NCBI GenBank assembly: GCA_028280485.1 | Contig: JANQLS010000135.1 | Coordinates: forward strand, 62,001 to 126,000 | Direction: 5' to 3' | Source: Planctomycetota bacterium | GTDB taxonomy: Bacteria > Planctomycetota > UBA8108 > JACQVS01 | DNA: 64,000 bases | Part shown: positions 1 through 64,000 of the stretch, piece after piece | How positions within the stretch are numbered: the stretch's first letter is position 1 | Layout: each line of letters opens with the position of its first letter | Notes under the pieces: generated by a model | Seen by the model: the letters and a program-made list of their open reading frames with translations, nothing else | What the model was told of the DNA's origin: nothing | Databases searched by the model: none | Translations under genes and position numbers: made by a program

Positions 1-541
1 GAATACGATGTAATGGGTAAGAATTTTTCACCTTAAGTTTATGGATATCATGAACCAAGACTTCCCTGTGACCTCCCACATATAGGTGTTTTCCATTTGG
101 GGAATACCTCAAGGAGGCGACAGGGGCGGGACGTTTGTATTGAGGAAGAGAATAATTGTTAACGCTCTTTTTTTTCCCCGGGGGGCAACCCGCTTGAATC
201 CATCGTTTAATCAATTCGACACTTTGCTGGGTGAGAGGATCATTTCTCCTCGGGGGCATGTAAGGCTTTTCTTGGTGCGTTATCAGCTGGAATAAAAAAC
301 TTTCTTCCGGCTTCCCGACGACGACCGAAGGACCCTCATCTCCTCCTATTTTCAAAGCCTCATAAGTCGAAAGATCGAGACCCCCTTTTGAGGTCTTATG
401 ATCGTGACAACCGACGCAACTCTCAGCGAAGATGGGCAAAATGTGCTCATAAAAATTGGGCTCTTCGGCCCTCAAGTTCTTCGCTGAAAGAAGAATGAAA
501 CAGGCCAAGCCCAAATGGAGTTGCGGTTTTTTTAACAACAT
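1..541 (-). CDS. PSCyt1 (planctomycete cytochrome c) domain plus WD40 protein, partial
   Basis: Runs off the left edge; 180 residues are visible. I translated this frame directly. It starts at ATG 541 with a clear signal peptide (basic KK, hydrophobic LGLACFILL, cleavage near RAEE). A single c-type haem motif CVGCH follows at about residues 42-46 in the PSCyt1 context (NFYEHILPIFAESCVGCH), then the typical YMPPR and IKRWIQAGCPPG segments. From about residue 153 the sequence changes to a WD40-like blade (SLRYSPNGKHLYVGG). Proteins of this build are abundant in Planctomycetes and Verrucomicrobia and are exported; the specific substrate is unknown. No good ribosome binding site precedes the ATG, but the next upstream stop is at about 602-604 and no other ATG is available. 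The rest of the protein lies outside the window. Confidence 0.85.
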   Translation of the reverse strand, partial: MLLKKPQLHLGLACFILLSAKNLRAEEPNFYEHILPIFAESCVGCHDHKTSKGGLDLSTYEALKIGGDEGPSVVVGKPEESFLFQLITHQEKPYMPPRRNDPLTQQSVELIKRWIQAGCPPGKKKSVNNYSLPQYKRPAPVASLRYSPNGKHLYVGGHREVLVHDIHKLKVKNSYPLHRI

Positions 542-738
542 AAACAAGGAAAACGACAAAATTAGAAAAAGAATCCCCAGTTCGATTTTGACTTGAGTAA
601 ACTAAGGAAAGGTAAGTTCTCCGTATAAGGATAAACCTTTTGGGTCTCAGTTTACTCCTCAAAAAATCCACGGAGCACTTAAATTGCTCCCCCCAACAAA
701 TAAATCTGTATCTGTCTTATCGTCGAAGGAAATGACAT

Positions 739-1692
739 ATGAGCATCGATAGAAGATCCTTTCTCTCTAAAGCAACTTTAGCTGCCGGCTCTGCTGCAGC
801 CTTGACTGCAATTCCCGCCCAGGTCGCTCAAGCAGCTGAACCCCTCGCCGCTCCCCAGAATAAAATAAAAAATCGAATTGGAGTTTCTACTTACTCTTTT
901 TGGCAATTCAACGGGAAACGCGTGCCGATCATCGATTGCATCGACCAAGCCGCCGAGATGGGATTTGATGGAGTCGAAATCCTTCACGTACAAATGAGCG
1001 ATGAAAGCAACTCCAACCTCCAAAAGATCAAACAGCATGCTTTCAGAAGTGGAATCGATTTGATGGGCTTCTCAACTCACCAAGGATTTGTGAGCCCCGA
1101 CAAAGAAAAACGCCAAAGAAATATCGATCACACCATTCGTACCATAGAGCTCGCTTATCGCTTGGGCATTCCCACCATCCGCCTCAATACCGGACGCTGG
1201 GGAACCACGCGTTCATTCAACGAGTTGATGAAGAACCGAGGAATCGAACCTCGTTTGGAAGGCTACTCCGACAACGATGCTTACGGCTGGGTGAATGATT
1301 CGATCGAAAAGTTACTCTGGAAAGCTGAGCAATGTGGCGTCGTTCTCGGATTAGAAAACCACTGGGGTCTGGGCTTAACCCCTGAGGGCTTATTGAGGAT
1401 CCACCGCGAAATTAAGTCGCCATGGCTTCAGTTCACTGTAGACACCGGAAACTTTTTAGAAGATCCCTACGAACGCCTCGACATGATCGCCCCTCATTGT
1501 GTTTTAGTTCAAGCTAAGACGTATTTTGGTGGAGGGAAATGGTACACCCTAGACTTAGACTACGGTCGCATCGCCAAGATCTTTCAAAAGCACAACTACA
1601 AAGGTTACGTCTCTTTGGAATTCGAAGGGAAAGAGTCTCCGAAAACGGGTGTTCCGAAGAGCTTGGCTCTTTTGAGGAAGCACTTTAGCTGA
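739..1692 (+). CDS. Tat-exported sugar phosphate isomerase/epimerase-like TIM-barrel protein
   Basis: 317 residues. The N terminus carries a twin-arginine signal (DRRSFLSKA, then an Ala-rich stretch ending AQAAEP), so the protein should be exported folded. The mature part is an AP-endonuclease-2/xylose-isomerase-like barrel: GVSTYSFWQF near the start, then GFDGVEILHV, LENHWG and FTVDTGNF, which hold the usual acidic and His metal ligands, and a late YVSLEFEGKE. Such periplasmic isomerase-like proteins are common in Planctomycetes; the substrate cannot be told from sequence. The start has a good ribosome binding site (AAGGA at 726-730). It converges on ahcY, and the two share a bidirectional terminator. 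Confidence 0.85.
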   Translation: MSIDRRSFLSKATLAAGSAAALTAIPAQVAQAAEPLAAPQNKIKNRIGVSTYSFWQFNGKRVPIIDCIDQAAEMGFDGVEILHVQMSDESNSNLQKIKQHAFRSGIDLMGFSTHQGFVSPDKEKRQRNIDHTIRTIELAYRLGIPTIRLNTGRWGTTRSFNELMKNRGIEPRLEGYSDNDAYGWVNDSIEKLLWKAEQCGVVLGLENHWGLGLTPEGLLRIHREIKSPWLQFTVDTGNFLEDPYERLDMIAPHCVLVQAKTYFGGGKWYTLDLDYGRIAKIFQKHNYKGYVSLEFEGKESPKTGVPKSLALLRKHFS

Positions 1693-1720
1693 CTACAAGT
1701 TCGGCTACGACGCTTGAAAA

Positions 1721-1756
1721 AAAAAAGCCCAGCTTCAAAGAAGCTGGGCTTTTTTT
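1721..1756. terminator. Bidirectional rho-independent terminator
   Basis: A 16-bp perfect stem (A-run plus GCCCAGCTTC at 1721-1736, three-base loop AAA, mirror arm 1740-1755) has A-tracts and T-tracts on the two flanks. It can end both the TIM-barrel gene (+) and ahcY (-), which converge here. Confidence 0.9.
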
Positions 1757-1784
1757 AATCGTTAATCTTGATCGCTGAAGAAGA

Positions 1785-3257
1785 TCAATACCGATAGTAA
1801 TCAGGCTTATAAGGACCTTCAACCGGCACACCTATATAGTCGGCTTGCTCTTGGGTTAAGGTCGTCAGCTTGACACCTAAGTGATCTAAGTGTAATCGGG
1901 CGACTTCTTCATCCAAATGCTTAGGAAGCATATAAACTTCGTTCTTGTACTGATCGTTCTTGGTGTGGAGTTCGATTTGAGCGAGAACTTGGTTCGTAAA
2001 GGATGCCGACATCACAAAGCTGGGGTGACCCGTAGCACAACCTAAGTTGAGGAGTCGACCTTCAGCCAAGATCAAGACGCTGTGGCCGTCGGGGAAGATC
2101 CATTCGTCGTACTGAGGTTTGATATTCTCATGTTTGATTCCAGGAATCTTCTTGAGACCTGCCATATCGATTTCATTATCGAAGTGACCGATGTTTCCGA
2201 CGATAGCTTTATCTTTCATGCGAGACATGTGCTCGGCGGTGATGATATCGAAGTTACCGGTGGTCGTGATGAAGATATCAGCGGTCTCGACTACATTTTC
2301 GAGAGTGTTGACTTCATAGCCTTCCATCGCTGCTTGAAGAGCGCAGATCGGATCGATTTCAGTAACGATCACTCGACAACCTTGGCCGCGAAGAGATTGA
2401 GCGGAACCTTTGCCCACCTCACCGTAGCCACAGACCACAGCTACTTTTCCACCCATCATGACATCGCTGGCACGGTTGATACCGTCAACGAGTGAGTGAC
2501 GACAACCGTAGATGTTGTCAAACTTACTCTTAGTTACCGAATCGTTCACATTGATTGCGGGGAAGAGCAATGTGCCTTCTTCTTGCATTTGGTAGAGACG
2601 ATGAACACCTGTGGTGGTCTCTTCGCTCACTCCTCGCATTCCCTCTGCAACTTTCGTCCATCGCTGAGGATCCGTTTTGAGAGTGCTACGCAAGAGTTCG
2701 AGGATGACTCCCCATTCTTCGGGTTCATTTTCAGCATCGAAATCAGGAACTTTTCCTGCTTTTTCGTACTCGACGCCTTTGTGGATAAGGAGAGTGGCAT
2801 CGCCGCCATCATCAACGATCAAGTCAGGCCCTGATCCATCAGGCCATGCCAATGCTTCTTGAGTACACCACCAGTATTCTTCCAAGGTCTCACCCTTCCA
2901 GGCAAAAACTGGGATACCAGCAGGCTTGTCAACGGTTCCATTGGGGCCGACGGCTACAGCTGCAGCGGCTGAATCTTGAGTGGAGAAAATATTGCAACTC
3001 ACCCAACGAACATCGGCGCCGAGGTCGACCAAGGTTTCGATCAACACTGCGGTTTGAACCGTCATGTGAAGACTTCCCATGATCTTGGCACCTGAAAGGG
3101 GTTTGCTTTCGGCGTGTCTATTACGCACCGACATCAATCCCGGCATTTCTTGTTCGGCTAAACGGATTTCTTTACGACCCAGGCCAGCAAGGCTGATGTC
3201 AGCGACCTTAAATGGAAGACGATCCACTCCGGCGACCGCTTGGGGTGATGCAGACAT
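1785..3257 (-). CDS. ahcY: S-adenosylhomocysteinase (adenosylhomocysteine hydrolase)
   Basis: 490 residues, the length of bacterial long-form SAH hydrolases. It cleaves S-adenosylhomocysteine to adenosine and homocysteine in the cytoplasm, closing the methyl cycle. Visible hallmarks are [18 protein letters not shown], the Rossmann motif [14 protein letters not shown] for the tightly bound NAD, the [11 protein letters not shown] segment and the C-terminal [10 protein letters not shown], whose Lys and Tyr complete the cofactor site. The ATG at 3257 follows an AGGGAG site six or so bases upstream. No homocysteine or SAM genes adjoin it; upstream lies the CheY/CheX pair on the same strand, separated by about 460 bases with a possible own promoter. 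Confidence 0.97.
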
Positions 3258-3473
3258 CTTTTTCTCCCTGTAAGAGGTTGGTATTGTGATGTTCTTAGAA
3301 CATTAAGAGAATTTAAGTTACGACACCCGTTAAGGTCTAAGAAGAAGCGATCATCGTTCTTTCCTAGGGCTTAGTAGAAACCTGGATGTCGGCTCAAAAG
3401 CTAAGATTATCGGCCGTTTCTCCTAACACGCAAGGGTGTTCTGAAGTTTATCTTCGACCGAAACCAAGCCCTC

Positions 3474-3502
3474 ATCTTTGATTTCTTATCGGTTCTTGTC
3501 AA
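3474..3502 (-). promoter_or_regulatory. Candidate sigma-70-like promoter for ahcY
   Basis: On the minus strand a perfect TTGACA (3502-3497) is followed after 17 bases by AAAGAT (3479-3474), which matches only three of six -10 positions. It lies about 220 bases upstream of the ahcY start. The -35 match is striking but the -10 is weak, so this is a guess. Confidence 0.3.
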
Positions 3503-3600
3503 GACAGTCCTTCAGCAATCTTCGAAAAGAATCAAAAAGCTTCTTCATCAGAGTTAGATATCAGTCCTAAAACCGCATTTTCAACACCATCTCAACAGAA

Positions 3601-3657
3601 AAAGGTCGAGATAAAGATGCGGCTCTTCCCTGAGCCAGAATCTTCATCTCGACCTTT
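3601..3657 (-). terminator. Long hairpin, probable terminator of cheX-cheY
   Basis: Outer arms AAAGGTCGAGAT (3601-3612) and ATCTCGACCTTT (3646-3657) pair perfectly over 12 bp; an inner GGCTC/GAGCC stem sits inside. On the minus strand the stem runs into TTTTTC, giving a modest U-tract about 60 bases after the cheY stop. Confidence 0.6.
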
Positions 3658-3717
3658 GATGGCTTCCCATCCCCGTTAAAAGCCCCTCTGAGTATCGTGG
3701 TAATCGGCGGTATCCGT

Positions 3718-4074
3718 TTATTTAAACTTATTGATACGCTCGATCAGCTGATCTGGGGTAAAAGGCTTAACGAGATAATCATTAATACCTGCCTTGATCG
3801 CTTCTACCACTCGACTCTTTTCGGCCTCAGTAGTCACCATAATAATGGGAGTATCATTTCCAGCACTGCGGATAGCTTTAACCGCTTCTAAGCCCGTGAC
3901 CTTTGGCATATTCCAATCCATTAAGATGAGACCAAAGTCAGGGGTGTCGCGGGTAGCGTCCACTGCTTCTTGTCCATTCGTCGCTTCCGAAACATTGTCG
4001 AAACCAGCTTGAGACAGCGCGTTTTTAATGAGACGGCGAATCATACTTGAATCGTCTACAACCAATACTTTCAT
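3718..4074 (-). CDS. CheY-like single-domain response regulator
   Basis: 118 residues, one receiver domain and no output domain. Conserved positions are visible: acidic pair D7-D8, phosphoacceptor D53 in LMDWNMP, Thr of MVTT near 80, and the VKPF lysine near 102. The DWNMP form resembles the motor-binding CheY of enteric bacteria. It follows cheX on the same strand and lies divergent to the cheA operon, so it is probably a CheA target whose phosphate is removed by the CheX next door. What it acts on (flagellum, pili or another output) is not shown in the window. Confidence 0.93.
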   Translation of the reverse strand: MKVLVVDDSSMIRRLIKNALSQAGFDNVSEATNGQEAVDATRDTPDFGLILMDWNMPKVTGLEAVKAIRSAGNDTPIIMVTTEAEKSRVVEAIKAGINDYLVKPFTPDQLIERINKFK

Positions 4075-4144
4075 CGATGCTTCCTCATAGAGTGTTTGTT
4101 AATTTTCTAGGAATTGCCCCTATCTTTTGGAAAATAGCTTGAAG

Positions 4145-4648
4145 CTAATCTTCCACCACAATGACTTTCACTCCGAATTCGCAATATTCACATTTAAACG
4201 GTAGACAGACGACCGTTGAATCTTGCGGACTGTTGACCCGGTAGTTTTCTCCAACGACTACGGTTGGAAGCCCTAGTGAGATATCTTCATTTCGACTTTC
4301 AGAAAGGCTAGCTTTCGCTCCCCCGCCGATCATATTGGCAAGTTCACCCATAGCGTCGACCGTTTCATCCTCTGAGAGTTCTTCATCCTCAGGGAGTTGA
4401 AAAAGCTTACGGGCAATTTTCTTCCCGGCTTCCAAAGGAAATGAAACCGTCATGTTCCAGTTCGTAGTGCTTTGTAAACCAATCACGGAAGTTGCGTGAA
4501 CCCCAGCGGGGTTTGGGCATGCATCCAATGTTGGCTCACCACCTTCGATCGGCAATCCCACCATCACGTTAAAGATATTCAGCGTCGAATCTTTAAAGTA
4601 TGCAAGGTCAGCCGCCAGAGCTTCTGAAATACCTGTACTTGTACTCAT
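4145..4648 (-). CDS. cheX: CheX/CheC-family CheY-P phosphatase
   Basis: 167 residues. The signature of the CheC/CheX/FliY family is seen as GELANMIGGGAK (the Glu and Asn of the E..N motif) followed by the LGLPTVVVG segment. The family dephosphorylates CheY-P. Two halves with a beta-rich N-terminal part (GLQSTTNWNMTVSFP) and a C-terminal repeat fit CheX better than a receptor-deamidase partner. It precedes cheY by 70 bases and is probably cotranscribed with it. Since CheZ is absent from the cluster, this is the likely signal-termination enzyme. Confidence 0.85.
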   Translation of the reverse strand: MSTSTGISEALAADLAYFKDSTLNIFNVMVGLPIEGGEPTLDACPNPAGVHATSVIGLQSTTNWNMTVSFPLEAGKKIARKLFQLPEDEELSEDETVDAMGELANMIGGGAKASLSESRNEDISLGLPTVVVGENYRVNSPQDSTVVCLPFKCEYCEFGVKVIVVED

Positions 4649-5217
4649 AGTCTCCCCATTGCTAAAAGCTCTCGCTAATAACCTGATAGATGTAGAGTTC
4701 CCATCTTCAGTAAACCAAGGGTGAAAGCCTCGTTAATTAATAACGTTTCAGGCCCGAACATTACCCTTCCAAATCGAGTGTAGGATGCCGCTCGTCCGTC
4801 GTCGACTTCGAGAGAAACTGTTCCGGTAATAAGCCTGCAATTAAAGCTGCGGTGTCTACTTCAAGTGCGAAATTGTAATCACCCGTTTATACGAACTTAA
4901 ATTTGATCTACTAAGTGCCATAAATCTCTTTAACAAGCGGTAATCAACACCAGATGAACGTTCACGGAACATAGTTTCATTGAGCTAATTTTCAACCTCA
5001 AGATATTCACTCAAAAGATCCGAAATGACCATTGAGGCATTCCCTAACACTTCACTGAAATGAGGTGAAGGGAACGTGCAATTGGGGAATGGGTTGAAGG
5101 TCATCACTGATTTTAATGTTTCTAAGCAGACGGAATTAAGTGAATCGATTCTTGGATCCTTCACAAATCAAGAACGTCTAAAAGACGTTCTCGGCACCCT
5201 GGAAGAAAGATTCTGCT
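4649..5217. other. Divergent intergenic region cheX/cheA
   Basis: 569 bases carrying the promoters of two divergent chemosensory units. No gene seen. Structure noted: hairpin 4732-4746 (CGTTA/TAACG), bulged hairpin 5040-5074 (CTTCAC/GTGAAG continued by TTCCC/GGGAA), palindrome GAATCGATTC at 5142-5151, and the 5-prime leader hairpin at 5171-5191. No convincing flagellar-type sigma-28 promoter was found. Confidence 0.6.
5171..5191 (+). promoter_or_regulatory. Leader hairpin just upstream of cheA
   Basis: AGAACGTC (5171-5178), loop TAAAA, GACGTTCT (5184-5191): a perfect 8-bp stem ending 10 bases before the cheA ribosome binding site. There is no U-tract, so a terminator is unlikely; an operator or mRNA element is possible. 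Confidence 0.5.
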
Positions 5218-7896
5218 GTGGACGAGCTACTTAAAGAATTCTTGGTAGAAAGTAATGAGAACCTAAGCCAACTCGATCAAGAGATTGTCGAATTGGAAGC
5301 TAATCCTGAAGATACTGAGATCCTTAAAAGTATCTTTCGTACCATTCATACCGTCAAAGGCTCTTGTGGCTTCCTTGGCTTAAGCAGAATGGAAAAGGTG
5401 GCTCATCACGCCGAAGATGCCTTAGGTAAAATGCGAGATGGAGTACTGGCCGTAATCCCAGAAACCATCGATCCCGTATTAAAAGCCATCGATATCATCC
5501 AAGAGATTCTTCAAGTGATCGAAGAAACGCAAGTTGAGCCTGATGGGGATGATTCTGAAATTATTGAAGACCTAAAGCGGGTTTTAGCCGGTGATTTTAC
5601 CGTCTCTGAATCAAGCCCAGAAGCGAGTGAACCTTCACCCGAATCCGCTCCTCAAGCCCCAGAAACTCCGAACCAAGAAGCAGAACAAGCCCCTCAACCT
5701 CAAGCTGAATCACCCGCAGAGCCAGTTCAAGAACCTGAAGCTCCACCTCCTGCACCCGCTCCTCCTGAACCACAAAATGCAACGCCACCCGCCCCAAAAG
5801 CACAATCTCCTGCTCCCGCTAAAAAGGCTCAAGGGGCGAGCCAGCCATCAGTTGCTTCTAAATCCATTCGAGTTGATATTTCGATTTTAGATCGATTGAT
5901 GAACCGAGTTGGAGAACTGGTACTCACGAGAAACCAACTCAGCCAATTGGCTCAAAGCGATGAAAATTCTCCCTACAAATTAGCTATCTTGGAGCTCAAC
6001 CGAGTCACCACTGAACTTCAAGAAGCCGTCATGCAAACTCGGATGCGAGAGATTGGAAACGCATGGAAGCGTATTCCTCGTATCCTTCGGGATCTTTGTT
6101 CTTCAAGTGGAAAACAGATCGATCTTGAAATGATCGGTGCGGATACTGAACTCGATCGTCAAGTTCTCGATGCGATTGAAGATCCTTTACTTCATATGGT
6201 GAGAAATAGTGCTGATCACGGAGTTGAGGCTCCTGACATTCGAAAGGCTGCAGGAAAGCCTGAAAAGGGAAAAATTACTCTCAATGCTCGTCACGAAGGT
6301 GGATTCATAGTTATTGAAATCACCGACGATGGCGCGGGTATCGATGTCTTCCGAGTTCGTCAAAAGGCCATCAATCAGGGCTTACTCGATCCCAGCGACG
6401 TCGGCGTTCTCAGTGAAGAGCATATTTTAAATTTCATTTTCGAACCTGGATTCTCCACCGCTCAACAAGTGACATCGGTTTCTGGCCGAGGGGTAGGGAT
6501 GGATGTGGTAAAGACCAGAATCCAATCGATCGGAGGAACCGTCAGTCTCAGCACCAAGATGGGGCAGGGGACAACAGTCCACATTAAGATCCCGCTTACT
6601 CTGGCGATTATCTCTGCACTCATCGTGTCTTCGGGTCATCATTCATTCGCCATTCCGCAGGTAGGAGTCGTAGAACTTGTCCGAGTATCGGATGAGAACC
6701 GTCATTTGATCGAAACGGTGAATGGAGCTCGTGCGATGCGACTGAGAGATAAACTTCTATCCTTAGTCCGCCTATCCGACGTCCTGGGCTTAGATCGACC
6801 TTCAGATGAAGTCCGTAATGATGAATACGTCATTATTATCCAAGTCGAGAAACGTGAATTTGGATTGATCGTCGATGCCGTTCACGACACGGAAGAAATC
6901 GTCGTGAAACCACTCGGACGATACGCTTCAAATCTCAATGTCTACGCAGGAACAACGATTCTTGGAGACGGACGGGTCATACTGATCTTAGACACAACCG
7001 GACTCGCAAATAAATCTGAAATCCTCAACCTCTCTGAAGGCAAGGTCAACGAGGCCGCAACCAAAGTCGAACACACTGATATTCAATTGGACCGAGAATC
7101 CGTCAACCTACTTCTCTTCCATTCCAATGAGGGGACACGACACGCCCTTCCGTTGTCTCTGGTATCTCGCCTTGAAGAATTTGACAGTAAAGATATCGAA
7201 CAATCTGCTGGGCGATACTTGATCCAATACCGCGGGCACCTCATGCCCCTCATTCCTGCTGATTCTTGCTATCAAGTCGGGTCTGTCGATCCCCAGCCGG
7301 TCATCGTTTTCTCGGACGCAGATCGTGTACTTGGACTCGCGGTTCACCAAATCAGCGATATCGTTCAGGATCGAATTGAAATCGAAATGAAGGCGAATTT
7401 ACCTGGGATCTTAGGCACTGCCGTCATCGATGGCTTAGCTACCGATGTTTTAGATCTTCATCACTTCCTCAGGCAAACTCAGCAAGACTGGTTTGCTACC
7501 ACCCAAATGAAGACGAAGAAGCATTTAGATCTCTTAGTGGTCGACGACTCTGATTTCTTTAGAAATTTACTAGGCCCGATCATCGTCGGCGGCGGACATA
7601 AAGTTGTATTTGCTAAGGACGGTCAGGAAGCTCTTCAAATTTTAGAATCTAATGGGAACGCGTTCGACGCAGTTCTCAGCGACCTCGATATGCCCAAGCT
7701 CAATGGTTTTGAATTGGTCAAACATATCCGACAACGAGAGGACTATTCCGAACTTCCTGTCATCGCATTAACAGGACACACTTCCGACGCTTCCAGGGAA
7801 AAAGCGTTAGAGTCTGGCTTCAACAACTTTATCACCAAAATTGATAAGGACGCTGTATTGGATGCCATTTGTGAATTAGGAAACATGAGCTCTTAA
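5218..7896 (+). CDS. cheA: Hybrid chemotaxis histidine kinase CheA with C-terminal receiver
   Basis: 892 residues, GTG start with GGAAGAAAG upstream. Domains in order: HPt 1-105 with phospho-His 44 (IHTVKGSCGFLG); a Pro/Ala/Glu-rich linker about 128-215; dimerisation helices from 216 (SIRVDISILDRLMNRVGEL); kinase with N box LLHMVRNSADHG near 323, DDGAGID near 371 and GRGVGMDVVK near 423; CheW-like P5 about 461-595; a second CheW-like stretch about 618-757; receiver domain 766-892 with phosphoacceptor D822 (SDLDMP). It autophosphorylates and feeds the two CheY proteins and CheB. No clear P2 CheY-binding domain is visible; the proline-rich linker takes its place. The attached receiver probably acts as a phosphate sink or adaptation domain, as in other CheA-REC hybrids. 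First gene of a tight operon. Confidence 0.96.
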   Translation: MDELLKEFLVESNENLSQLDQEIVELEANPEDTEILKSIFRTIHTVKGSCGFLGLSRMEKVAHHAEDALGKMRDGVLAVIPETIDPVLKAIDIIQEILQVIEETQVEPDGDDSEIIEDLKRVLAGDFTVSESSPEASEPSPESAPQAPETPNQEAEQAPQPQAESPAEPVQEPEAPPPAPAPPEPQNATPPAPKAQSPAPAKKAQGASQPSVASKSIRVDISILDRLMNRVGELVLTRNQLSQLAQSDENSPYKLAILELNRVTTELQEAVMQTRMREIGNAWKRIPRILRDLCSSSGKQIDLEMIGADTELDRQVLDAIEDPLLHMVRNSADHGVEAPDIRKAAGKPEKGKITLNARHEGGFIVIEITDDGAGIDVFRVRQKAINQGLLDPSDVGVLSEEHILNFIFEPGFSTAQQVTSVSGRGVGMDVVKTRIQSIGGTVSLSTKMGQGTTVHIKIPLTLAIISALIVSSGHHSFAIPQVGVVELVRVSDENRHLIETVNGARAMRLRDKLLSLVRLSDVLGLDRPSDEVRNDEYVIIIQVEKREFGLIVDAVHDTEEIVVKPLGRYASNLNVYAGTTILGDGRVILILDTTGLANKSEILNLSEGKVNEAATKVEHTDIQLDRESVNLLLFHSNEGTRHALPLSLVSRLEEFDSKDIEQSAGRYLIQYRGHLMPLIPADSCYQVGSVDPQPVIVFSDADRVLGLAVHQISDIVQDRIEIEMKANLPGILGTAVIDGLATDVLDLHHFLRQTQQDWFATTQMKTKKHLDLLVVDDSDFFRNLLGPIIVGGGHKVVFAKDGQEALQILESNGNAFDAVLSDLDMPKLNGFELVKHIRQREDYSELPVIALTGHTSDASREKALESGFNNFITKIDKDAVLDAICELGNMSS

Positions 7897-7910
7897 TTTA
7901 GGTGAAAGAC

Positions 7911-8360
7911 ATGACTATTACCTCCGAAGATCCTTGTCGCTACGTCACTTTTAAACTAAAGGACGAGCTATTAGGAATACCAGTAGAACAAGTTCAAGAG
8001 GTTTTACCTTCAAGAGCGATCACTCCTATCCCTTTGGCTACTGAGGAGATTTCCGGGTTTTTAAATCTTCGAGGTCAAATTGTGACTTCGATCGATTTGA
8101 GACGAAGGCTCAATTTAGAACCACGAACTCCCGGGACAAAATCGATCAACATCATCATCAAAGATGAAGAAGATTTAATCAGCCTAGTCGTCGACGAAGT
8201 CGGCGATGTTTTGGACTTAGTTCCATCGGAGCTTACCTCACCCCCAGCCACATTAGATGCGGTCTGGAGGGAATACTGTCGTGGAGTTTTCCAGTTGGAA
8301 AGAGGACTTTTAGTCATTCTGGATGCTGAAAAAGTACTTGATATTCATGTAGGGGCTTAA
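7911..8360 (+). CDS. cheW: Adaptor protein CheW
   Basis: 149 residues from ATG 7911; a GTG at 7902 is possible but lacks a ribosome site, whereas AGGTGA at 7900-7905 suits the ATG. Single CheW domain: YVTFKLKDELLGIPVEQVQEVL at the start, FLNLRGQIVTSIDLRRRL in the middle and LVVDEVGDVLDL, all standard. It couples the membrane receptor encoded next to CheA. Only 14 bases separate it from cheA and 12 from the receptor gene. Confidence 0.95.
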   Translation: MTITSEDPCRYVTFKLKDELLGIPVEQVQEVLPSRAITPIPLATEEISGFLNLRGQIVTSIDLRRRLNLEPRTPGTKSINIIIKDEEDLISLVVDEVGDVLDLVPSELTSPPATLDAVWREYCRGVFQLERGLLVILDAEKVLDIHVGA

Positions 8361-8372
8361 GGATCAACACCG

Positions 8373-10334
8373 ATGTCTAAGATTCGATTTAACTTTCAAA
8401 AGAAGCTACTCATTTTGCTTCTAGCATTTGGCATTTTACCAATCTTTATCATTGGTTCTCTTTCCATTCGAGCCATCCAACAAGTGGAAAAGGAAGTTTG
8501 CTTTCTTTACCAAAATCATGCATTGAATCTCGCTGACAAAATCGATCGCAATTTGTTTGAGCGTTACTTTGATGTTCAGGCTTTCGGGAAAAACCAAGCC
8601 GTTCAAGATATGAGCTCTTGGTATAAGAAATCTGCTCTTGAAAACTCTTTAGTTCACTCCATGAACGAGTATGTAGACCTTTATGACGTCTACTATTTGA
8701 CTATCTTTGTTGACACTGAAGGAAAAGTTGCGGCGGTCAATACAAAAGATTCGGAGGGTGAGGCGATAAACACTCAAGCTGTTTTCGATATGAACTTTTC
8801 AAACTCTGAGTGGTTTAAGGCTTTAAAGAGTGAGAAGTATACCGAGAGCATGCCTTTCTCCGCCCCTGAGAACAAAGCAGCGACAGGAACTTTCATTACC
8901 GACATTCACGTCAATGAATTAGTAAGAAAAGTATACCCTGATGATAGGAGTGGATTATCCATTGGATTTTCTGCGCCCGTAATCAGGAACGGCCTAGTTT
9001 TAGGTTACTGGCACAATATCGCTAAGTTTTCTCTAGTTGAAAGCATTGTCGTCAAGTCTTATGAATCGCTTTCAACTGAGTTCAAAACGACTGAAATCAC
9101 CTTGCTTGATAAAGAGGGAAGGATCATTGTTGATTATGACCCTCATTCCCGAAAGTCTAAGGCCGTCACTTATGATTTTGAAAATGTTCTTCTGAAATTG
9201 AATTTGGCGAACAATGGAGTAGCCGCTGCCCAAGATGCCGTTAATGGAAACACCGGTCACAACATAAGCTTGCACAAGAGAAAACAAGTTGAGCAAATTT
9301 CAGGCTACACTCACCTCCAAGGGGCCTTGGGTTACCCTGGAATGAATTGGTCCGTTCTTTTTCGAGTTAACGTGGATGACGCGAGAGAACAATTTGGGAT
9401 CAATTCAATGGCTAGCCAAATTTACTACACCGGTGGATTAATTAGTTTGATCATCGGTTTATTCGCAGTCATCGGGGGCAAATTCTTCTGTCGACCTCTC
9501 TACCGTCTCTCAGGTGATTTTGAAGCTTCGATCAACTCCATAGTTCAAGAAGTAAAAAAATCTTCCTCACGATTCTGTGAGTTTAGTACTTCTTTAAACC
9601 AAAATGCGGAATTAGCCAGTCAAAGAGCTCAGGAAGTTTCAAGTTCATCCATAGAAGCAAGCGCAAATGTACAATCGGTTGCCGCTTCCGCTGAAGAACT
9701 CTCAAGTAGTATCGGAGAGATTAATAGTCGTCTTAAAGAAGCTGCCAATGTCTCTCAAGAAGCGAATCAAAAAGCCGGCTCCACGGTAAAAATCATGGAT
9801 GGGCTAGCTGCCTCGAGTCAGGAAATTGGGGATGTGATTCAGGTCATCAACTCCATCGCCGAACAAACAAATTTATTAGCCCTCAATGCCACAATCGAAG
9901 CAGCGCGAGCGGGTGAAGCAGGAAAAGGATTCGCTGTCGTTGCCAATGAAGTTAAAGAATTGGCTAATCAGACTGGAAAGGCAACAGATGAAATCGCCAA
10001 TAAAATTCAGGGCGTTCAGAATGGAACAGGCACTGCGGCCGAATCCATTCAAAATGTTTCTAACGTGATTGATCAAATCAACCAGATATCAATCACAGTG
10101 GCGAGTGCAGTTCAAGAGCAAGCAGACGCTGTGAGTGAAATTTCCGCGAATGTCAGACAAGCTTCAAAAGGGACGGACCAAGTGACCGATGCGATTACAC
10201 AAGTTTCAGTTACTTCAAATGAAAACGGAGATATGGCTAAAACTCTCAACGAATCGTCTGACGAGTTAGTCTGCCATGCCGAACTATTGTCTAGCTCAGT
10301 AGCTGGATTCTTAAGCCAACTTAAAAATTTCTAA
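8373..10334 (+). CDS. Methyl-accepting chemotaxis receptor with extracytoplasmic sensor
   Basis: 653 residues. TM1 about 11-33, periplasmic sensor about 40-345 that looks like a double-Cache domain ([18 protein letters not shown], then [10 protein letters not shown]), TM2 about 353-371, and a signalling coiled coil about 400-645. The hairpin tip [19 protein letters not shown] at about 496-515 is the conserved CheA/CheW contact. The stretch after TM2 runs straight into coiled coil and I cannot see a normal HAMP domain. Glu/Gln-rich heptads before and after the tip give possible methylation sites for CheR and CheB encoded downstream. It is the only receptor in the window, so the system may have a dedicated ligand. 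Confidence 0.94.
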
Positions 10335-10409
10335 ACTGACAGAAAGTAACCGAGGAGCACCGATGCACTCAATTTATTCTGAAATACCTCACGCAACTGG
10401 GGGGCAAAA

Positions 10410-10775
10410 ATGAAACGCATTCTCGTAGTCGATGATTCCAAGATGATCAGGAAGGCGATACGTCGCATCCTAGAGTCGATGAACATCGAAGTTACCGAAT
10501 CAGCCAATGGCCAAGAAGCAGTCGATGCTTGTAATGGGGAAGCGCCTTGCGCGGTATTACTCGACATCGATATGCCCGTGATGGACGGCATAACTTGCTT
10601 GAAGAAATTAAGAGAATCGTTCTCTTTTCAGCAACTGCCCATCATCATGTGCACGACACACACATCATTGAACAAGATTCAAGAAGCGTTGGGGTTTGGG
10701 GCAACTGAATACATCATGAAACCGTTTACGGATGACATCATTCAAGAGAAGCTTCAGCAAGTTGGACTCATTTGA
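10410..10775 (+). CDS. CheY-like response regulator
   Basis: 121 residues, single receiver domain: KRILVVDDSKMIRKAIRRIL start, phosphoacceptor Asp in LLDIDMPVMDG (about 54), MCTTHTS with the conserved Thr, and MKPF lysine near the end. A ribosome site GGGG lies at 10399-10402. Its stop codon overlaps the cheB start (TGATG), so the two are translationally coupled. Second CheY of the cluster; it differs from the 3718-4074 copy in the LDIDMP rather than MDWNMP motif, so the two may have different outputs or one may be a sink. Confidence 0.94.
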   Translation: MKRILVVDDSKMIRKAIRRILESMNIEVTESANGQEAVDACNGEAPCAVLLDIDMPVMDGITCLKKLRESFSFQQLPIIMCTTHTSLNKIQEALGFGATEYIMKPFTDDIIQEKLQQVGLI

Positions 10776-11866
10776 TGACCCTAAATTCTCCTGTAAAAGT
10801 TCTTTTAGTCGACGACTCCGCGGTTTGTCGAGGCTTTATTTTGCGCTTATTTGAAAAAGACGCGCAAATTGATGTGCACGCTGTTGCTACTAATGGCAAA
10901 GAAGCCCTCGAAAAAATCAAGAGGCAAGATTTCGATGTCGTTATTTTAGATGTTGAAATGCCAGTGATGAACGGCCTTCAAGCCATTCCTGAAATCCAAA
11001 AAGAAAAGCCTGATCTCCCGATCATCATGGCGAGTGCACTGACCGGGCCTGGTGCCCAGGCGTCATTGGAAGCTCTTGAACTAGGTGCCTCGGATTGTGT
11101 ACTTAAACCAAGCACCACTTCCGTTGTTAAAGATTTTCAATCGATCCAAGGAGAACTCACTCGCAAAGTCCTTCAACTGGGGCAGCGCTACAAAACTGAA
11201 AAGGGAAGAAAAAGCACGACACAAGCTCCACCTCCAAAAGCCCTTCCCAAGGCCTCCCCCAGAGAGAATTCAAAAACTTCAACTCCACACGTCCTTGCAA
11301 TTGGAGCCAGCACCGGTGGGCCAAATGCATTAGTCGAATTTTTTGCATCACTAGGGAAAGATTTTCCATTACCCGTTTTAGTCACTCAACACATGCCGCC
11401 CTTGTTCACTCAGATATTAGCTGAGCGCTTAGAGAAAGCATCTCTGATCCAAGCGGCAGAAGCTGAAGATGGTGAAGTGATCAAACCCGGAAAAATCTAC
11501 GTGGCCCCAGGCGATATCCATATGTTGGTTAAAAAATCTGGCGGCAAAGAAGTTATATCCCTCGAAAAATCACCACCAGAAAACTTTTGCCGACCCGCTG
11601 TCGACCCACTCTTTCGGTCAGTCGGTGACTGCTACAAATCAAACGCCATCGCCTGTGTTTTCACCGGCATGGGAGAAGATGGAAAAAGTGGAGCTGAATA
11701 CTTAAGTAAAAAAGGGGTTCCCATCTACGTTCAAGACAGAGAGTCCAGTGTGATCTGGGGAATGCCTGGGGCAATAGCATCTGCGGGCTTAGCGACAGAG
11801 ATACTTCCACCCATCGAATTAGCCCGTTTAATTCGAAAAATTGTGAAAGGAGGTTCTCAAAAATGA
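10775..11866 (+). CDS. cheB: Chemoreceptor glutamate methylesterase/deamidase CheB
   Basis: 363 residues from ATG 10775, which overlaps the preceding stop. Receiver domain about 7-125 (VLLVDDSAVCRGF, phospho-Asp in VVILDVEMPVMNG), a Lys/Pro/Ser-rich linker about 140-168, and the methylesterase domain with catalytic Ser about 179 (GASTGGPNAL), His in VTQHMPP and Asp in FTGMGEDG. It removes methyl groups from the receptor after phosphorylation by CheA. The gene ends with an ATGA overlap into cheR, the classic coupling of the two adaptation enzymes. Confidence 0.96.
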   Translation: MTLNSPVKVLLVDDSAVCRGFILRLFEKDAQIDVHAVATNGKEALEKIKRQDFDVVILDVEMPVMNGLQAIPEIQKEKPDLPIIMASALTGPGAQASLEALELGASDCVLKPSTTSVVKDFQSIQGELTRKVLQLGQRYKTEKGRKSTTQAPPPKALPKASPRENSKTSTPHVLAIGASTGGPNALVEFFASLGKDFPLPVLVTQHMPPLFTQILAERLEKASLIQAAEAEDGEVIKPGKIYVAPGDIHMLVKKSGGKEVISLEKSPPENFCRPAVDPLFRSVGDCYKSNAIACVFTGMGEDGKSGAEYLSKKGVPIYVQDRESSVIWGMPGAIASAGLATEILPPIELARLIRKIVKGGSQK

Positions 11867-12687
11867 GTACTACCTCCACTCAAGCATGTTACAGCTACCT
11901 TCAAACATTCCTGAAACAAGAGATGGGATACGATCTCGGAGCAGGAAAAGAATATTTAGCAGAAACCAGGTTAAATCCCGTAGCTGCTGCCTTCGAACTC
12001 AGCACTTGGGAGCAATTGGTCGAAGAGCTTAAAAAAACAAGCAAGCCCGCCATCAAAGAAGCTATCTGCGATGCGATGACGACGAACGAAACCAGTTTCT
12101 TCCGTGATAAGAAACCTTTCGATCAACTGATCGCTCGTTGCATTCCCGATGTGATGGAAAAAAACAAGATGACCAAGCAACTAAAAATTTGGTGTGCTGC
12201 TTGTTCTTCAGGGCAGGAACCTTATACCTTAGCGGTGATCTTGAAAGATCACTTTCCTGAACTCAATAACTGGAATGTGAATATTCTGGCAACCGATATT
12301 TCAAGTTCGATCCTGAATAAAGCGAACTCCGGCGCTTACACTCAATTTGAAGTGCAACGGGGAATGCCCATTCAAATGTTAGTGAAGTACTTCCACCAGA
12401 AAGCGGACCATTGGGAGATCAATAAAGATCTCAAGGATCTGATCACCTTTAAGAAGTTCAATCTGATGGATTCATTCGCAGGGATCGGTGGCCCCTTCGA
12501 CATTATTTTTATCAGGAATGTCCTCATCTATTTCGACGGGGGAACAAAAGCTCAAATCTTCCAGAAGCTTTCCCAGGTCATAGATCCTTCCGGGTATATG
12601 TTCTTGGGAGGCACAGAAACCACCTTGGGCTTCTGTGACAAGTTCAAGCGCTGCCAAGAAGGGAATCATTTCTTCACTCTGAAATAG
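11863..12687 (+). CDS. cheR: Chemotaxis protein methyltransferase CheR
   Basis: 274 residues. Standard two-part CheR: N-terminal helical domain with TTNETSFFRDKKPFD, then the SAM-binding domain with WCAACSSGQEPYTLA, LATDISSSILNKA and IFIRNVLIYFD. It methylates receptor glutamates. The start overlaps the cheB stop by four bases and follows a full AAAGGAGG ribosome site (11846-11853). No C-terminal VPWFEW-binding or TPR extension is present. Last gene of the operon; a strong terminator follows. Confidence 0.96.
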   Translation: MSTTSTQACYSYLQTFLKQEMGYDLGAGKEYLAETRLNPVAAAFELSTWEQLVEELKKTSKPAIKEAICDAMTTNETSFFRDKKPFDQLIARCIPDVMEKNKMTKQLKIWCAACSSGQEPYTLAVILKDHFPELNNWNVNILATDISSSILNKANSGAYTQFEVQRGMPIQMLVKYFHQKADHWEINKDLKDLITFKKFNLMDSFAGIGGPFDIIFIRNVLIYFDGGTKAQIFQKLSQVIDPSGYMFLGGTETTLGFCDKFKRCQEGNHFFTLK

Positions 12688-13002
12688 GGCTTCTTGCCCC
12701 ATTTCATGATTTGTGCGAATCCACGACAGTAGAAAGAGTTCCAATTTATCCAACTGGAACTCATCAAAAACGGGCCCCAAACGGGGCCCGTTTTTGTTAC
12801 AAAGACAAGTCTCACAGGGGCTTACAGATAGTTTTTCCCAGTTCTCTCTCAAAGAAGTATAATGCACGGCTTGGCCACGGAGGCCGATGCTTTTACAGCA
12901 CCCTCCCAGCCTTATGGCTCACTTATGAATCACTGTCGATGATCAACGGAGAATCGTTGATTCACCGATAATTTCACCAACCTTTAAATAAGAGATAGAA
13001 CC
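12688..13002. other. Intergenic region cheR-fba
   Basis: 315 bases with the operon terminator, then a small hairpin (ATCAACG at 12942-12948 with CGTTGAT at 12955-12961) about 40 bases before the aldolase start, which could be an operator or leader element. No gene. Confidence 0.6.
12766..12795. terminator. Rho-independent terminator of the che operon
   Basis: AAAAACGGGCCCC at 12766-12778, four-base loop, GGGGCCCGTTTTT at 12783-12795. Very GC-rich stem with flanking A and T tracts. A weaker hairpin (AGTTCCA/TGGAACT) lies just before it. Confidence 0.92.
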
Positions 13003-14037
13003 ATGCCACTGGTACCGATGCGCATCCTCTTGGATCACGCCGCCGAAAACGCTTATGGTTTGGCCGCCTTCAATGTCAACAACATGGAGCAGATCCAAGC
13101 TATTATGGAAGCGGCGGAGGAGACCAACTCACCCGTAATCATTCAAGCTTCACGTGGAGCTCGTTCTTATTCACAAGACAACTATCTTCGTCACCTCATG
13201 TTAGCGGCTGCCGAGTTGCATCCCAATATCCCTGTCGCTATGCACCAAGATCACGGAAACAGCCCCGAGACTTGCCAAAGTGCAATCGATAATGGTTTCA
13301 CCTCCGTCATGATGGATGGATCCCTCGAAGCCGACGGAAAAACTCCCGCTGACTTTGCTTACAATGTCAACGTCACTCGAACGGTCGTTGAAAGCGCTCA
13401 CAAACAAGGAGTTTCAGTCGAAGGTGAATTGGGTTGTCTCGGTTCGTTAGAAACTGGAATGGGCGATAAAGAAGACGGTCATGGTGCTGAAGGAGTCCTC
13501 ACCCATGATCAACTCCTTACCGACCCCGAAGAAGCTGAACAGTTTGTCTCTGAAACTGGTGTTGATGCATTAGCAGTCGCCATCGGAACCAGTCACGGTG
13601 CTTATAAGTTTACCAAAGAGCCTACGGGTGAAGTTCTCGCTATGGATCGAATCGAAGAGATCCATAAAAGACTTCCCAACTGTCACTTGGTGATGCACGG
13701 AAGCTCTTCAGTTCCTAAAGAACTTCAAGATATCATCAATGCTTACGGCGGCTCATTGAACCCCACTTGGGGAGTGCCCGTTGAAGAAATTCAAAAAGGT
13801 ATCAAGTCTGGCGTCCGTAAGATCAATGTAGATACCGACAACCGTTTGGCGATGACCGGAGCTATCCGAAAAGTATTAGCCGAAAGCCCTGAGAAATTTG
13901 ATCCTCGTGATTACCTCAAGCCCGCTCGCGCTGCGATGGCTGAAGTTTGTAAAGCACGAATGATTTCATTTGGTCAAGCAGGTCACGCTGACAAGATCAA
14001 GATCGTGACTTTAGATGAAATGGCAAGTCGTTATTAA
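13003..14037 (+). CDS. fba: Class II fructose-1,6-bisphosphate aldolase
   Basis: 344 residues, cytoplasmic, zinc-dependent. It interconverts fructose-1,6-bisphosphate with glyceraldehyde-3-phosphate and dihydroxyacetone phosphate. Seen: [10 protein letters not shown] near the start, catalytic and zinc region MHQDHGNS with Asp83 and His84, DGSLEADG, the [12 protein letters not shown] loop, [13 protein letters not shown] with a zinc His, LVMHGSSSV with another, and phosphate-binding [12 protein letters not shown]. The overall pattern, including the [17 protein letters not shown] insertion, fits the Calvin-cycle-subtype (longer) class II aldolases, which also serve glycolysis in heterotrophs. 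It is monocistronic. Confidence 0.95.
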
Positions 14038-14081
14038 GGTCCTTAGATAATGACATGCTTATAACTGCTTAGGTCACTTTG

Positions 14082-14125
14082 CAAATGCCCGTAACCTTCC
14101 TTACATCGGAGGTTACGGGCATTTG
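14082..14125 (+). terminator. Long-stem hairpin after fba
   Basis: Arms 14082-14097 (CAAATGCCCGTAACCT) and 14110-14125 pair perfectly over 16 bp and can extend by two more after a one-base bulge; the loop is short. There is no U-tract, so it is an unusual terminator or an RNA-stabilising element. It ends 48 bases before the next gene. Confidence 0.6.
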
Positions 14126-14173
14126 TCATCCAGTTTCAGTTGAATTTAGATCGAACACTCAACGAGCAACCCG

Positions 14174-15241
14174 ATGTCCACCACTACTGAAGACTATCAA
14201 CTGGCTACCGCACTCAAGATTTTTGATCGTGGAGATCCTCAAGAAGCCGTCAAAATCTTGAAGAAGGTGCCCCTAGAACCTGACACTTGCGGTCAAATCT
14301 TCACGACTTTATCTAGAGCTTATTCGGAATTGGGAAAGTTTGATCAAGCTATAGAAACAGCACAAAAACTTGAGGGACTCCCCTACGGCAAAGATCCCGC
14401 AAGGATCATTCAAGCTGAAATTCTCGTTGCGAATCACCGAGAAAAGGATGCTTTAGAAGTCTTAAATTCCGTCAGCCCTCAAAATGTCATCGCCAATGCC
14501 TTAAAAGGGATCCTCCCTCACGTCATCGGTGGAGAAGATAAAGTCCATTTCCCCATATCGAGTTCAAGCCTCTGGTTTCAATCCGTTCTTTCAGTTTTGT
14601 TTATCTATACGGAGCGAGCCTTAGAAGCCCAAGAAGGAAACATCGAAGCCCTGAGAACGAGAAGCCATTTACTTCTTCCTGACCTTCGAGCGGAGTCCTT
14701 TAGAAATCCCAATCCTGGGCCCATCAAACGAGCCTTCGAAAAGCTGAAGTCAAAATCGGCACAACAGCGAAACGCACGCTTGAGAACAGTCGTTCAATTC
14801 TTCTTTGATGAAGATTTAGAGGGAGCCCAGAAAGAACTTCAAAAGTGGATTCGTACGGAGCCTGATTTCTTTAGAAAGGAAGGCTACGATCCTCGGCCTG
14901 AATTTTTAGGCGGAGTTCTTCTAACACTGGGAAAACACGCTGAATATTTAAAATGGATTAAAAAGGCCGACCCCTTAACGGGAAAAGATTACCAAAACTT
15001 AACAAGCTTGAAAGCTTTCTCGCTGCTGGCAACGGGAAAATTCAAAGAGGCCCAAAGAACCTTAGTTGTCTCGGACGCGGTAGAATCAGCTCACCTTCAT
15101 GCGCAAATAGAACTCGCTCAAGGCCATCGTGAGCGAGCCTTAGCATGGTTTCGACGCGCTTTTAATTTCGATGACATCGCTCATGTCGATCTAGCCTTAG
15201 CTGAGCTCAAATATTTGGGTTGGACCTTGAGTGAAAACTAA
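14174..15241 (+). CDS. TPR-like helical repeat protein, function unknown
   Basis: 355 residues, no signal peptide or membrane segment, so probably cytoplasmic. Helical repeat pairs are seen at about 5-85 (LSRAYSELGKFDQAIETAQKL is a TPR-type helix-turn-helix) and again near 300-345 (HAQIELAQGHRERALAWFRRAF). The middle is also helical but does not fit the TPR consensus closely. Its stop is one base before the ATG of the pseudouridine synthase gene, so the two are probably translated together. I cannot name a function; TPR domains usually mediate protein contacts. Confidence 0.75.
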   Translation: MSTTTEDYQLATALKIFDRGDPQEAVKILKKVPLEPDTCGQIFTTLSRAYSELGKFDQAIETAQKLEGLPYGKDPARIIQAEILVANHREKDALEVLNSVSPQNVIANALKGILPHVIGGEDKVHFPISSSSLWFQSVLSVLFIYTERALEAQEGNIEALRTRSHLLLPDLRAESFRNPNPGPIKRAFEKLKSKSAQQRNARLRTVVQFFFDEDLEGAQKELQKWIRTEPDFFRKEGYDPRPEFLGGVLLTLGKHAEYLKWIKKADPLTGKDYQNLTSLKAFSLLATGKFKEAQRTLVVSDAVESAHLHAQIELAQGHRERALAWFRRAFNFDDIAHVDLALAELKYLGWTLSEN

Positions 15242-15242
15242 C

Positions 15243-16046
15243 ATGCCTCAACCATCCGAAGGCGAACGATTGACAGAGTACGAAAAATTAGAAGCTGCTG
15301 TAGAAGGATTCGATCCAAAACGAATTCTCTTTCAGGGAAGTGGCTTACTCATCATCGACAAGCCAGAAAACCTACCTGTTCACAAAGGAACTTCTCATCC
15401 TTACGGTTTAGCAGAACTATTGACCCATTGGGCCAGTGTTTTCCCCAACGTCATCGATATCAAGCCCGGCAAATCGATTCATCCACTGCATCGTCTCGAC
15501 CGCGAAGCCTCGGGCGTGCTTCTGTTCGGACTCAATTCATCGATACGAAAATCTGTTCAAACAGCTTTTAAACAAAGGCGAGTCCAAAAACGTTACCTCA
15601 CTTTTGTCGGCGGCCCCGTTGATTCTGAAGGGGCCATCGAGGGTAAAGTTAGAAGTAAATTAAGAGGAACATATCGTCGCATGCCGGCGAGCTTAAGTTA
15701 TAAAAAAGTGTTTGCCGATGAACGCATGAGTTTAATTGAAGTCTATCCTAACGAAGGATACACCCACCAAATTAGAAGTCTTTTAGCCAGCTGGGGAAGG
15801 CCGATCGTGGGTGATTTAAGATACGGAAAACCCGTTCCTTCAAAAAAGTTCTTAAAAAAATTCAACCTAGCTTGCTTGCCGCTTCATGCCTATCAATTGT
15901 GCTTGCCGAAGGACATTCTAGGTGCAATAGAATCCTTCGAAGCGCCGTTACCTTCACCTTTTTTAAAGATCATTCAACAAAAAGACTGGGACCTCGATCA
16001 AATCATCACAAAACTAGAGGAGAATTTCGATCTCGGCCTCAAATAA
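15243..16046 (+). CDS. RluA-family pseudouridine synthase
   Basis: 267 residues from ATG 15243; a GTG at 15231 inside the previous gene is an alternative. The family isomerises specific uridines in rRNA or tRNA. The catalytic Asp lies in LHRLDREASGVLLFG, preceded by LLIIDKPENLPVHKG and followed by KRYLTFVGG, EVYPNEGYTHQIR and GRPIVGDLRYG, all in the expected order. There is no S4 RNA-binding domain, as in RluA and TruC-like members. Which uridine is modified cannot be told. Confidence 0.93.
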   Translation: MPQPSEGERLTEYEKLEAAVEGFDPKRILFQGSGLLIIDKPENLPVHKGTSHPYGLAELLTHWASVFPNVIDIKPGKSIHPLHRLDREASGVLLFGLNSSIRKSVQTAFKQRRVQKRYLTFVGGPVDSEGAIEGKVRSKLRGTYRRMPASLSYKKVFADERMSLIEVYPNEGYTHQIRSLLASWGRPIVGDLRYGKPVPSKKFLKKFNLACLPLHAYQLCLPKDILGAIESFEAPLPSPFLKIIQQKDWDLDQIITKLEENFDLGLK

Positions 16047-16575
16047 AGTTTTTTTACCGATATTCAACTTTTTCGCATAATATAGAAGTACAAGTCATCG
16101 AACTATAACATCCGAATTAAAACCAAATTAATCGGACTTAATAGTTCATTTCATTTTTGAGTTGGATGCTTTTGGATTGCTTATGGAGGCAATTAAAACA
16201 TTCCACTCAAACATCTATGTCGAAAGGTAACGGTGCATCTTCAAAACGCTTCGGCGAAAATTGAGGCTAAACCTAGCTCCATTTGAGCGCTAAGATTTTT
16301 AGCTTTGGAATAGATAAAAATCTTTTCAGTTAAGTCCTGCTTTTTAATGAATGAATCAACGCCAACGAAAATAAATCGAGAACCATCTGAAATAATTCAA
16401 ATCCATTTTGAATTATTAAACACACAAACTTCTTAGTACGAACTCCAGTTGTCGTTCATTCTAAAAAAGCTTTATTAGGCGTCGCAAAAGAGAGAGTGCG
16501 ATCATCTAAGAACTGAAAAAAGTAAGAGCCTTTCTTAAGGATCTTCACCTTAGGCTTCTTACAAAACCAGCGCAC
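16047..16575. other. AT-rich intergenic region
   Basis: About 530 bases without a credible gene, followed by the structured leader of the phosphofructokinase-like gene. An antisense open frame overlapping this region lacks any family resemblance. No riboswitch recognised. Confidence 0.5.
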
Positions 16576-16634
16576 CGTCCTTTCGTTCACTCCAAGGTCG
16601 TTTGGAGATTGAACTCCTACGACCAGAAAGGACG
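16576..16634 (+). promoter_or_regulatory. 5-prime leader hairpin masking the ribosome binding site
   Basis: CGTCCTTTC (16576-16584) pairs perfectly with GAAAGGACG (16626-16634), which contains the Shine-Dalgarno AAAGGA of the gene starting at 16642. Inside, GGTCGT (16596-16601) pairs with ACGACC (16619-16624) and GGAG with CTCC (16604-16607/16614-16617). The fold would hide the ribosome site, so translation is probably controlled by unfolding. Confidence 0.6.
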
Positions 16635-16641
16635 AGCGACC

Positions 16642-17901
16642 ATGCGCTGCTTGATCGTCACTTTGGGCGGAGACGCCCCCGGGATCAACTCTACCGTCCG
16701 TGCTGCCACCAGAATTGCAATCCGAAGAAACATGGAAGTCTTTGGAGCAAAACAAGGCTGGGTGGGGCTTCTCAATGATCAATTTTGGAAACTCAAAGAA
16801 TCCGATGTGGGATCGATCATCAATAAAGGGGGATCGATCTTGGGTTCAACCGATGTCAAGATCCCAGAACAAGACGACAAAGCGCACGCCAAAATCGCTG
16901 AGTCATTGAAAAAATTTGACTTAGTCATCGCTACAGGTGGTTTAGGAAGCTTCACCGTTCTCAATCGGGTGTACGACAAATCTCGGATGAACACGACGAC
17001 CACCATGTTCGTACCCGCCTCAGTCGAGGGCGAATTTCTTAATCCTGACCATGGCAGTATGAGCGATCATGACCCCATTCACGCCGAATCTATCGGCGCT
17101 GATACCGCAGGGAATCGCGCCATAACGGCCATCGATAACCTGAGAGACCAAGCCTTCCACAGCCGAACTGTTTTTATCGTTGAATGTGTTGGAACTAAAA
17201 GTAACTTCCAACCTTTGCAAATCGGCACTTCCTGTGGAGCTCAACGTATCTATCTCCCCATTCACCCTCGCCTGTCTGAAGAAGACAAGGAAGAGATTCA
17301 AGAACTCTACGGTACCGCGTTCGATCCTAATTATGTCGATATCAATGAAATGGTTCATTGGATTGAAGACACGTTTGAAAAGAGTAAACGAAAATATCTT
17401 CTGGTGATTTTGCCCAGCGGTGTTCCCATGATGAGTATTCGTCAGCAACATGGAGATACCGATGAAACGGCATACGAAAAAATGATCACGACTACGAAGC
17501 CTCTAGAACTGACAGTTCTACGAGTAGCTGAAGCCTTAGATATTCACTTCACCGGAAGAGCCAACCCGATTCAAGTGAGACACGTCCTTTTAGATGACCT
17601 TCAACGTGGAGGCGCCCCGAGCATTAAAGATCGGATGCTCGGAACAGTTTACGGTGAAGCTGCAGTCGAAGAGTATTTCTCTGTTCTCAACAACCCTGGT
17701 TTTGATACCGACCATCGAGGGAATTTAAATTTACTCGCCATCGATGGAGTGGGACAGATGAGTTGGAATTGCTTCCCCAGAGAAAAAGTGGGCCATCTTT
17801 TCAAAGGAAAATATGCAAGAAGTGGTGGTTTGAAACCTCTACCTTACTTCAGGCAAGCGCGTGGGTTGGTTTCGGGGTATCGACCGTTTGCGACGCTTTA
17901 A
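16642..17901 (+). CDS. Phosphofructokinase-family protein with altered active-site motifs
   Basis: 419 residues from ATG 16642 (AAAGGA site upstream). The PFK fold is clear: LGGDAPGINSTVRAAT, GGSILGSTD, ATGGLGSF, LQRGGAPSIKDRMLG. Yet key positions differ from 6-phosphofructokinase. In the GGDGS motif the Mg-ATP Asp is Leu101; TIDND reads SVEGE, so the catalytic base Asp is Glu129 and the next Asp is Glu131; the MGR motif reads VGT; and the His of the GH-QRGG sugar-phosphate motif is Asp. The Arg of QRGG remains. Either it has different donor or substrate use, or it has lost activity and acts as a binding or regulatory protein. The protein is about 100 residues longer than bacterial PfkA. Monocistronic. 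Confidence 0.8.
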   Translation: MRCLIVTLGGDAPGINSTVRAATRIAIRRNMEVFGAKQGWVGLLNDQFWKLKESDVGSIINKGGSILGSTDVKIPEQDDKAHAKIAESLKKFDLVIATGGLGSFTVLNRVYDKSRMNTTTTMFVPASVEGEFLNPDHGSMSDHDPIHAESIGADTAGNRAITAIDNLRDQAFHSRTVFIVECVGTKSNFQPLQIGTSCGAQRIYLPIHPRLSEEDKEEIQELYGTAFDPNYVDINEMVHWIEDTFEKSKRKYLLVILPSGVPMMSIRQQHGDTDETAYEKMITTTKPLELTVLRVAEALDIHFTGRANPIQVRHVLLDDLQRGGAPSIKDRMLGTVYGEAAVEEYFSVLNNPGFDTDHRGNLNLLAIDGVGQMSWNCFPREKVGHLFKGKYARSGGLKPLPYFRQARGLVSGYRPFATL

Positions 17902-17924
17902 TGAATTTAAATTAATTGGATAAA

Positions 17925-18162
17925 CCCCTCGCTAGCGCTTCGGGCTAGTTAATGAGTTGGCATGCTGTCACGATTAACTAGCCCGAAGTTTTTACTGTAG
18001 GGGCGTCCCCTTGTGGGCGCCCGTTTCCCTGAACGAAATCACAAACTTTCAAAATCAAAAGACGCTTCAAGGAATTGGGCAGGGGCAAGCCCTGCCCCTA
18101 CAAGCGAACTGGTTTTAAGAATTCTGAGGGTCAATTAACTATCCCGAAGCGCTAGCGACGGG
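17925..18162. repeat. Composite palindromic repeat block A
   Basis: 28-base terminal inverted repeats (17925-17952, with core CGCTAGCGCTTCGGGCTAG, and 18135-18162; two mismatches). Inside are a 15-bp stem-loop (17938-17952 with 17974-17988) and a unit bounded by GTAGGGGC (17997-18004) and GCCCCTAC (18094-18101), carrying the short palindromes GGGCGCCC and GGGCAAGCCC. Same family as the blocks near 24.6, 34.3 and 52.6 kb. It fills the convergent gap between two genes. Confidence 0.9.
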
Positions 18163-18177
18163 AATTCTTATTTGAAC

Positions 18178-19638
18178 CTAAACAATATCCCTTCCATGCC
18201 GAACCACCTCATCGGCGAGCAACTTCAAATCTGCCCGTCGTGTTCGATGATTCGTTAAGGCCAACCGAATAACAAAGCTTCCATGGAGCACAGTACTCGA
18301 TGGCACAGCTAAGCCTGACTCGTGTAAGCGATGGAGGATCTCTAAATTAATTTCATTCAGACGCTCTTGATCGAGACCTCCCGGATTAAATCGTAAACAA
18401 ATCACATTGAGGACCACCTCAGAGAGAAGCTCGAGCTGAGGATCTTCTTCGACAACACTTTTTAAATACTCGGCGTGAGCTATGTTTTGTTCGATTTGTT
18501 CTTTGAGTCGATCGACTCCTTGAGAGACCCAAGACAACCACACCTTTAAGGCCTTAAAGTTACGAGTAAGTTCAATTCCCAATGGAGCAAATGGTAATCC
18601 GGATTTTAAACATCCCCGATCGACCTTAGGAATGTAACTTCCTTCGATAGAAAAAGGCCGACGATGGGCTAAGGGATCTCGGACCAAGACGCACGCGACT
18701 TCAAAGGGCAAGTAACCCCATTTGTGGAGATCAAATCCCAAGGAATCCGCCCGTTCGATTCCGTTAACGAGATGCTTTCTTGAATCGCTGAGTCGCGCCC
18801 AAGCTCCGTAAGCCCCATCGATATGAAACCAAAGATCTTCACTCTGACAAACGTCGGCGAGAGCATCAAAATCATCGATGGATCCTGTGTTCACCGTACC
18901 GGCAGTTCCGATGACACAGAATGGCTTCAGACCCTGATGACGATCTTCCTGGATGGTTTTTTTAAGCTGGGAGACTTGAATCCGAAAATCGGAATCTACA
19001 GGGATGGGCCGAAAGGCCGAACTCCCTAGCCCTAATAAATTAGCAGCTTTTTGCGCCCAGCCATGAGTTTCACTCGATCCGTAAAAGACTAATCGAGGAG
19101 CCTTCGAATGCTGTAAGCCTTCGTTCCATACATCAAAACCCGCGCGATCATCTCTCGCCGCGGCTAAGCCCACGAAATTTGCCATCGTCCCCCCGCTCAC
19201 TAAAACACCTGAGCTTTCACTCGGAAAGCCCATCACCTGCTTCAACCAATCGACAACCTGAAGCTCAACGTAAGTCGAAGCTTGCTCAAATCCGGCACAG
19301 TGAGGATTCATCGCTGATGCGAACATCTCGGCCATCGAAGCTAAGGGAGTTCCCGTACCTTGAACCCAACCGTAAAAACGGGGATGCCGATTCCCGTTGG
19401 TATAGGGAAAGATGTTTTCTTTAAAGAGTTGGTAGGCTTCTTCATCTCCCAGACCGGCCATTGGAAGCTCGCGTTGAATTTCTTTTCTGGCTGAAGATGG
19501 AACTTCTTGCCAAGCCGGTTCGTCTCTTACCCCCTTCACTTGATCGAGCATGTCGTCGACCATTCGATGAGCCAACGAGCGGAACTCATCCCAGTTTTTG
19601 GGGTCGAGGGATTTATCCTTGGGGTCTTCTTCACTCAT
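18178..19638 (-). CDS. PLP-dependent group II amino acid decarboxylase family protein
   Basis: 486 residues, cytoplasmic. Belongs to the aromatic-L-amino-acid/glutamate decarboxylase family: HPRFYGWVQGTGTP, the SGGTMANFVGLAAARD phosphate-binding segment, FHIDGAYGAWA with the pyridine-binding Asp, and DLHKWGYLPFE with the Schiff-base Lys about 306. The substrate may be an aromatic amino acid, but related enzymes act on other amino acids or catalyse aldehyde formation, so this stays open. It is preceded on the same strand by the M48 peptidase gene; a perfect hairpin repeat separates them. Confidence 0.88.
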   Translation of the reverse strand: MSEEDPKDKSLDPKNWDEFRSLAHRMVDDMLDQVKGVRDEPAWQEVPSSARKEIQRELPMAGLGDEEAYQLFKENIFPYTNGNRHPRFYGWVQGTGTPLASMAEMFASAMNPHCAGFEQASTYVELQVVDWLKQVMGFPSESSGVLVSGGTMANFVGLAAARDDRAGFDVWNEGLQHSKAPRLVFYGSSETHGWAQKAANLLGLGSSAFRPIPVDSDFRIQVSQLKKTIQEDRHQGLKPFCVIGTAGTVNTGSIDDFDALADVCQSEDLWFHIDGAYGAWARLSDSRKHLVNGIERADSLGFDLHKWGYLPFEVACVLVRDPLAHRRPFSIEGSYIPKVDRGCLKSGLPFAPLGIELTRNFKALKVWLSWVSQGVDRLKEQIEQNIAHAEYLKSVVEEDPQLELLSEVVLNVICLRFNPGGLDQERLNEINLEILHRLHESGLAVPSSTVLHGSFVIRLALTNHRTRRADLKLLADEVVRHGRDIV

Positions 19639-19669
19639 TAATAGTTAATGTTTTTAGTAACAACAATCG

Positions 19670-19752
19670 CCCCTCCAAGCCCGAAGCTTTAGCGAGGGAT
19701 CAGGTTAAATATCGAGTCCCTATCCCTCGCTAAAGCTTCGGGCTTGGAGGGG
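19670..19752. repeat. Perfect 31-bp inverted repeat (family E)
   Basis: Arms 19670-19700 and 19722-19752 are exact inverted copies (core AAGCCCGAAGCTTTAGCGAG) around a 21-base loop. One further arm lies at 28995-29024, ten bases beyond the dehydrogenase stop. It resembles family A in layout, with CTTTAG in place of CGCTAG. Confidence 0.93.
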
Positions 19753-19785
19753 TTAAAATTGAATAACCAAAATTTCGAAATACTA

Positions 19786-20631
19786 CTAAGGCGTAATCGG
19801 CTTGTAATATTTCTGAGCTTCGGGAATGTACTTTCTTAAGTCGGCCAATCGTTTTCCATGAGAGGGATGCGTTGATAAAAAGTCAGCAATTGAACTTCCT
19901 CTTTTATCTGCTCCCGTGGCTTCACCCATTCTTTGCCAAAACTCGATCGATTTTTCAGGGTTGTAACCGGCCTTAGCCATAAAGATCAAACCCACTCGAT
20001 CTGATTCTGTTTCCATATCTCGACTAAAAGGTTTGATGGCGAATACATCGGCTCCCACTGCGAAAGCTTGTAAGATAAGATTTTTATCTTCAGGATCCTC
20101 ATTTTGAAGAGCGATTAACAAACCAGAAGCAATGATATTCATTCCGAGTTCTTGGGTGAGTCGTTCAGCTCCATGTCGTTGAATCACATGAGCAATCTCA
20201 TGCCCCATCACTGTTGCCAACAAGGCATCATCCCCTTCAGTTAATCTGAGAAGGCCCGTATAAACGGCAATCTTTCCTCCAGGCAGAGCCCAGGCATTGA
20301 CGACATTGTCATCTTCGATGACTTTGAATTCCCAGGGCAAATCAGATCGACCACTCGCTTCGGCTAAGCGATGACCGATGCGCTCCACGCGTCGGTTATA
20401 AGTAGTGTTTCCCGATATATTTGAAGCGGAGAGCGCTTGCTTGTAAGCCTCGGTTCCTAAATCTATCTCATGTTGAACCGTGATCGTTGGACTGATGAGT
20501 TGCTTGCGACCCGTATAAGGCGCCGTCACGCAGCCGACGAATACTGCGAGGAAGGTAAAGAGCACAATCGCACGAATTCCACGAAATGAAAAAAGAGAAC
20601 GCGGGCTTCTTTTCTTTAATGTTACCGACAT
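19786..20631 (-). CDS. M48-family zinc metallopeptidase, probable lipoprotein
   Basis: 281 residues. N-terminal basic segment and hydrophobic IVLFTFLAVFVGC, with Cys about 34 as a possible lipidation site (the residue at -3 is Phe, not ideal). The catalytic HEIAHVIQRH (HExxH) is followed by the third zinc ligand Glu in ETESDRVGL and FLSTHPSHGKRLADL at the end. Such M48C-type proteins (relatives of LoiP/YcaL/BepA) act in the periplasm on misfolded outer-membrane proteins. The divergent neighbour is a triplet of HtrA-like genes, which suggests a shared envelope quality-control role. No TPR tail as in BepA. Confidence 0.9.
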   Translation of the reverse strand: MSVTLKKRSPRSLFSFRGIRAIVLFTFLAVFVGCVTAPYTGRKQLISPTITVQHEIDLGTEAYKQALSASNISGNTTYNRRVERIGHRLAEASGRSDLPWEFKVIEDDNVVNAWALPGGKIAVYTGLLRLTEGDDALLATVMGHEIAHVIQRHGAERLTQELGMNIIASGLLIALQNEDPEDKNLILQAFAVGADVFAIKPFSRDMETESDRVGLIFMAKAGYNPEKSIEFWQRMGEATGADKRGSSIADFLSTHPSHGKRLADLRKYIPEAQKYYKPITP

Positions 20632-20959
20632 CGTATCTACTGACCTGACCTTAATAGAACTTCATTGAGTCTTACAGCTAAATGACTTACGACAACAACA
20701 CGGAGTTGTTTCCACAATTAGATTGCACTTCCCCACACAGGAAGATCCCTTAGATTCTCAAGAAACTAACTCATCTTGAAGAGATTGAGAACCGATAACT
20801 TGAAATGGGGTTCAAGGTTTTAACGTCTGTGTTATTACGAGCATTCGTAGTAGACCGACCCAATCTTTGGGAACTACAATCCTAAAAAGTTCGTTTTCAT
20901 GACGTAAGAAGTTATGACGTCACTGGATGCAATATTTATGAAGGGTTAGAATAGAGTTT
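20632..20959. other. Divergent region M48 / HtrA-like triplet
   Basis: 328 bases with no gene. A directly repeated heptamer ATGACGT (20899-20905 and 20914-20920, spacing 15) lies about 40-60 bases before the first protease-like start; the second copy is part of a TGACGTCA palindrome. Possible operator or alternative sigma-factor site. Confidence 0.45.
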
Positions 20960-22072
20960 ATGAAAAATTATGACACCCCCACCCACCCTTCGTGTTTCTC
21001 TTTTAATCGTCCTCCCAATTTAACTCAATACGGCTTCTGGACTTCCCTCTGGGTCCTGATCATCAGTTTTCAGTTTTTGCCGACAGACCTTCTCTCCCTC
21101 GAGATGGTGACCGCCAAGCGCGTTGAAAACAATGTTGCCCGTCTCTATAACCAAACCGCCTCTGCGGTTGTGGGAATTGAGAGCAAGGTCAAAGAGAACA
21201 TGTTCCTCGGAACTGGAGTCATCATCGATCCTAAAGGATTGGTGCTCACTTCGGTCACCGTTGTCCCCGATAAAGCCAGAGACATTCGAATTTATTTAAA
21301 AGGCGGAAAACGCGTCGCCGCCGAAATTGTGAAGGTGGTTACCGAAAAAGAGTTTTCCCTCGTTCGAATTAAAACAAAGGGAGACTATCCATTCCTCAGG
21401 CTGGGAGACAGCGACACTGTCAAACTCGGCCAACCGAGCATCACTTTAGGCAATGCGTTTATGAGTATCGTTCGCGATGATCACGTCTGTATCAATTCAG
21501 GCATCATCAGCGGAATATACAAGCTCAACAGTGGGCGTTCCGAATCGAAATACACCGGCAAAGTGATCGAGACGACGACCTTAGTCAACGACTATATGGA
21601 CGGGAGTCCTCTCATCGATAAAAACGGTCGCATCATCGGCATGCTCAGCCTGAACTACTCTACTCGACGCTGGCTGGGAACAGCCGTACCCATCAATATC
21701 TTGAAGCCTCTATTCGGAAAGTATCGCCCTTGGCATTCTGACCGTATTCATAAAACTGCGGTTTATCTTGGGCTTGACCTAACTGAAAAAGGCGATGTGC
21801 TCGACCAAAAAAGCCAATTGATCATCGATGGAATCTCTGCTGGTTCACCGGCTTCGAGAGCGGGTATCGCTTTAGGGTCTAGAATCGTCAAGGTCGCTGG
21901 TAAAGTTATCCACTCGATCGCAGACTACAAAAAAGCCCTCAAAGAAGCTCCTTCTGGGAAAAAAATCGTGATCGAGGCCTACCCTTTAGAAAAAAGCTCG
22001 AGTTCAACCCAAGAGATTAAAATGCCTGAAGAACCCAGGGTTTTTACGCTTCAACCTTGGCTTTCATTTTAA
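20960..22072 (+). CDS. HtrA-like pseudoprotease (trypsin fold plus PDZ), all triad residues replaced
   Basis: 370 residues. A hydrophobic segment at about 25-42 gives a signal anchor. The S1C fold is recognisable (GTGVIIDPKGLVLTS, LGDSDTVKLGQPSITLGN, then a PDZ domain about 265-355 with SPASRAGIALGSRI). The three catalytic positions are all changed: His is Thr100 in LTSVTVV, Asp is Glu131 in EFSLVRI, and Ser is Asp214 where GNSGGP reads YMDGSP. It should be proteolytically dead. It may bind unfolded proteins or regulate the active paralogue two genes downstream. AAGGG precedes the ATG. Confidence 0.85.
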   Translation: MKNYDTPTHPSCFSFNRPPNLTQYGFWTSLWVLIISFQFLPTDLLSLEMVTAKRVENNVARLYNQTASAVVGIESKVKENMFLGTGVIIDPKGLVLTSVTVVPDKARDIRIYLKGGKRVAAEIVKVVTEKEFSLVRIKTKGDYPFLRLGDSDTVKLGQPSITLGNAFMSIVRDDHVCINSGIISGIYKLNSGRSESKYTGKVIETTTLVNDYMDGSPLIDKNGRIIGMLSLNYSTRRWLGTAVPINILKPLFGKYRPWHSDRIHKTAVYLGLDLTEKGDVLDQKSQLIIDGISAGSPASRAGIALGSRIVKVAGKVIHSIADYKKALKEAPSGKKIVIEAYPLEKSSSSTQEIKMPEEPRVFTLQPWLSF

Positions 22073-22121
22073 TCCACTTTTCTATTCTGTACTGAACTTC
22101 ACCAATCAAATAAACAAGAAC

Positions 22122-23231
22122 ATGTCCCAAGTGAAGAACCTACTCATTTTGGCCTGTGTGACCTTCAGTGTTTCCGTTGGGCAAACGGTTGCCAATGAAA
22201 CTTTGGAAAAAGCTCCGAAGAAGCAACAAGAGGTTAAGCTCGCTAAAAAACTCACGCAAAATATCTTCGATCTCGTTCAAACGGTTTCTGATCGAATCGT
22301 TTCCATCGAAGTCGACCGAGAACCTGAACAGGGCCGCCGAAGAAACCGTAGACCCATTCGAGGACTCAGCCCCGGAGATCAAGAAGGCCTCCAAGACTAT
22401 TACAGACGACCTAAAGGCGCTGTCACGGGTCTTCTGCTAGATCACAAGGGTCATATCCTCACTTCGGACTACAACGTCTTAGGTACTATCAAAAAGATCA
22501 AAGTGACTTTAAGTAATGGTGAATCTTATGAAGCCAAAGTTCATGCGAATTCACCGGCCGACGACATCGCTCTTTTGAAAACAAAAAAGACGATCGACAA
22601 AAAACTTAAGCTCAGCCCTATCAAGTGGGGAAATCCTAAAGTCTTTCGATCCGGCTTGTTCACATTGGCGATTGGAAGCTCGCCCGAACCCGGTCAAGCA
22701 ACGGCCACCGTGGGTATCGTGAGCGCTCCCAAACGAAATGCCGGCCGAGCATTTCAAACTGACGCTGCGATGAATTATGGCAACGTGGGAGGCCCCTTGA
22801 TCGACTTGCAAGGCAATATCGTCGGGCTCTCTGCTTTCGTAGGTCACACCTATCCGCATTGGGGATTTAATTCAGGAATCGGATTCGGTGTTCGAGCGGA
22901 TCTGATTCAAAAGATTCTTCCTGAACTCAAAAAAGGAAAAAGCTTCCAAGGGATCGAACGCCCGCTCCTGGGAGTCGCAGCGGAAAACCGCCACCGTGGT
23001 CCGGGGGCAAAAATCAATTTAGTTTCTCCCGGAAGTGGAGCTGACAAAGCCGGAATGAAACCTCAAGACACGATCTTGATCTTCAACGGAGCCGAAGTCA
23101 TCGACTTCCCTCACCTTCGCCATTTGATCTTCAAGCTCAAGCCTGGAGCCAAAGTCAAATTAAAGGTCAAACGAGAAGACAAAGAATTAGATCTCGAAGT
23201 CACCCTTGGCAAATTTGATCCAAGAGTTTAA
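22122..23231 (+). CDS. HtrA-like pseudoprotease with signal peptide and PDZ
   Basis: 369 residues. Cleavable-looking signal peptide (LLILACVTFSVSVGQTVAN). Trypsin-like core with GAVTGLLLDHKGHILTSDY, ADDIALLK and GNVGGPLIDLQGNIVGL, then a PDZ domain about 280-365 (LVSPGSGADKAGMKPQD). Of the triad only Asp148 remains: the His position is Tyr117 and the Ser position is Val222. A basic Arg-rich loop (GRRRNRRPIRG) precedes the core. Same-strand genes on both sides are paralogues; the three starts lie within 20-50 bases of the previous stop, so they form one operon. Confidence 0.87.
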   Translation: MSQVKNLLILACVTFSVSVGQTVANETLEKAPKKQQEVKLAKKLTQNIFDLVQTVSDRIVSIEVDREPEQGRRRNRRPIRGLSPGDQEGLQDYYRRPKGAVTGLLLDHKGHILTSDYNVLGTIKKIKVTLSNGESYEAKVHANSPADDIALLKTKKTIDKKLKLSPIKWGNPKVFRSGLFTLAIGSSPEPGQATATVGIVSAPKRNAGRAFQTDAAMNYGNVGGPLIDLQGNIVGLSAFVGHTYPHWGFNSGIGFGVRADLIQKILPELKKGKSFQGIERPLLGVAAENRHRGPGAKINLVSPGSGADKAGMKPQDTILIFNGAEVIDFPHLRHLIFKLKPGAKVKLKVKREDKELDLEVTLGKFDPRV

Positions 23232-23250
23232 ACCCACTGGAGACCCTGTA

Positions 23251-24534
23251 GTGCTACGCCAATTAACTCCATCCGTACTCCTGATCCCCTTGGTCATCGC
23301 TTGGGTGCTGAATTTCTCAGCTTTGAGCCTCCAGGCTCAAACCACTCAAATCGATGAACTCAATGAGCTTCAGAAACGAATCACAAATACGATCGACAAA
23401 TGTTTGCCCGGGGTTTTATTCATCGATCGAGGATCCGGATTTTGTATTTCAAAAGATGGTTTTGTTCTGACGAACGACCACGTGATGGGATCCAATAAAG
23501 AAATCGATGTTCGTTTTGCTTTAACGGGGAAGAAGTTTCGTGCCAAGTTACTCGGTAAATATCCTGAAGGAGATTTAGCTCTTCTAAAAATTGAGAAGAA
23601 AGGTTCTTACCCTTTTATTAAGCTGGGTGACTCCGACAAACTGAAACCCGGTCAGTCGACTTTAGCTCTTGGGAATCCTTTTCTCCTCGGTGACGAAAAC
23701 GAGTTTTTCCGAGGTATTCCCGCTGATTTCCATCCTTCTGTCAGCTACGGGGTCGTCAGTGCAGTATTTAGAAACACTCCCCCGCGCTACCCCGATGCCA
23801 TCATGGTCGATACGGCCGTCAATCCCGGTAACTCGGGAGGACCTTTGGTGACATTGGATGGTGTCGTTGTCGGTATCAACGGAAAGATTGAAACTCGTTT
23901 CGGTCTAAGCCTGAATTCAGGAGCTGGGTACGCTGTCCCCTCATCTAAAATCATGCGCTTCCTTGAACCCCTCAAGAAAGCTAAGGGCAGAGCTGTTTCT
24001 TCCGGTCAAATGAAAGGTTTAACCGTTGAAGAGCGTATATCAGGAGGAAAGCCCGGTCTTCCTATCAAATATGTCAGCCCCGGGAGCCCCGCTTACGATG
24101 CTGGTTTTCGTGGCGGTGATCGAATCTTAGCGATCGACTCGTATTTGATCCGTACCCAAAGTCACTACGATGGATTTTTAAAGTCCTACCCAGCGGGAAG
24201 TAAAATCAAATTCAAAGTTCTTCGAAAAAGCGGAGAACAAACCATCGAAGCCACGCTTTCACAAAAATCGAATAAGCGCCCCGTTAAACTCGGTATCAAG
24301 CTAGGAACGGATGATAATCCACTTCAAGTTACTCGAGTCTACGAAAACTCTTCAGCTGACTTAGGTGGAGTCAAAGTCGACGACATTCTCTTGGAATTCG
24401 ACAAAGTAAAGATCGAAGGCGTGATCGACTTGATCAAGATCGTCAAAGAGAAAAAGCATGGCGATAAAGTTAAGGTCAAAATCAAAAGGAAAGATAAGAC
24501 CTTGGAGCTGGACGTGGAGATGCTGAGTCCATAG
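23251..24534 (+). CDS. HtrA/Deg-family serine protease with two PDZ domains, triad intact
   Basis: 427 residues from GTG 23251, chosen because TGGAGA lies just upstream and a signal peptide follows at once (SVLLIPLVIAWVLNFSALSLQAQ); a longer frame from TTG 23206 would overlap the previous gene. Catalytic residues are all present: His77 in LTNDHVMG, Asp108 in GDLALLKIE and Ser195 in NPGNSGGP. Two PDZ domains follow at about 250-335 and 340-425. This is the working protease of the triplet, expected in the periplasm or cell envelope as a DegP/DegQ-like quality-control enzyme. Confidence 0.93.
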   Translation: MLRQLTPSVLLIPLVIAWVLNFSALSLQAQTTQIDELNELQKRITNTIDKCLPGVLFIDRGSGFCISKDGFVLTNDHVMGSNKEIDVRFALTGKKFRAKLLGKYPEGDLALLKIEKKGSYPFIKLGDSDKLKPGQSTLALGNPFLLGDENEFFRGIPADFHPSVSYGVVSAVFRNTPPRYPDAIMVDTAVNPGNSGGPLVTLDGVVVGINGKIETRFGLSLNSGAGYAVPSSKIMRFLEPLKKAKGRAVSSGQMKGLTVEERISGGKPGLPIKYVSPGSPAYDAGFRGGDRILAIDSYLIRTQSHYDGFLKSYPAGSKIKFKVLRKSGEQTIEATLSQKSNKRPVKLGIKLGTDDNPLQVTRVYENSSADLGGVKVDDILLEFDKVKIEGVIDLIKIVKEKKHGDKVKVKIKRKDKTLELDVEMLSP

Positions 24535-24570
24535 GAGCCTTTTCGAATTTGCAAATGACTAAAAAGCCAT

Positions 24571-24963
24571 TTAACTAGCCGGAAGTTTTAACTGTAGGGG
24601 CGTCCCTTGTGGGCGCCCTTTTCATTGAACGACATAATAGACATCAAAAATCAAATGGCGCTTTAAGGAATTGGGCAGGCCCTATTTTGGCGCTAGCCAT
24701 TGATAGGCCCTGCCCCTACAAACGAACTGGTTTAAAAAGTTTTGGGAATCAATTAACTAGCCCGAAGCGCTAGCAAGGGGTCAAGGTCTTCGTTCCTGCC
24801 CCTCGCTAGCGCTTCGGGCTAGTTAAGGGTTAGTTTTCTAGTCCCAAATTAAATAATTTTGTAGGGGCGTCCCTTGTGGGCGCCCTCTCTTTTTAGACGC
24901 AATAAAACATTCGAAATTGAATATCACTTTATGGAATTGGGCAGGGGCAAGCCCTGCCCCTAC
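24571..24963. repeat. Composite repeat block B with two GTAGGGGC units
   Basis: Two units bounded by GTAGGGGC and GCCCCTAC (24594-24719, 126 bases with an internal extra segment, and 24861-24963, 103 bases) flank a 28-bp hairpin with one mismatch (24753-24780 with 24799-24826; core CGCTAGCGCTTCGGGCTAG). Single arm TTAACTAGCC at 24571. Same family as block A. It fills most of the 650-base gap before the GlmS-like gene; the remaining stretch 24964-25186 shows nothing else. Confidence 0.9.
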
Positions 24964-25186
24964 ACGTGTTGGTTAATGGGCTTCCCCACTGGGCAGGATC
25001 TCGACATTAACAGAACTCGCTCAGCCCCTCTCCCAAACGCTTCCCAAACTCAAACCAAAGACTCACTTAAAGCATTCAAGTTTCACGCTTGAGCTTTCAG
25101 TGATCTTCTCGACGAGCCGATTAATAAATCATCAGAGTCTATATCTCATCAGTATTAATATCGGCCCTTCGACTTGAGGATCGCTC

Positions 25187-28100
25187 ATGTGCGGTATCCA
25201 TGGACTGCTAACGTCTAAAACACCCTTTTCAAGCCCCACCCAACGACTTCAACCCGAAAAGTTCTTCAATCAACTCTCTCAGATTCTCACTTACTCTAGT
25301 GACAACTTGTTGAGCGAAGCTCTATCCACAGACCTCAAGAACTTACAATCACAATGTCAACTCTGGGTGGATAAAGATGGTTTTCTTCTTTTAAGTGAAG
25401 ACGAAGAGCTCAGAAACCAACTCCAACAATACGTTCACGAACTCGAAGGCTGGACCTCGAAGCTCGAACAAGAAGCGCAATCGGGCGAATGGAAAAATCA
25501 AAGTTCCGTCGAGCAACTCAATGAACTCATCCTTTTGAGCTCCGACCTTACTTGGACTTTAAAGTGGGACGCTCTAGCCAATCTGGAACGTGTCTTCAAC
25601 TTGCTCAATTCTCAAGCTGCTTGCCCTCAAGCCCGCACCCACGCTTGGTCGCTCAATATCATTTTAAATGGCATCGATCGACTTGAAGTCAGAGGAAGAG
25701 ATTCAGCCGGAATCGCCGTTTACGCTCACTTCGAAGACTCAACCTCCTTAGAACAATTCATTTCAGAGTTGAGCGATCAGACAGAATGGGCCCAACAATT
25801 TATAGAACGTCTTTCACTCAAGGGATTGACCCAAGGAACGATTGTTCGGCCCGAAAGTTCACCTTCCACTCTTCTCTTCACATTCAAAACGGCTGAAGAA
25901 GTGGGGAAGATGGGAGACAACGTAAATACGTTAAGAGACCTCATCACGACGGATCCCATATTTCAAAAGGTGATTCGATTTCCCAAGGTTCAAATCCAAG
26001 CCTTGGCTCACACCCGCTGGGCCTCGAATGGAATTGTTTCACTCGAAAATTGTCACCCTGTCGACAGCGCGCTTATCGACGAACAGCAAGCCATCGTCCG
26101 AGGCGGTGAACTTGTTGCTGTTTTAAACGGCGATATCGATAACTACCAAGAGCTCTGCCAAAAATATATCAGTTCAACTGCCTTTGAGTTCGAATCATCC
26201 ATCACCACTGATGCAAAGATCATCCCAGTCGTCATCGATGCGTACTATAAGGAAACCGGTGACTTTGAAAAAGCATTCTTAAAAGCTTTCTCTGAATTCG
26301 AAGGTTCGATGGCCATCGGAGTGATGGCAGCCCACCATCCCGGAAAGATTCTGTTTGCTCAAAAAGGAAGCGGACAGGGTCTTTACTTTGGTTTTGGTCA
26401 ATCCACCACCGCAGTTGCCTCTGAAATGTACGGCTTAGTGGAGTTAACTCCCACTTACTTTAAAGCTGAAGGTGAGCGCAGTGAGCAAGGGGAAATCTTT
26501 GTTGTCAAACAACACGATACGAAAACGAGAACTCGATTCCTCTGTGAGTATGTCACGACTGAAATTCCCGAAGACCGCGTGCAAAAGGCAGAGATCACCA
26601 CTCGCGATATCAATCGCGGAGACTATCCTCACTTCCTGTTAAAAGAAGTCACTGAATCGGTTTCAACGGTTCGAAAAACTTTGCGAGGTCGTTTTGAGAA
26701 CCCTCAAGACTCTGAGCCCACCTTCAATTTAGGTGCAGAAGTTCTCGACCCAGATCGCCTTAAACAATTCTGCCAAGGTAAAATCAGAACCATTCAAGTC
26801 ATCGGCCAAGGCACGGCGGCCATCGCCGGCGATGGTATTGCTAGACTCATCAAGAGTGCCTTAGCCAATTCTAAGCATCCCATCGAAGTCGTCTCTCAAA
26901 AAGCAACAGAGCTTTCGGCTCATGGCTTAAGAGATGACATGTCAGACACCCTGATCATCGCCGTAAGCCAATCGGGGACGACAACAGACACCAATTGCAC
27001 GGTCGACCTCGTTCGGGAACGAGGAGCTTGGGTTTTAGGAATCGTTAATCGACGAAACTCGGATCTAGTTTATAAGTCTCACGGCGTTCTCTATACCTCA
27101 GATGGCCGAGACATCGAAATGTCGGTGGCTTCAACCAAAGCGTTCTACGCACAAAACGTGGTTGGAGAGATCTTAGCTTTAGCTTTAGCCCAGGCCATCG
27201 GATCTTTGACCTCAAGTCAATTAAAGAGACGCTTAAACTCACTGGAGTGCCTCCCTCAAGCCATGGAACAAACTTTGACATTGAGTGATTCCATTTATGA
27301 GATCGCGCAGCAATTCGCTCCCCGAAAGAAATACTGGGCGATGGTGGGTAGTGGTTCTTCAAAAGTAGCTGCCGATGAAATTCGCATCAAGCTGAGTGAG
27401 CTTTGTTACAAGTCGATCGCCAGTGACTTTACTGAAGACAAAAAGCATATCGACCTTTCTTCGGAGCCCTTGATTCTGGTTTGTGCCAGTGGAGTTCAAG
27501 AAGAATTGATTTCTGACTTAGTTAAAGAAGTCGCCATTTTTAAAGCACACCAGTCCATTCCCATTGTGATTACCACACAAGGCGAATCCCGATTTAACCC
27601 CTATGCTAGTGGGATTGTCGCCGTTCCTAAAATCGATGGTGAGTTGGGTTACTTGCTTTCAACGATGGTCGGTCACCTCTTTGGTTATCACGCCGCCTGC
27701 AGCTTTGATCATCACGCGGATACCTTGAGACATATTCGCTCGGGATTAGCCCAGGCGCGTTCCCAACAAACAGGGCAAACGTTCAGTTTTGAGTCGTTGG
27801 AATTAGCCGATGAGTGGTTGAGTCAAGCTCACGAACTGAGGAACTTACTGTTAGATGGATCTTTAGACAGCTGCTTAGATCCCGGAACGGCAACGCGATT
27901 AGCCTTACTCTTACAAGCCGCGCTTTCGAGAACTCCCTTCGAGCTTCCGGCTTCAATCGTTCCCGTAACCAACTCAGAAACCTTAGTTGAGGCTCTATTA
28001 GATGTCACCTCACAAGCTATCCACGAACTCGCACGGCCAGTGGATGCCATCAAGCATCAAGCTAAGACCGTAACCGTGGGAATTTCCCGAGGCGAGAGCA

Positions 28101-28684
28101 AAACTCAAGCCGGCGCCTTGTGGCAAGCCATTGAGTCTTGTGAATTAGAGCAGGAGCAAATCTCTGAAGCTCAAAAAGCCTTCTTGTGGGCCTTTGATCC
28201 TCTGGTCGCAGAAGTGGAAGGTTCCACTCTTTATCACGTGCATCGATTGGATGCTCTCGGACGCCCCCGCGACGATTCAAGAATCAGCGTAATCGAAAAA
28301 CAAGGCTCTGCGAAAGACCTCAATTCACGTTGCGATGAAGACAGCCTTTTAAGTGGAACTAAATGGGGAGTCGTCAAGCGCGGCGAGATCTACTTAGGCT
28401 TGGGACAAACCGACAATCGAAAGATTTTAATTCTTCCCGCGATCGGAGAACGCCCTGAAGGGCATCTACTTCTACTTCACTTGAGTCTCAAGGCCTCACC
28501 CATTAACGAAGAGCGTCTACCCGCACTTTCCATGCTCGGAAATCGATTCGAGAAGTTGAAGATTGCCATCACCGAGCATCACCAATCCTGGGATCCTCAA
28601 ATGTTAGAAGGCATCGACAACGAAACGCTGTTCTTTAAATCACCTGAGGAAGTGGCGGAGGCAATAGAGAAAGTTACGGTTTAG
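25187..28684 (+). CDS. Giant GlmS-like amidotransferase with two SIS domains
   Basis: 1165 residues, nearly twice normal GlmS (about 610). It starts MCGIHGLL, so Cys2 is the Ntn nucleophile; LAHTRWASNG, LNGDIDNY and TTDAKIIPVVI complete the glutaminase domain, which is stretched to about 440 residues by insertions. SIS1 (about 540-690) has AVSQSGTTTDTNC and SVASTKAFYAQ; SIS2 (about 715-870) has GSGSSKVAADEIRIKLSEL and KKHIDL, keeping the Glu and His of the isomerase site. The usual C-terminal Lys loop appears as QAKTVTVG near 957-964, displaced by about 90 residues, followed by about 200 residues I do not recognise. It probably makes glucosamine-6-phosphate, but another sugar acceptor is possible. 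GAGGAT precedes the ATG. Confidence 0.85.
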   Translation: MCGIHGLLTSKTPFSSPTQRLQPEKFFNQLSQILTYSSDNLLSEALSTDLKNLQSQCQLWVDKDGFLLLSEDEELRNQLQQYVHELEGWTSKLEQEAQSGEWKNQSSVEQLNELILLSSDLTWTLKWDALANLERVFNLLNSQAACPQARTHAWSLNIILNGIDRLEVRGRDSAGIAVYAHFEDSTSLEQFISELSDQTEWAQQFIERLSLKGLTQGTIVRPESSPSTLLFTFKTAEEVGKMGDNVNTLRDLITTDPIFQKVIRFPKVQIQALAHTRWASNGIVSLENCHPVDSALIDEQQAIVRGGELVAVLNGDIDNYQELCQKYISSTAFEFESSITTDAKIIPVVIDAYYKETGDFEKAFLKAFSEFEGSMAIGVMAAHHPGKILFAQKGSGQGLYFGFGQSTTAVASEMYGLVELTPTYFKAEGERSEQGEIFVVKQHDTKTRTRFLCEYVTTEIPEDRVQKAEITTRDINRGDYPHFLLKEVTESVSTVRKTLRGRFENPQDSEPTFNLGAEVLDPDRLKQFCQGKIRTIQVIGQGTAAIAGDGIARLIKSALANSKHPIEVVSQKATELSAHGLRDDMSDTLIIAVSQSGTTTDTNCTVDLVRERGAWVLGIVNRRNSDLVYKSHGVLYTSDGRDIEMSVASTKAFYAQNVVGEILALALAQAIGSLTSSQLKRRLNSLECLPQAMEQTLTLSDSIYEIAQQFAPRKKYWAMVGSGSSKVAADEIRIKLSELCYKSIASDFTEDKKHIDLSSEPLILVCASGVQEELISDLVKEVAIFKAHQSIPIVITTQGESRFNPYASGIVAVPKIDGELGYLLSTMVGHLFGYHAACSFDHHADTLRHIRSGLAQARSQQTGQTFSFESLELADEWLSQAHELRNLLLDGSLDSCLDPGTATRLALLLQAALSRTPFELPASIVPVTNSETLVEALLDVTSQAIHELARPVDAIKHQAKTVTVGISRGESKTQAGALWQAIESCELEQEQISEAQKAFLWAFDPLVAEVEGSTLYHVHRLDALGRPRDDSRISVIEKQGSAKDLNSRCDEDSLLSGTKWGVVKRGEIYLGLGQTDNRKILILPAIGERPEGHLLLLHLSLKASPINEERLPALSMLGNRFEKLKIAITEHHQSWDPQMLEGIDNETLFFKSPEEVAEAIEKVTV

Positions 28685-28716
28685 TAGTCGGCTCGATCCG
28701 CGAGTCGTATCGGAGC
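28682..28716 (+). repeat. Stop-codon repeat F, copy 1
   Basis: TAGTAGTCGGCTCGATCC followed by GCGAGTCGTATCGGAGC. Its first TAG is the stop codon of the GlmS-like gene. Other copies at 44342, 44770 (inverted), 55839 and 56451 (inverted). Confidence 0.85.
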
Positions 28717-28757
28717 AGATAAGTTGTGCTTGGAGAGTTCACTTCAAGAACTAATTA

Positions 28758-28833
28758 GTTCCTGTTGAATAAACAGGAACCAAGCCGAGTTGGGATCAAC
28801 TCGGCCATGAATAAAGACCCTAGGTCTTTATTC
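28758..28833. terminator. Three consecutive perfect hairpins
   Basis: GTTCCTGTT/AACAGGAAC (28758-28780), GCCGAGTTG/CAACTCGGC (28784-28805) and GAATAAAGACC/GGTCTTTATTC (28809-28833) follow each other with three-base gaps. No clean U-tract, yet this is the likely transcript end of the GlmS-like gene. The rest of the 350-base gap holds repeat I and one family E arm. Confidence 0.6.
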
Positions 28834-28880
28834 CATTATTACTGCGTAGGAGCGAAAATCCTATGTTTAGCGGAGTGAAA

Positions 28881-28937
28881 GCAAATCGGAGATTTGCTGG
28901 ATTGGTTGAATCTTCCTCCGAAGGAGCAAGATTCAAC
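28881..28937. repeat. Two-hairpin repeat I, copy 1
   Basis: GCAAATC/GATTTGC (28881-28897) followed by GTTGAATCTT/AAGATTCAAC (28905-28937) with CTCCGAAGGAG in the loop. A second, less perfect copy lies at 32624-32680. Confidence 0.8.
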
Positions 28938-28994
28938 AAAAACTAATTAAGGTTTTCTCGAAGTTCCTCTATAGCCATTAAATGAAATCACCAA

Positions 28995-29024
28995 CCCTCC
29001 AAGCCCGAAGCTTTAGCGAGGGAT
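28995..29024. repeat. Single arm of repeat family E
   Basis: Thirty bases identical to one arm of the 19670-19752 inverted repeat. It ends ten bases before the stop of the minus-strand dehydrogenase gene. The second arm is missing here. Confidence 0.85.
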
Positions 29025-29034
29025 AATCGATCCA

Positions 29035-30114
29035 TCAAGGCTTAATCACCACCTTGATCGCTTCTTTTCGGATCATACTTCTCAGGGCTTCTTCCACTTG
29101 AGAAATAGGCAGGGTCTTTGAGAGTAAGGCTTCTGACGGAAAATTGGGGTCGGCTAAAATGTCTAAAGACCGCCTTACGGTGTCGGGGCGATGATGGTAG
29201 ACGCCTTTGAGGGTGATTTCACTGTAGTGAACTAAGTGGGTGTCAAGTTCGATAGAGGTTCCAGGAGCGCAGCCTCCGAAGAAATTAACTAAGCCTCCCG
29301 CTTGGACACATTTCAATGCATCCGACCACACTTCGGGTACGCCTGTGGCTTCGACGACTACTGGAGCTCCTTCACCCCCTTGGGTTCTTTGACGAGCTCT
29401 CTCCCATTGCCCACCTCCTCGTTCAATTTGAATCGTTTCACTCGCCCCAAAGGTTTTACCAAGTTCCAAGCGATTAGGATTTGGATCGGCTAAGAGCACG
29501 CGGCAACCTTCGCGAGCTAAGACACCCACAAAGAGTTGGCCGATGGGGCCACCTCCGAAGAGAAGCACTTCGGCCGGGCCTTGTTGGCGATAGCGGTCGA
29601 GATCTAAGGCATCGACGCCGTGAAGGACGCAGGCTAAAGGCTCGGTTAAGGAAGCACGCTCGAAGGAAAGTTCATCGGGAAGAAGGTGAGTGTTCTTTTC
29701 TTGAAATCGAGCTGGGACTTTGAGGTACTCAGCGAATGCTCCGTTGAGATAATGCAGATCTTCACAAAGATTTTCCCTTTGGATCAAGCAATACTTACAT
29801 GTTCCACAAGGGGCGGAGTTGGCGACGACCACGCGATCTCCGGGTTTGAATTTAGTAACTTCGGGTCCGACCTGAGCGACCGTTCCTGCCATTTCATGAC
29901 CAAACAAGGTGGGGACTTTGAGCATGCGAGGATGCCCCCCTCGTTTGAAGACTTTTACATCGGTTCCACAAGTGGTGGCGGCTTCGACTTTCAACAAGAA
30001 CTCGCCCGGACCGACTTCTGGCACGGGGACTTCTCGGATTTCGATGTGTTCCGGCCCTAATAAAACGGCACCTTGCATGTTGGATGGAAGAGGGGTGTTC
30101 AATGGAGACCTCAT
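29035..30114 (-). CDS. Zinc-dependent medium-chain alcohol/polyol dehydrogenase
   Basis: 359 residues. MDR fold: catalytic-zinc Cys in TTCGTDVKVFKRGG, GHEMAGTVAQVG, four structural-zinc cysteines in CGTCKYC and the following ENLC, and Rossmann GGGPIGQL. It resembles sorbitol/threonine dehydrogenases and the group used on sugar alcohols or sugar acids; substrate unknown. It follows a second dehydrogenase of the same family on the same strand with only 10 bases between them, so the pair probably forms a two-step oxidation route. The start ATG lacks a good ribosome site, which suggests translational coupling. Confidence 0.88.
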   Translation of the reverse strand: MRSPLNTPLPSNMQGAVLLGPEHIEIREVPVPEVGPGEFLLKVEAATTCGTDVKVFKRGGHPRMLKVPTLFGHEMAGTVAQVGPEVTKFKPGDRVVVANSAPCGTCKYCLIQRENLCEDLHYLNGAFAEYLKVPARFQEKNTHLLPDELSFERASLTEPLACVLHGVDALDLDRYRQQGPAEVLLFGGGPIGQLFVGVLAREGCRVLLADPNPNRLELGKTFGASETIQIERGGGQWERARQRTQGGEGAPVVVEATGVPEVWSDALKCVQAGGLVNFFGGCAPGTSIELDTHLVHYSEITLKGVYHHRPDTVRRSLDILADPNFPSEALLSKTLPISQVEEALRSMIRKEAIKVVIKP

Positions 30115-30124
30115 CGGTGAGATA

Positions 30125-31186
30125 TTAGGGATCGGGATAATAAACGACTTTGAGGGCTTCTAAGTTTCGACTCAGTTCGATGCCCTTATCGAATTCACTG
30201 AGAGGGAATTTATGAGTGACTAAGGGGCGAGGATCGAGTCGGCCCGAGGTTAAAAGGTCGAAAGTCTTTTCTTGTTCCTTCAACGCTCCAGAATAAGTGG
30301 AGAGGATTTTTATTTCATACTTGAAGGCTCGGTTTAAATCAAAATTAGCTCGTTCGCCTTCTTTGGCGTGAGCGAAGAGAACGATGCTTCCGCCTTGACG
30401 CAACATATCGAAGGCACTGTTGAGTAAGGTCGCTCCTCCGACGGTGTCAAAGATGGCATCGAGCCCGAGGTCGTTACTCAGTTGTTGAGCCTTCGCTTTT
30501 GCTTCTGTTCCTGGAGCGACTGCGACACTGGCGCCAAGAGATAGAGCGAGCTCCCGGCGATCGGGTTTGGGATCAACGATTAAGATTTGAGCCTCTGGCT
30601 CTAAGGCCTTGAGGACCAAGAGGTGGAGTAGCCCCATGCTCCCGCCCCCGAGAATTCCTATTCGTGAATCTCGCTTTAAGTCGATTTTTTCAATTCCTCG
30701 GAGTACGCAGGCAGCTGGTTCTAAAAAGATGGCGGAAAGATCATCTAAATCATCCGGGCAACGTTGCGCAGCGTACTGAACGGCCCGCGGGCGAAGTAAG
30801 ATGTATTCAGAAAATCCACCGGGAATGAGAAGGTTTTCACGAAAGACATCGCAAAGGGTTTCACTCCCTCTTAAGCAGAGGGGGCACTCACCGCAGGACA
30901 CGTGGTGGGGGACAACCAACCGATCACCCGTCTTATAATTCTCAACTTCTTCTCCAACGCTGACGACTTCACCCACCAGCTCATGGCCAAGAACCATTCC
31001 ATCGGTCGTCGTTTGATTTGCTAACTTAAAAAGATCCGTCCCACACAAGCCCACCCAGCGAAGCTTCATAAGAAGCTCATCGGCTTGAATTGAAGGAGTT
31101 TCAACCGATTGAAGCTGGGTATTGCCGAAGCGGTCACACACGATGGCTTGGTGAGACGCTGGGGAGGGATTTTGCCGAGTGTTCAT
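30125..31186 (-). CDS. Zinc-dependent medium-chain dehydrogenase, second of a pair
   Basis: 353 residues from ATG 31186; a TTG at 31195 would add three residues. Hallmarks: GLCGTDLFK, GHELVGEVVSVGEEV, the structural zinc cluster CGECPLC and SETLC, Rossmann GGGSMGLL. Only moderately similar to its neighbour. It lies 15 bases after the DUF2017 gene stop, so the run clpS-DUF2017-dehydrogenase-dehydrogenase may be one transcript. Substrate unknown; sugar alcohols, threonine-like hydroxy acids or sugar lactone precursors are candidates from the family. Confidence 0.86.
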   Translation of the reverse strand: MNTRQNPSPASHQAIVCDRFGNTQLQSVETPSIQADELLMKLRWVGLCGTDLFKLANQTTTDGMVLGHELVGEVVSVGEEVENYKTGDRLVVPHHVSCGECPLCLRGSETLCDVFRENLLIPGGFSEYILLRPRAVQYAAQRCPDDLDDLSAIFLEPAACVLRGIEKIDLKRDSRIGILGGGSMGLLHLLVLKALEPEAQILIVDPKPDRRELALSLGASVAVAPGTEAKAKAQQLSNDLGLDAIFDTVGGATLLNSAFDMLRQGGSIVLFAHAKEGERANFDLNRAFKYEIKILSTYSGALKEQEKTFDLLTSGRLDPRPLVTHKFPLSEFDKGIELSRNLEALKVVYYPDP

Positions 31187-31201
31187 ATCGGGCAACTGAA
31201 T

Positions 31202-31939
31202 TTAGGTGGGTTTATTTTCTTCAGGATCATCGGATGGTTCGTCGTCGAAGGGAGAGAAGAAAAAATCGTCTTCGCCGTCGTCATCGTCATCATCGTCGTC
31301 GTCGTCATCATCATCGCCCGAGAGATCGTACTCTTCAGAAATCTCTTTTAAGAACGGGAGCTCTCCATCTTCCGAGAGCCCTTTTAAGACCTCTGCCATG
31401 TCGAGTTCTTTAGGAGCGCCCAAGCCTTCAGCTTCTCTTAAGCCCCGGATGACCGCGCCTTCAAGTTGGGCGATGCGCTCCATGAGAATAATTTCATCTA
31501 AATGAGGGGAGTCCTCATCGATGTCTTGATTCCAGTCATCATCTTCGATTTTTAAATTAGTGCCGATCAGGATTCTCAGGTCGTGAAGAAATCCTAACCA
31601 CATCGAGAGGTCTTCATCGGTGAGACTGATGTGAAGAATTTCGACTTCTTCGCTTTCAGCGTGGATCGATTCACTCTGGGCGATGTTTTCTTCGAAGCGA
31701 TTGAGGCAATCCATTTTCCCTTTGAGGATGTCTTCTCGCATGAGGCTTTGGTATTCGGCTTCAGCGAGTGGGTCCTTTCGGTAACCTTGAGGGAAGAGAG
31801 CTTGACCGAGTTCACTTTCAAAGTCGGGATTTTCTAATACTTCTCGAAGTTGCTTGGGAAGGGCTTTGAGGTCGAAATCTTCATCGACTAAGACGAGAAT
31901 GGCCCAACCGTTTTCCCCTTCTCGAGTCATCCAGATCAT
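31202..31939 (-). CDS. DUF2017 family protein with poly-Asp tail
   Basis: 245 residues, very acidic. The family pattern is clear: LGQALFPQGYRKDPLAEAEY, MREDILKGKMDCL and DLSMWLGFLHDLRILIGTNL. DUF2017 genes stand beside clpS mainly in actinobacteria, and here too the gene directly follows clpS, so a part in ClpS/Clp-dependent proteolysis is a fair inference. The C terminus (about 212-232) holds a run of 13 aspartates encoded by a GAC/GAT microsatellite at about 31280-31319, then an acidic end. A strong GGGAGG site lies upstream. No enzymatic motif seen. Confidence 0.82.
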   Translation of the reverse strand: MIWMTREGENGWAILVLVDEDFDLKALPKQLREVLENPDFESELGQALFPQGYRKDPLAEAEYQSLMREDILKGKMDCLNRFEENIAQSESIHAESEEVEILHISLTDEDLSMWLGFLHDLRILIGTNLKIEDDDWNQDIDEDSPHLDEIILMERIAQLEGAVIRGLREAEGLGAPKELDMAEVLKGLSEDGELPFLKEISEEYDLSGDDDDDDDDDDDDDGEDDFFFSPFDDEPSDDPEENKPT

Positions 31940-31995
31940 GATTTTTTAACCTCCCAATTTAAGGGGAGGAACATCTTATTCATTTCGAGCATCCT

Positions 31996-32391
31996 TTATT
32001 CTTCTGTTTGCTCGAGGCTGGCCTGGAGACCGAAACCGTGGAGGCGAGAGACGTAGTACTCAGCTTTTTCACGGTCTACAGTGGTGACGATCGATCGACC
32101 CCTTTGGTGAACTTCCAACATCAATTGGGTGGCTCGTTCTTCTGAATAACCAAATAGCTTTCTGAAAACATAGACGACATAATCCATCAGAGTGATGGGG
32201 TCGTTCCAAACGATGACGTTCCAAGGGCGATCTAATGCCGTTTTCGAAACGGTTTCGGGGCTTGTTGATTCGCCCGGGTCCGCTGAGCCCTGAGGGGCGA
32301 AGTTGCCCATCAGCAGTTCTTCAGAAGGAGAATTCACTTCCTCAGTGTTGGAATCAATGAAATTTAGGGGGTCGTTCTTTAATGTCGTCAT
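31996..32391 (-). CDS. clpS: ATP-dependent Clp protease adaptor ClpS
   Basis: 131 residues from ATG 32391. The core at about 47-128 is standard ClpS: RPWNVIVWNDPITLMDYVVYVF holds the N-degron pocket Asn and Asp, then LMLEVHQRGRSIV and AEYYVSRLHGFGL. It delivers N-end-rule substrates to ClpAP or ClpCP. The N-terminal 45 residues are an unusually long, Ser/Pro/Glu-rich extension; in ClpS this region enters the Clp pore. First gene of the likely clpS-DUF2017 unit. No clpA or clpP in the window. Confidence 0.94.
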   Translation of the reverse strand: MTTLKNDPLNFIDSNTEEVNSPSEELLMGNFAPQGSADPGESTSPETVSKTALDRPWNVIVWNDPITLMDYVVYVFRKLFGYSEERATQLMLEVHQRGRSIVTTVDREKAEYYVSRLHGFGLQASLEQTEE

Positions 32392-32706
32392 TCTCAAAAG
32401 GTGGAAAGTCAGTTAGCTCCTGAAATCTTCATATCGGGTACCGAATCTTAGGGCTACTCTACGCCATCTCTACTCTTCAATTTAACTTCTAAATCAAAAC
32501 TAAGCTGGGTCCCTATCTTACGTTCTTCCGATCGCCGAGAAAAGAGGGCAAGTGGATATTTAAGTTCAAAGCACTTTATTTTAAACTAACTCTCCATTCA
32601 GTTGGCTCTTACTGAAAATATTAACAAATCTATGATTTGCTGGATCGGTTGAAACGGGCTCCGAAGGAGCTTGATTCAATAAATATTAAATCGAAAGCGA
32701 ACCCCA
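32392..32706. repeat. Divergent gap with repeat I, copy 2
   Basis: About 310 bases between clpS (-) and the transporter gene (+). Copy 2 of repeat I occupies 32624-32680 and keeps the loop CTCCGAAGGAG. No promoter could be assigned with confidence. Confidence 0.65.
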
Positions 32707-34272
32707 TTGACTGAGCTTCCTCCTACTGAACAAACATCGAAGTTTCCACCTAGGAAGCTAATTTTTATTATCTTAGGGATCCTTCTGGCTGTCGTTATCT
32801 TTAATATCGATAGCCCTCTCCAAGATTTTTCTTGGACGGATGTCGATGGGAATACCCAATCTTTTGGATCTCGTCCTGCTTTCGCGGCTGGAATTGGGCT
32901 TCTCATGGCGTTTCTTTGGATTACCGAAGCGATTCCGATTCATTATACCGCCTTGCTACCTCTTTTGCTTTTTCCGATCTTCGGAGTCTTCGGAGAGTCC
33001 TTTATTCAGTCGAATTGGACGGCTCTTAAACCTTATTTAAATTCTTTTAACTTTTTATTCTTGGGGGGAATGGGAATCGCTGCCGCGATGCAGCAATGGA
33101 ATTTGCATCGACGGATCGCATTAAAAATTTTAAGCCTCCTCGGCACTCGCCCTTCCAAAATTCTATTAGGGATGATCCTCGCCACTGGGTTCATCTCAAT
33201 GTGGATTTCAAATACGGCGACCGCGGCGATGATGCTTCCAATCGGTTTAGCCATCATCACTCAGATTGAACACCAAACGGGGGGGAAGAGATTAGATTAC
33301 TTCGGGGGAGCTTTGATGCTCGCCATCGCTTACGGTGCGAATGTAGGAGGGATGGGAAGTAAGATCGGTACGGGACCTAATGTGGTTTTTTGCAGTCAAG
33401 TCTCGGATCACTTGGGACGAGATATTACCTTTTTAGAGTTCTTCAAAATTGGACTTCCGTTCATGGTGGTTTTCTTGCCTCTGATTTGGCTTGTCCTTTG
33501 GATTTTTGGGCGAAGGGATGCCCCTCAAGAAGACATGGGCGCTTCCGTGATCCGAAAGCAACTCGCCGACCTGGGGAAGATGAAGCTCGGGGAGAGAATC
33601 GTTGCGACGGTTTTCGTTCTTACTTGCGTTTCGTGGATGTTCAGTAGTGGTATTCATTATTTGACTCAAGATCTTTTCACGGAACCGATGCAACAAATCG
33701 GACTTACTTTTAAAAGTAAACACATCGAGGCTTGGGCAGCGATTTTAGCTTTTTTAAGTCTGATGGTGATTCGGGTAAAAAGGTCACCTGAAGAGGCTTC
33801 GACGGTTCCCACTTTGAAGCTCACTCAATTGAAGGTGATTCCCTGGTCAACCTTAATTCTCCTGGGGGGTGGGTTCTCATTAGCTGCGGGAATCAAGGCG
33901 AGTGGCCTATCCTACTGGTTGGGAGATGGTATGGCGACCCTTAAAGATTATCCCCCGATGGTTCAATTTTTAGGGATCACCACGTTGACAATCTTCTTCG
34001 GTGCTATCGCCAGTAATGTTGCGACGACCCAAGTGATGATGGTGATTTTAATCGGTGCGGGGATGCAAGATGGAATGGCTTTGATGGGCGCAGCCGCCTT
34101 AGCAGCCAGTTGTGATTTTATGCTCCCAGCGGGTACTCCACCCAACGCGATTGTATTTGGAAGCGGTTATTTGACTGTGCCTCGAATGGCGAGCACGGGT
34201 TTCGTTTTGAATGTCGTCGCCGCGATATTGTTGGGGCTGTGGGGGTATTTTGGGATCAGGGCGGTGCTTTAG
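32707..34272 (+). CDS. DASS/SLC13-type sodium-coupled anion symporter
   Basis: 521 residues, about 11-13 membrane segments. Typical of divalent anion:Na+ symporters (dicarboxylate, sulfate or phosphate): SNTATAAMMLP carries the SNT sodium-binding motif, with a second one in ATTQVMMVILIG and the PAGTPPNAIVFGSG segment near the end. It starts at TTG 32707, because the next Met is after the first membrane segment; no good ribosome site is visible. The last codon is followed by a TAG that is also the first bases of repeat block C. Close sulfate-assimilation genes lie 6 kb away, but there is no direct link. Confidence 0.88.
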   Translation: MTELPPTEQTSKFPPRKLIFIILGILLAVVIFNIDSPLQDFSWTDVDGNTQSFGSRPAFAAGIGLLMAFLWITEAIPIHYTALLPLLLFPIFGVFGESFIQSNWTALKPYLNSFNFLFLGGMGIAAAMQQWNLHRRIALKILSLLGTRPSKILLGMILATGFISMWISNTATAAMMLPIGLAIITQIEHQTGGKRLDYFGGALMLAIAYGANVGGMGSKIGTGPNVVFCSQVSDHLGRDITFLEFFKIGLPFMVVFLPLIWLVLWIFGRRDAPQEDMGASVIRKQLADLGKMKLGERIVATVFVLTCVSWMFSSGIHYLTQDLFTEPMQQIGLTFKSKHIEAWAAILAFLSLMVIRVKRSPEEASTVPTLKLTQLKVIPWSTLILLGGGFSLAAGIKASGLSYWLGDGMATLKDYPPMVQFLGITTLTIFFGAIASNVATTQVMMVILIGAGMQDGMALMGAAALAASCDFMLPAGTPPNAIVFGSGYLTVPRMASTGFVLNVVAAILLGLWGYFGIRAVL

Positions 34273-34541
34273 GGGCGTCCCTTGTGGGCGCCCGTTCCCC
34301 AAAACGATGCGGATTTCTTCAAGGTTGATATTCCATTTAGGGAATTGGGCAGGGGCGAGCCCTGCCCCTACAGATGGGATGCTGATTAATGCTTTCAACT
34401 TAACTAGCCCGAAGCGCTAGCGAGGGGTGTCCTCCCTTCGGACAGGCACGATCTTTATTTAAGTCCTTAGTACTCAGAATTACCGATTTGCTTCGCATGG
34501 CTCGAAGGTCGAGCCTGCCACTAACACTTCGGGCTAGTTAA
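34270..34541. repeat. Composite repeat block C
   Basis: A truncated GTAGGGGC-type unit begins at the transporter stop codon TAG (34270) and ends with GCCCCTAC at 34371. A 28-base arm (34400-34427, core CGAAGCGCTAGCGAG) and a partial opposite arm CTTCGGGCTAGTTAA (34527-34541) follow. Same family as blocks A, B and D. It fills the convergent gap up to the MFS gene. Confidence 0.9.
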
Positions 34542-34596
34542 GAGGTTCGTACCCGTTAGACGTGAATCCATTTATAGGTTTGAATGACCTTGCCGC

Positions 34597-35886
34597 CTAC
34601 CTCTCCCGGTACAAAAACGCAAAGATCGCTGCAAATGTCGCTAAGGTCATCATCGGAGTGGCAATAAGGAATACACTGGAAGTTGAAAAGCCTTGGTTCA
34701 TCAACCAAGGTGCGAGGTAAGTTCCTGTCCCTCCAACGGCGAAGACTAAAACAAATTTTAAACCGTAAACGCTCCCTCGCCATTGAGGAGGAGAGTAATC
34801 AGCGATCAAAGTGTTCTCGATGGGTTGAACGGCGAAGAAGAATATCGATCCGAGGCAAGCCATCGCTACTAAGGGGGCTCCCGATAAAAAGGCGAGGATC
34901 AGTACGGATGGAATGATCAAGAAATAGTTGATCATGTAGAGGCGAAGTTTCTCTCTTTTGTCAGCCAAATACCCGGCAGCAAACTGACCTAAGATACCAA
35001 AGGTCAACACCAAGGCTGTGAGAGCACCGCCGAGCTTTGCTTCTTGACTTCCCTTTTGCTCGGCCGAACTTTCAGTGTTTGACTCTGGAGTCACCGAGGA
35101 ATCCACCGTCGTGTTTTCTTGAGGTGTCAAGTGAGAGGGGAGGGTCGTGGTATAGACGTGATAAAACACACCGCCACAAGTCATGGCTAATAGAAGCAAG
35201 GCTAAGATGATGACCTTGCTTCGCTGAAGCTTGGGGGGAGGAGCGATCTCGCCGTTTTGTTGTCGTTTTTTCTTGGGAAACGCGGCCGGCCCTAAATCCA
35301 TAAAGAGGAAAACGACAGTAAAGACTAGGGTGAAGCCGGCCACACTAAAGTAAGCCCATCTCCAAGTGGTATCGGTGCTAAAGAAGCTAGCCAATAGGGG
35401 TCCCAAGGCCGTTCCTAGACTTCCGGCAATGCCGTTGATTCCCATCGCCATGCCTTTTTTTTCGACTCCTTTGGAGATGAGTGAAGTCCCCACGGGATGG
35501 TAGATGCTCGTCGCCAGACCCAATATGACACAACCGACCGTTAAGACTTGCCAGGATTCACTGAATCCGATGATTGTTCCTCCGAGCGCACAACCCAAGA
35601 AGAAGAGTATTAAGAGTAACTTTTCACCGAATTGATCGCTGAGCCAACCAGCGGGAATCGAACCCACTCCAAAACAAACTCCCAAGATCATGAAGTAGAA
35701 GGCGGCTTGTTCCCGGGCTTCTTCCTCTCTCCCGATACCAAAGTCTTCCGCTACTAAGAAATCAGTTCCGATTAGAACAAGTAACGATACGTGAAGAATG
35801 GTAAAGACATGAGTCAGCACATGGGCGACACAAGTCGCCGCCATGATGGTGAAGGTGTAATTCTTCGCTGGCGGGGAATCGCTCAC
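34597..35886 (-). CDS. MFS transporter
   Basis: 429 residues from GTG 35886, which overlaps the end of the upstream ptsP-like gene (GTGA). Twelve membrane segments with the MFS loop motif GWLSDQFGEK between TM2 and TM3 and GYLADKREKLR in the second half. The central cytoplasmic loop and a Ser/Thr/Glu-rich extracytoplasmic loop (about 255-285) are long. Substrate unknown; resemblance to FSM/fosmidomycin-resistance or nitrate-type carriers is only general. Cotranscription with a PTS Enzyme I homologue hints at regulated sugar or nitrogen uptake. Confidence 0.85.
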   Translation of the reverse strand: MSDSPPAKNYTFTIMAATCVAHVLTHVFTILHVSLLVLIGTDFLVAEDFGIGREEEAREQAAFYFMILGVCFGVGSIPAGWLSDQFGEKLLLILFFLGCALGGTIIGFSESWQVLTVGCVILGLATSIYHPVGTSLISKGVEKKGMAMGINGIAGSLGTALGPLLASFFSTDTTWRWAYFSVAGFTLVFTVVFLFMDLGPAAFPKKKRQQNGEIAPPPKLQRSKVIILALLLLAMTCGGVFYHVYTTTLPSHLTPQENTTVDSSVTPESNTESSAEQKGSQEAKLGGALTALVLTFGILGQFAAGYLADKREKLRLYMINYFLIIPSVLILAFLSGAPLVAMACLGSIFFFAVQPIENTLIADYSPPQWRGSVYGLKFVLVFAVGGTGTYLAPWLMNQGFSTSSVFLIATPMMTLATFAAIFAFLYRER

Positions 35887-38186
35887 TCTTCGATTTCCTC
35901 TTCCAGCTCGGGCATGAGGCTTTGGATTTTTTCTCGAGTCTCTTCGGTGGTAGAGAGATTCAAAATGGCGGGTAATTCTTGAACGATGTCGTTGATTCTC
36001 GCCTGGCGGATCGCTTCTTTAACTTCAGGGATCGCATTGGGAATCAAGCTGAGTGAGTCGACACCCATCGCGATGAGAAGAAGAGCCATCGAAGGAATGG
36101 AGGCGTGTTGTCCGCAAACTCCAACTTCTCGATTTCGAGAATGGGCCGCCTGAATCGTGCGGTGTATCATGCGGAGGATCGCCGGATGGAAAGGATCGGC
36201 GGAGGAGGCTACGCGAGCGTTTTCTCGGTCGACGGCCAAGGTGAATTGAATGAGGTCGTTACTTCCGATGGAGAAGAAATCGGCGAATTCTGCTAAATCT
36301 TGAGCAATCTCGACGGCTGCAGGATTTTCGATCATCGCCCCCAATTTCACTTCAGTAGATAGGAGATGGGGTTGTGAGTTGAGGGCTTCGTTAAGAATTT
36401 CTCGTACCTTGAGAAATTCTTCGATCGAACTCACCATCGGAACGAGAATCTGAGTCGTTTTTCCTTCTGCGGCTTCGACGAAGGCGATCAGTTGCTCTTT
36501 GAGAAGATCGGGTTGATCGAGAATCATCCTCAAGCTGCGATAACCCAAGGCCGGATTGGCTTCGGTTGGGCTAGAAACCAAAGGATGAAACTTATCGCCG
36601 CCTAAGTCGAGGATCCGAAAGAGAACCGGTTGATCGGGAAAAGTTTTAAAAGCTCTTCGGTAAATCCGCGTTTGCTGTTCACGGGTAGGAAACTCTTCGC
36701 GGATTAAGAACGGATATTCCGTTCGGTAGAGACCGATCCCTTCAGCACCGTAATGATGGGCTTGCTTCACATCGGCACTCAAGCCGATGTTGGCTAAGAG
36801 TTTGACTTGTACACCATCCAAAGATTCCGCCGGCTCATGGCAAAGCTTTTGAAGGTGGATGCGAGTCGTGGTGAGGCGCTCGGCTCGGGATCGATGTTTG
36901 GCTAAGGATTTTCGGTCGGGCCGAAGGATCACCTTACCTCGATTCCCATCTAAGATCGCCGAGTCTCCCGGTTGAAGCATGTAGACGATGTTTTCGACCC
37001 CGGTGACCGCCGGGATTCCTAATGATCTCGCTAAGAGAGCTCCGTGGGAGGTTAATCCTCCTCGTTCGGTGATCAAACCTAAGGCGCCCTGGACCTTCAT
37101 TTCGACGACTAATGAAGGCGGTAGGCCGTGGGCGATCACGATTTGATTACTAAGATTTTCATGAACGCCCTCAGGTTCTAAGAGATGCCATAAGATACGA
37201 CTCCTCAGGTCTCGAATGTCTTCGACTCTCTCTTGAAGGTAACTGTCACGGACTTTCTCTAATTGTTGTCCGACCTCGGTGAAGACTTCGTCAACCGCAT
37301 AAGCTGCCGGTTGATTTTGCTGCATTCGAAGATCGATCTTTTCCAACAGGAAGGGATCATTCAGAAGCATCAAGTGGGAGCTAAAGATGAGAGCATTCTC
37401 TTCATCGGTGGCATCAGAAGCGGCCTCTTGGATGGTCAGGATGTCATCTCGAGTGAGTTCTAGAGCGTTCTCAAGGTGTTGGGCTTCTTGCTCGTAGCCG
37501 AGAGATTCGATGCTCTTTCCTTCGAAGCTCAAATCGTAAGCTCCCCGAAAAACCGTTTTACCGAACACCAATCCGGGAGAGGCTGCGTTTCCACTCAGTG
37601 TCAATTCGCCGTGAGACGTATCTTGAGGAACACGAGCTAAACTCTTTCGGTTCCACTGAATGACTTCCTCTAGGTAGACCTTTGCGCTCTCGGGACGATC
37701 GAGGGCGTGGATCAAACGAGCATTTTCGACGACCCCGACCAATTGAGCGCAGATCGTATGCAGGGTGAATTCTTCGTTTTCAGAAAACTTGCGAACTTGC
37801 TTACTTTGAACGACAAGAGCACCGACGGGTCGGTTTCGAATGGCCATCGGTACGCCGAGGTAAGCGTGGAATTGTTCTTCTTTAGATTCAGGGAAATGGC
37901 GGTAGCGGTGGTCCTGAGGAGCATCTTCAACGGAGATAGCTCGCATCTCTTTGACGACGGTTCCCGTAATTCCTTCTCCCAGTGAGAGGACGACACTCTT
38001 GAGAGCAGCTTTGTCGAGACCGTGGGTGGCGGCCAGCCTTAAAATATTTTCTGAGGGGTCGAGAAGGTAGATCGAACAGACCTCGAGCTCTAATTCTTTC
38101 GCCACGATTTCGACGGTTTTGTCGAGAATCTGAGTGAAGGATTTAGAGTGACGGATGATGCGGGAAAGCGCGTGAGGTATGTTCAT
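35883..38186 (-). CDS. ptsP: GAF-domain phosphoenolpyruvate-protein phosphotransferase (PtsP type)
   Basis: 767 residues. N-terminal GAF sensor (about 1-165: ELEVCSIYLLDP, GEGITGTVVKE, YLGVPM), then the Enzyme I body: N-terminal phosphohistidine domain with GGLTSHGALLARSLGIPAV (active His about 381), and the PEP-binding barrel with GLYRTEYPFL, LGYRSLRMIL, IGSNDLIQFTLAVDRE and GVCGQHAS, which carries the catalytic Cys. This is the nitrogen-PTS type Enzyme I^Ntr, which passes phosphate from PEP to an HPr-like protein. No HPr or EIIA gene is in the window. First of a two-gene unit with the MFS gene. Confidence 0.93.
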   Translation of the reverse strand: MNIPHALSRIIRHSKSFTQILDKTVEIVAKELELEVCSIYLLDPSENILRLAATHGLDKAALKSVVLSLGEGITGTVVKEMRAISVEDAPQDHRYRHFPESKEEQFHAYLGVPMAIRNRPVGALVVQSKQVRKFSENEEFTLHTICAQLVGVVENARLIHALDRPESAKVYLEEVIQWNRKSLARVPQDTSHGELTLSGNAASPGLVFGKTVFRGAYDLSFEGKSIESLGYEQEAQHLENALELTRDDILTIQEAASDATDEENALIFSSHLMLLNDPFLLEKIDLRMQQNQPAAYAVDEVFTEVGQQLEKVRDSYLQERVEDIRDLRSRILWHLLEPEGVHENLSNQIVIAHGLPPSLVVEMKVQGALGLITERGGLTSHGALLARSLGIPAVTGVENIVYMLQPGDSAILDGNRGKVILRPDRKSLAKHRSRAERLTTTRIHLQKLCHEPAESLDGVQVKLLANIGLSADVKQAHHYGAEGIGLYRTEYPFLIREEFPTREQQTRIYRRAFKTFPDQPVLFRILDLGGDKFHPLVSSPTEANPALGYRSLRMILDQPDLLKEQLIAFVEAAEGKTTQILVPMVSSIEEFLKVREILNEALNSQPHLLSTEVKLGAMIENPAAVEIAQDLAEFADFFSIGSNDLIQFTLAVDRENARVASSADPFHPAILRMIHRTIQAAHSRNREVGVCGQHASIPSMALLLIAMGVDSLSLIPNAIPEVKEAIRQARINDIVQELPAILNLSTTEETREKIQSLMPELEEEIEE

Positions 38187-38337
38187 TTGTGGATAATTTA
38201 ATGGTTTAGCTCAAGAGTCTCGAGGCAGTCAATGTGCTGGAATTCATCGAAGAACGCAAGCATGAAAATCTACGACTCGTTGAGATCCACAATTATTTCC
38301 ATTCATCTCGGGGGAAAGGAGCCGATCGTTGGAATTT

Positions 38338-39327
38338 TTAACGTCTGCTCTTATATTTGCCCGAATTTTCTTTGAGGAATTCGAGCTCTTCACTCGAGAG
38401 GCTATCTTGACCCGATTGACTGATCTTGTCGAGGAGTTCATCGATACGATTTGAAATCTGTTCGACTTCAGGATCAGCCGAAGGCATGGCTTCGACTAAA
38501 GGCCCTGCTTCATGATCGATAACTTCGCTCTCCTGGGAGGGTTTCGTGAAGGCGAGGATTTTTGCTTCTTTGGTCTGGTTTGGAGTTCGAGTTTTCGAGG
38601 AGTTCTTCCTTTTGAAGCTCCAAACACTATTCGGCCCAGTGAGGATGAAGCGGCTGGGCAAATACCAATAGAGGAAAGCAAACAGCGCTCCGCCTAAGTG
38701 AGCCAAGTGAGCGACGCCCGATCGGCTAGGGACGAGCGAAAAGAGTAAGTCGACGGAAAGCATAAATACGCATAGCCACCAAATGGGAAAACTGACTAAG
38801 GTAAAGGGGACCATCAACTTTTTGTTAGGATGGAGGAGAGTGTAAAAAACGAAGATCCCGATGGTTGCGGCAGATGCACCAATGACACTTCCTCCGGATC
38901 CGAAGAGATGGAGGATGGTCAGATGGAACATCATTCCGAAAGCCCCAGCCCCGAGATAGAAGACCAGAAACTTCGCTTTTCCTAAATAATGTTCGATCTG
39001 CCTTCCAAACCAAAACAGAAAGAACATGTTGAGGGCCAAGTGGCTAATCGCACCCATGGCACCGGATTGAACTGAGTCATTGTGGAGGAAGCACGCGGTG
39101 AAGGGTTGCCAGAGGTAGTAGTGATCAAAAACTCCTGTAGTCGATCCGACGAATATCTCTTTAAACACCTCGTAGGGTGCTCCTTTGTTGATCGGAGCCA
39201 AGATCATCTGAAATACCCAAATAGCGACATTGATCATGATTAAGATCATCACGACCGACTTCGGGCGTACATCACCCAAAGGGTTGTATTCAGGTTCTCG
39301 GTAGTAATCGCGGTCGTAAAGTCCCAT
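38338..39327 (-). CDS. Rhomboid-family intramembrane serine protease
   Basis: 329 residues. Six membrane segments in about 25-235. Catalytic Ser in SVIGASAATIG (the usual GxSG reads GASA) and His in VAHLAHLGGALFAFLYW; the HLALNMFFLFWFG segment holds the oxyanion-helper His/Asn region. The N-terminal YDRDYYRE sequence is typical of planctomycete rhomboids. A soluble C-terminal tail of about 90 residues (Lys- then Glu/Ser-rich) follows. Substrates unknown. Monocistronic. Confidence 0.9.
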   Translation of the reverse strand: MGLYDRDYYREPEYNPLGDVRPKSVVMILIMINVAIWVFQMILAPINKGAPYEVFKEIFVGSTTGVFDHYYLWQPFTACFLHNDSVQSGAMGAISHLALNMFFLFWFGRQIEHYLGKAKFLVFYLGAGAFGMMFHLTILHLFGSGGSVIGASAATIGIFVFYTLLHPNKKLMVPFTLVSFPIWWLCVFMLSVDLLFSLVPSRSGVAHLAHLGGALFAFLYWYLPSRFILTGPNSVWSFKRKNSSKTRTPNQTKEAKILAFTKPSQESEVIDHEAGPLVEAMPSADPEVEQISNRIDELLDKISQSGQDSLSSEELEFLKENSGKYKSRR

Positions 39328-39674
39328 GGAGTCTTAAAATTGAGTTTTCAGATGGAGTGTCGTGGTTGAGTTGGAGGAGGAGCCTATTGGGAGTTCCTCT
39401 CCTAAGAGTTTAACTCATATTGGTTTAGGTGGGGTGTTCAATTTCATCTCACCCTTTAAAACCAGGACTTATGTCCTACATAGTTTATCGTACGATCAGG
39501 ACTTAGAATAAACCCGATTTCTTTTCATTCCGCTTTTCGGGAGAGGAAATGGGTACGAATTCTTATATTTCCCTACAAATTCCGATACCCTAACGGCACG
39601 TTGACGTTTTAGGAACCGTAAGGATTGATTATAAGAACTTATAAGCTTGTTAATTGGAAATTTGACCGAAGTCG
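39328..39674. other. Divergent gap, promoter region
   Basis: 347 bases, AT-rich. Only a small hairpin (AGGACTTATGTCCT near 39462) and a direct TTATAAG repeat near 39630-39645 noted. No gene and no repeat family. Confidence 0.5.
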
Positions 39675-39971
39675 ATGGAATTGAAAGATACTCTACATTT
39701 TGAACTCGATCGGGGATTTGTTGACGATCACGGAACGGTCCACCGCCAGGGAAGATTGAGGCTGGCGACCGCCCGAGATGTGATGGTGTGTCGACGCGAA
39801 CCCCGAGTGCAGGACGAGCCCGAGTTTTTACCCTTACTCATATTATCGAGGGTCGTCGTTCAACTAGGGGGCTTGGAGGGAGAAGCGATCACTCCTGAAG
39901 TCATCAGGGAGTTGACTTCAGCTGACTACGAACATTTAAAGCAGCTATATAAACAGTTGAATGAGGTGTAG
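39675..39971 (+). CDS. Small phage-tail-assembly-like protein, orphan
   Basis: 98 residues, soluble. It resembles the short proteins annotated as phage tail assembly proteins in contractile-injection or tail-like clusters: an N-terminal FELDRGFVDDHGTVHRQG hairpin, RLATARDVMVC, an internal FLPLLILSRVVVQLGGL segment and a C-terminal ITPEVIRELTSADYEHLKQL with a final helix. No other tail gene lies near, so its present role is unclear; it could work on a remote locus or have been adopted elsewhere. It converges on cysH and the two share a palindrome that contains both stop codons. Confidence 0.65.
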   Translation: MELKDTLHFELDRGFVDDHGTVHRQGRLRLATARDVMVCRREPRVQDEPEFLPLLILSRVVVQLGGLEGEAITPEVIRELTSADYEHLKQLYKQLNEV

Positions 39972-40002
39972 CCAAAGCCTGGCGGCTTTGGCTACACCTC
40001 AT
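39961..40002. terminator. 19-bp perfect palindrome shared by two convergent gene ends
   Basis: Arms ATGAGGTGTAGCCAAAGCC (39961-39979) and 39984-40002 pair perfectly around TGGC. Each arm contains the last codons GAG-GTG and the stop TAG of one gene, so the plus gene and cysH both end in Glu-Val-stop. It likely ends transcription in both directions despite having no U-tract. Confidence 0.75.
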
Positions 40003-40732
40003 CCTTCGGATTCGCCTTCTTCCTAAACAGATGGAGTCCACATTCGGTTTTCTCCTTCCCGGCCCAACGACCCGAGCGTTCGTCATCCGGATTCGAAGCA
40101 GGGCGCGTGCAAGGCTCACAGCCAATACTTAGGTAGCCTTGAGAGAAAAGGGGGTGAAGAGGGATTTTGTGGTCCTTGATGTGATTTTCAACGTCACTTC
40201 GCGTCCAGTGAACCAAGGGATGAACTTTCAGTAAGTCCGGTTCCAAGATCTCTAAAGGTTCGGTCGTTGCTCTACTTTTTGATTGATCTCGTCTCAGACC
40301 TGAAATCCAGCCTTGATAGCTTTTCAAAAGGCGATCCATCGGTTCGACCTTGTTGACATGGCAGCAGAGGTCAGGGTTTGTTTCGTAGAGACGGGGGCCG
40401 TGATCGGCGATAAAACTTTCCAAGCTAACCAAAGGTTTTTGAAGGTGGATCTTGATTTGGAAGGAATCCTCAACCAACTTGATGTAATCCATCGTTTCTT
40501 TGAAATGGAAACGAGTATCGATGAAATGAATGTGTAAATTCGGAATGATATCTTTAATTAGATCTAAGATGACCATACCGCTTTTACCGAAGGCGGTGGT
40601 CATCATCAAACGGTCTCCCAAGAGGTCGTAAGCCCACTTTAAAAGTTCGCGAGGATCTTTATCTAACTTCTGATGAAGAGCTTCGAGAGTTGCTTCTTCT
40701 AACTGGGAACGATCGAGGCGAGGGAGACTCAT
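39992..40732 (-). CDS. cysH: Adenylylsulfate/phosphoadenylylsulfate reductase
   Basis: 246 residues from ATG 40732, which overlaps the cysG stop (ATGA). It reduces activated sulfate (APS or PAPS) to sulfite with thioredoxin. The core (TTAFGKSGMVILDLI, HFIDTRFHFKET, ISGLRRDQS, HPLVHWTRSDV) and the redox motif ECGLH are visible. Two pairs of cysteines, LCCHVNK and CEPCTRP, provide the four ligands of a [4Fe-4S] cluster, so APS rather than PAPS is the likely substrate. The neighbouring siroheme synthase supplies the cofactor for the next enzyme, sulfite reductase. Confidence 0.93.
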   Translation of the reverse strand: MSLPRLDRSQLEEATLEALHQKLDKDPRELLKWAYDLLGDRLMMTTAFGKSGMVILDLIKDIIPNLHIHFIDTRFHFKETMDYIKLVEDSFQIKIHLQKPLVSLESFIADHGPRLYETNPDLCCHVNKVEPMDRLLKSYQGWISGLRRDQSKSRATTEPLEILEPDLLKVHPLVHWTRSDVENHIKDHKIPLHPLFSQGYLSIGCEPCTRPASNPDDERSGRWAGKEKTECGLHLFRKKANPKDEV

Positions 40733-42045
40733 GGTGAAGGACCCTCCTCTGAAGCGGAGAGCCATCCTGAGCGGGTGAACTCAGGTTCCACCGTTTTTAA
40801 GTAATTGAGCAAGCTCTTTCGGTTTCGAAAGTGAACGACTTGCCCGACAATCACCAAGGCGGGAGGCTGAAGGGGAGTTTTATCCGCGATATCCAAAACC
40901 GTGCCTAGGGTTGCTGTCAGGGTTTCTTGTTCGGGTAAGGTTCCCTTTTGGATGATCGCGATCGGGGTTTCTGAGGGCAGTTGATCGTAATTCAGGAGTT
41001 CTTCCACGATTTCAGCTAGCCTACCGACCGTCATGAAGTAAACGTAGGTTGTTTCTTCTGCATTGGGCTTTTGAAGGCGATCCGATTCGGGATCGGGTAG
41101 GCGATAGCCACTTCGAATAACGACCTCTCGAGAAAGGTTTCTGTACGTCACCGGGATTCCCGCAGCCGAAGGGACGGCAGTTAAGGCCGATACCCCTGGG
41201 ACAATTTCGAAGGGGACTTCTTGGTACAGAAGGTCCGTCATCTCCTCGCCGCCTCGCCCGTAAAGGTTGGGGTCTCCACCTTTGAGACGGACGACCGCTT
41301 TTCCTTTTTGGGCAGCCTGGGCGAGAAGTTCTCCCGTATCGGGTCGGCTATGACCTTTTTGCTTACCGACGTATATCTTCTCAACCGAATCAGGAATGGA
41401 GTTGATGATTTCTTTCCCGATGAGACGGTCGTAATAAACGACATCACAGGTGTCAAGGAGATGCTGACCCCTTTGAGTCAACAAGCCTCCCGAACCGGGG
41501 CCGGCTCCTACTAAGTAAACGTGACCCGAACGAGCGGGGCTCTTCCAATTTTGTGGATGCGGGGAAGAGTCAGAAGAAGAATCGGGGGAAGATTGAGCTT
41601 TTAGATCGGCGAGAAACTTTTCTTTGAGTTCGCGAGCTCGACTTGGACTTTGCCCACCGGTAGAGATCGCAAATTGGACTTCGTCAACTTTACCCTTGGC
41701 CGGAGTTTGAAAGTGAGATTGAGATTCTTTCTTAACGGCACAAACTAAGGTCGAAGTCGATTGAGCATCCTGGAGCACGGCCTCCGAAACCGATTCTTGA
41801 TCGGTGGCGACAAAGGCTAAAAACTGTTCAGCTAAATCTTGTTCGCAGTATTCACGTTCGATCCACTGAATTCGATTCTGGCGAGCTAACTTTTCTAATT
41901 CTTCGGTCACTCGGGGGCTCACCACGGTGATGTGCGCTCCACTGTCTAATAGACCTCTCACCTTTCTTGATGCGACTCGGCCACCACCAACGACGAGGCA
42001 AGGGCGACCTTCAAGATTGAGAAAGATGGGGTAGTGATCCGACAT
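40729..42045 (-). CDS. cysG: Siroheme synthase CysG-like (dehydrogenase plus uroporphyrinogen methyltransferase)
   Basis: 438 residues. N-terminal Met8-like precorrin-2 dehydrogenase/ferrochelatase (CLVVGGGRVASRKVRGLLD, then ELKEKFL) and, after a Ser/Pro-rich linker about 155-175, uroporphyrinogen-III C-methyltransferase (VYLVGAGPGSGGLLTQRG, VVYYDRL, RLKGGDPNLYGRGGEE, FEIVPGVSAL, GIPVTYR). Together these build siroheme for sulfite or nitrite reductase. The order of domains is that of E. coli CysG. It is translationally coupled to cysH. Upstream on the minus strand lies a terminator and a structured leader. Confidence 0.93.
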   Translation of the reverse strand: MSDHYPIFLNLEGRPCLVVGGGRVASRKVRGLLDSGAHITVVSPRVTEELEKLARQNRIQWIEREYCEQDLAEQFLAFVATDQESVSEAVLQDAQSTSTLVCAVKKESQSHFQTPAKGKVDEVQFAISTGGQSPSRARELKEKFLADLKAQSSPDSSSDSSPHPQNWKSPARSGHVYLVGAGPGSGGLLTQRGQHLLDTCDVVYYDRLIGKEIINSIPDSVEKIYVGKQKGHSRPDTGELLAQAAQKGKAVVRLKGGDPNLYGRGGEEMTDLLYQEVPFEIVPGVSALTAVPSAAGIPVTYRNLSREVVIRSGYRLPDPESDRLQKPNAEETTYVYFMTVGRLAEIVEELLNYDQLPSETPIAIIQKGTLPEQETLTATLGTVLDIADKTPLQPPALVIVGQVVHFRNRKSLLNYLKTVEPEFTRSGWLSASEEGPSP

Positions 42046-42082
42046 CGAAATAAAATAAAAACCTTTTCTGGTTTAGAAGCAT

Positions 42083-42112
42083 AAAAAAAACCCGCTTGAA
42101 CTTTAGCGGGTC
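42083..42112 (-). terminator. Intrinsic terminator ahead of cysG
   Basis: On the minus strand, ACCCGCT, an eight-base loop and AGCGGGT are followed by eight T (42090-42083). It sits 38 bases before the cysG start, so it would stop transcription arriving from upstream: an attenuator or the end of a small RNA. Confidence 0.8.
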
Positions 42113-42540
42113 TCAAATTCTGATTCGTGGATTTTTGGGGGAGAAGGGGGAGCCTTCTATCCCACTTCGGGATCCAGGTCGTATCGGGAGAATCCTAATG
42201 AGGAATTCAAGACGCGCGAATTGAGGGGCAGGTGGGAGTGCATCGACACTCCCCTGATACAGGCGCAATTTAATTCGCGGGGTTGAAGACCCATGTTAAG
42301 TTTCAGCAAGCTGTGATTCATCGCCTATTCATTCTGACTCGACAATTTGGCTTTGATTTGGCTTTGGTTTGCCGGTGAATAATGCCGAGCCTGGACACCT
42401 TTCTGGGAGTGATGGGGGCTTGAGAAACGATCCTGAACTCAAGCCAAAGAGCCATCTTAGCTCTCGGGGTCGACCAGATCAAGCCGCCCGTAGGGGAAAG
42501 GAAAAAAATCCGCCCTCACTCTCCTTTTAGCTCTGAAACA
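42113..42540 (-). ncRNA. Structured region upstream of cysG, candidate leader or small RNA
   Basis: On the minus strand: CGCGAATT (42278-42271) pairs with AATTCGCG (42222-42215), enclosing GGGAGTG/CACTCCC; then ATCCC/GGGAT and AGAAGG/CCTTCT hairpins lead to the terminator. Farther upstream GGCTTGAG/CTCAAGCC (42417-42444) and AGAGC/GCTCT hairpins occur. No open frame with family resemblance. I compared by eye with SAM-I, cobalamin, tmRNA, RNase P, SRP and 6S signatures and found no match. A sulfur-related attenuation leader is possible. Confidence 0.4.
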
Positions 42541-42775
42541 CCCTGTTTTTAGTCCTTTAATGAGAGTGATTTGTGAGGTTTTTGCTTCTTCACGAACTTT
42601 TCGAAAGAAGGAAGCGATGAGAACGTCTTTCCGATAATATAGAAGGTTGGGGGTCGATGGCCCTCATCCCTTCCCCAGTTTTAAGATACTAGCCTAAGAA
42701 TCTAGTCTAAGAAGCTGTTTTAAGAAACTACTCTTAAAATCCACATTAAGATCAACATGCTCTCAGAGTGTATCC
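42541..42775. other. Upstream region of the M28 peptidase gene
   Basis: The rest of the 730-base divergent gap. It carries an AT-rich GATAATATAG stretch near 42633 that may be a -10 region and a short tandem of AAGAAnCTA-like motifs at about 42685-42735. No gene. Confidence 0.35.
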
Positions 42776-44344
42776 ATGCAAATTCTATCTAAGTATTCAC
42801 CGTGTCTCTCAATTGTTGTGGGCTTCATATTGGCATCTCTTTTCTCCGTTAGAGCCGCCGATCCTATTCTTCCTCCAGCTCCGATGAAGGTGACGGAAAC
42901 CTATCAAGCTGGTTATGAGGCCATCGATATCGATGAAATAAAAACCTGGATCAAGTTTCTTTCAGCCGATGAACTCGAGGGAAGGGCCAGTGGAGAACCC
43001 GGGTACGATGTTGCGGCTCGGTTTTGCGCAACCCTGATGGAGCACTACGGAGTGAAGCCTTTCGGGGACTCCGGGAAGAATGGAAGAACTTTCCTTCAAA
43101 AGTTCAATCTGATCCAAAGAGAACGCGACTCCGATAAGGGAGACCTTACTCTTAAATTAGGTGAGAAGTCCGTCCGCTTGAAGATGGCCGATGATTTTGT
43201 TCCTCAATCGGGAAAATGGGGAAGCTACGAATGGGAAGGACCGGTCGTCGCTTTACGTATCGCTAAAGGGGTGAAGGCTGACATTCCCAAGCTTTTGAAA
43301 GAAGCTCAACTTGAGGGGCACTTGCCGATCCTCTTCTTAGAGAACGCGCGGCACAATCTCAAACAATTAGGTTATTTGGACCCCTCTAAAGCGAAGGCCA
43401 TCGTCGTAGCCGATCATTATTTCTTTCGAAACAAGCGTCTGAGAACGGGAAAGACCCCTGAATATTTAGAATCTGAGCGGATGCCCAATGTGGCTTCGGA
43501 TGTCACTTTCGTCAGTAACAGAGCGGGTGAGAAACTTCTAAAGCTTTTAGGAAAAAAACGAGAAGAACTTTCCACTGAAAAATCGATCAAAGCTCAAAAA
43601 GATCTTTCGATTAAAGTGAATGCCCTTACGCATAGGCATGTTTTTCCTACGAGTAATGTTGTGGGGATTATCGAAGGGAGTGACCCGGTTCTTCGCAAGG
43701 AGTATGTCGCGATCGGAGGCCACCTTGATCATGTACCCAATAGTCGGGATGGTCAAATTCACAATGGCGCAGATGATAATGCTTCGGGTACAGCCGCAGT
43801 ACTCTCGTTAGCAAAAGCCTTCAATGTCCTTAAGAAGAGGCCCAAGAGAAGTATTATGCTTCTCCTTTGGGGAGCGGAAGAAATGGGCCTATTGGGTTCG
43901 GGTCACTTTGTTGAACACAGCCCAGTACCGATGAAGCAATTCGTCACCTATCTCAACTTAGATATGATCGGCCGTGATGAAACTCGCCCCGGAAAAGATC
44001 GCCCTGAAGACAATCGGAACTCGGTGAATCTCGTCGGTTCTCGGCGCTTTACTTGGGATCTTCACCAATTGATTTCGATTCAAAATAAAATGGTGGGCCT
44101 CGATTTGGAAGACGACCAAGAAGATGTCTTCTACCGAAGTGATCAGTATCATTTCGATCGTAAAGGTGTTCCGGTTATTTTCTTTTTCGCCGGCTTCCAT
44201 CCCGATTATCACACGCCACGAGATACGTACGAAAAACTGAACTATCCGAAAATCACCCGGATCGCCCGCCTCTGCTATCTCATCGGCCATAAGGTTGCCA
44301 ATCAAGATGGACGCTTTAAGCGCGATAAGCAACAGGCGTTTTAG
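42776..44344 (+). CDS. Secreted M28-family zinc aminopeptidase
   Basis: 522 residues with a signal peptide (LSIVVGFILASLFSVRAAD). The peptidase domain is in the second half with all dinuclear zinc ligands: His in IGGHLDHVP, Asp in NGADDNASG, catalytic and ligand Glu pair in LLLWGAEEMGLLGSGH, Asp in LNLDMIGRD and His in PDYHTPRDTYE. The region before it (about 150-270) is a PA-like insertion as in many M28 enzymes. It would trim peptides outside the cytoplasm; the oligopeptide importer that converges on it could take up products. Its stop codon TAG begins a repeat F copy. Confidence 0.92.
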   Translation: MQILSKYSPCLSIVVGFILASLFSVRAADPILPPAPMKVTETYQAGYEAIDIDEIKTWIKFLSADELEGRASGEPGYDVAARFCATLMEHYGVKPFGDSGKNGRTFLQKFNLIQRERDSDKGDLTLKLGEKSVRLKMADDFVPQSGKWGSYEWEGPVVALRIAKGVKADIPKLLKEAQLEGHLPILFLENARHNLKQLGYLDPSKAKAIVVADHYFFRNKRLRTGKTPEYLESERMPNVASDVTFVSNRAGEKLLKLLGKKREELSTEKSIKAQKDLSIKVNALTHRHVFPTSNVVGIIEGSDPVLRKEYVAIGGHLDHVPNSRDGQIHNGADDNASGTAAVLSLAKAFNVLKKRPKRSIMLLLWGAEEMGLLGSGHFVEHSPVPMKQFVTYLNLDMIGRDETRPGKDRPEDNRNSVNLVGSRRFTWDLHQLISIQNKMVGLDLEDDQEDVFYRSDQYHFDRKGVPVIFFFAGFHPDYHTPRDTYEKLNYPKITRIARLCYLIGHKVANQDGRFKRDKQQAF

Positions 44345-44377
44345 TAGTAGGCTCGCTCCGCGAGTCGTATCGAAGCG
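44342..44377 (+). repeat. Stop-codon repeat F, copy 2
   Basis: TAGTAGTAGGCTCGCTCC followed by GCGAGTCGTATCGAAGC. The first TAG is the stop of the M28 gene. Confidence 0.88.
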
Positions 44378-44405
44378 AAAAAGTTTTACTACAACATATG
44401 ATCTT

Positions 44406-44446
44406 AAAAAAAAGGCTGAGCTTGCAAAGAAAGCTCAGCCTTTTTT
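44406..44446. terminator. Bidirectional rho-independent terminator
   Basis: GGCTGAGCTT (44414-44423) and AAGCTCAGCC (44431-44440) with an A-run before and six T after. It ends the M28 transcript and could also stop the minus-strand dpp/opp transcript. Confidence 0.92.
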
Positions 44447-44513
44447 CGTGCGAATGTTAGTTACTCATTTGGATCTGTTGTGATCCTGAGTTCTTTTCCT
44501 CTAATTTAGCTTA

Positions 44514-44626
44514 GTGCCGCCCTTACAGGGCTCAGCGTACTCTAACATTCAAACCCAGGGCGGCGCTTCGCTCTGCCCTGGGCTATAAAGTTTCGGGCTT
44601 TCAGCCCTTGGGGGTCTCCGTTCCGA
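44514..44626 (-). repeat. Repeat G, copy 1
   Basis: About 113 bases, inverted relative to 56113-56226. Shared parts include the palindrome CCCAGGGCGGCGC/CTCTGCCCTGGG, GGGCTTTCAGCCC, and TAAGGGCGGCACTA. The remainder up to 44732 shows only a CGAGCGATCC/CGTCGCTCG hairpin. Confidence 0.85.
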
Positions 44627-44734
44627 CAGCTCTTGTTATGAATCCCGAGCGATCCGTCGCTCGAAGGATTGACGAGTAAAGATACGGTCGATAGTACGTA
44701 AATTTTTATTGAGCTAAATTTCATCAATTGAACG

Positions 44735-44770
44735 GATTCGCTCCGTACGACTCACGGAGCGAGCCTACTA
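44735..44770 (-). repeat. Stop-codon repeat F, copy 3 (inverted)
   Basis: On the minus strand TAGTAGGCTCGCTCCGTGAG then TCGTACGGAGCG. Its first TAG is the stop of the dppF-like gene. With copy 2 it brackets the whole convergent gap. Confidence 0.88.
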
Positions 44771-45775
44771 CGATTCATGCAAAAAACACGCGATCGAATG
44801 ATCCTTCTCATTTTCAATGAGTGCGGGAATCTCTCCCGTACAACGTCCTTCGATCACTTCGGGACAGCGACCTGAAAAATCACAACCGATTCTCTCTCGA
44901 GTGGGGCTGGGGAGATCTCCTTCTAAGACAATTCTTTGGCGTTGCGATTCGATCTCGGGATTGGGGATGGGAATCGCTGAAAGCAAAGCCTGTGTGTAGG
45001 GATGGAGGGGATTCTTGTAAATTGTATCCGAGGGCGCGCATTCAACGATCTTACCTAAATACATCACCGCTACTCGATGGCTGATTCGCTTGACGACGCT
45101 CAGGTCGTGCGCGATGAAGATATAAGACAAGCCCCGTTTCTCTTGAAGCTCTCGCAATAAATTTAAGACCTGTGATCGAATCGATACATCTAAAGCGGAG
45201 ACGGGTTCATCGCAAATGATGACTTTGGGATTGAGGGCCAAGGCTCTCGCAATGCCGATACGTTGGCGTTGACCTCCCGAAAACTCATGCGGGTAGCGAC
45301 GAATGAACGCGGGGTCTAAACCCACTTCTTCCATCAACGACCTCACTTGAAATTTACGATCAGAGCTTGAGCCCCGTTTGTAGATCTTCAAGGGTTCTTC
45401 GATGATGTCCCCGACGGTCATCCGAGGATTGAGCGAGGCGTAAGGATCTTGAAAGATCATTTGAATGCTTTGTCGACACTCCCGGAGATCCCAAGCCTTC
45501 AGCTGCAGTAAATCGACCCAGTGCGAAGGTTTCCCGGGTTCAGCTAAGTTGAGCCGAGCGGTTCCCGTTTGCGAGGGAACGAGCCTTAGGATGGCTTTAG
45601 CGGTCGTGGATTTTCCGCAACCGGATTCGCCCACCAGGCCGAGAGTTTCCCCTTGTTTGAGTTCGAAGCTCACCCCTTCAACGGCTCGAAGAACTTCGGA
45701 GCCTCCCTGCTTGTTTTTGATATTAAAGTGAACTTTGAGGTCTTCCACTTTGAGGACGAGATCTTGGTCGCTCAT
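44768..45775 (-). CDS. oppF: Oligopeptide/dipeptide ABC transporter ATPase, DppF/OppF type
   Basis: 335 residues from ATG 45775: a strong GGAGGTG site lies upstream and the start overlaps the preceding stop (ATGA). Walker [10 protein letters not shown], signature [15 protein letters not shown], Walker [13 protein letters not shown] and the H-loop FIAHDLSVV. The C-terminal oligopeptide-transporter domain holds [15 protein letters not shown], a cysteine arrangement found in OppF/DppF proteins that bind a [4Fe-4S] cluster in some members. One of two ATPases of the importer. Last gene of the operon. Confidence 0.94.
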
Positions 45776-46761
45776 GATTTCACCTCCCCTCTTAGATCGA
45801 CGAAGCAGGAACATTGACGGGAGTGATTCCCCTCTCTTTCTTCCAATGTTGGGCGCTCCGTTTCACACCGGCTGATGGCATGATCACAACGGGGTTGAAA
45901 ACTACAGCCTGCGGGAAGGGCGGTGAGGTCGGGGGGAGATCCCTGAATCGTCACGAAAGCTTCCGAAGCCTCTTGATCAAGACGGGGTACGCTTTTTAGC
46001 AGGGAAGCTGTATAGGGATGCAGGGGAGTTTTAAAGAGCTCATCGGTTTGGGCGTGTTCTACGATGCGACCGGCGTACATGACGTAGATCTCATCGCAGA
46101 AGCCCGCGGCGACGCCCAAGTCATGGGTGATAAAAATGATCGTCGTTCCGTGCTCTTTTTGAATGCGTTTGAGAAGTTCCAATATTTGCGCTTGGATCGT
46201 TACGTCTAAGGCGGTGGTCGGTTCGTCACAGATTAAAAGTGAGGGTTCACAAACTAATGCCATCGCCATCATCACGCGCTGACGCATCCCGCCACTGAAC
46301 TGATGGGGATAATCTTTCAATCGAGACTGAGGATCTGGGATCCCGACCTCTTTCAAAAGTTGTAAGACTCTCTGCCGAGCTTGATCCATGTTTTGGCCCT
46401 TGTGAATCAGCAGGGGCTCGGTGAGTTGATCCTCGATGGTCAGGAAGGGATTGAGGGAAGTCATCGGGTCTTGAAAGACCATGGCGATGCGATTTCCGCG
46501 AAGCTTTCGCAGTTGTTCTTTGGAGAGCGATCTCAGGTCTTGTCCCTCAAACAGGATGGCATCAGCGTCGATGATTCCTGGTGGGGTAGGAACTAAGCCC
46601 AGGATCGTCATGTTGGTGACCGACTTACCAGAACCACTTTCGCCGACGATGCCGACGGTTTTACCGGCTTCTACATTTAAGCTCACTCCATCGACCGCGC
46701 GAACTAAGCCGTCCTGGGTGTGAAAATGAGTCTTGAGGTTTTGTACTTCTAAAAGTGCCAT
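45772..46761 (-). CDS. oppD: Oligopeptide/dipeptide ABC transporter ATPase, DppD/OppD type
   Basis: 329 residues from ATG 46761 (AAAAGGT seven bases upstream); ATG 46767, overlapping the permease stop, is an alternative. Walker [34 protein letters not shown], signature [15 protein letters not shown], Walker [14 protein letters not shown]-loop [12 protein letters not shown], and the C-terminal [14 protein letters not shown] motif. It pairs with the DppF-type subunit to drive peptide uptake. Confidence 0.94.
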
Positions 46762-46766
46762 CGACA

Positions 46767-48107
46767 TTACCTTTTCATTTTCGGATCCAGAGCATCGCGC
46801 AAACCGTCGCCGATGAAGTTGAGTGAGAACAGGGTGAGGAACATGGCGAGAGTGGGGTAGGCGACTAACCACCAGTAGGGTTTGATCACATTGATTTCTT
46901 TCCAGCCTGCAGAAGCTAACGATCCCCAGCTACATTGAGGTTCAGAGATCCCTAAGCCGAGAAAGCTCAGGAACGATTCGGTGAGCATCACGGTTGGAAT
47001 CGTTAATGTCGTGTAAATAATCACCGGGCCTAAGAGGTTGGGAACGATATGAAGAAAGATGATTCTCATATTCCCTGCGCCGATCGTTTTCGCCGCAGTG
47101 ATAAATTCTCGCTGTTTCAAGCTGAGAACTTGCCCCCTTGTGATCCGCGCCATAGTGAGCCAAGAGACCAAGCCGATAGCGATAAACATGACGAACACGG
47201 GGGAGATATTGTTGTCGAGCCAGATCGCTGCTTTTACCGTTCCGAGGTTGGTCGTTAGTTCGTTCTCTTGAAGAACTTTGTCGGCCTCTTCCGTTTTTCC
47301 TTCGGCTAAGAAATCCTCGTATTGAGTCACGATGTCTCGATTTTGGCTCGCAGTGGTATGAACTCCGTTGACTAAGGTCATGATCAAGATGATCAAAAAC
47401 ATAAACGGCAAGCCGTAGAGGACGTCGACGAAGCGCATCATGTAGTGATCGGTTTTCCCGCCGGTATAGCCCGAAATGGCTCCCCAGCTCACTCCGATGA
47501 TCAGAGAGACAATCGTCGCGACGAGTGCGACGAGAAAACTGATCGTTCCGCCGTAGAGAGTACGCGCAAAGATGTCTCTGCCCGCAAAGTCAGTTCCAAA
47601 CCAATGTCGAGTACTGGGAGGAGAGAAGGACTCTTCTTTGTTGAGGCGAGTGTGATCGAAGTGAATCGAAAGGAACGAATTTTCTAAGGCAACAATACTT
47701 TTTGGATCGTCAATATCGGGATGGATCGCTTTAGCGATAATCGATTGCCCAAAACAACAGATCATCATCAAGATCAAGACTCCCGCCGAGAGAGTGGCGA
47801 GTTGATTTTGTTTCAGACGATTGATGGCATCTTTGAAGAGGGAGGTTCCTTGGATCTCTTTTTTCGAAACTGGAGCTTCGAGCGGAACCATACGTTTGGT
47901 TTGAAGGAACAGAGTTACACTTAAATTGATAGCGAACCACAGTCCCCAAGCGATCCAGGCAGTGATCGGGAGGTCGTGAATGGGGATCAAAATGATTCCC
48001 ACAATGAACGACATAAACCAAGATAAGTTGACCAAGAAGGCGAAGGGGACTTCACCCCAGGGCCTTTTTCTCATGGGGACATCGTCAGTTTGAATGGGAA
48101 TATTCAT
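46767..48107 (-). CDS. oppC: Oligopeptide ABC transporter permease, OppC type, with extra domains
   Basis: 446 residues, about 140 more than usual. The BPD_transp_1 core has LARTLYGGTISF and the EAA loop FITAAKTIGAGNMRIIFLHIVPN. Two extra membrane helices occupy the first 75 residues before the usual OppC N terminus. A polar insertion of about 60 residues between core membrane helices (about 250-310, DIVTQYEDFLAEGKTEEADKV style, helical and acidic) lies outside the membrane. Similar inserts appear in the binding protein of this operon. Confidence 0.9.
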   Translation of the reverse strand: MNIPIQTDDVPMRKRPWGEVPFAFLVNLSWFMSFIVGIILIPIHDLPITAWIAWGLWFAINLSVTLFLQTKRMVPLEAPVSKKEIQGTSLFKDAINRLKQNQLATLSAGVLILMMICCFGQSIIAKAIHPDIDDPKSIVALENSFLSIHFDHTRLNKEESFSPPSTRHWFGTDFAGRDIFARTLYGGTISFLVALVATIVSLIIGVSWGAISGYTGGKTDHYMMRFVDVLYGLPFMFLIILIMTLVNGVHTTASQNRDIVTQYEDFLAEGKTEEADKVLQENELTTNLGTVKAAIWLDNNISPVFVMFIAIGLVSWLTMARITRGQVLSLKQREFITAAKTIGAGNMRIIFLHIVPNLLGPVIIYTTLTIPTVMLTESFLSFLGLGISEPQCSWGSLASAGWKEINVIKPYWWLVAYPTLAMFLTLFSLNFIGDGLRDALDPKMKR

Positions 48108-49036
48108 CAGGCGGCCTCCTCTAATTTGACTCTCGGATCGAGGAAGGCGTACGACAGGTCGACGAGGAAATTAAAGAAGCACAAGAGTGAACTGAAGACG
48201 ACCACTGTTCCTAAAACGACGTAATAATCACGATTGATCGCGGCGAGCACAAAGATTTTGCCCAGGCCGGGGATGTCAAAGATTTTTTCGATCACCAAGC
48301 TTCCGGTGAGGATCAAGGCAAAGGCGGGGCCCAGATAAGAAACGACGGGAAGGATCGCTCCTTTGAGAGCGTGTTTGATCACGACGTGTTTTTCTTTTAG
48401 CCCTTTGGCATAAGCCGTACGAACAAAATCTTCACTCAAGATTTCTAACATACCCACTCGTGACAAGCGGCTGATTCTCGCGGCAAACGGTAGAGAGAGA
48501 GCAAATGCCGGGAGGAGAACGTGATAAGGCGTTTCCCAGCCCGACAGGGGAAACCAGCCTAAGAGGAAGACTCCAACAATGATGAGGATGGTGGCGAGGA
48601 TGAAGTTGGGAATCGAGATCCCCAAAACCGCAAATCCCATCAAGCCGTAATCCCAGAAGGTGTTCTGTCTCAAAGCGGAGATCACTCCCGTCGTCATTCC
48701 AATCATAACCGCAAAGAACATCGCGATGACTCCTAAGGAGATTGAAACAGGGAAAGCTTGACCGATGATCTGAGCCACCGTTTTATCTCGACTTTTCATC
48801 GAAGGGCCGAAATCGCCCTGAACCATTCCTTTGAGCCAGAGCCCGTATTGCTGGATCAAGGGGAGATCGAGGTTGTATTCTCGTTTTCGTGCCGCTTGAA
48901 CTTCTTCCTTGAGGTTTCTCACTTCGTTCATGAAGGGATCCCCAGGAGCGGCCCGAACCATAAAGAAAGTGATGGTCGAGACCGCCCAAACGGTGACTAC
49001 TACCCAAAAGAGTCGGAAGACTATGAATTTAAACAC
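48107..49036 (-). CDS. oppB: Oligopeptide ABC transporter permease, OppB type
   Basis: 309 residues from GTG 49036. Six membrane segments; first segment and loop FFMVRAAPGDPF are standard, and the EAA loop VRTAYAKGLKEKHVVIKHALKG lies near 205-226. Ends with LSYAFLDPRVKLEEA. Its stop and the oppC start overlap (TGATG). With OppC it forms the peptide channel. Confidence 0.93.
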   Translation of the reverse strand: MFKFIVFRLFWVVVTVWAVSTITFFMVRAAPGDPFMNEVRNLKEEVQAARKREYNLDLPLIQQYGLWLKGMVQGDFGPSMKSRDKTVAQIIGQAFPVSISLGVIAMFFAVMIGMTTGVISALRQNTFWDYGLMGFAVLGISIPNFILATILIIVGVFLLGWFPLSGWETPYHVLLPAFALSLPFAARISRLSRVGMLEILSEDFVRTAYAKGLKEKHVVIKHALKGAILPVVSYLGPAFALILTGSLVIEKIFDIPGLGKIFVLAAINRDYYVVLGTVVVFSSLLCFFNFLVDLSYAFLDPRVKLEEAA

Positions 49037-49129
49037 GGTGATCTACTGTTGAAGGTTGCAGGTTGAATACTCCAGAGTGGAGTGGTACGAACGAAAAGCC
49101 CCAATTAGAGAGGGCACTGGAGAAAGGGC

Positions 49130-51274
49130 TCAGTTATCCAATCGGGGGAAGGCGTGGTAGCGCGTTCCGGTGGGGCGTTTCCCATCTTTCCATCGCATTT
49201 GCTTCATCGGATGGAAGTCTTTGGAATTGATATACATGCCCTCGAGTTCCGGGGGCCAGAACTGAGTCGTCGTATAGAAATAGAGAGGGATAAGAGGCAT
49301 GTCCCACAACATAACCTGTTCGGCGATTTCAAATAGGAGCAATCGAATCTTAAACAATTGCTGCATCTGTTCTTCTTTGGGAAGTTGACCGTAGAGCGTC
49401 AAAGCTTCCTCGAAGCTCGCATCTAATGTTTTACCGTTGGGGCGAGGAGTGTTTTTGATACCGATTTCGTAATCTCGCAGGTTTCGAATATCGGCTAAAA
49501 GTTTATTGCGATCTTCTTCGGTTGCGATGTACTTCGATAAGTAGGCACAGTACTCATTGATGATCTTGGTATATTGCGGGTTGTTGTATTTGGGGTCGTT
49601 ATTTTGATTTCCAATCACCCACATATCTAAAAAGGTGTTGGGATCTTTGTAGTCCCCGATCCACCCTGCGCGACAGACCTCGAAGTTTCCGGTTCGGCGA
49701 GAATCGAGATAAACTCCCCATTCTTGATTCGCTAACTCGATTTCAATTCCGAGGTGATTTTTCCAAAGGCTTTGAATATACACGGCCACCTTTTCGTGAG
49801 CTTCGTGAGTATTGTAGAGCACCTTGAGTTTGGGAATCTTGACTCCTGCCGCGCGCACTTCTTCAACCAGTTTCTTCGCTTCTGCGAGATCTGTTTCGTA
49901 GTCTCCACTGCCGAAACAAGGCATTTCGGAGTATCCCGAAATTCCCGGGGGGCAAAGGCGATAAGCAGGACGTTGACCGCCTCTCGTAACTAATCGAATC
50001 AGTGTTTTTCGATCGACCGAAAGAGATAAGGCCCGTCTTAGCTTTCGTCCCAGTTCTCCATTCTCACCGGCTGAAAAAACGGGAAGCGTCGTCAGTAGAG
50101 AATAGTAGTAAACCGAGTTGTAAGTCCCCGTAAAAAGATGAGGTAAGCTCTCGGCACCGTGCTTTTGACGGTAGGCATGAAGTTCACCAAGGATAGCGGT
50201 AGGCAGCTCGCGAATACGATCGACATCCCCATTGATGTACAGATTCATGCCCGTGATTTGTTCTTCAACGGCTCGAATATCAATCGTTTCAAAGCCATTG
50301 GGGATGAAAGCTCCTGCGTTTTCGTAGTACTCGAAGAGATCTCTCTCAACTCGAGTTCGTTTTTCATCGGGGATGGCTCGAATCTCACCCAAATGCTTTT
50401 TTACGTATTCTTCTGTTTCCCAGTAGTGCTTATTCTTGCGCAGGCGAATGTAGGAATTGAACTTCCATTCATCGATGTAGTAAGGCCCGTTGGTGACAAT
50501 GTTATCCTTTTGCGTCCAAAACTTACCGTATTTTTCGACGATTTCTCGAGGGCTGGGATTGAGGGAGTAGTACGAGGTGATCTCTAAGAAGAAGGGGGTG
50601 ATCGCTCTCAGTTGAACTTTGAGAGTCAGGGGGTCGGGGGCTTCAATTTTTACGACTTCTTTCCAACGTTGGTCTCGGTAGTCGTTGAGTTCTTTGAGGA
50701 ACTTCTCTCGGGCATCTTTATACTTCTCATCGCCAAAACTCTCGGGGCCTAAGACTTCAATCTCTGTGTAAAGCTTATCGTACTTTTCAATCGTGGCTCT
50801 GAAATGCTTGGTGATATCATTCTCGTACTGTTGGCAGCCCTCGATAAAGTAAACCAAGAAGGAATACTCTGAACCCGTTTCGGGATGAAGCATGCGGCGC
50901 CAAGAGTAAATAAAGTCATGGGCGGTTACATTTCTCTTTTTGCCGTCGACAGTAAAAATCTCACCTTGTTTAATCCAATAGCTGTCTGGTCGAAGATGGA
51001 AGGTGTAATTGAGACCATCGATTTCCCAGCGTTCGGCGACTCCGGGGATGGGGGCGAGGGTTTTGGGGTGGTAACCCGTCAGTCCCTCGTGGATCCCGAC
51101 GGCGATGGCCCCTTCGGGTTGCCCACTCATGATTTGGGGATCTAAAGTTTGAGGTTCGTTTCCATTGTTAAAGACAAAATCAGCTCGATTTCTGGCGCTT
51201 CCACTGAAGGTCAGGGTGAAGACGCTGAGGGCGAGGATGGCGCCCGCAAGGATGATGTAGAGATTCTTGTACAT
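49130..51274 (-). CDS. oppA: Oligopeptide-binding protein (family 5 solute-binding protein), enlarged
   Basis: 714 residues, versus about 540 for OppA. N-terminal hydrophobic segment (LYIILAGAILALSVFTLTF) without a lipobox Cys, so it is a cleaved or membrane-anchored periplasmic protein. The family 5 pattern is clear: NEPQTLDPQIMSGQPE, VTAHDFIYSWRRMLHPE, NGPYYIDEWKFN, LRRALSLSVDRKTLI. Charged helical insertions occur at about 158-205 and 285-330, absent from standard OppA. First gene of the A-B-C-D-F operon. Ligands are presumably peptides. Confidence 0.92.
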   Translation of the reverse strand: MYKNLYIILAGAILALSVFTLTFSGSARNRADFVFNNGNEPQTLDPQIMSGQPEGAIAVGIHEGLTGYHPKTLAPIPGVAERWEIDGLNYTFHLRPDSYWIKQGEIFTVDGKKRNVTAHDFIYSWRRMLHPETGSEYSFLVYFIEGCQQYENDITKHFRATIEKYDKLYTEIEVLGPESFGDEKYKDAREKFLKELNDYRDQRWKEVVKIEAPDPLTLKVQLRAITPFFLEITSYYSLNPSPREIVEKYGKFWTQKDNIVTNGPYYIDEWKFNSYIRLRKNKHYWETEEYVKKHLGEIRAIPDEKRTRVERDLFEYYENAGAFIPNGFETIDIRAVEEQITGMNLYINGDVDRIRELPTAILGELHAYRQKHGAESLPHLFTGTYNSVYYYSLLTTLPVFSAGENGELGRKLRRALSLSVDRKTLIRLVTRGGQRPAYRLCPPGISGYSEMPCFGSGDYETDLAEAKKLVEEVRAAGVKIPKLKVLYNTHEAHEKVAVYIQSLWKNHLGIEIELANQEWGVYLDSRRTGNFEVCRAGWIGDYKDPNTFLDMWVIGNQNNDPKYNNPQYTKIINEYCAYLSKYIATEEDRNKLLADIRNLRDYEIGIKNTPRPNGKTLDASFEEALTLYGQLPKEEQMQQLFKIRLLLFEIAEQVMLWDMPLIPLYFYTTTQFWPPELEGMYINSKDFHPMKQMRWKDGKRPTGTRYHAFPRLDN

Positions 51275-51557
51275 AGAGCTGCTTATCGTCCCCGAAATGA
51301 TGACTGGATTAAGAATGGAAAACCTAATTCAGCAGAAACTAATTTGTCTTGAGATGAAACCCTGATGGATCGGTTGAGAGCCTGGAGTGTTGATCCGGGA
51401 GCCTCCGATCCATAGAATCAGAACACCCTAAACGAAGAACTTCGATTTGGATACCGTAAATTACGGTGGATATCGAGACCGAACTAGATCCCAGTAGGGA
51501 GTCCTCTAGTGAGTACTGCTTATCCCTTGTTTTTATTCAATTTTCCCCGAGAAAAAT
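51275..51557. other. Divergent gap oppA / quinone oxidoreductase
   Basis: 283 bases. Holds the palindrome at 51453-51467 and, around it, GGATA/TATC; no other structure seen. Confidence 0.5.
51453..51467 (+). promoter_or_regulatory. Operator-like palindrome
   Basis: ACCGTAA-A-TTACGGT, perfect 7-bp arms with a one-base centre, about 90 bases upstream of the quinone oxidoreductase start. Its size suits a dimeric repressor; the regulator is unknown. Confidence 0.45.
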
Positions 51558-52535
51558 ATGAGAGCCATCCTCGTCAAGAGTCCAGGTGGAGTTGAAGAAT
51601 TAGAAATCAGCGAGCTTCCCGATCTCTCCCCGGGGCCGGGCGAGGTCGTGGTGCGCAATTTTGCGGCTGGGATCAACCGTGCCGATCTCCTTCAGCGACG
51701 GGGGCTTTACCCTCCTCCCAAAGGGGTGACAGACGTCCTCGGGCTGGAGTTCGCAGGTGAGGTGGAGATCATCGGTGAGAGGATCGAGGGAATCGAAGTG
51801 GGAGACCGAGTTTGCGGACTCGTTCCGGGAGGGGGTTACCAGGAGCAAGTTTTGACTCGGCCCGAGCTTCTCGTTCCTATTCCGGATCATTTTTCTTATG
51901 AAGCAGCGGCAGCAGTTCCTGAGGCATTTATGACAGCCAGTGAAGCATTGTTTCATTTGGCTCAACTGCGGCCCGATGAAAAAGTCTTAATTCATGCTGG
52001 TGCCAGTGGTGTCGGAACAGCTGCAATTCAGTTAGCGAAAAGTGTAGGAGCTCAAATTGCCGTAACTGTTTCAAATTCTGAAAAGGCGGAGTATTGTCGA
52101 TCGTTGGGTGCCGATCTGACGATTTCATACTTAGAAGAAGATTTTCAAGAACAGATCCAAGCCGAGTGGGGTTCTCATAGCGTCGATGTGGTCTTAGATT
52201 TCATTGGGGCCAAATACTGGGAACAAAATCTAAAGTGTTTGAAGTTCGGGGGGCGTTGGTTGGTGTTGGGGCTTCTGGGAGGGAATCGGCTTGAAGTCGA
52301 TTTAGGTAAGATCTTATTTCAACGATTAAAAATTTTGGGCTTAGCGATGCGGGGTCTTCCACTTGAAGACAAAATTCGTATCACCGAAACCTTTAAGAAA
52401 GTTCAATTGCCTCTCTTTGAAGATGAAACTCTGAAGCCCATCATCGACCGAGTGTACCTATTTGAAGAAGTCCAAGAAGCTCACCGGAGAATGGAAGCGA
52501 ATGAGAATAAGGGGAAGTTGATCTTAAGATTCTAA
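51558..52535 (+). CDS. NAD(P)H:quinone oxidoreductase, zeta-crystallin/PIG3 type
   Basis: 325 residues, cytoplasmic, zinc-free MDR. Seen: GINRADLLQRRGLYPPPKG and VLGLEFAGEV at the N terminus, Rossmann motif HAGASGVGTAAIQLAKSVGA, SNSEKAEYCRSLGAD for NADP, and the C-terminal HRRMEANENKGKLILRF. The NRADLLQR-GLYPPP signature is that of PIG3/TP53I3-like quinone reductases. A perfect operator-like palindrome lies upstream, so stress-induced expression is plausible. Confidence 0.92.
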   Translation: MRAILVKSPGGVEELEISELPDLSPGPGEVVVRNFAAGINRADLLQRRGLYPPPKGVTDVLGLEFAGEVEIIGERIEGIEVGDRVCGLVPGGGYQEQVLTRPELLVPIPDHFSYEAAAAVPEAFMTASEALFHLAQLRPDEKVLIHAGASGVGTAAIQLAKSVGAQIAVTVSNSEKAEYCRSLGADLTISYLEEDFQEQIQAEWGSHSVDVVLDFIGAKYWEQNLKCLKFGGRWLVLGLLGGNRLEVDLGKILFQRLKILGLAMRGLPLEDKIRITETFKKVQLPLFEDETLKPIIDRVYLFEEVQEAHRRMEANENKGKLILRF

Positions 52536-52551
52536 GTTATTTTACAAAACA

Positions 52552-52693
52552 TTAACTAGCCCGAAGCGCTAGCGAGGGGAAGCGTCATCATAAGAAACTA
52601 CTGATGGGCATGGTTTTTTAGATAGTTGATGTGTTTTTTCCAGCCATAAAACAATTTCGCTAGGTCCCGTCGCTTACACTCCGGGCTTATTAA
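52552..52693. repeat. Repeat block D
   Basis: One good 28-base arm of family A (52552-52579, core CGAAGCGCTAGCGAG) and a decayed opposite arm around 52660-52693 (CCGTCGCTTACACTCCGGGC). It lacks the GTAGGGGC unit. Fills the convergent gap. Confidence 0.8.
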
Positions 52694-52709
52694 TGGGCTT
52701 ATGAGTTCA

Positions 52710-53195
52710 TTAACGATTGTCCCAGCTATCATCATCATTCGAGCTGCTGGTGATTTTTTCAAAGCTGAGCTGGGCGTGTCGAGCGAAGGCATCGATGATC
52801 CCCACGGGTAAGGTCACGGGGAGCGTTAAGATCGTAGGAAACCAACTCACTTCTTCGCGGTACAGCGCACGAATTTCTTTTGTTTCGAATTCCAATTTTT
52901 CACTGTGATGTGCGGGGCGCCAAAATTTTCCGGAAGAGTACACTGCTGGCCAGCCCGAATACTGAATTTCCCAGCTTCCCCCATCGAAGACACAGGGTTG
53001 ACAGATGATTTTTTGGCTGCTGGCGTGCCCGGGGAGCACTTGAGCTCTCACGACTTTCGCGTTGTCTAAAACGATTTCGCAGATGACCGGTTCTTCAATT
53101 TTTGTTAGTTCCTCGGGAATGATCGACCGGCGGGAGTAGCAACCCCAGGAGGTGGTGAAGGCCAATAGAAGTAAGAGCGAGGATAAGAGCTTCAT
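52710..53195 (-). CDS. Small lipoprotein of unknown function
   Basis: 161 residues. Signal peptide of lipoprotein type with hydrophobic LLSSLLLLLAFTTSWGC and Cys19 as the lipidation site. The rest has beta character (IVLDNAKVVRAQVLPG, WPAVYSSGKFW) and a second hydrophobic stretch (PTILTLPVTLPVGIIDAFA) near 120-140. It ends in a Ser/Asp-rich tail. I do not recognise the family. AGGTAG lies six bases before the ATG. Confidence 0.8.
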   Translation of the reverse strand: MKLLSSLLLLLAFTTSWGCYSRRSIIPEELTKIEEPVICEIVLDNAKVVRAQVLPGHASSQKIICQPCVFDGGSWEIQYSGWPAVYSSGKFWRPAHHSEKLEFETKEIRALYREEVSWFPTILTLPVTLPVGIIDAFARHAQLSFEKITSSSNDDDSWDNR

Positions 53196-53245
53196 CGGTA
53201 GCTACCTAAATGCTGATTTTCAGAACGTCATTTTCCAATGTTATT

Positions 53246-53310
53246 GTAGCCGAATTCGTAAGAATTTGGCCACCAAACGTATCCAGCCAAACTTTTACAA
53301 GTTCGGCTAC
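53246..53310. repeat. Imperfect inverted repeat J
   Basis: Arms 53246-53270 and 53286-53310 match at 21 of 25 positions (GTAGCCGAA ... TTGGC). The outer 14 bases ACAAGTTCGGCTAC also occur at 1694-1707, two bases after the stop of the Tat-exported isomerase gene. Repeat-like element in the divergent gap. Confidence 0.75.
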
Positions 53311-53437
53311 TAAAAACACCAAAGTTTTTATCGAAGAGTTCATCGAAATCGTTAGAGTATTGAATTCTTTACTGACCGAGAACTTCTCACGAGCGGTTAC
53401 AAATTAATAATTTAGAGTAATTAATCTCCTCCACCCC

Positions 53438-54679
53438 ATGGAACAAGCGGCGACCGAGATCCCCACAACCCACAGCTCTCCGCCTACGATGAGGGCCTTA
53501 TCGATCGGCATCATCTTTCAGTATGCCGTCGGTGGAACTTTTATGCCGTTATTGGTTCTCTTTTACCGAGATCGAGGACTGACTTACCAAGAGGTGGGAT
53601 TCGTTTATATCGGTATTTCGGTGGTGATGGCAGCTTGCCCCATCCTTTGGGGAGCCTTAGCTGACCGCAATATCCCCGTGAATCGATTGATCGTTGCCCT
53701 TCACATCATCGGTGCCTTGTGTCTGGTGTTCTTGTCGTTTCAAACGAGCTTTTGGGGGATGGCTATCTGGTCGGCTTTGTGGTTTGCGTTTGGCATGCCG
53801 ACCAACGCGCTTTTTAATGCACTCAGTTATCACAATTTGAAATCACCGAAAACCGAGTTCGGATTCATCCGCATGTGGGGCTCCTTCGGTTGGATGCTGC
53901 CATCTATCGGTATTTGGGCGTGGATGCAATACCAACAAGATGTGAAGTTGTCTTCGGTGATCCTCAGTGCGGCCTTCGTCGAAGCTCTTTTCATTCCAAT
54001 CGCCTGGATCCTTCCACACACACCTCCATCGAGTCGGGCGATTTTTGAAAAAGTAGAATCCTTTAAATTTTTCCAAGGAGTGCAAACCTTATTGAAGACT
54101 CCGGGATTCTTTCTGCTCCTCATCTTGAACTTCTTTATGTTTTGGTCATTCACCGTTGCGTTTTATTACTCCGCAGTCGAATTGGAGGCTGTCGGTATCG
54201 CTCGGAAGTGGCTGCTCCCCATTCAATGTTTGGGGCCGATCGCTGAAGTGCCGTTGTTCTTTTTTCTCAGAGGGATCCTTAAAAAGTACGGGGTGATCTC
54301 TTGTCTTGCGGCCGGAGCATTGTCGATGGTTGTTCGCCATCTTATTTTCTGTGGCGGAGCCTCGCCGATTTGGTTGATCTTGAGTTTTATTTTGTTAGGT
54401 GTGTCCGTAGTGCTTTATTTAATTCCGGTGAGTCTGATGATCGACGAATTAGCTCCCAGAAAAATTCGAGCGACGGCTCAAGCGATGTTGCTGATCTTCG
54501 GACCGGGCTTGGGAAGTTTGATCGGACAACTTTATTCGGGTTGGCAAGCGGATCAAAGTGGGGGCAATTTACGGGAAATATTTCTCGTGGGGGCTCTAAC
54601 GGCAGCGCTGGGAATGTTGATCGTTTTCCTGACGGGTTGGATACAACGACGAGCTTCCTTAAAATCCAGCGTTTCTTAG
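53438..54679 (+). CDS. MFS transporter, nucleoside/sugar:H+ symporter-like
   Basis: 413 residues, twelve membrane segments. The first half carries LYYRDRGL-like FYRDRGLTYQEVGFVYI and GALADRNIPVNRL, the second FGFIRMWGSFGW, all typical of the MFS_1-like/NupG-LacY branch. The C-terminal half has ATAQAMLLIFGPGLGSLIG. Substrate not determined. No ribosome site of note. Followed by the DUF3500 gene after 124 bases. Confidence 0.86.
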   Translation: MEQAATEIPTTHSSPPTMRALSIGIIFQYAVGGTFMPLLVLFYRDRGLTYQEVGFVYIGISVVMAACPILWGALADRNIPVNRLIVALHIIGALCLVFLSFQTSFWGMAIWSALWFAFGMPTNALFNALSYHNLKSPKTEFGFIRMWGSFGWMLPSIGIWAWMQYQQDVKLSSVILSAAFVEALFIPIAWILPHTPPSSRAIFEKVESFKFFQGVQTLLKTPGFFLLLILNFFMFWSFTVAFYYSAVELEAVGIARKWLLPIQCLGPIAEVPLFFFLRGILKKYGVISCLAAGALSMVVRHLIFCGGASPIWLILSFILLGVSVVLYLIPVSLMIDELAPRKIRATAQAMLLIFGPGLGSLIGQLYSGWQADQSGGNLREIFLVGALTAALGMLIVFLTGWIQRRASLKSSVS

Positions 54680-54803
54680 GGATGAATTTTTGATCCTTCC
54701 TCTATGCCTCGGCCTTGACTGTGGGGTATCATGAGGGGATTCCAGAATGATACTCATTCGTTAATTCTTCTTTACCTCAAACTCCTAACCTGTAGGTGTT
54801 GTT

Positions 54804-55841
54804 ATGAATGATACTCCACTGAATCTCTCCTCAGACGATCGCAGATCTGAAGTGAAACGTCGTCAGTTTATCAAAACCGTAGGTGGAGTGGCCGCCGCTA
54901 GCAGCTTGGGATCCTTGCCCATCATCGGTTGGGCGAACGAGGAAAAATCGAAGAAGAAAAAGACTAAAAAGAAAACCGCCGAGAACTACGTTCATTATCT
55001 CTACGACAGCTTAACTGAAAAGCAACGGGAGAAGATCTGCTTCGATTTTGATCATAAGCTTTCAAAGAAGGTTGCCAACAACTGGCATATCGTGCCTCAA
55101 CGCATCGGCGACTTCTTGAATTCGGATCAACAGGAATTGGTTCGAAAAATTCTTCAGGGAATCACCTCTGAAGATGGTTACGAACGTTTCATGAAGCAGA
55201 TGAAGGACGATGACGGCGGATTGAATCGATACTCGTGCGCGCTCTTTGGTGATCCTGAGAAGAAGAAGTGCCAGTTCGTTTTAACCGGAAGGCACACCAC
55301 CCTGAGAGCCGATGGCAACAGCGTTGCGAACCAAGCCTTGGGCGGCCCCATCTTTTATGGTCACGCCGTTTCTGAAACCGAGCGACCCGACCACAAAGGC
55401 AATGTTTGGTGGCACCAAGCTAGAGCCGCTAATAAGCTTTACAAAGCTCTCGATGGCAAGCAACAAGAGAAAGCACTTCTCTCGGGGCGGGCTCCTGCCG
55501 ATTCAGCCAGTACTGTAAAGTTTAAAGCCAACCCCGATGCGATTCCCGGTCTGGCGGGGAGTGATTTGAGCAAAGACCAAATGAAGTTGCTCGAAGAAAC
55601 TTTGAAGGGATTGGTGAACATGTTCCGCAAGGAAGATGTCGAAGAAGTGATGACTTGTCTCAAGAAGAACGGTGGCTTAGAGAAGGCCAAGATTTCTTAT
55701 TACAAGCAAATGGACCTCGGTAAAGATGGAATTTGGGATCGATGGAAAGTCGAAGGGCCCGCCTTCATTTGGTACTTCCGCGGTTCCCCTCACGTTCACA
55801 CTTGGGTGAATATTGCCCATAAGGGCCGGACGGAGGTTTAG
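54804..55841 (+). CDS. DUF3500-family Tat-exported protein
   Basis: 345 residues. Twin-arginine signal at about 19-45 (KRRQFIKTVGGVAAASS, ending IIGWANEE), followed by a lysine-rich stretch (KSKKKKTKKK). The DUF3500 region has LTEKQREKICFDFDH, RYSCALFGDPEKKKCQFVLTGRHTTLR and the C-terminal GPAFIWYFRGSPHVHTWV with conserved histidines that may bind metal. Biochemical function of the family is unknown to me. AGGTG precedes the ATG; the stop is the first TAG of repeat F copy 4. Confidence 0.85.
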   Translation: MNDTPLNLSSDDRRSEVKRRQFIKTVGGVAAASSLGSLPIIGWANEEKSKKKKTKKKTAENYVHYLYDSLTEKQREKICFDFDHKLSKKVANNWHIVPQRIGDFLNSDQQELVRKILQGITSEDGYERFMKQMKDDDGGLNRYSCALFGDPEKKKCQFVLTGRHTTLRADGNSVANQALGGPIFYGHAVSETERPDHKGNVWWHQARAANKLYKALDGKQQEKALLSGRAPADSASTVKFKANPDAIPGLAGSDLSKDQMKLLEETLKGLVNMFRKEDVEEVMTCLKKNGGLEKAKISYYKQMDLGKDGIWDRWKVEGPAFIWYFRGSPHVHTWVNIAHKGRTEV

Positions 55842-55852
55842 TAGTAGGCTCA
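55839..55852 (+). repeat. Stop-codon repeat F, copy 4 (short)
   Basis: TAGTAGTAGGCTCA, after which the similarity stops. The first TAG is the DUF3500 stop codon. Confidence 0.7.
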
Positions 55853-56048
55853 GCAATATTGGTCCCGGCTGCACGCCGCTCTATCGTGCAAGTTCGCCAT
55901 TGGCTCACGCACTCCCAAAGACCACCCAGCCCTTCGTGCTGGTGGCTTTGATGGTAAAGATGAGTCGATCCATTCAATAGTAGTCGACTTACCCCGTGAG
56001 CCGGGATCATAAAGAATACAACGTTAATTTGTATCTCAAATAAAACAG

Positions 56049-56085
56049 CCCCGATTCACCTCAGATCTCAAGAGGTGAATCGGGG
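56049..56085. terminator. Bidirectional hairpin terminator
   Basis: CCCCGATTCACCTC (56049-56062) and GAGGTGAATCGGGG (56072-56085), perfect 14-bp stem, with AAAACAG before and TAGTTTT after. Confidence 0.8.
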
Positions 56086-56112
56086 TAGTTTTATTTATGA
56101 GGCCAACGCCCA

Positions 56113-56226
56113 TTGGAACCGAAGTTCCCAAGGGCTGCAAACCCGTCACTTTATAGCCCGCGGCAGAGCGAAGCGCTGCCCTGGGTTGAATGAGGCAGAG
56201 CACTGAGCCCTGTAAGGGCGGCACTA
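56113..56226 (+). repeat. Repeat G, copy 2
   Basis: Inverted counterpart of 44514-44626; both contain CCCAAGGGCTG, TTTATAGCCC, GGCAGAGCGAAGCGC, GCCCTGGGTT and CTGTAAGGGCGGCACTA. Followed by a GGATGGCCGCAGG/CCTGCGG hairpin (about 56295-56325) of family H and another GCGAAGCGCCGCCCAGGGC stretch. Confidence 0.85.
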
Positions 56227-56419
56227 CCTTTTGAACTCCGAAATGATGAGTTCGACCAGGAATGGTTCTATTATGTGCGATTGATGGGCGTCGCAAGGGA
56301 TGGCCGCAGGCGGAGCCTGCGGACTACCTTAGCGAAGCGCCGCCCAGGGCTAAAGAGAGCGTTGATCAAGGTCAACTAGTGTAATGTCGATTAATCTTCG
56401 ATTGAAAACGATAATCCTT

Positions 56420-56451
56420 GCCGTACGACTCGCGGAGCGAGCCGACTACTA
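56420..56451 (-). repeat. Stop-codon repeat F, copy 5 (inverted)
   Basis: On the minus strand TAGTAGTCGGCTCGCTCC then GCGAGTCGTACGGC. Its first TAG is the stop of the gene at 56449-57426. Confidence 0.88.
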
Positions 56452-57426
56452 AGCCCGCTTTTCTTTTTGCTCAGTTGGGGTTGCCCAGGTGCTTTGGGTG
56501 GTTTCTTCGTTGAGGATCCACCGCAGGATATCTAATCGACGTTGAGCTTGTTGCTTTAGGCTTTTTTGTTCGCTGGCTTTTAAATTCTTGTAAGCCTTGC
56601 CGAAGGCGGGGAAATCATCTTCGATCGGAGGTTTCGCCATGTCTTGCCCGCTGGCTAAAAAGGCGGTATAGCGAATCAGCTCTTTGAAGAAATCTTCCCC
56701 GGTCGTGATGGGCCTCATCTCGATTTGAAGTTCGCTCATCTTTTCTTTGAGGTTGCTGACTAGGGCCGTTAAATCGTCTCCCTGGGGGAACTCTTTTTCG
56801 TCGACTCGCTCCCAGAGTAGGGCTCGGTACAACCAGATCTCCGTCATTTGAAGAGCAGAACGCAGATCGCTTTCGGATCTTAGTTTGGCGAGTTCGATGA
56901 ACTTTTTCGTGGACTCTCCGCAGTGTGGGATCGGGGGTGTGATCAAAGATTTAGGCTCGCGGGCTCCATCGGGAATGAAGAGCTTTCGGTAGCCTAGAGT
57001 GTAAAGAAGAGTGTTGATATCTTCCTTGAGTGAAAACAGAGGAAGGAAGATATCTTGTGAGAGTTCGCCAGGGTGGCTGAGAATCAGGTTTTTTTCGGCA
57101 TTGGATAAAGTTTCCCATAATCCTTCTCGGTTGAGCCAAACTCCGATGCGCTTCTTTTCTTCGGCCATATTCTCAAGCACATCGGGGTCGTCGATTAAGT
57201 GCGCGTTCACTTGAAATCGAAGGGAATAGAGAGCCTGAAGAACGATGGCGCGTTGGGCGACCTCCTTCTGAAGCCGGGGGCTCTCCGTTTCTTCACCGAA
57301 AGCTCGAGGATGAAGAGCCAAGCCCAATAGGAAGCTCAAGAGGGCCAGCTTAGAAATTGAGACACTTTTCAATGCGGTGAGATGCTTCAAAATATACCGA
57401 TAATTTCTTAGTAGGGGTGAAGTCAT
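56449..57426 (-). CDS. Exported DUF4272-like protein
   Basis: 325 residues. N-terminal signal (KLALLSFLLGLALHPRAFGEE) after about 25 residues. The body resembles DUF4272: VAQRAIVLQALYSLRF, WLNREGLWETLSNAEKNLI and a later LREDINTLLYTLGYRKL-like stretch (SLKEDINTLLYTLGY), ending with W-rich ALLWERVDEKEFP. The last 120 residues are helical and charged. Function unknown. Its family membership is my reading of these motifs and is moderately sure. Confidence 0.68.
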   Translation of the reverse strand: MTSPLLRNYRYILKHLTALKSVSISKLALLSFLLGLALHPRAFGEETESPRLQKEVAQRAIVLQALYSLRFQVNAHLIDDPDVLENMAEEKKRIGVWLNREGLWETLSNAEKNLILSHPGELSQDIFLPLFSLKEDINTLLYTLGYRKLFIPDGAREPKSLITPPIPHCGESTKKFIELAKLRSESDLRSALQMTEIWLYRALLWERVDEKEFPQGDDLTALVSNLKEKMSELQIEMRPITTGEDFFKELIRYTAFLASGQDMAKPPIEDDFPAFGKAYKNLKASEQKSLKQQAQRRLDILRWILNEETTQSTWATPTEQKEKRA

Positions 57427-57762
57427 GTGTAATTTGCCTCTGGATCGGCTTATTCGCTAAGATTCTGCTCTGATAGTTAGATCTTTCAGATTCACAGCGA
57501 GTAAGAACTCAGCCTGTTCTATTTGAGATTATTCGGTGGATCTCCAATTTAAATTCAGACGTATCCTTGAAATCCTTCCTCTGGCTCAATACTCTTTGCT
57601 GTTTGTTGGATATTAAGTCTGAATCTACAAGTCTAAAACCGGCGGGAACCAGGTTTTTGGGAAGAGGCTTGAAGAAGAGGATGGTTGGATTTTTCTTCCG
57701 ACTCGATTTCCATTCTAACCCTCAGATTCAGAGCCCGCCCCTTTTGAATTAGAAGAGACTAC
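57427..57762. other. Divergent gap
   Basis: 336 bases. Only an 8-bp inverted repeat ATTCAGAC (57553-57560) and GTCTGAAT (57617-57624) noted; nothing else. Confidence 0.4.
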
Positions 57763-58569
57763 GTGAAGAGTTCCATGAAACGTAAAAAAAAGGTCCACGA
57801 CAAGCATCGTCTTTACCAAGTCTCGGTGCAAAACCCGACTTCAGAAGTCGCGTTTATGAAGCGCGTCTTCAAGGGAACTCGTAAGAAAGAGGCCCTCACT
57901 CTCCGAGAAGATTTTTGCGGAACTGCAATCCTTTCAGCGACTTGGGTCAAAAAGACCAAGGGCGGAAAGGCTCAGGGGATCGATCTCCACAAGCCCACTT
58001 TGGACTATGCCCAAAAAGTGAATATCGACCCCTTGGAAGACAGGGCCGACGATGTGGAGCTCGTCCTCGGCGATGTCCTCGACACCTATTCTTTTCAGCC
58101 TGACATTATCGCTGCCTACAATTTTTCATACTTTATCTTCAAAGAACGCGCCAAGTTGCTCCATTACTTCACGCAGGTTCACAAAGCACTAAAAAGCGGT
58201 GGAATGTTCTTCATGGATATCTACGGTGGGCCGGAGGCTCAACATATTCAAGAAGAAGAGACAGACCACGATGAATTCACCTACGTTTGGGATCAAGCGA
58301 AGTACAACCCCATCACGGGCGAGATTCTTTGCCATATCCATTTTGACCCAGAAGATGGCCCTCGTATGAAGAAGGCCTTTACTTACGACTGGCGGCTGTG
58401 GGGATTACCTGAAATCAAAGATGTCTTAAGGGATGCGGGTTTTGATAAGGTCGACGTGTACTGGGAGGGCACTGACCCCAAAACAGATGAGGGGAACGGC
58501 GTTTTTAAGAAGTCCACCAAAGGAGATAACTCTCTTTGTTGGGTGGCTTATGTGGTTGCTTACAATTAG
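57763..58569 (+). CDS. Class I SAM-dependent methyltransferase
   Basis: 268 residues; GTG 57763 start with AGAAGAG upstream, or ATG 57775 with a GAAGAG close by. The Rossmann methyltransferase core is seen in LREDFCGTAILSATWV (motif I position, with the usual GxG replaced by CGTA), QGIDLHKPTLDYA, VLGDVLDTYSF and FNFSYFIFKERAKLL. The late DWRLWGLPEIKDVLRDAGF motif is common in methyltransferases. Substrate unknown. No partner nearby. Confidence 0.85.
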   Translation: MKSSMKRKKKVHDKHRLYQVSVQNPTSEVAFMKRVFKGTRKKEALTLREDFCGTAILSATWVKKTKGGKAQGIDLHKPTLDYAQKVNIDPLEDRADDVELVLGDVLDTYSFQPDIIAAYNFSYFIFKERAKLLHYFTQVHKALKSGGMFFMDIYGGPEAQHIQEEETDHDEFTYVWDQAKYNPITGEILCHIHFDPEDGPRMKKAFTYDWRLWGLPEIKDVLRDAGFDKVDVYWEGTDPKTDEGNGVFKKSTKGDNSLCWVAYVVAYN

Positions 58570-58987
58570 ACATCGTAATTGAAAAAAAACTGCGTGGCTC
58601 GCCGTGGAGGGATCCAAGGCAAACCCGCAGCTCGTCAGCGAATTCTCACGAATACCAACCCAGGTATATACGCCATTATTCGCTTCAGTTTTTATGACTC
58701 TATGGATGATGAAGAATAAGCCGAGCTCCAACTCTCGTCGACTCCACTAGGAGGTTGTTAGGGCGGGCTGTTTTCGGATTGACTTGAACGAAGACAAAAA
58801 AACAGAGAAATTTTTAATTTCGACGGCGACATCCTCCCCGGTTAATTCTGATTTCCGTTTCCATTGAGGTCTTAAACCCATTAATTCGTTCCTGTTTTCG
58901 GAAGGAAGGGTTTTAATAGGCGAGACGAACGCGAGTTGAACTCAGCTCCTACTCGAAACTCTTTTTGACACTCTTTTTGAAAGTCGT
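58570..58987. other. Intergenic region
   Basis: 418 bases between the methyltransferase and the ABC operon; no gene, repeat or clear terminator seen. The promoter of the 58988-61472 operon should lie here. Confidence 0.45.
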
Positions 58988-59467
58988 ATGGAATACTCGA
59001 TGCGCCCGGGTGGCTTGACCACCTTAGCAGTGATCAATGGCATCTTTGCTCTTTGGAAGCTCTTTGAAGCGCTTTCAAGTGGAGTCGCTTTAGGGATGGC
59101 CTTTATGGTGAAATCCCAGGGGAAAGGGCCTGAAAATATGCCTGATTTAGAGGAGATGCTCGAACAATCAGGAATGACTTTAGATCTCTACATGATCAAC
59201 TCAGGGATCGTCCTGGGAGTCAATCTATTAATCGTTCCTCTCCTGATCTGTTCCTTGATCGGTTATCTCAAACAAAAGCGGGTCTTGGGAAAATGGATGG
59301 GTAATCTATACGGCTTGGTCGCAACCGCGGGTGGAATTGCCGTTATTTACTTCCTCTATCAACACAACAATAATTTAGTCAATATGTTCCATGTCATGGG
59401 ATTGGTTTATCCCTTACTGACGCTCTTTGTGCTCAATATCAGTTTCCGAAAGGATTTGGTGCGTTGA
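58988..59467 (+). CDS. Small four-helix membrane protein
   Basis: 159 residues, four membrane segments (about 8-35, 70-95, 103-123 and 132-152), no recognised family. An acidic/Met loop (GPENMPDLEEMLEQSG) lies between the first two helices. It is the first gene of a unit with the ABC permease and ATPase downstream, so it may be an accessory subunit of that exporter. Confidence 0.7.
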   Translation: MEYSMRPGGLTTLAVINGIFALWKLFEALSSGVALGMAFMVKSQGKGPENMPDLEEMLEQSGMTLDLYMINSGIVLGVNLLIVPLLICSLIGYLKQKRVLGKWMGNLYGLVATAGGIAVIYFLYQHNNNLVNMFHVMGLVYPLLTLFVLNISFRKDLVR

Positions 59468-59510
59468 TTCGAAGAGAGAGTGTTCGATCTATAGGGGGAA
59501 TTCAGCTCCC

Positions 59511-60458
59511 ATGATGTCGGGATTAAATCTTAAACATCTCATTCTCATCGGTACGTCTTCGAATCGAAATTCGATTCGAAGTGGAGCCGGAATCGTAGTG
59601 ATCTTACTGACCTTTTTTGTTGGGTTGATGATGGCTGGCGCCATATTAACGCCCATTGAAATGGGAAAAGCAGTCATTGGGAATGGGGGGGCAAAGCCTT
59701 CTCCCGAAGAAGAAGAGAAGATGGTGAATACCGTTGTCGACGGTGTGCGCTCCCTTGTGATTTGGTTGATGGGGGGAGAGTCTCCTTTTTCGGATAAAAA
59801 ATCACCTGAGCCATTAGAAAAGTGGGCTGATTACTTGATGAAAGATCGGCCCGCCTTGCTTTCCGGAGTGCTCCTCCTGTTATTCACCGTGCTTCCCACA
59901 ATCTTTGCGGTGGGCTCGTTCAATCAAACCACTGGAGATATCGCCACTCGAGGATTGAGATATCTTTTGCCGCGAACTGAAAGAGTGAATCTTTACTTCG
60001 GGCGATTTCTCGGCACGACGGTTTATTCGTTGATATCTATCTCGATCTTAGTGGTGATCGTCGTCTTTTATATCGGTTTAAAACTCAAGATGTACGCGTG
60101 GGGGGAGTTGATCTCCTGGGGAGTCTGGGCGCTCGCCGCTTATGCGATCGTCAGCTTGCCATACATCGCATTTTATTCCTGGATGTCAGGGATGATGAGT
60201 TCATCGTTTGCGGCTTTTATCACTTGTCTATTAGGTGCACTCTACGGACCGACCTTATCTCTTTTTAGTCGATTTAGCGGTAACTTAGAGATGCTTCAAT
60301 TCGTGGGTTACTTGAAGTACCTGTCTCCGTGGGGAATTCAAGCCTATTTGTTTCACCACGATATCAAGATGGTGATTATGGCGACCTCCCTTTGCCTCTT
60401 TTATACCGGAATGTTTTTATTCTTAGGTTATAGAAGATTTGCCACCCGTGATCTATAA
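59511..60458 (+). CDS. ABC-2 type transporter permease
   Basis: 315 residues from ATG 59511; a longer frame from 59427 overlaps the previous gene and lacks support. GGGGGAA lies about ten bases upstream. Six membrane segments, first at about 20-42, then from about 120; the large extracytoplasmic loop between TM1 and TM2 (about 45-115) is typical of ABC-2 permeases (GGAKPSPEEEEK). The GDIATRGLRYLLPRTERVNLYFGRF segment matches the ABC-2 permease coupling region. The exported substrate is unknown. Confidence 0.83.
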   Translation: MMSGLNLKHLILIGTSSNRNSIRSGAGIVVILLTFFVGLMMAGAILTPIEMGKAVIGNGGAKPSPEEEEKMVNTVVDGVRSLVIWLMGGESPFSDKKSPEPLEKWADYLMKDRPALLSGVLLLLFTVLPTIFAVGSFNQTTGDIATRGLRYLLPRTERVNLYFGRFLGTTVYSLISISILVVIVVFYIGLKLKMYAWGELISWGVWALAAYAIVSLPYIAFYSWMSGMMSSSFAAFITCLLGALYGPTLSLFSRFSGNLEMLQFVGYLKYLSPWGIQAYLFHHDIKMVIMATSLCLFYTGMFLFLGYRRFATRDL

Positions 60459-60488
60459 GCCTCAGCCCGTGAAGGAAATGAATATATC

Positions 60489-61472
60489 GTGAGTGAGTTT
60501 GCGATTCAGATCGATAATGTCACTAAAACGTTTGGTCCAAATAAGGCTTTGGATCAAGTTTCGTTCGAGGTACAACCGCAAACCATCTTTGGGCTCTTGG
60601 GGCCTAATGGTGCGGGAAAGACGACATTATTTTCACTCGCTGCTAATTTCATTCACGCCGATTCGGGAAGCATTCGAGTTTTAGGCATCGATGTTCGAAA
60701 CAGCTCCGAATTGCGGGGGCGCTTGGGAATCCTTCCTCAAGATGCCTTATTTCAGCGGAACGTTCCCATTCGAGAACAAATGGTTTTCTTTCGCCGCCTC
60801 GCTGATCGATCGATCCCAGAAGCGGAACAGGATGTCGACGAAGCATTAGAAATGGTGGGTTTAGAAGAGTACCGGAATCGACCCATTCAGCATCTCTCTC
60901 ATGGGATGATTAAAAGGCTAGGTATTGCGCAGGCCTTTATGGGCAATCCAGAAGTCATCTTGCTCGACGAGCCCACTGCGGGACTCGATCCGCGAAACGC
61001 ACATCAGGTACACGAGATCATTTTTCGATTAAGGCAGAGCGCAACGATCATGGTGAGCTCTCACAATCTCGCTGAGATCCAAAGTCTCTGTGATCACGTT
61101 GCGATTCTTAAAACGGGACGATTAGTTTCCTATGGTGCAGTTGATGAGATCACCAGTCGTGACCAACGCATCGAGCTCAAACTTTCGAGGCTTTTGACAG
61201 AGGAGGAACTCCAGGATGTTCTCGGGATCAACGGCATCGATAATTTTGAGCTTTTAGATACCACGCGTTATACCGCATCTTTAGATCTCATCGATCGATT
61301 GGGGCCTCGAGAGGGGGAGAAAATAGGGGGTGCGAGGTTGCGTCAGGCTTCGGATGACATTCTTGCAGAACTTTTAGCGAGTTTAGTAGCTCAGCGGTGT
61401 ATCCCACGGTATCTTAGAGAGGGTAATACATTGGAAGCGCATTTCTTTAAGGTGACCACTGATCAACAGTAA
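60489..61472 (+). CDS. ABC transporter ATPase
   Basis: 327 residues, GTG 60489 start with AAGGAAA upstream. Walker A GPNGAGKTT about 38-46, a Q-loop LPQDALFQ, signature LSHGMIKRLGIAQAF (LSHGM in place of the consensus LSGGQ), Walker B VILLDEPTAGLD, H-loop SSHNLAEIQSL. About 90 C-terminal residues follow, as in CcmA/NatA-type exporters. It powers the permease encoded 30 bases upstream. Confidence 0.92.
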   Translation: MSEFAIQIDNVTKTFGPNKALDQVSFEVQPQTIFGLLGPNGAGKTTLFSLAANFIHADSGSIRVLGIDVRNSSELRGRLGILPQDALFQRNVPIREQMVFFRRLADRSIPEAEQDVDEALEMVGLEEYRNRPIQHLSHGMIKRLGIAQAFMGNPEVILLDEPTAGLDPRNAHQVHEIIFRLRQSATIMVSSHNLAEIQSLCDHVAILKTGRLVSYGAVDEITSRDQRIELKLSRLLTEEELQDVLGINGIDNFELLDTTRYTASLDLIDRLGPREGEKIGGARLRQASDDILAELLASLVAQRCIPRYLREGNTLEAHFFKVTTDQQ

Positions 61473-61581
61473 CTAGGGTTCTTCAGTTTTTAATACCTTC
61501 AAGGGATGTCATCCCCGCTTTCTATTAACATTCTTTCGTTATCGACCGTTGGTAGCCAGCAAAGATCTCTAAAATTCTCTA

Positions 61582-61917
61582 ATGCAACAACCTGATCCTG
61601 AATTTAAGTTTGAAGTGGGGCAATTAGTCGAACATTTAAAATACGGTTATCGTGGGGCTATCGCCGGGCGAGACTCTTTTTGTAAGGCGAGTGACCTCTG
61701 GTATAAAAGCAATCAAACTCAACCTGAACGAGAACAACCTTGGTACCACGTCCTCGTTCACGGCGCCCAGCACACGACCTACGTTGCTGAATCGAATCTA
61801 CAATTAGATCTGGGGGGAGAACAGATCGTGCATCCTCTCACCAAACACGTCTTCGAATCCTTTTCAAGTGGTGCCTACCAAAAACGCGAGGATGTGGATT
61901 TTTCGGAGACGCCGTAG
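61582..61917 (+). CDS. HspQ/YccV-like hemimethylated-DNA-binding domain protein
   Basis: 111 residues. The whole protein is one HspQ (YccV) domain: KFEVGQLVEHLKYGYRGAIAGRD, LWYKSNQTQPEREQPWYHVLV, HTTYVAESNLQL. In E. coli HspQ affects DnaA stability and Lon specificity; here the role is inferred from the family only. It ends with a stop codon TAG that is the first element of repeat H. Confidence 0.88.
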   Translation: MQQPDPEFKFEVGQLVEHLKYGYRGAIAGRDSFCKASDLWYKSNQTQPEREQPWYHVLVHGAQHTTYVAESNLQLDLGGEQIVHPLTKHVFESFSSGAYQKREDVDFSETP

Positions 61918-62242
61918 TCCGCACGTTAGTAGTCCGCACGTTCCACGTGCGGCCTGAAACGATTAAATATAAATTTATTAATTAAACCTAAAGAATCCTA
62001 AGGCCTTACTTGCGAGTCCAACCCTCTTACTAATTTGAAATTTAACATCATTCAGGGGATGGCCGCACGTTAGTAGTCCGCACGTTCCACGTGCGGTCCG
62101 AAGCGATTAAATATTAATTGATTAATTCAGCCTAAAGAAACCTGCGGCTTTGCTCGCTGATCTCACCCTCTTATCGACTTGAAATTCAAAATGCATTCAG
62201 AGGATGGCCGCACGTGGAACGTGCGGACTACCTTGCAGACTA
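61915..62242. repeat. Tandem repeat H between convergent genes
   Basis: Two 144-base tandem units (starting TAGTAGTCCGCACGT at 61927 and 62071) with hairpins CCGCACGT-TCC-ACGTGCGG, similar inner sequence (GATTAAATAT, AACCTAAAGAA-like) and a closing GGATGGCCGCACGTGGAACG/TGCGGACTA inverted end. A short extra copy TAGTCCGCACGT at 61915 gives the HspQ stop; the inverted end runs up to the DUF1552 stop (62242). It looks like a small mobile-repeat dimer. No open frame. Confidence 0.85.
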
Positions 62243-63658
62243 CACCCACTCCGACAACGGACTCGCCTGATCGATGGTTGCGGGTAAAACTCTATCGAGA
62301 TGCCCGAATGATTTCTGAGGCAAGCCTGCAGCATGAAGAAGGCTGAGGTATAGATTTGAAATGGTTCGATGCCCATTGAAGCTATAACCGGGAAAGTGAA
62401 TGTATTGACCCGTCTTAAAGGCGCCGCCGATATTTCCGAGGGCCACCATCGGCCATTCGTAAAACTTGGAGTGATGGCGATCGCCGTGATCACTTAAGTA
62501 GAGGATTAAGGTGTTATCGAGCATCGTTCCATCGCCTTCGGGAATAGAGCTAAGATTCTTCGCCATCTGAGCGATGTGATTCATATGGTATTTCATAATC
62601 AATTCACGAGTGGCGAATTCTCCTTTACCGTCGTCAAAATCTTCTCCACCGCCTCCTCCCGATTTCCCTTCGATCATGTGACCGATGTGGTGAACTGTCT
62701 TGGTGCCCAGGCCGAGACCCGTGAGGCGCATTCCCATGTGGTCGGCTCGAATAGAGATCACTTGAGATAAACCGCCGACCAGAGCTGAAGTCGCTAATTG
62801 GAAGTGAGCGTCTAAGCGTTCGGTTTCAATCTCGGAGCGGTAGAGTTCCGAGAGTTCGGGTGCGGCCTTCTTCAGTTGAGCCTCCATTTTAGCGATCTTT
62901 TTATTGCGCTCTTGTAGACTCTCAAATCCCGCCAGGTAGTGATCTAATTTTTCTTTTTCGTGAGCGGGTAATTTCTTTTGGTACTTCTTAACGTCACCGA
63001 TCATGAAGTCGAGAAGGTTTTTGTCGACTAACAGTGCGGCTTTTAGCTGTTTATCGGAGACGACCGTACCGAACAGATCTCTGAAGGCCGTTAAGGGATC
63101 TGCATAATAAGGCAAAGGTTTTCTGGGGCCAATCGCAGAGAGATTCGGATAAACGATTTGAGGTCCAAAGCGTTCCATGGTGAATCCCAAGTGCCTAAAG
63201 GGTGCATCCAACCCTTTCGCCAGCAATCCATCGACGGTAGGGAGAGTGGGGGGAGATTCGCCGGCAGATTTGTAAGCTCCCAAGGCACCGAAGTGAGCTT
63301 GGTGACTTCCAGAACACATCCTTCCCGAAAGTCCTTGAAAGATCGTCAAGCGATCTTTGAAGGGAGTGAGTGCTTTCAATCCTGCACTCAATTGATGAGA
63401 TTTAAGTGACTCTTGGTGGAGCTTACTTTGTCCTTTTCCATTCGAACGAACTTTTACCAGATCATTAAGTTTAATGGGCTGGATCTCTCTCGTGAGAATT
63501 CCGTTTGAGCGAATGACAAAGACGAAACGCTTGGGAGTTCCTCTAAGTTTTTTTTCCTTGGGCTCAGCGGCAAATCCCTGTAGCAAAGGTGCAGCCGTAA
63601 GAGCGGTGCCGCTTAATTGAGCCAAGAGGCTTCTTCTTGATATTGTGTTTTTATTCAT
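62240..63658 (-). CDS. DUF1552-family Tat-exported protein
   Basis: 472 residues with a twin-arginine signal (SRRSLLAQLSGTALTAAPLLQ). DUF1552 hallmarks: FVIRSNGILTREI, LSGRMCSGSHQAHFGALGAYK, PTVDGLLA and a late ILYLSDHGDRHHSKFYEWPMVALG, which resembles the metal sites of alkaline-phosphatase/sulfatase-like proteins. The family nearly always sits beside a DUF1592 gene, as here, and is almost restricted to PVC bacteria. Its start overlaps the stop of the upstream gene (ATGA). Activity unknown. Confidence 0.92.
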   Translation of the reverse strand: MNKNTISRRSLLAQLSGTALTAAPLLQGFAAEPKEKKLRGTPKRFVFVIRSNGILTREIQPIKLNDLVKVRSNGKGQSKLHQESLKSHQLSAGLKALTPFKDRLTIFQGLSGRMCSGSHQAHFGALGAYKSAGESPPTLPTVDGLLAKGLDAPFRHLGFTMERFGPQIVYPNLSAIGPRKPLPYYADPLTAFRDLFGTVVSDKQLKAALLVDKNLLDFMIGDVKKYQKKLPAHEKEKLDHYLAGFESLQERNKKIAKMEAQLKKAAPELSELYRSEIETERLDAHFQLATSALVGGLSQVISIRADHMGMRLTGLGLGTKTVHHIGHMIEGKSGGGGGEDFDDGKGEFATRELIMKYHMNHIAQMAKNLSSIPEGDGTMLDNTLILYLSDHGDRHHSKFYEWPMVALGNIGGAFKTGQYIHFPGYSFNGHRTISNLYLSLLHAAGLPQKSFGHLDRVLPATIDQASPLSEWV

Positions 63659-64000
63659 TTTCGATACAGGAATGAGTCTGAGGTCACCAGAGAAATGAGG
63701 AGCTCTTTAAAACTTCCATCACTCTCTAAGTAGGCATTATCCATCGCCATGAGCGTTGGGGAATCTTCGAGAGTTTCGTTTCTGCCCATCCAAAACCTAA
63801 ACACGTGGCGAATAATTGACTGTCTTACTCGTGTAGACTGAGCCAGTCGATGGACCAAGTCGATTGGGCCTGAAACTTCCCCATCCAATTTGGGGTTCCC
63901 AGTACCAATTAAATAACCCTTTGTCTCCACATTTTTATGGGTGAATTCTTCCGGGGGATGGTTTTTTCTATGTGAATCACGCCAAGCGATTTTTCTTAAG
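63655..64000 (-). CDS. DUF1592/DUF1588/DUF1585 protein, C-terminal part only
   Basis: Runs off the right edge; the frame stays open to base 64000. The visible 114 residues match DUF1585: GSGPIDLVHRLAQST-type stretch (here SGPIDLVHRLAQSTRV), RHVFRFWMGRNETLED, and SFKELLISLVTSDSFLYRK at the end. In complete proteins the order is a c-type haem PSD1-like domain, then DUF1587/1592/1588/1585, forming a large exported protein of planctomycetes. It is cotranscribed with DUF1552. Confidence 0.87.
   Translation of the reverse strand, partial: LRKIAWRDSHRKNHPPEEFTHKNVETKGYLIGTGNPKLDGEVSGPIDLVHRLAQSTRVRQSIIRHVFRFWMGRNETLEDSPTLMAMDNAYLESDGSFKELLISLVTSDSFLYRK

Follow-up and report, generated by a model that had tools for sequence, protein, structure and literature searches.

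A planctomycete clade of phosphofructokinase-fold proteins with a rewritten active site that probably no longer act as 6-phosphofructokinases

What does a protein do that is built like a phosphofructokinase (PFK) and has had the catalytic motifs of that enzyme rewritten? The question is raised by a gene in a 64,000-nucleotide stretch of DNA from a Planctomycetota bacterium, called the window here. A sequence-only reading had described the gene as an intact PFK paralogue of 419 residues; on re-reading the frame, its coordinates, ATG and length all proved correct. The gene and its flanks comprise:

16627..16632, + strand: AAAGGA, a Shine-Dalgarno-like element 9 nt before the ATG of the PFK-like gene, as read from the sequence
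16642..17901, + strand: 419 codons and a stop, encoding the divergent PFK-fold protein
17689..17898, + strand: C-terminal extension, residues 350-419, kept in the clade described below (GGL.P.P...RQ..G..SGY), without a Pfam match and of low model confidence

By profile, the protein is a member of the PFK superfamily (PF00365 / IPR035966). PFK is its sole Pfam match (E=2.5e-46, residues 2-343), with a PF00365 score of 158.7 bits against a curated cut-off of 30.9; the NCBIfam PFK models score far under their cut-offs (best 145 bits vs 253). The AlphaFold2 model (pLDDT 73.8, pTM 0.75) has a PFK fold, and Foldseek and VIA-align match it to ordinary PFKs, with E. coli 1pfk at Z 31.1 (rmsd 3.0 over 301 aligned residues) and the halves of human PFK at Z of about 31. 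The predicted structure is that of a two-Rossmann PFK. Its parts under pLDDT 50 are an insertion listed below, part of residues 266-287, and the C-terminal tail from residue 367, which the model does not resolve.

Upstream of the gene lies an aldolase gene:

13003..14037, + strand: gene for a class II fructose-bisphosphate aldolase, on the same strand as the PFK-like gene and 2.6 kb ahead of it

Between the two lie unrelated genes for a TPR protein and a pseudouridine synthase, followed by a 600-bp intergenic gap. The aldolase arrangement is not repeated in G314 or G298, the two other genomes with an orthologue, and its proximity is therefore no evidence of an operon; no neighbourhood is common to the three genomes. 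The gap holds a perfect 6-bp hairpin (CTCCAA-GGTCGT-TTGGAG, window 16590-16607) 34 nt before the start codon, and an Rfam scan of window 10000-25000 returned no riboswitch or other RNA upstream of the gene. Further along the window (20960-24534, + strand) are three consecutive tandem trypsin/PDZ (HtrA-like) genes, judged by eye from their translations.

Substitutions are numbered here as in E. coli PfkA unless residue numbers of the window protein are stated. Mapped onto E. coli PfkA, the window protein carries R72D, D103L, T125S, D127E, D129E, R162T, M169V, R171T, E222S and H249D. The elements concerned, with residue numbers of the window protein for the segments, are:

16936..16950, + strand: GGLGS replacing GGDGS at residues 99-103; D103 is L in 3/3 orthologues
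17020..17034, + strand: SVEGE replacing TIDND at residues 127-131; D127 and D129 are both E in 3/3, the others reading SVENE and SIENE
17035..17082, + strand: clade-specific insertion, residues 132-147, variable and mostly of low confidence in the model, holding a chance MSDHD
17167..17169, + strand: T176 at the R162 position, T in 3/3 orthologues
17188..17205, + strand: VGTKSN replacing MGRxxG at residues 183-188; K186 and N188 do not vary within the clade
17416..17418, + strand: S259 at the E222 position, S/N/S across the clade
17578..17613, + strand: R313 (equivalent to R243, kept), then LDDLQRGG; H249 is D (D319) in 3/3, and R252 reads R/H/R

Every substitution named in the sequence-only reading (GGLGS with L101, SVEGE with E129 and E131, VGT, and Asp before QRGG) is thus present, as is the QRGG arginine said to be retained (residue 322). 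The list was incomplete: R72D, R162T, M169V and E222S are further changes in the window protein, and G11K/R and R252H occur in the orthologues.

These changes bear on both substrates. Among the fructose-6-phosphate (F6P) ligands, which are R162 (the 6-phosphate ligand contributed by the neighbouring subunit), R243, M169, R171, E222 (a sugar ligand), H249 and R252, the clade keeps R243 throughout and R252 in two of the three members; the R171 position is T or L, and the E222 position S or N. ATP-, ADP- and PPi-PFKs are all said to conserve this site (PMC11609450). The donor motifs are described as GGDGSxxG for ATP, GGDGSxxI for ADP and GG(D/E)D(S/T) for PPi (PMC11609450), and the clade, reading GGLGSxxV/I, has none of them; two orthologues have K or R in place of G11, and R72 is D or V. 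The PFK general base, D127, takes the F6P proton (PMC12203962), and both it and D129 are Glu in all three orthologues. Donor and sugar sites are thus both mostly lost in the clade. Because the catalytic base (PMC12203962) and the F6P site common to the PFK types (PMC11609450) are both altered, a working 6-PFK is unlikely, and the clade protein most likely no longer converts F6P to fructose-1,6-bisphosphate (FBP), a loss of function that the sequence supports well.

We considered whether MSDHD (residues 141-145 of the window protein), which would restore a D-x-D, could be the true equivalent of TIDND, and rejected it: the orthologues read PASVENE and PASIENE at the TIDND position, and MSDHD lies in the variable, low-confidence insertion. 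All three clade members have R21, R25, R154 and R243. In allosteric bacterial PFK, the effector-site phosphate ligands are R21, R25, R154 and K213; the first three are thus kept and K213 reads K/R/K, but R54 is replaced by E and E187 by Q or H.

How distinctive these substitutions are was judged from 119 surveyed rows, almost all of them PFKs from this phylum; two wrong-frame picks (L096, L117) were disregarded, leaving about 117. Only the clade has D103L and R162T, and D129E is found in the clade and one other row (L136). D127E recurs in a separate lineage, the Planctomycetota T(V/I)END PFKs (L033, L143, L147, and L094 with SIEND), which unlike the clade keep D129, R162 and mostly R171. As L143 and L147 of this lineage otherwise look functional, a D-to-E change by itself need not be inactivating; what is distinctive is the loss of R162, and that of D127 along with D129. 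The earlier statement that the Mg-ATP Asp of GGDGS is essential in all known PFKs goes too far, since this position is often N, E or G in functional-looking PFKs (D in 70, N in 18, E in 17 and G in 5 of the 119 rows, the two wrong-frame picks included). Within the survey, L033, L094, L143, L144 and L147 (genomes G018, G164, G178, G118 and G149, mostly of family f23) have Glu (TVEND, SIEND) or Ala (AVAND) as the TIDND base and keep D129 and R162; they may include natural D127E enzymes. A further stand-alone PFK, L029 (G302), has GGGGT, TINND (D127N) and QRGA and is possibly inactive too.

Orthologues were detected in 3 of 392 Planctomycetota genomes. Those beyond the window genome (G000) are in G314 (53% identity, another family of the same order) and G298 (47%, the same family), both of other genera. 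All three frames are intact at 417-419 aa, with pairwise identities of 44-53%. The trio is monophyletic (support 100/100); its stem is very long, at 3.5-3.8 changes per column, against 0.3-0.7 for the end branches. The sequence-only reading had left open whether the substitutions mark a clade or a lone decayed gene; they define a clade spanning three genera, and the two orthologues contradict the second possibility. In a tree made without the longest-branched rows, the clade falls within the short ATP-type PfkA group (100/100). A sister relationship with the order's ordinary PfkA (L038, L012) is compatible with the tree test (p-AU 0.43), being neither rejected nor shown. Within the order, clade and ordinary short PfkA are distributed in a complementary way, in small numbers and with several genomes incomplete: the clade genomes G000, G298 and G314 have no ordinary short PfkA, five genomes (one genus, family f2) have PfkA and no clade member, and both are absent from G117 and G306.

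Profile searching added no members, either from 29 genomes of the class or from a phylum sample largely the same as the one above, and viral contigs yielded no relatives. A single degenerate-pattern scan, built from one sequence, of genome contigs beyond the phylum returned only an ordinary Chloroflexota PFK, and a plasmid search gave distant PFKs only, none with at least 60% identity, the five listed being annotated as ordinary PFKs. Members outside this one planctomycete order may exist.

With short ATP-dependent PfkA (PF00365) the clade proteins share the fold, the loops GGDAPG and GG.GS, R21, R25, R154, R243 and QRGG; the window protein differs in lacking R72, D103, D127, D129, R162, M169, R171, E222 and H249 and in having the insertion at residues 132-147 and a 70-aa C-terminal extension. 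The regulatory C-half of eukaryotic PFK-1 has likewise lost the donor site and catalytic Asp and looks similar (PAS/T-V.., GADTA). However, that half retains its sugar-phosphate site, used for fructose-2,6-bisphosphate (PMC12203962), and its equivalents of R162 and H249 are present in alignments, whereas the clade has T and D in 3/3; it is also fused behind a catalytic half, whereas the clade proteins are stand-alone frames of 417-419 aa. A first tree did join the clade weakly (89/60) to L034_C, the C-half of a planctomycete tandem PFK. We rejected origin as a detached eukaryote-type C-half because the tree program warned that long branches met there, because the clade falls inside the PfkA group once L034_C is removed, and because the sugar site kept by eukaryotic C-halves is absent from the clade.

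The tandem gene itself (L034:310-2535, + strand, G223:C396) is a eukaryote-type PFK-1 in a genome bin of the same phylum, where bin contamination is possible. Its N-half is intact (GGDGS, SIDND, MGRH, QRGG) and its C-half degenerate (GGGEG, SIAND, MGG, QQGG); it exceeds the TIGR02478 cut-off (909.8 vs 708.4 bits), and its best match is a mammalian PFK. A second tandem PFK was not found in 17 genomes of its order.

The sequence-only reading had asked whether the genome holds another PFK. Two are present, both with TIDND and MGR: a PPi-PFK of the PRK14072 type (C26; 457 bits against an NCBIfam cut-off of 273), which belongs to the same superfamily but has TIDND, MGR and GGND, and a 469-aa type (C166). 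G298 likewise has two other PFKs, and in G314, which is 80% complete, none was detected. The 469-aa type occurs in 18 genomes of another family, all without a clade member.

Is the clade protein under constraint? At 20 positions that we selected as donor or sugar contacts of the E. coli PfkA structure, clade members match E. coli PfkA at 30-35%; the values are 65% and 80% for the genome's other PFKs and 85% for the order's ordinary PfkA. Clade pairs agree with each other at 60-75% of these positions, against a mean of 84% (lowest 65%) for ordinary PFK pairs of similar overall identity, which implies that constraint on the old active site is relaxed. Nor are the contact positions significantly more conserved than the rest (11/20 invariant vs 7.5 expected, p=0.08). 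However, D103L, D127E, D129E, R162T and H249D are the identical replacement in three proteins only 44-53% identical, which is beyond chance. Fixed in the clade (residue numbers of the window protein) are S127, E129, E131, T176, D319 and R313 at contact positions and K186, N188 and D318 nearby. The protein as a whole is under constraint. The loss of many catalytic residues could be read as a decaying gene or an annotation artefact, which we regard as very improbable: the three frames are intact in separate genera, 155 of 413 alignment columns are invariant in the trio, and the genes are far apart in base composition, with third-codon-position GC of 0.47, 0.95 and 0.85.

The reading we prefer, at about even chances, is a PFK-derived, non-catalytic regulator that binds a phosphorylated metabolite (a pseudo-PFK). 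It would descend from a short ATP-type PfkA in which a burst of change rewrote the metal site, the site for the phosphate donor and the greater part of the F6P site, selection then maintaining the resulting protein. The two-Rossmann scaffold would have been retained, and a phosphorylated metabolite may be bound without catalysis, in a regulatory role; the arginines left in the effector site (R21, R25, R154), the remodelled pocket or both would probably bind it. A sensor of sugar phosphates had been suggested from the sequence, and a metabolite sensor is still a candidate. The case for sensing sugar phosphates with the old active site is weaker, as most of the residues that bind them (R162, E222, M169, R171 and H249) are gone, and the putative ligand more likely binds at the effector site.

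The invariant pocket residues S127, E129, E131, T176, K186, N188, D318 and D319, known from three members, could equally form a new catalytic site. A pocket rebuilt for another substrate or reaction, as another kinase or a non-kinase, is the main rival to the pseudo-PFK, though on balance unlikely; a kinase of new specificity was among the suggestions of the sequence-only reading and is still a candidate. In such an enzyme, E129 or E131 would act as acid/base, with K186 binding phosphate. The uniformity of these eight residues at 44-53% identity speaks for such an enzyme, as do the conserved R313 and the C-terminal extension, likewise conserved, which might close over the site. Against it, the donor-site residues G11 and R72 differ within the trio itself and Leu replaces the metal ligand D103, which leaves no ATP or PPi site recognisable, and the contact positions lack the significant excess of conservation that was sought above. 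The narrower proposal that the E129/E131/K186/D318-D319 constellation carries out another reaction instead of the former kinase chemistry, in one planctomycete order only, is doubtful. Could the protein instead be a still working, unusual PFK, with a donor that is neither ATP nor PPi? Both Asp-to-Glu changes are the most conservative possible and stay acidic, R243 is kept (R252 in 2/3), and the clade genomes lack the ordinary short PfkA found in other members of the order, as if it had been replaced; we nevertheless hold this improbable, as R162T, R171T/L, E222S/N, H249D and D103L come together, and all PFK types conserve the sugar site (PMC11609450). The partnership with a normal PFK that had also been proposed would make the protein a regulatory subunit in a hetero-oligomer within the same cell. 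The alpha subunit of plant PPi-PFK is such a regulatory partner. Inactive paralogues that activate an active partner are known (PMC5201418), and G000 and G298 each have two other PFKs. Yet these paralogues belong to distant subfamilies, the 469-aa type is also found in the 18 genomes without a clade member, and G314 has no other PFK detected; the proposal thus finds little support and has a slim chance.

A literature search on inactive bacterial PFK paralogues returned nothing. PFK is a textbook glycolytic enzyme whose sugar site and catalytic Asp are described as general to the family (PMC12203962, PMC11609450), and a maintained, stand-alone bacterial clade without both would represent either a pseudo-PFK in bacteria or a PFK fold with a new activity. 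It carries a warning, in that Pfam alone would label such genes 6-phosphofructokinase. The clade offers a natural setting for testing how metabolic enzymes become sensors or acquire a different chemistry.

Follow-up and report, generated by a model that had tools for sequence, protein, structure and literature searches.

Three consecutive genes in the 9.4 Mb genome of a planctomycete encode proteins with the architecture of HtrA proteases. Only the third of these, here called C, has an intact catalytic triad. The first two, A and B, are dead paralogues that have kept the fold. The trio was found at 69 loci in at least 40 Planctomycetota family groups, of about 100 sampled; because these loci were picked for their resemblance to A or to B, such counts show breadth, not frequency. 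We consider it probable that the two dead proteins join C in an HtrA oligomer of mixed composition, there controlling C or feeding it with substrate.

Three genes and one intact triad

The trio lies within the window, by which is meant the whole stretch of 64,000 nucleotides that was analysed. All three genes are read from the forward strand, and each was assigned from its reading frame, its Pfam domains and its place in a clade of its own. Gene A (20960..22072) encodes 370 amino acids and gene B (22122..23231) encodes 369. Gene C (23206..24534) encodes an S1C domain and two PDZ domains. Its start is either the TTG at 23206, which gives a 26-base overlap with B, or the GTG at 23251, which lies 19 bases after B; the stop is at 24534.

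HtrA/Deg proteases are recognized by a trypsin-like S1C domain with one or more PDZ domains after it, together with an intact His/Asp/Ser triad. Pfam finds Trypsin_2/S1C and PDZ in all three proteins, with Trypsin_2 E-values of 6.5e-19 for A, 6.7e-18 for B and 5.7e-29 for C. In A, an N-terminal hydrophobic segment is followed by S1C at approximately residues 84-228 and by one PDZ at approximately 269-340. In B, a signal-like segment at the N-terminus is followed by S1C at approximately 102-236 and by one PDZ at approximately 281-362. An AlphaFold2 model of A (mean pLDDT 82.7, pTM 0.68) is confident for the S1C part; it is not for the placement of the PDZ, and the whole-chain rmsd is large. A fold search with this model returned DegP, DegQ and other HtrAs as the closest folds in the PDB, which places A in the HtrA architecture by a second route.

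The triad is another matter, being intact in C only. The triad alignment puts Thr100 of A (codon 21257..21259) at the position of the catalytic His, Glu131 (21350..21352) at that of the Asp, and Asp214 (21599..21601) at that of the Ser. In B, these positions hold Tyr117 (22470..22472), Asp148 (22563..22565) and Val222 (22785..22787), so that only the catalytic Asp is kept. The His, Asp and Ser codons of C are 23479..23481, 23572..23574 and 23833..23835, the last within the motif GNSGGPL. These residues are H77/D108/S195 if counted from the GTG, as a first-pass annotation of the sequence had done, and H92/D123/S210 if counted from the TTG. The oxyanion-hole motif, NPGNSGGPL in C, is NDYMDGSPL in A, where the Gly is lost. 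Because the triads of A (T/E/D) and B (Y/D/V) are changed, both are filed as pseudoproteases of the S1C fold. Proteolysis by the classical mechanism is unlikely for either, and A has lost the oxyanion Gly as well.

The first-pass annotation had described these genes as a series with graded loss of the triad and with folds and PDZ domains preserved. A re-reading, residue by residue, returned the same coordinates, the same frames and the same nine residues at the triad positions. "Graded loss" is a fair description, as A lacks all three residues while B lacks His and Ser and keeps Asp, and the Pfam domains bear out the preservation of folds.

Upstream of A, and divergent to it, is a gene for an M48 peptidase with a lipoprotein-like start (19786-20631, reverse strand), whose nearest NCBIfam models are BepA and LoiP. 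The first-pass annotation had placed this peptidase in one envelope network with the trio. Its adjacency is limited to the family of the window, where it stands beside the trio in the window and in a single other genome (locus L031). No neighbour gene is common to the trio loci across families; shared neighbours are seen only at the level of the order, an example being a gene resembling PAF-acetylhydrolases and esterases. The idea of a network with the M48 peptidase is therefore not supported.

Several other genes near the trio deserve record. The PAF-acetylhydrolase/esterase-like gene follows C at seven loci of the order (for example, L031:11401-12648, L033:8652-9917 and L035:9255-11057, the last fused to a ThuA domain) and is absent from the window. 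Downstream of C in the window, 25187-28684 (forward strand) encodes a protein of 1165 residues with glutamine amidotransferase and SIS domains, far longer than an ordinary GlmS; related proteins are encoded close to the trio in L032 and L034. A reading frame of 245 residues at 31202-31939 (reverse strand) carries a long run of Asp close to its end. In one genus, a fourth, active HtrA with H/D/S is encoded a few kilobases from the trio (L035:5786-7264, L036:10590-12068, L037:1855-3300, L038:7156-8595 and L039:3169-4614); it falls outside clade C.

Distribution, gene order and ancestry

Ten genomes of the order were examined, that of the window included, and in all ten A, B and C are adjacent. 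Throughout these ten, A has T/E/D, B has Y/D/V or Y/D/T, and C has H/D/S. Thus, the conservation of the three-gene order, which the first-pass annotation had named as a test of its proposal, holds in the order and recurs across the phylum. Among the 69 loci, C has H/D/S in all 63 complete cases; in the remaining six, one C is broken by the end of a contig and five have no visible C. No A or B domain at any of the 69 loci has a full triad. The His position of B is aromatic in most relatives, and its Asp148 is kept in 92% of 39 loci that have the A-B-C form.

Beyond this sample, 84,980 species genomes were scanned with motifs from an alignment of A. This gave 38 loci, and all of those with names are planctomycete; the motifs are exact ones from the common type of A, and divergent forms elsewhere could escape them. 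A scan of the same 84,980 genomes with a single A protein gave no match. Nor was the trio seen in family f5, the most heavily sampled of the class-mates of the window. In family f37, two genomes carry A-B with no C inside the stretch that was fetched, so the three genes need not stand together in every genome.

The trio comes in two gene orders, A-B-C and C-A-B. The second is found in twelve families, f29 and f71 with their large complete genomes among them; in these two, profile scores alone missed the trio, and the fetched loci revealed it. Two genomes carry one module of each order: G047 (L048 with L153) and G052 (L045 with L167). The genes are packed closely, with intergenic gaps mostly from -16 to +53 bases and frequent overlaps.

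The genes are also joined outright. In many families (L041-L044, L059-L072 and others), A and B are a single polypeptide, in which A has no PDZ of its own. Candidatus Uabimicrobium amorphum, whose genome is complete, provides one example (L072). B and C are a single polypeptide in one case, L153. Once such an A-B or B-C fusion is fixed, the stoichiometry of its parts is tied. A candidate fusion of all three, a frame of 1072 residues containing A and C (L062:4866-8084 and L132:3457-6675), was rejected, as B is in another frame; the cause may be an indel in assembly or a frameshift between A and B.

A maximum-likelihood tree of 79 S1C domains, unrooted and built with the three catalytic columns left out, gives one clade each for A (94/68), B (100/97) and C (99/93). 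The other HtrAs of these genomes group apart from all three. Support for the A clade is the weakest of the three, and in a wider, quick tree B and C stay whole while A needs three changes. Within each clade, the six copies from C-A-B loci form a set of their own at 100/99. This means that the trio predates the split into two gene orders. The simplest history would be one early triplication, a loss of catalysis in two of the copies, and joint inheritance thereafter.

The distances measured in A, in B and in C are correlated across loci, with r of 0.90-0.92 in the C-A-B set and a modest 0.35-0.45 in the A-B-C set. None of 2000 permutations reached the observed correlation.

What the trio might do

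The best explanation of these observations would make A, B and C an operon-like module for one exported protease of the HtrA type, built from different subunits. Here, C would provide the sole working active site of the complex. A and B, with their degenerate S1C domains and their PDZ domains, would be its partner subunits, and mixed trimers would be the simplest form of the assembly, since the building block of HtrA proteins is a trimer. Within the assembly, they might switch C on, keep it under regulation, or use their PDZ domains to bring substrates to it. The N-terminal hydrophobic segments, judged by eye, would place the complex in the envelope.

The best evidence for a mixed oligomer comes from the fusions, because they fix the ratio of the parts and because both A-B and B-C joins occur. 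The pairing of dead members with one active member, the tight spacing of the genes and their matched selection (below) all agree with it. Co-inheritance and fusion fit a shared pathway as well as they do a shared complex. The first-pass annotation had spoken of mixed oligomers or non-catalytic, substrate-capturing subunits. The joins of A with B and of B with C, together with co-inheritance, support this indirectly; the physical complex, its stoichiometry and the direction of regulation are what we infer from them.

One might instead have A and B act alone, as exported chaperones or peptide-binding scaffolds, with their operon with C reflecting a shared response to stress. DegP and similar HtrA proteins do have a chaperone activity that is separate from proteolysis, and the two f37 genomes show that A-B can be encoded with no C adjacent. 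Further, a model of the natural A-B fusion of L042 is HtrA-like and confident (pLDDT 85, pTM 0.81) with no C present. Three observations speak against this. The C of the trio is a lineage of its own, apart from every other HtrA that was sampled in these genomes; B is joined to C in one chain in L153; and in both gene orders a single live member recurs with two dead ones. We regard independent action as rather unlikely, and the mixed oligomer continues to be the preferred reading.

A more specific proposal concerns A. Its former active site might have become a new acidic site, formed by Glu131, Glu204 and Asp214, able to bind a metal ion or a small ligand and to act as a sensor within the complex. 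This can be true together with a mixed oligomer. T/E/D is the commonest triad in A (23 loci among the 69), and many of the most conserved residues in A cluster around the old active site. Among 39 A domains from modules of the A-B-C order, Glu204 is invariant (100%) and Arg237 nearly so (94%). There is also a precedent in MamO, whose protease domain came to bind metal. That metal site lies elsewhere, however, at a di-histidine on the surface of a protein that also has a transporter domain (PMC4794232).

The conservation, in turn, is not uniform. Neither Glu204 nor Arg237 is conserved in A of the C-A-B type, and several lineages have Phe, Tyr, Ala or another residue in place of the acid at the Ser position. 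The former site of A is thus found as x/E/D, x/x/F, x/x/Y or S/D/A, depending on the lineage, and its role may not be the same in all. An invariant Glu-Arg pair is, moreover, equally well explained by a structural salt bridge that closes the pocket. From the conservation of the two residues we can only guess at a salt bridge here, or at a pocket for a ligand; an acidic sensor as such appears improbable to us. Many of the A proteins of L045-L047, L137 and L148-L150, which have Phe or Tyr at the Ser position, carry two to five PDZ domains.

Selection was examined in one genus, with five genomes, that belongs to family f2 and is not the genus of the window. Here, pairwise dN/dS is approximately 0.06-0.2 for A, B and C, and equally for the fourth, active HtrA. 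The exception is the most similar pair (L037/L039), which, with dS of about 0.1 or less, gives a higher and unreliable ratio. The first-pass annotation had named a dN/dS near 1 as the sign of relaxed selection, and in this genus the dead copies lie far below it. The same low ratios, together with triad substitutions that recur in relatives, also back its argument against plain decay. That A and B are maintained and not decaying is, as far as sequence comparison goes, supported. Thus, while the loss of residues does appear graded in one genome, the notion that the dead paralogues are decaying duplicates met by chance can safely be discarded in view of these ratios, the intact frames, the spread over at least 40 family groups and the depth of the clades.

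Comparison with known HtrA systems

By fold and by S1C-PDZ layout, A, B and C resemble the DegP/DegQ/DegS/HhoA family (TIGR02037). They match the NCBIfam model at 109.5, 175.1 and 240.3 bits, respectively, and none reaches its curated cut-off of 416.2. The known members of that family are homo-oligomers in which every active site is intact.

The MamE/MamO pair of magnetotactic bacteria offers a parallel. As in the trio, the gene of a degenerate S1C protein accompanies that of an active HtrA-type protease. Proteolysis by MamE requires MamO but does not require the triad of MamO, and the pairing of active with inactive members is reported to be under selection and arose separately in three taxa (PMC4794232). 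That system, however, has two members and is specific to magnetosomes, whereas the trio has two dead members of different lineages, occurs across much of a phylum, and shows A-B and B-C fusions. Against an NCBIfam cut-off of 800, A scores 64.6 bits with the MamO model and 53.7 with MamE, and C scores 119.6 with MamE. Thus, the trio may work as the MamE/MamO pairing does, by analogy, but it is not a member of that family.

Deg5/Deg8 of Arabidopsis is a mixed HtrA oligomer with one active partner, as is proposed here. It is a heterohexamer with a ratio of approximately 1:1; of the two recombinant proteins, Deg8 alone shows activity (PMC4754418). Unlike the trio, it is found in the chloroplast, has only two partners, and includes a Deg5 that lacks a PDZ. 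The MamE/MamO and Deg5/Deg8 cases together show that each half of the proposal, an inactive partner that the protease needs and an HtrA oligomer of mixed composition, occurs in nature. Arabidopsis Deg7 (PMC4754418), in turn, resembles the A-B fusions in having two S1C domains, a degenerate one included, in one polypeptide. The other domain of Deg7 is active, however, whereas neither domain of an A-B fusion is, and the live one is found on a separate chain.

No description of the trio was found in the open-access literature, and its novelty is provisional to that extent. HtrA-family proteins are numerous in planctomycetes according to a survey of microbial PDZ proteins, whose main text never has the words "inactive" or "catalytic" (PMC6411480). 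The trio may account for part of this reported expansion.

HtrA proteins are homo-oligomers in the textbooks. The trio would be an ancient bacterial HtrA that is hetero-oligomeric, with non-catalytic subunits built in. The fused A-B proteins, such as that of Candidatus Uabimicrobium amorphum, make the arrangement of subunits directly testable. A stronger version can be put forward only tentatively, as a possibility on which we would not yet rely. Here, the complex would be an obligate A:B:C heterotrimer, having one active site per trimer, with a single early origin in the Planctomycetota and a pocket in A that is regulatory or binds a ligand. If this were true, labour would be divided in the trio as it is in the Clp and proteasome rings that contain inactive subunits.

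Follow-up and report, generated by a model that had tools for sequence, protein, structure and literature searches.

The repeats that terminate several genes in the 64-kb window (the whole stretch of DNA analysed here) are GTAG-class REPs, many of them arranged in head-out, REPIN-like pairs, and the TAG in their head serves, genome-wide and in a single reading frame, as the stop codon of the gene that runs into it. This stop-codon pattern is real and of a known class already in print, GTAG REPs having been described as often supplying the TAG stop codon to flanking ORFs in the text examined of Di Nocera et al. (2013; PMC3733652). The present work adds the strictness of the frame bias, the accompanying controls and the exceptions found in one family, named E; numbers and controls now stand behind what was a single-sentence remark in 2013.

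In the window, the full repeat TAGTNGGCTCGNTCCGNGAGTCGTA had four matches (28682+, 44342+, 44770- and 56451-; Table 1), versus none in 100 shuffles. The copy at 28682 reads GGCTCGATCC, and the exact string GGCTCGCTCC is present in three of these four copies; the same string also occurs at 14611 on the minus strand, which is not one of the four family matches. The preliminary description had reported five copies with a TAGTAG[TAG] head, the first TAG being the in-frame stop in every one of them. Four are indeed full repeats, but the fifth, at 55839, is a 14-nt head (TAGTAGTAGGCTCA...) devoid of hairpin, and at 44770 TAG occurs twice, not three times. The coincidence with the stop was found for all five in the window, but for 34 of the 117 copies analysed genome-wide. 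The pair 44342+/44770- sits between two convergent genes, both of which terminate within it. A segment inside this pair, 44512-44624, has a second, inverted copy at 56115-56226. TAG is not a rare stop codon in the window, whose 46 predicted genes end in TAA (19), TAG (17) or TGA (10).

Table 1. REP copies of the window and the stop codons that coincide with their heads.
Feature	Position	Strand	Stop codon and context
Family A REP	28682..28709	+	TAG 28682-28684, stop of SIS-domain (GlmS-like) ORF 26186-28681+
Family A REP	44342..44369	+	TAG 44342-44344, stop of peptidase M28 ORF 42884-44341+; left end of head-out pair
Family A REP	44746..44770	-	TAG 44770-44768, stop of OppF-like ORF 44771-45775-; right end of 44342..44770 pair
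Head-out REP pair (REPIN-like)	44342..44770	.	about 430 nt, encloses other repeats
14-nt REP head fragment	55839..55852	+	TAG 55839-55841, stop of ORF 54804-55841+ (coordinates with stop)
Family A REP	56424..56451	-	TAG 56451-56449, stop of DUF4272-like ORF 56452-57390-

At up to three mismatches, the genome (G000; 9.37 Mb, 205 contigs, 91% complete) contains 155 copies of this family, designated A, and none of its reversed control. About 100 of these 155 places were listed and 112 copies with three mismatches or fewer were pulled in all, weak copies being under-represented. No copy was found in 39 other genomes (one of the same family, the others of the same order, class or phylum), and the exact 25-mer was absent from all records of a genome contig collection that may omit the window's own genome. 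Family A bears, at one end, the GTAG tetranucleotide characteristic of GTAG-class REPs and, next to this head, a stem-loop which, according to pairing rules, has a GC-rich stem of 6-7 bp with a G-T pair. As single-stranded DNA, this hairpin was not more stable than shuffles (z -0.81), the values being -2.93 for family B and -4.76 for family C. These two sister families with a GTAG head, B (GTAGTAGGCACACG) and C (GTAGTCCGCA), and a third, E (GTNGTCGGCTCACCCC), amount to 172, 192 and 126 copies, respectively, at the mismatch limits used; 30 places of each were fetched, plus the copies within other loci.

Family A is mostly intergenic: among 122 copies, a predicted gene (simple codon score) was shown overlapping at locus L069 only, and the gene frame runs into a single copy, L047+. 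An inverted partner (up to seven mismatches) lies within 600 nt of 66 of these 122 copies, pairs being counted from both sides. Many head-out pairs span about 155-165 nt, and they are longer where other repeats lie inside. This arrangement of two inverted REPs as a unit resembles that of REPINs or BIMEs, reportedly the subject of work by Bertels and Rainey in 2011. In the counts that follow, pair ends stand as two copies, and family A is spread over 88 loci, some of them overlapping.

The genome-wide search and the tabulation of distances to stop codons, both suggested in the preliminary description, bore out the coincidence for part of the copies. At each head, coding frames of at least 40 codons that remained open as far as the G of GTAG were sought and their phase recorded, 31 ORFs of the window having served to train the codon score; with a 26-base pattern starting from GTAG, and with copies less than 300 nt from the locus start dropped, 117 family A copies were retained. 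Wherever a frame was open at the head of such a copy, it was the TAG frame, the stop falling at TA|G in 28 heads and at G|TAG in six, and the 83 other copies had no open coding frame at this point. Open frames also entered in the TAG frame exclusively in families B (13/71), C (9/56) and F (1/17). In family E, 12 of 50 heads were reached by an open frame, eight in the TAG frame and four in others, and family D, which has a GTGG head, gave 0/17. Taken together, the six families (n = 328) displayed 65 copies in the TAG frame versus four in another frame. Setting the boundary two bases earlier, before AG, left 33 family A copies in frame and one out (L047+). Control edges behaved differently: three unrelated palindromic repeat families, considered on both sides, had 0/242 edges at an open frame, and genes entering REPs from the tail side amounted to 0/309. 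Family D, a natural control in principle, was not used as proof; its copies in L039, L041 and L043 directly follow another REP.

A same-strand coding stop was found within 400 nt of 67 of the 117 family A copies, in the head itself for 34 and at 4 to 329 nt for 33, so that about half of the copies near such a stop lie exactly at it and half are scattered. Copies at random distances, which the preliminary description had considered as evidence against its own reading, were therefore found for one half but not for the other. For comparison, the share of site-orientations in which a non-coding TA dinucleotide coincided with a gene stop was 2.5% in the window and 1.3% in the loci, versus 29% for family A.

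Most of the host proteins scanned end at normal C-termini. Profiles were compared with 18 of the 74 host proteins, hand-picked as likely to have a family, and 11 of them match a profile to within nine positions of its end and within six residues of their own end: four DUF1501 proteins, MnmA, an E2 acyltransferase, a MacB-like permease, an SDR, a SEC-C protein, OppF and a thioredoxin, several of the NCBIfam matches falling below the curated cut-off. The peptidase C26 and M28 hosts have a nearly complete domain followed by a 22-residue tail. Among the remaining proteins of these 18, the SIS/GlmS-like and DUF4272 hosts were uninformative and three had no profile match. The C-termini of 80 OppF homologues differ from that of the window's protein by -2 to +58 residues, and they are longer in 60 of the 80.

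We consider it rather probable, as regards the account as a whole, that GTAG-class REPs are kept when they lie at or next to native stops in the TAG frame, and that others are lost. An IS200-like Y1 (RAYT) transposase would spread the REPs in trans, and each outer end of a pair would present a head containing TAG, so that a gene frame entering as ...T|AG or as ...NNG|TAG would terminate at once. When a copy lies in this frame at a native stop, or beside it, it would replace the stop and leave the protein nearly unchanged, and would be kept; copies in the other frames, where translation in family A would continue for a median of 15-18 codons, and copies within genes would be lost. A T^A preference is likely for family A alone, in which TAA and TAG stops would thereby become natural landing sites. 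Selection alone offers no obvious explanation of the excess of family A stops over non-coding TA sites, and some preference for gene ends is therefore probably needed too. Our preferred explanation is that selection against added tails acts on elements with a preference for gene ends, in family A probably together with T^A. The joint stop-plus-3'-end module proposed in the preliminary description agrees with the genome-wide coincidence, the single frame and the mostly normal protein ends, but fits only in part.

Differences between families in the wrong frames constitute a natural experiment within one genome, for which selection against tails and targeting of stop codons make different predictions. 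Wrong frames continue for a median of 15 and 18 codons until a stop in families A and B, and for 17.5 and 20 in family C. In family E, a TGA in the hairpin ends one wrong frame after a median of six codons, and within eight codons in 49 of 50 copies. All four out-of-frame host genes belong to family E; three of them use the 6-codon frame, and the tail of the fourth is nine codons long. Small as these numbers are, such a pattern is predicted by selection against long tails and is not predicted by stop-codon targeting. This favours selection against added tails over a targeting of stop codons, the odds between the two having been fixed after the wrong-frame result in family E was in hand.

An unlikely alternative places the cause in target choice: the transposase would insert at host stops because its target, either T^A or TAG/GTAG recognized through a GTAG guide, is itself stop-like, the TAG then belonging partly to the host. 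It draws on the strong excess of family A stops over random non-coding TA sites, on the likeness of GTAG to the guide sequences of IS608, with cleavage at CT and CA, in the text consulted of PMC8266576, and on the bases in front of GTAG, which in family A are T in 90/112 and A in 106/112 copies (directly before TAGT, G is found in 111/112 and A in 106/112). The same position is occupied by GG, AG or TG in family B and by a mixed pair in family C; the TAG of both therefore lies wholly within the REP, and yet both share the frame bias without TA before GTAG. Targeting of TAG/CTA, put forward in the preliminary description, accordingly finds no support as a general cause. Furthermore, with T^A as the sole target, about half of TAN codons would read TAA or TAG, and target choice does not predict that the out-of-frame cases all lie in family E, mainly in the 6-codon frame.

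Joining the flanks across pairs bears on the same alternative. With T kept outside, a stop appeared at the junction in six of the eight simple family A pairs (157-163 nt, open frame), namely five TAA and one TGA, and one more pair stopped one codon later; among all in-frame pairs, the junction stop was restored in 8/18. This outcome depends on the cut, however: when it was placed directly before GTAG, only 1/14 family A pairs, and 0/15 pairs of families B, C and E, had a stop restored. The flank-joining test, which hinges on cut placement, is thus weak. A search for empty sites, comparing left flanks with other repeats, gave one useful case, L039, whose flank equals a repeat present elsewhere as GCGCT^AGCGAGGGG; the right flank was not found, and T^A and TAG^ cuts are indistinguishable at this locus.

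It also seems doubtful that the outward TAG is an adaptation of the element itself, which would settle within the stop codon, a refuge present in every gene, and convert TAA or TGA to TAG, the protein remaining unchanged and the transposase preferring such sites. On this reading, a second early stop in the hairpin, such as the TGA of family E, would widen the range of tolerated frames. It is far less probable that the pairs are MITEs of a TA-duplicating DDE transposon (Tc1/mariner or IS630 type), similar to REP pairs by chance. Inverted ends and the frequent T...A flank of family A are in line with it, but where the T has changed the A has usually been kept, which suggests that A is part of the element, and the same GTAG hairpin head occurs in sister families that lack flanking TA. 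Random truncation, in which elements land anywhere in genes and shorten them at the first in-frame TAG, was rejected as scarcely credible on the basis of the frame counts, far from equal thirds, and of the profile ends reached by 11 of the 18 scanned proteins, although some joined flanks contain no stop and read on (for example L005, L072, L080 and L057+), so that residues may be missing from a small number of hosts.

Returning to selection on REPs spread by a transposase in trans, Y1_Tnp (PF01797) had 11 matches in the genome. One of these genes, at C97:9467-9709, has family C REPs on either side, at 8863+, 8992-, 9924- and 10008-, and family A, at up to six mismatches, was absent from all 11 loci (reach of about 1.5 kb or less on each side, in an assembly that is 91% complete). 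The RAYT/IS200-like transposase that the preliminary description had proposed to look for was indeed found beside a sister family, but not beside family A, which was probably spread in trans by such an IS200-like Y1 (RAYT) enzyme. IS200/IS605 elements and the RAYT/TnpA-REP system, as presented in the parts consulted of PMC8266576 and PMC2817692, share with our repeats a hairpin and a guide-like GTAG, in addition to the Y1_Tnp gene among family C REPs; they differ from family A in that no transposase was found beside it. A built-in terminator was also considered as a general feature of the repeats and was not supported (5/113 segments, versus 0-3 in 15 shuffle rounds).

The GTAG-tagged REPs of PMC3733652, several families of which are carried by O. 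terrae and R. baltica according to the text examined, are similar in their GTAG head, short GC-rich stem, high copy number, head-out dimers and location near gene 3' ends. The consensus here is GTAGTAGGCTCGCTCCGCGAGTC, and GTAGTAGG has no match in the main text of that article; nor does the text examined contain the strict one-frame bias, the controls or the C-terminus test. In E. coli, a stop is no more than 15 nt away from 446 of 4,072 predicted REPs, in the portion consulted of PMC12306157. A REP shortly after a stop, with a reported effect on translation, is common to both situations, but in the present families the REP head itself contains the stop codon.

In five loci of this genome, an extra REP unit of about 26 nt separates GAGTCGTA from the inner sequence YGAARCGAAAC, immediately past the first hairpin of the GTAG-headed family A, and belongs either to the sister GTAG family B or to the GTGG-headed family D (see table). 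The arrangement looks as if single REPs had been inserted in tandem at this point. Strong terminator-like hairpins were found in a few family A elements (5 of 113 segments overall); their stems differ, and their position is constant, at 56-71 nt past the family A head.

Four of the proteins with a Y1_Tnp transposase domain, at L086, L087, L088 and L092, are mutually related (YLLTWTTYGTWLPGD...), and no GTRG-headed hairpin was found in the fetched flanks of these loci. With regard to the GlmS-like ORF 26186-28681 (832 aa), GlmS-type profile matches were confined to residues 7-516, and the final ~300 residues gave no match to any listed NCBIfam or Pfam family.

A distinct and abundant palindromic repeat, TTAACTAGCCCGAAGCGCTAGCGAGGGG, is present at many loci, frequently in inverted pairs and frequently within REP pairs. 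At window positions 61919-62192, a 130-nt unit is duplicated in tandem, adjoining GTAGTCCGCACGTTCCACGTGCGG hairpins of the family C type.

Repeat and hairpin features, by fetched locus (L) or window position
Feature	Location	Placement
Family B unit behind family A	L033, L035	directly past first hairpin
Family D unit behind family A	L039, L041, L043	directly past first hairpin
Terminator-like hairpin in family A element	L005, L045, L051, window ~44410	
Palindromic repeat, window examples	17925-17952, 24753-24826, 34399-34428, 52551-52580
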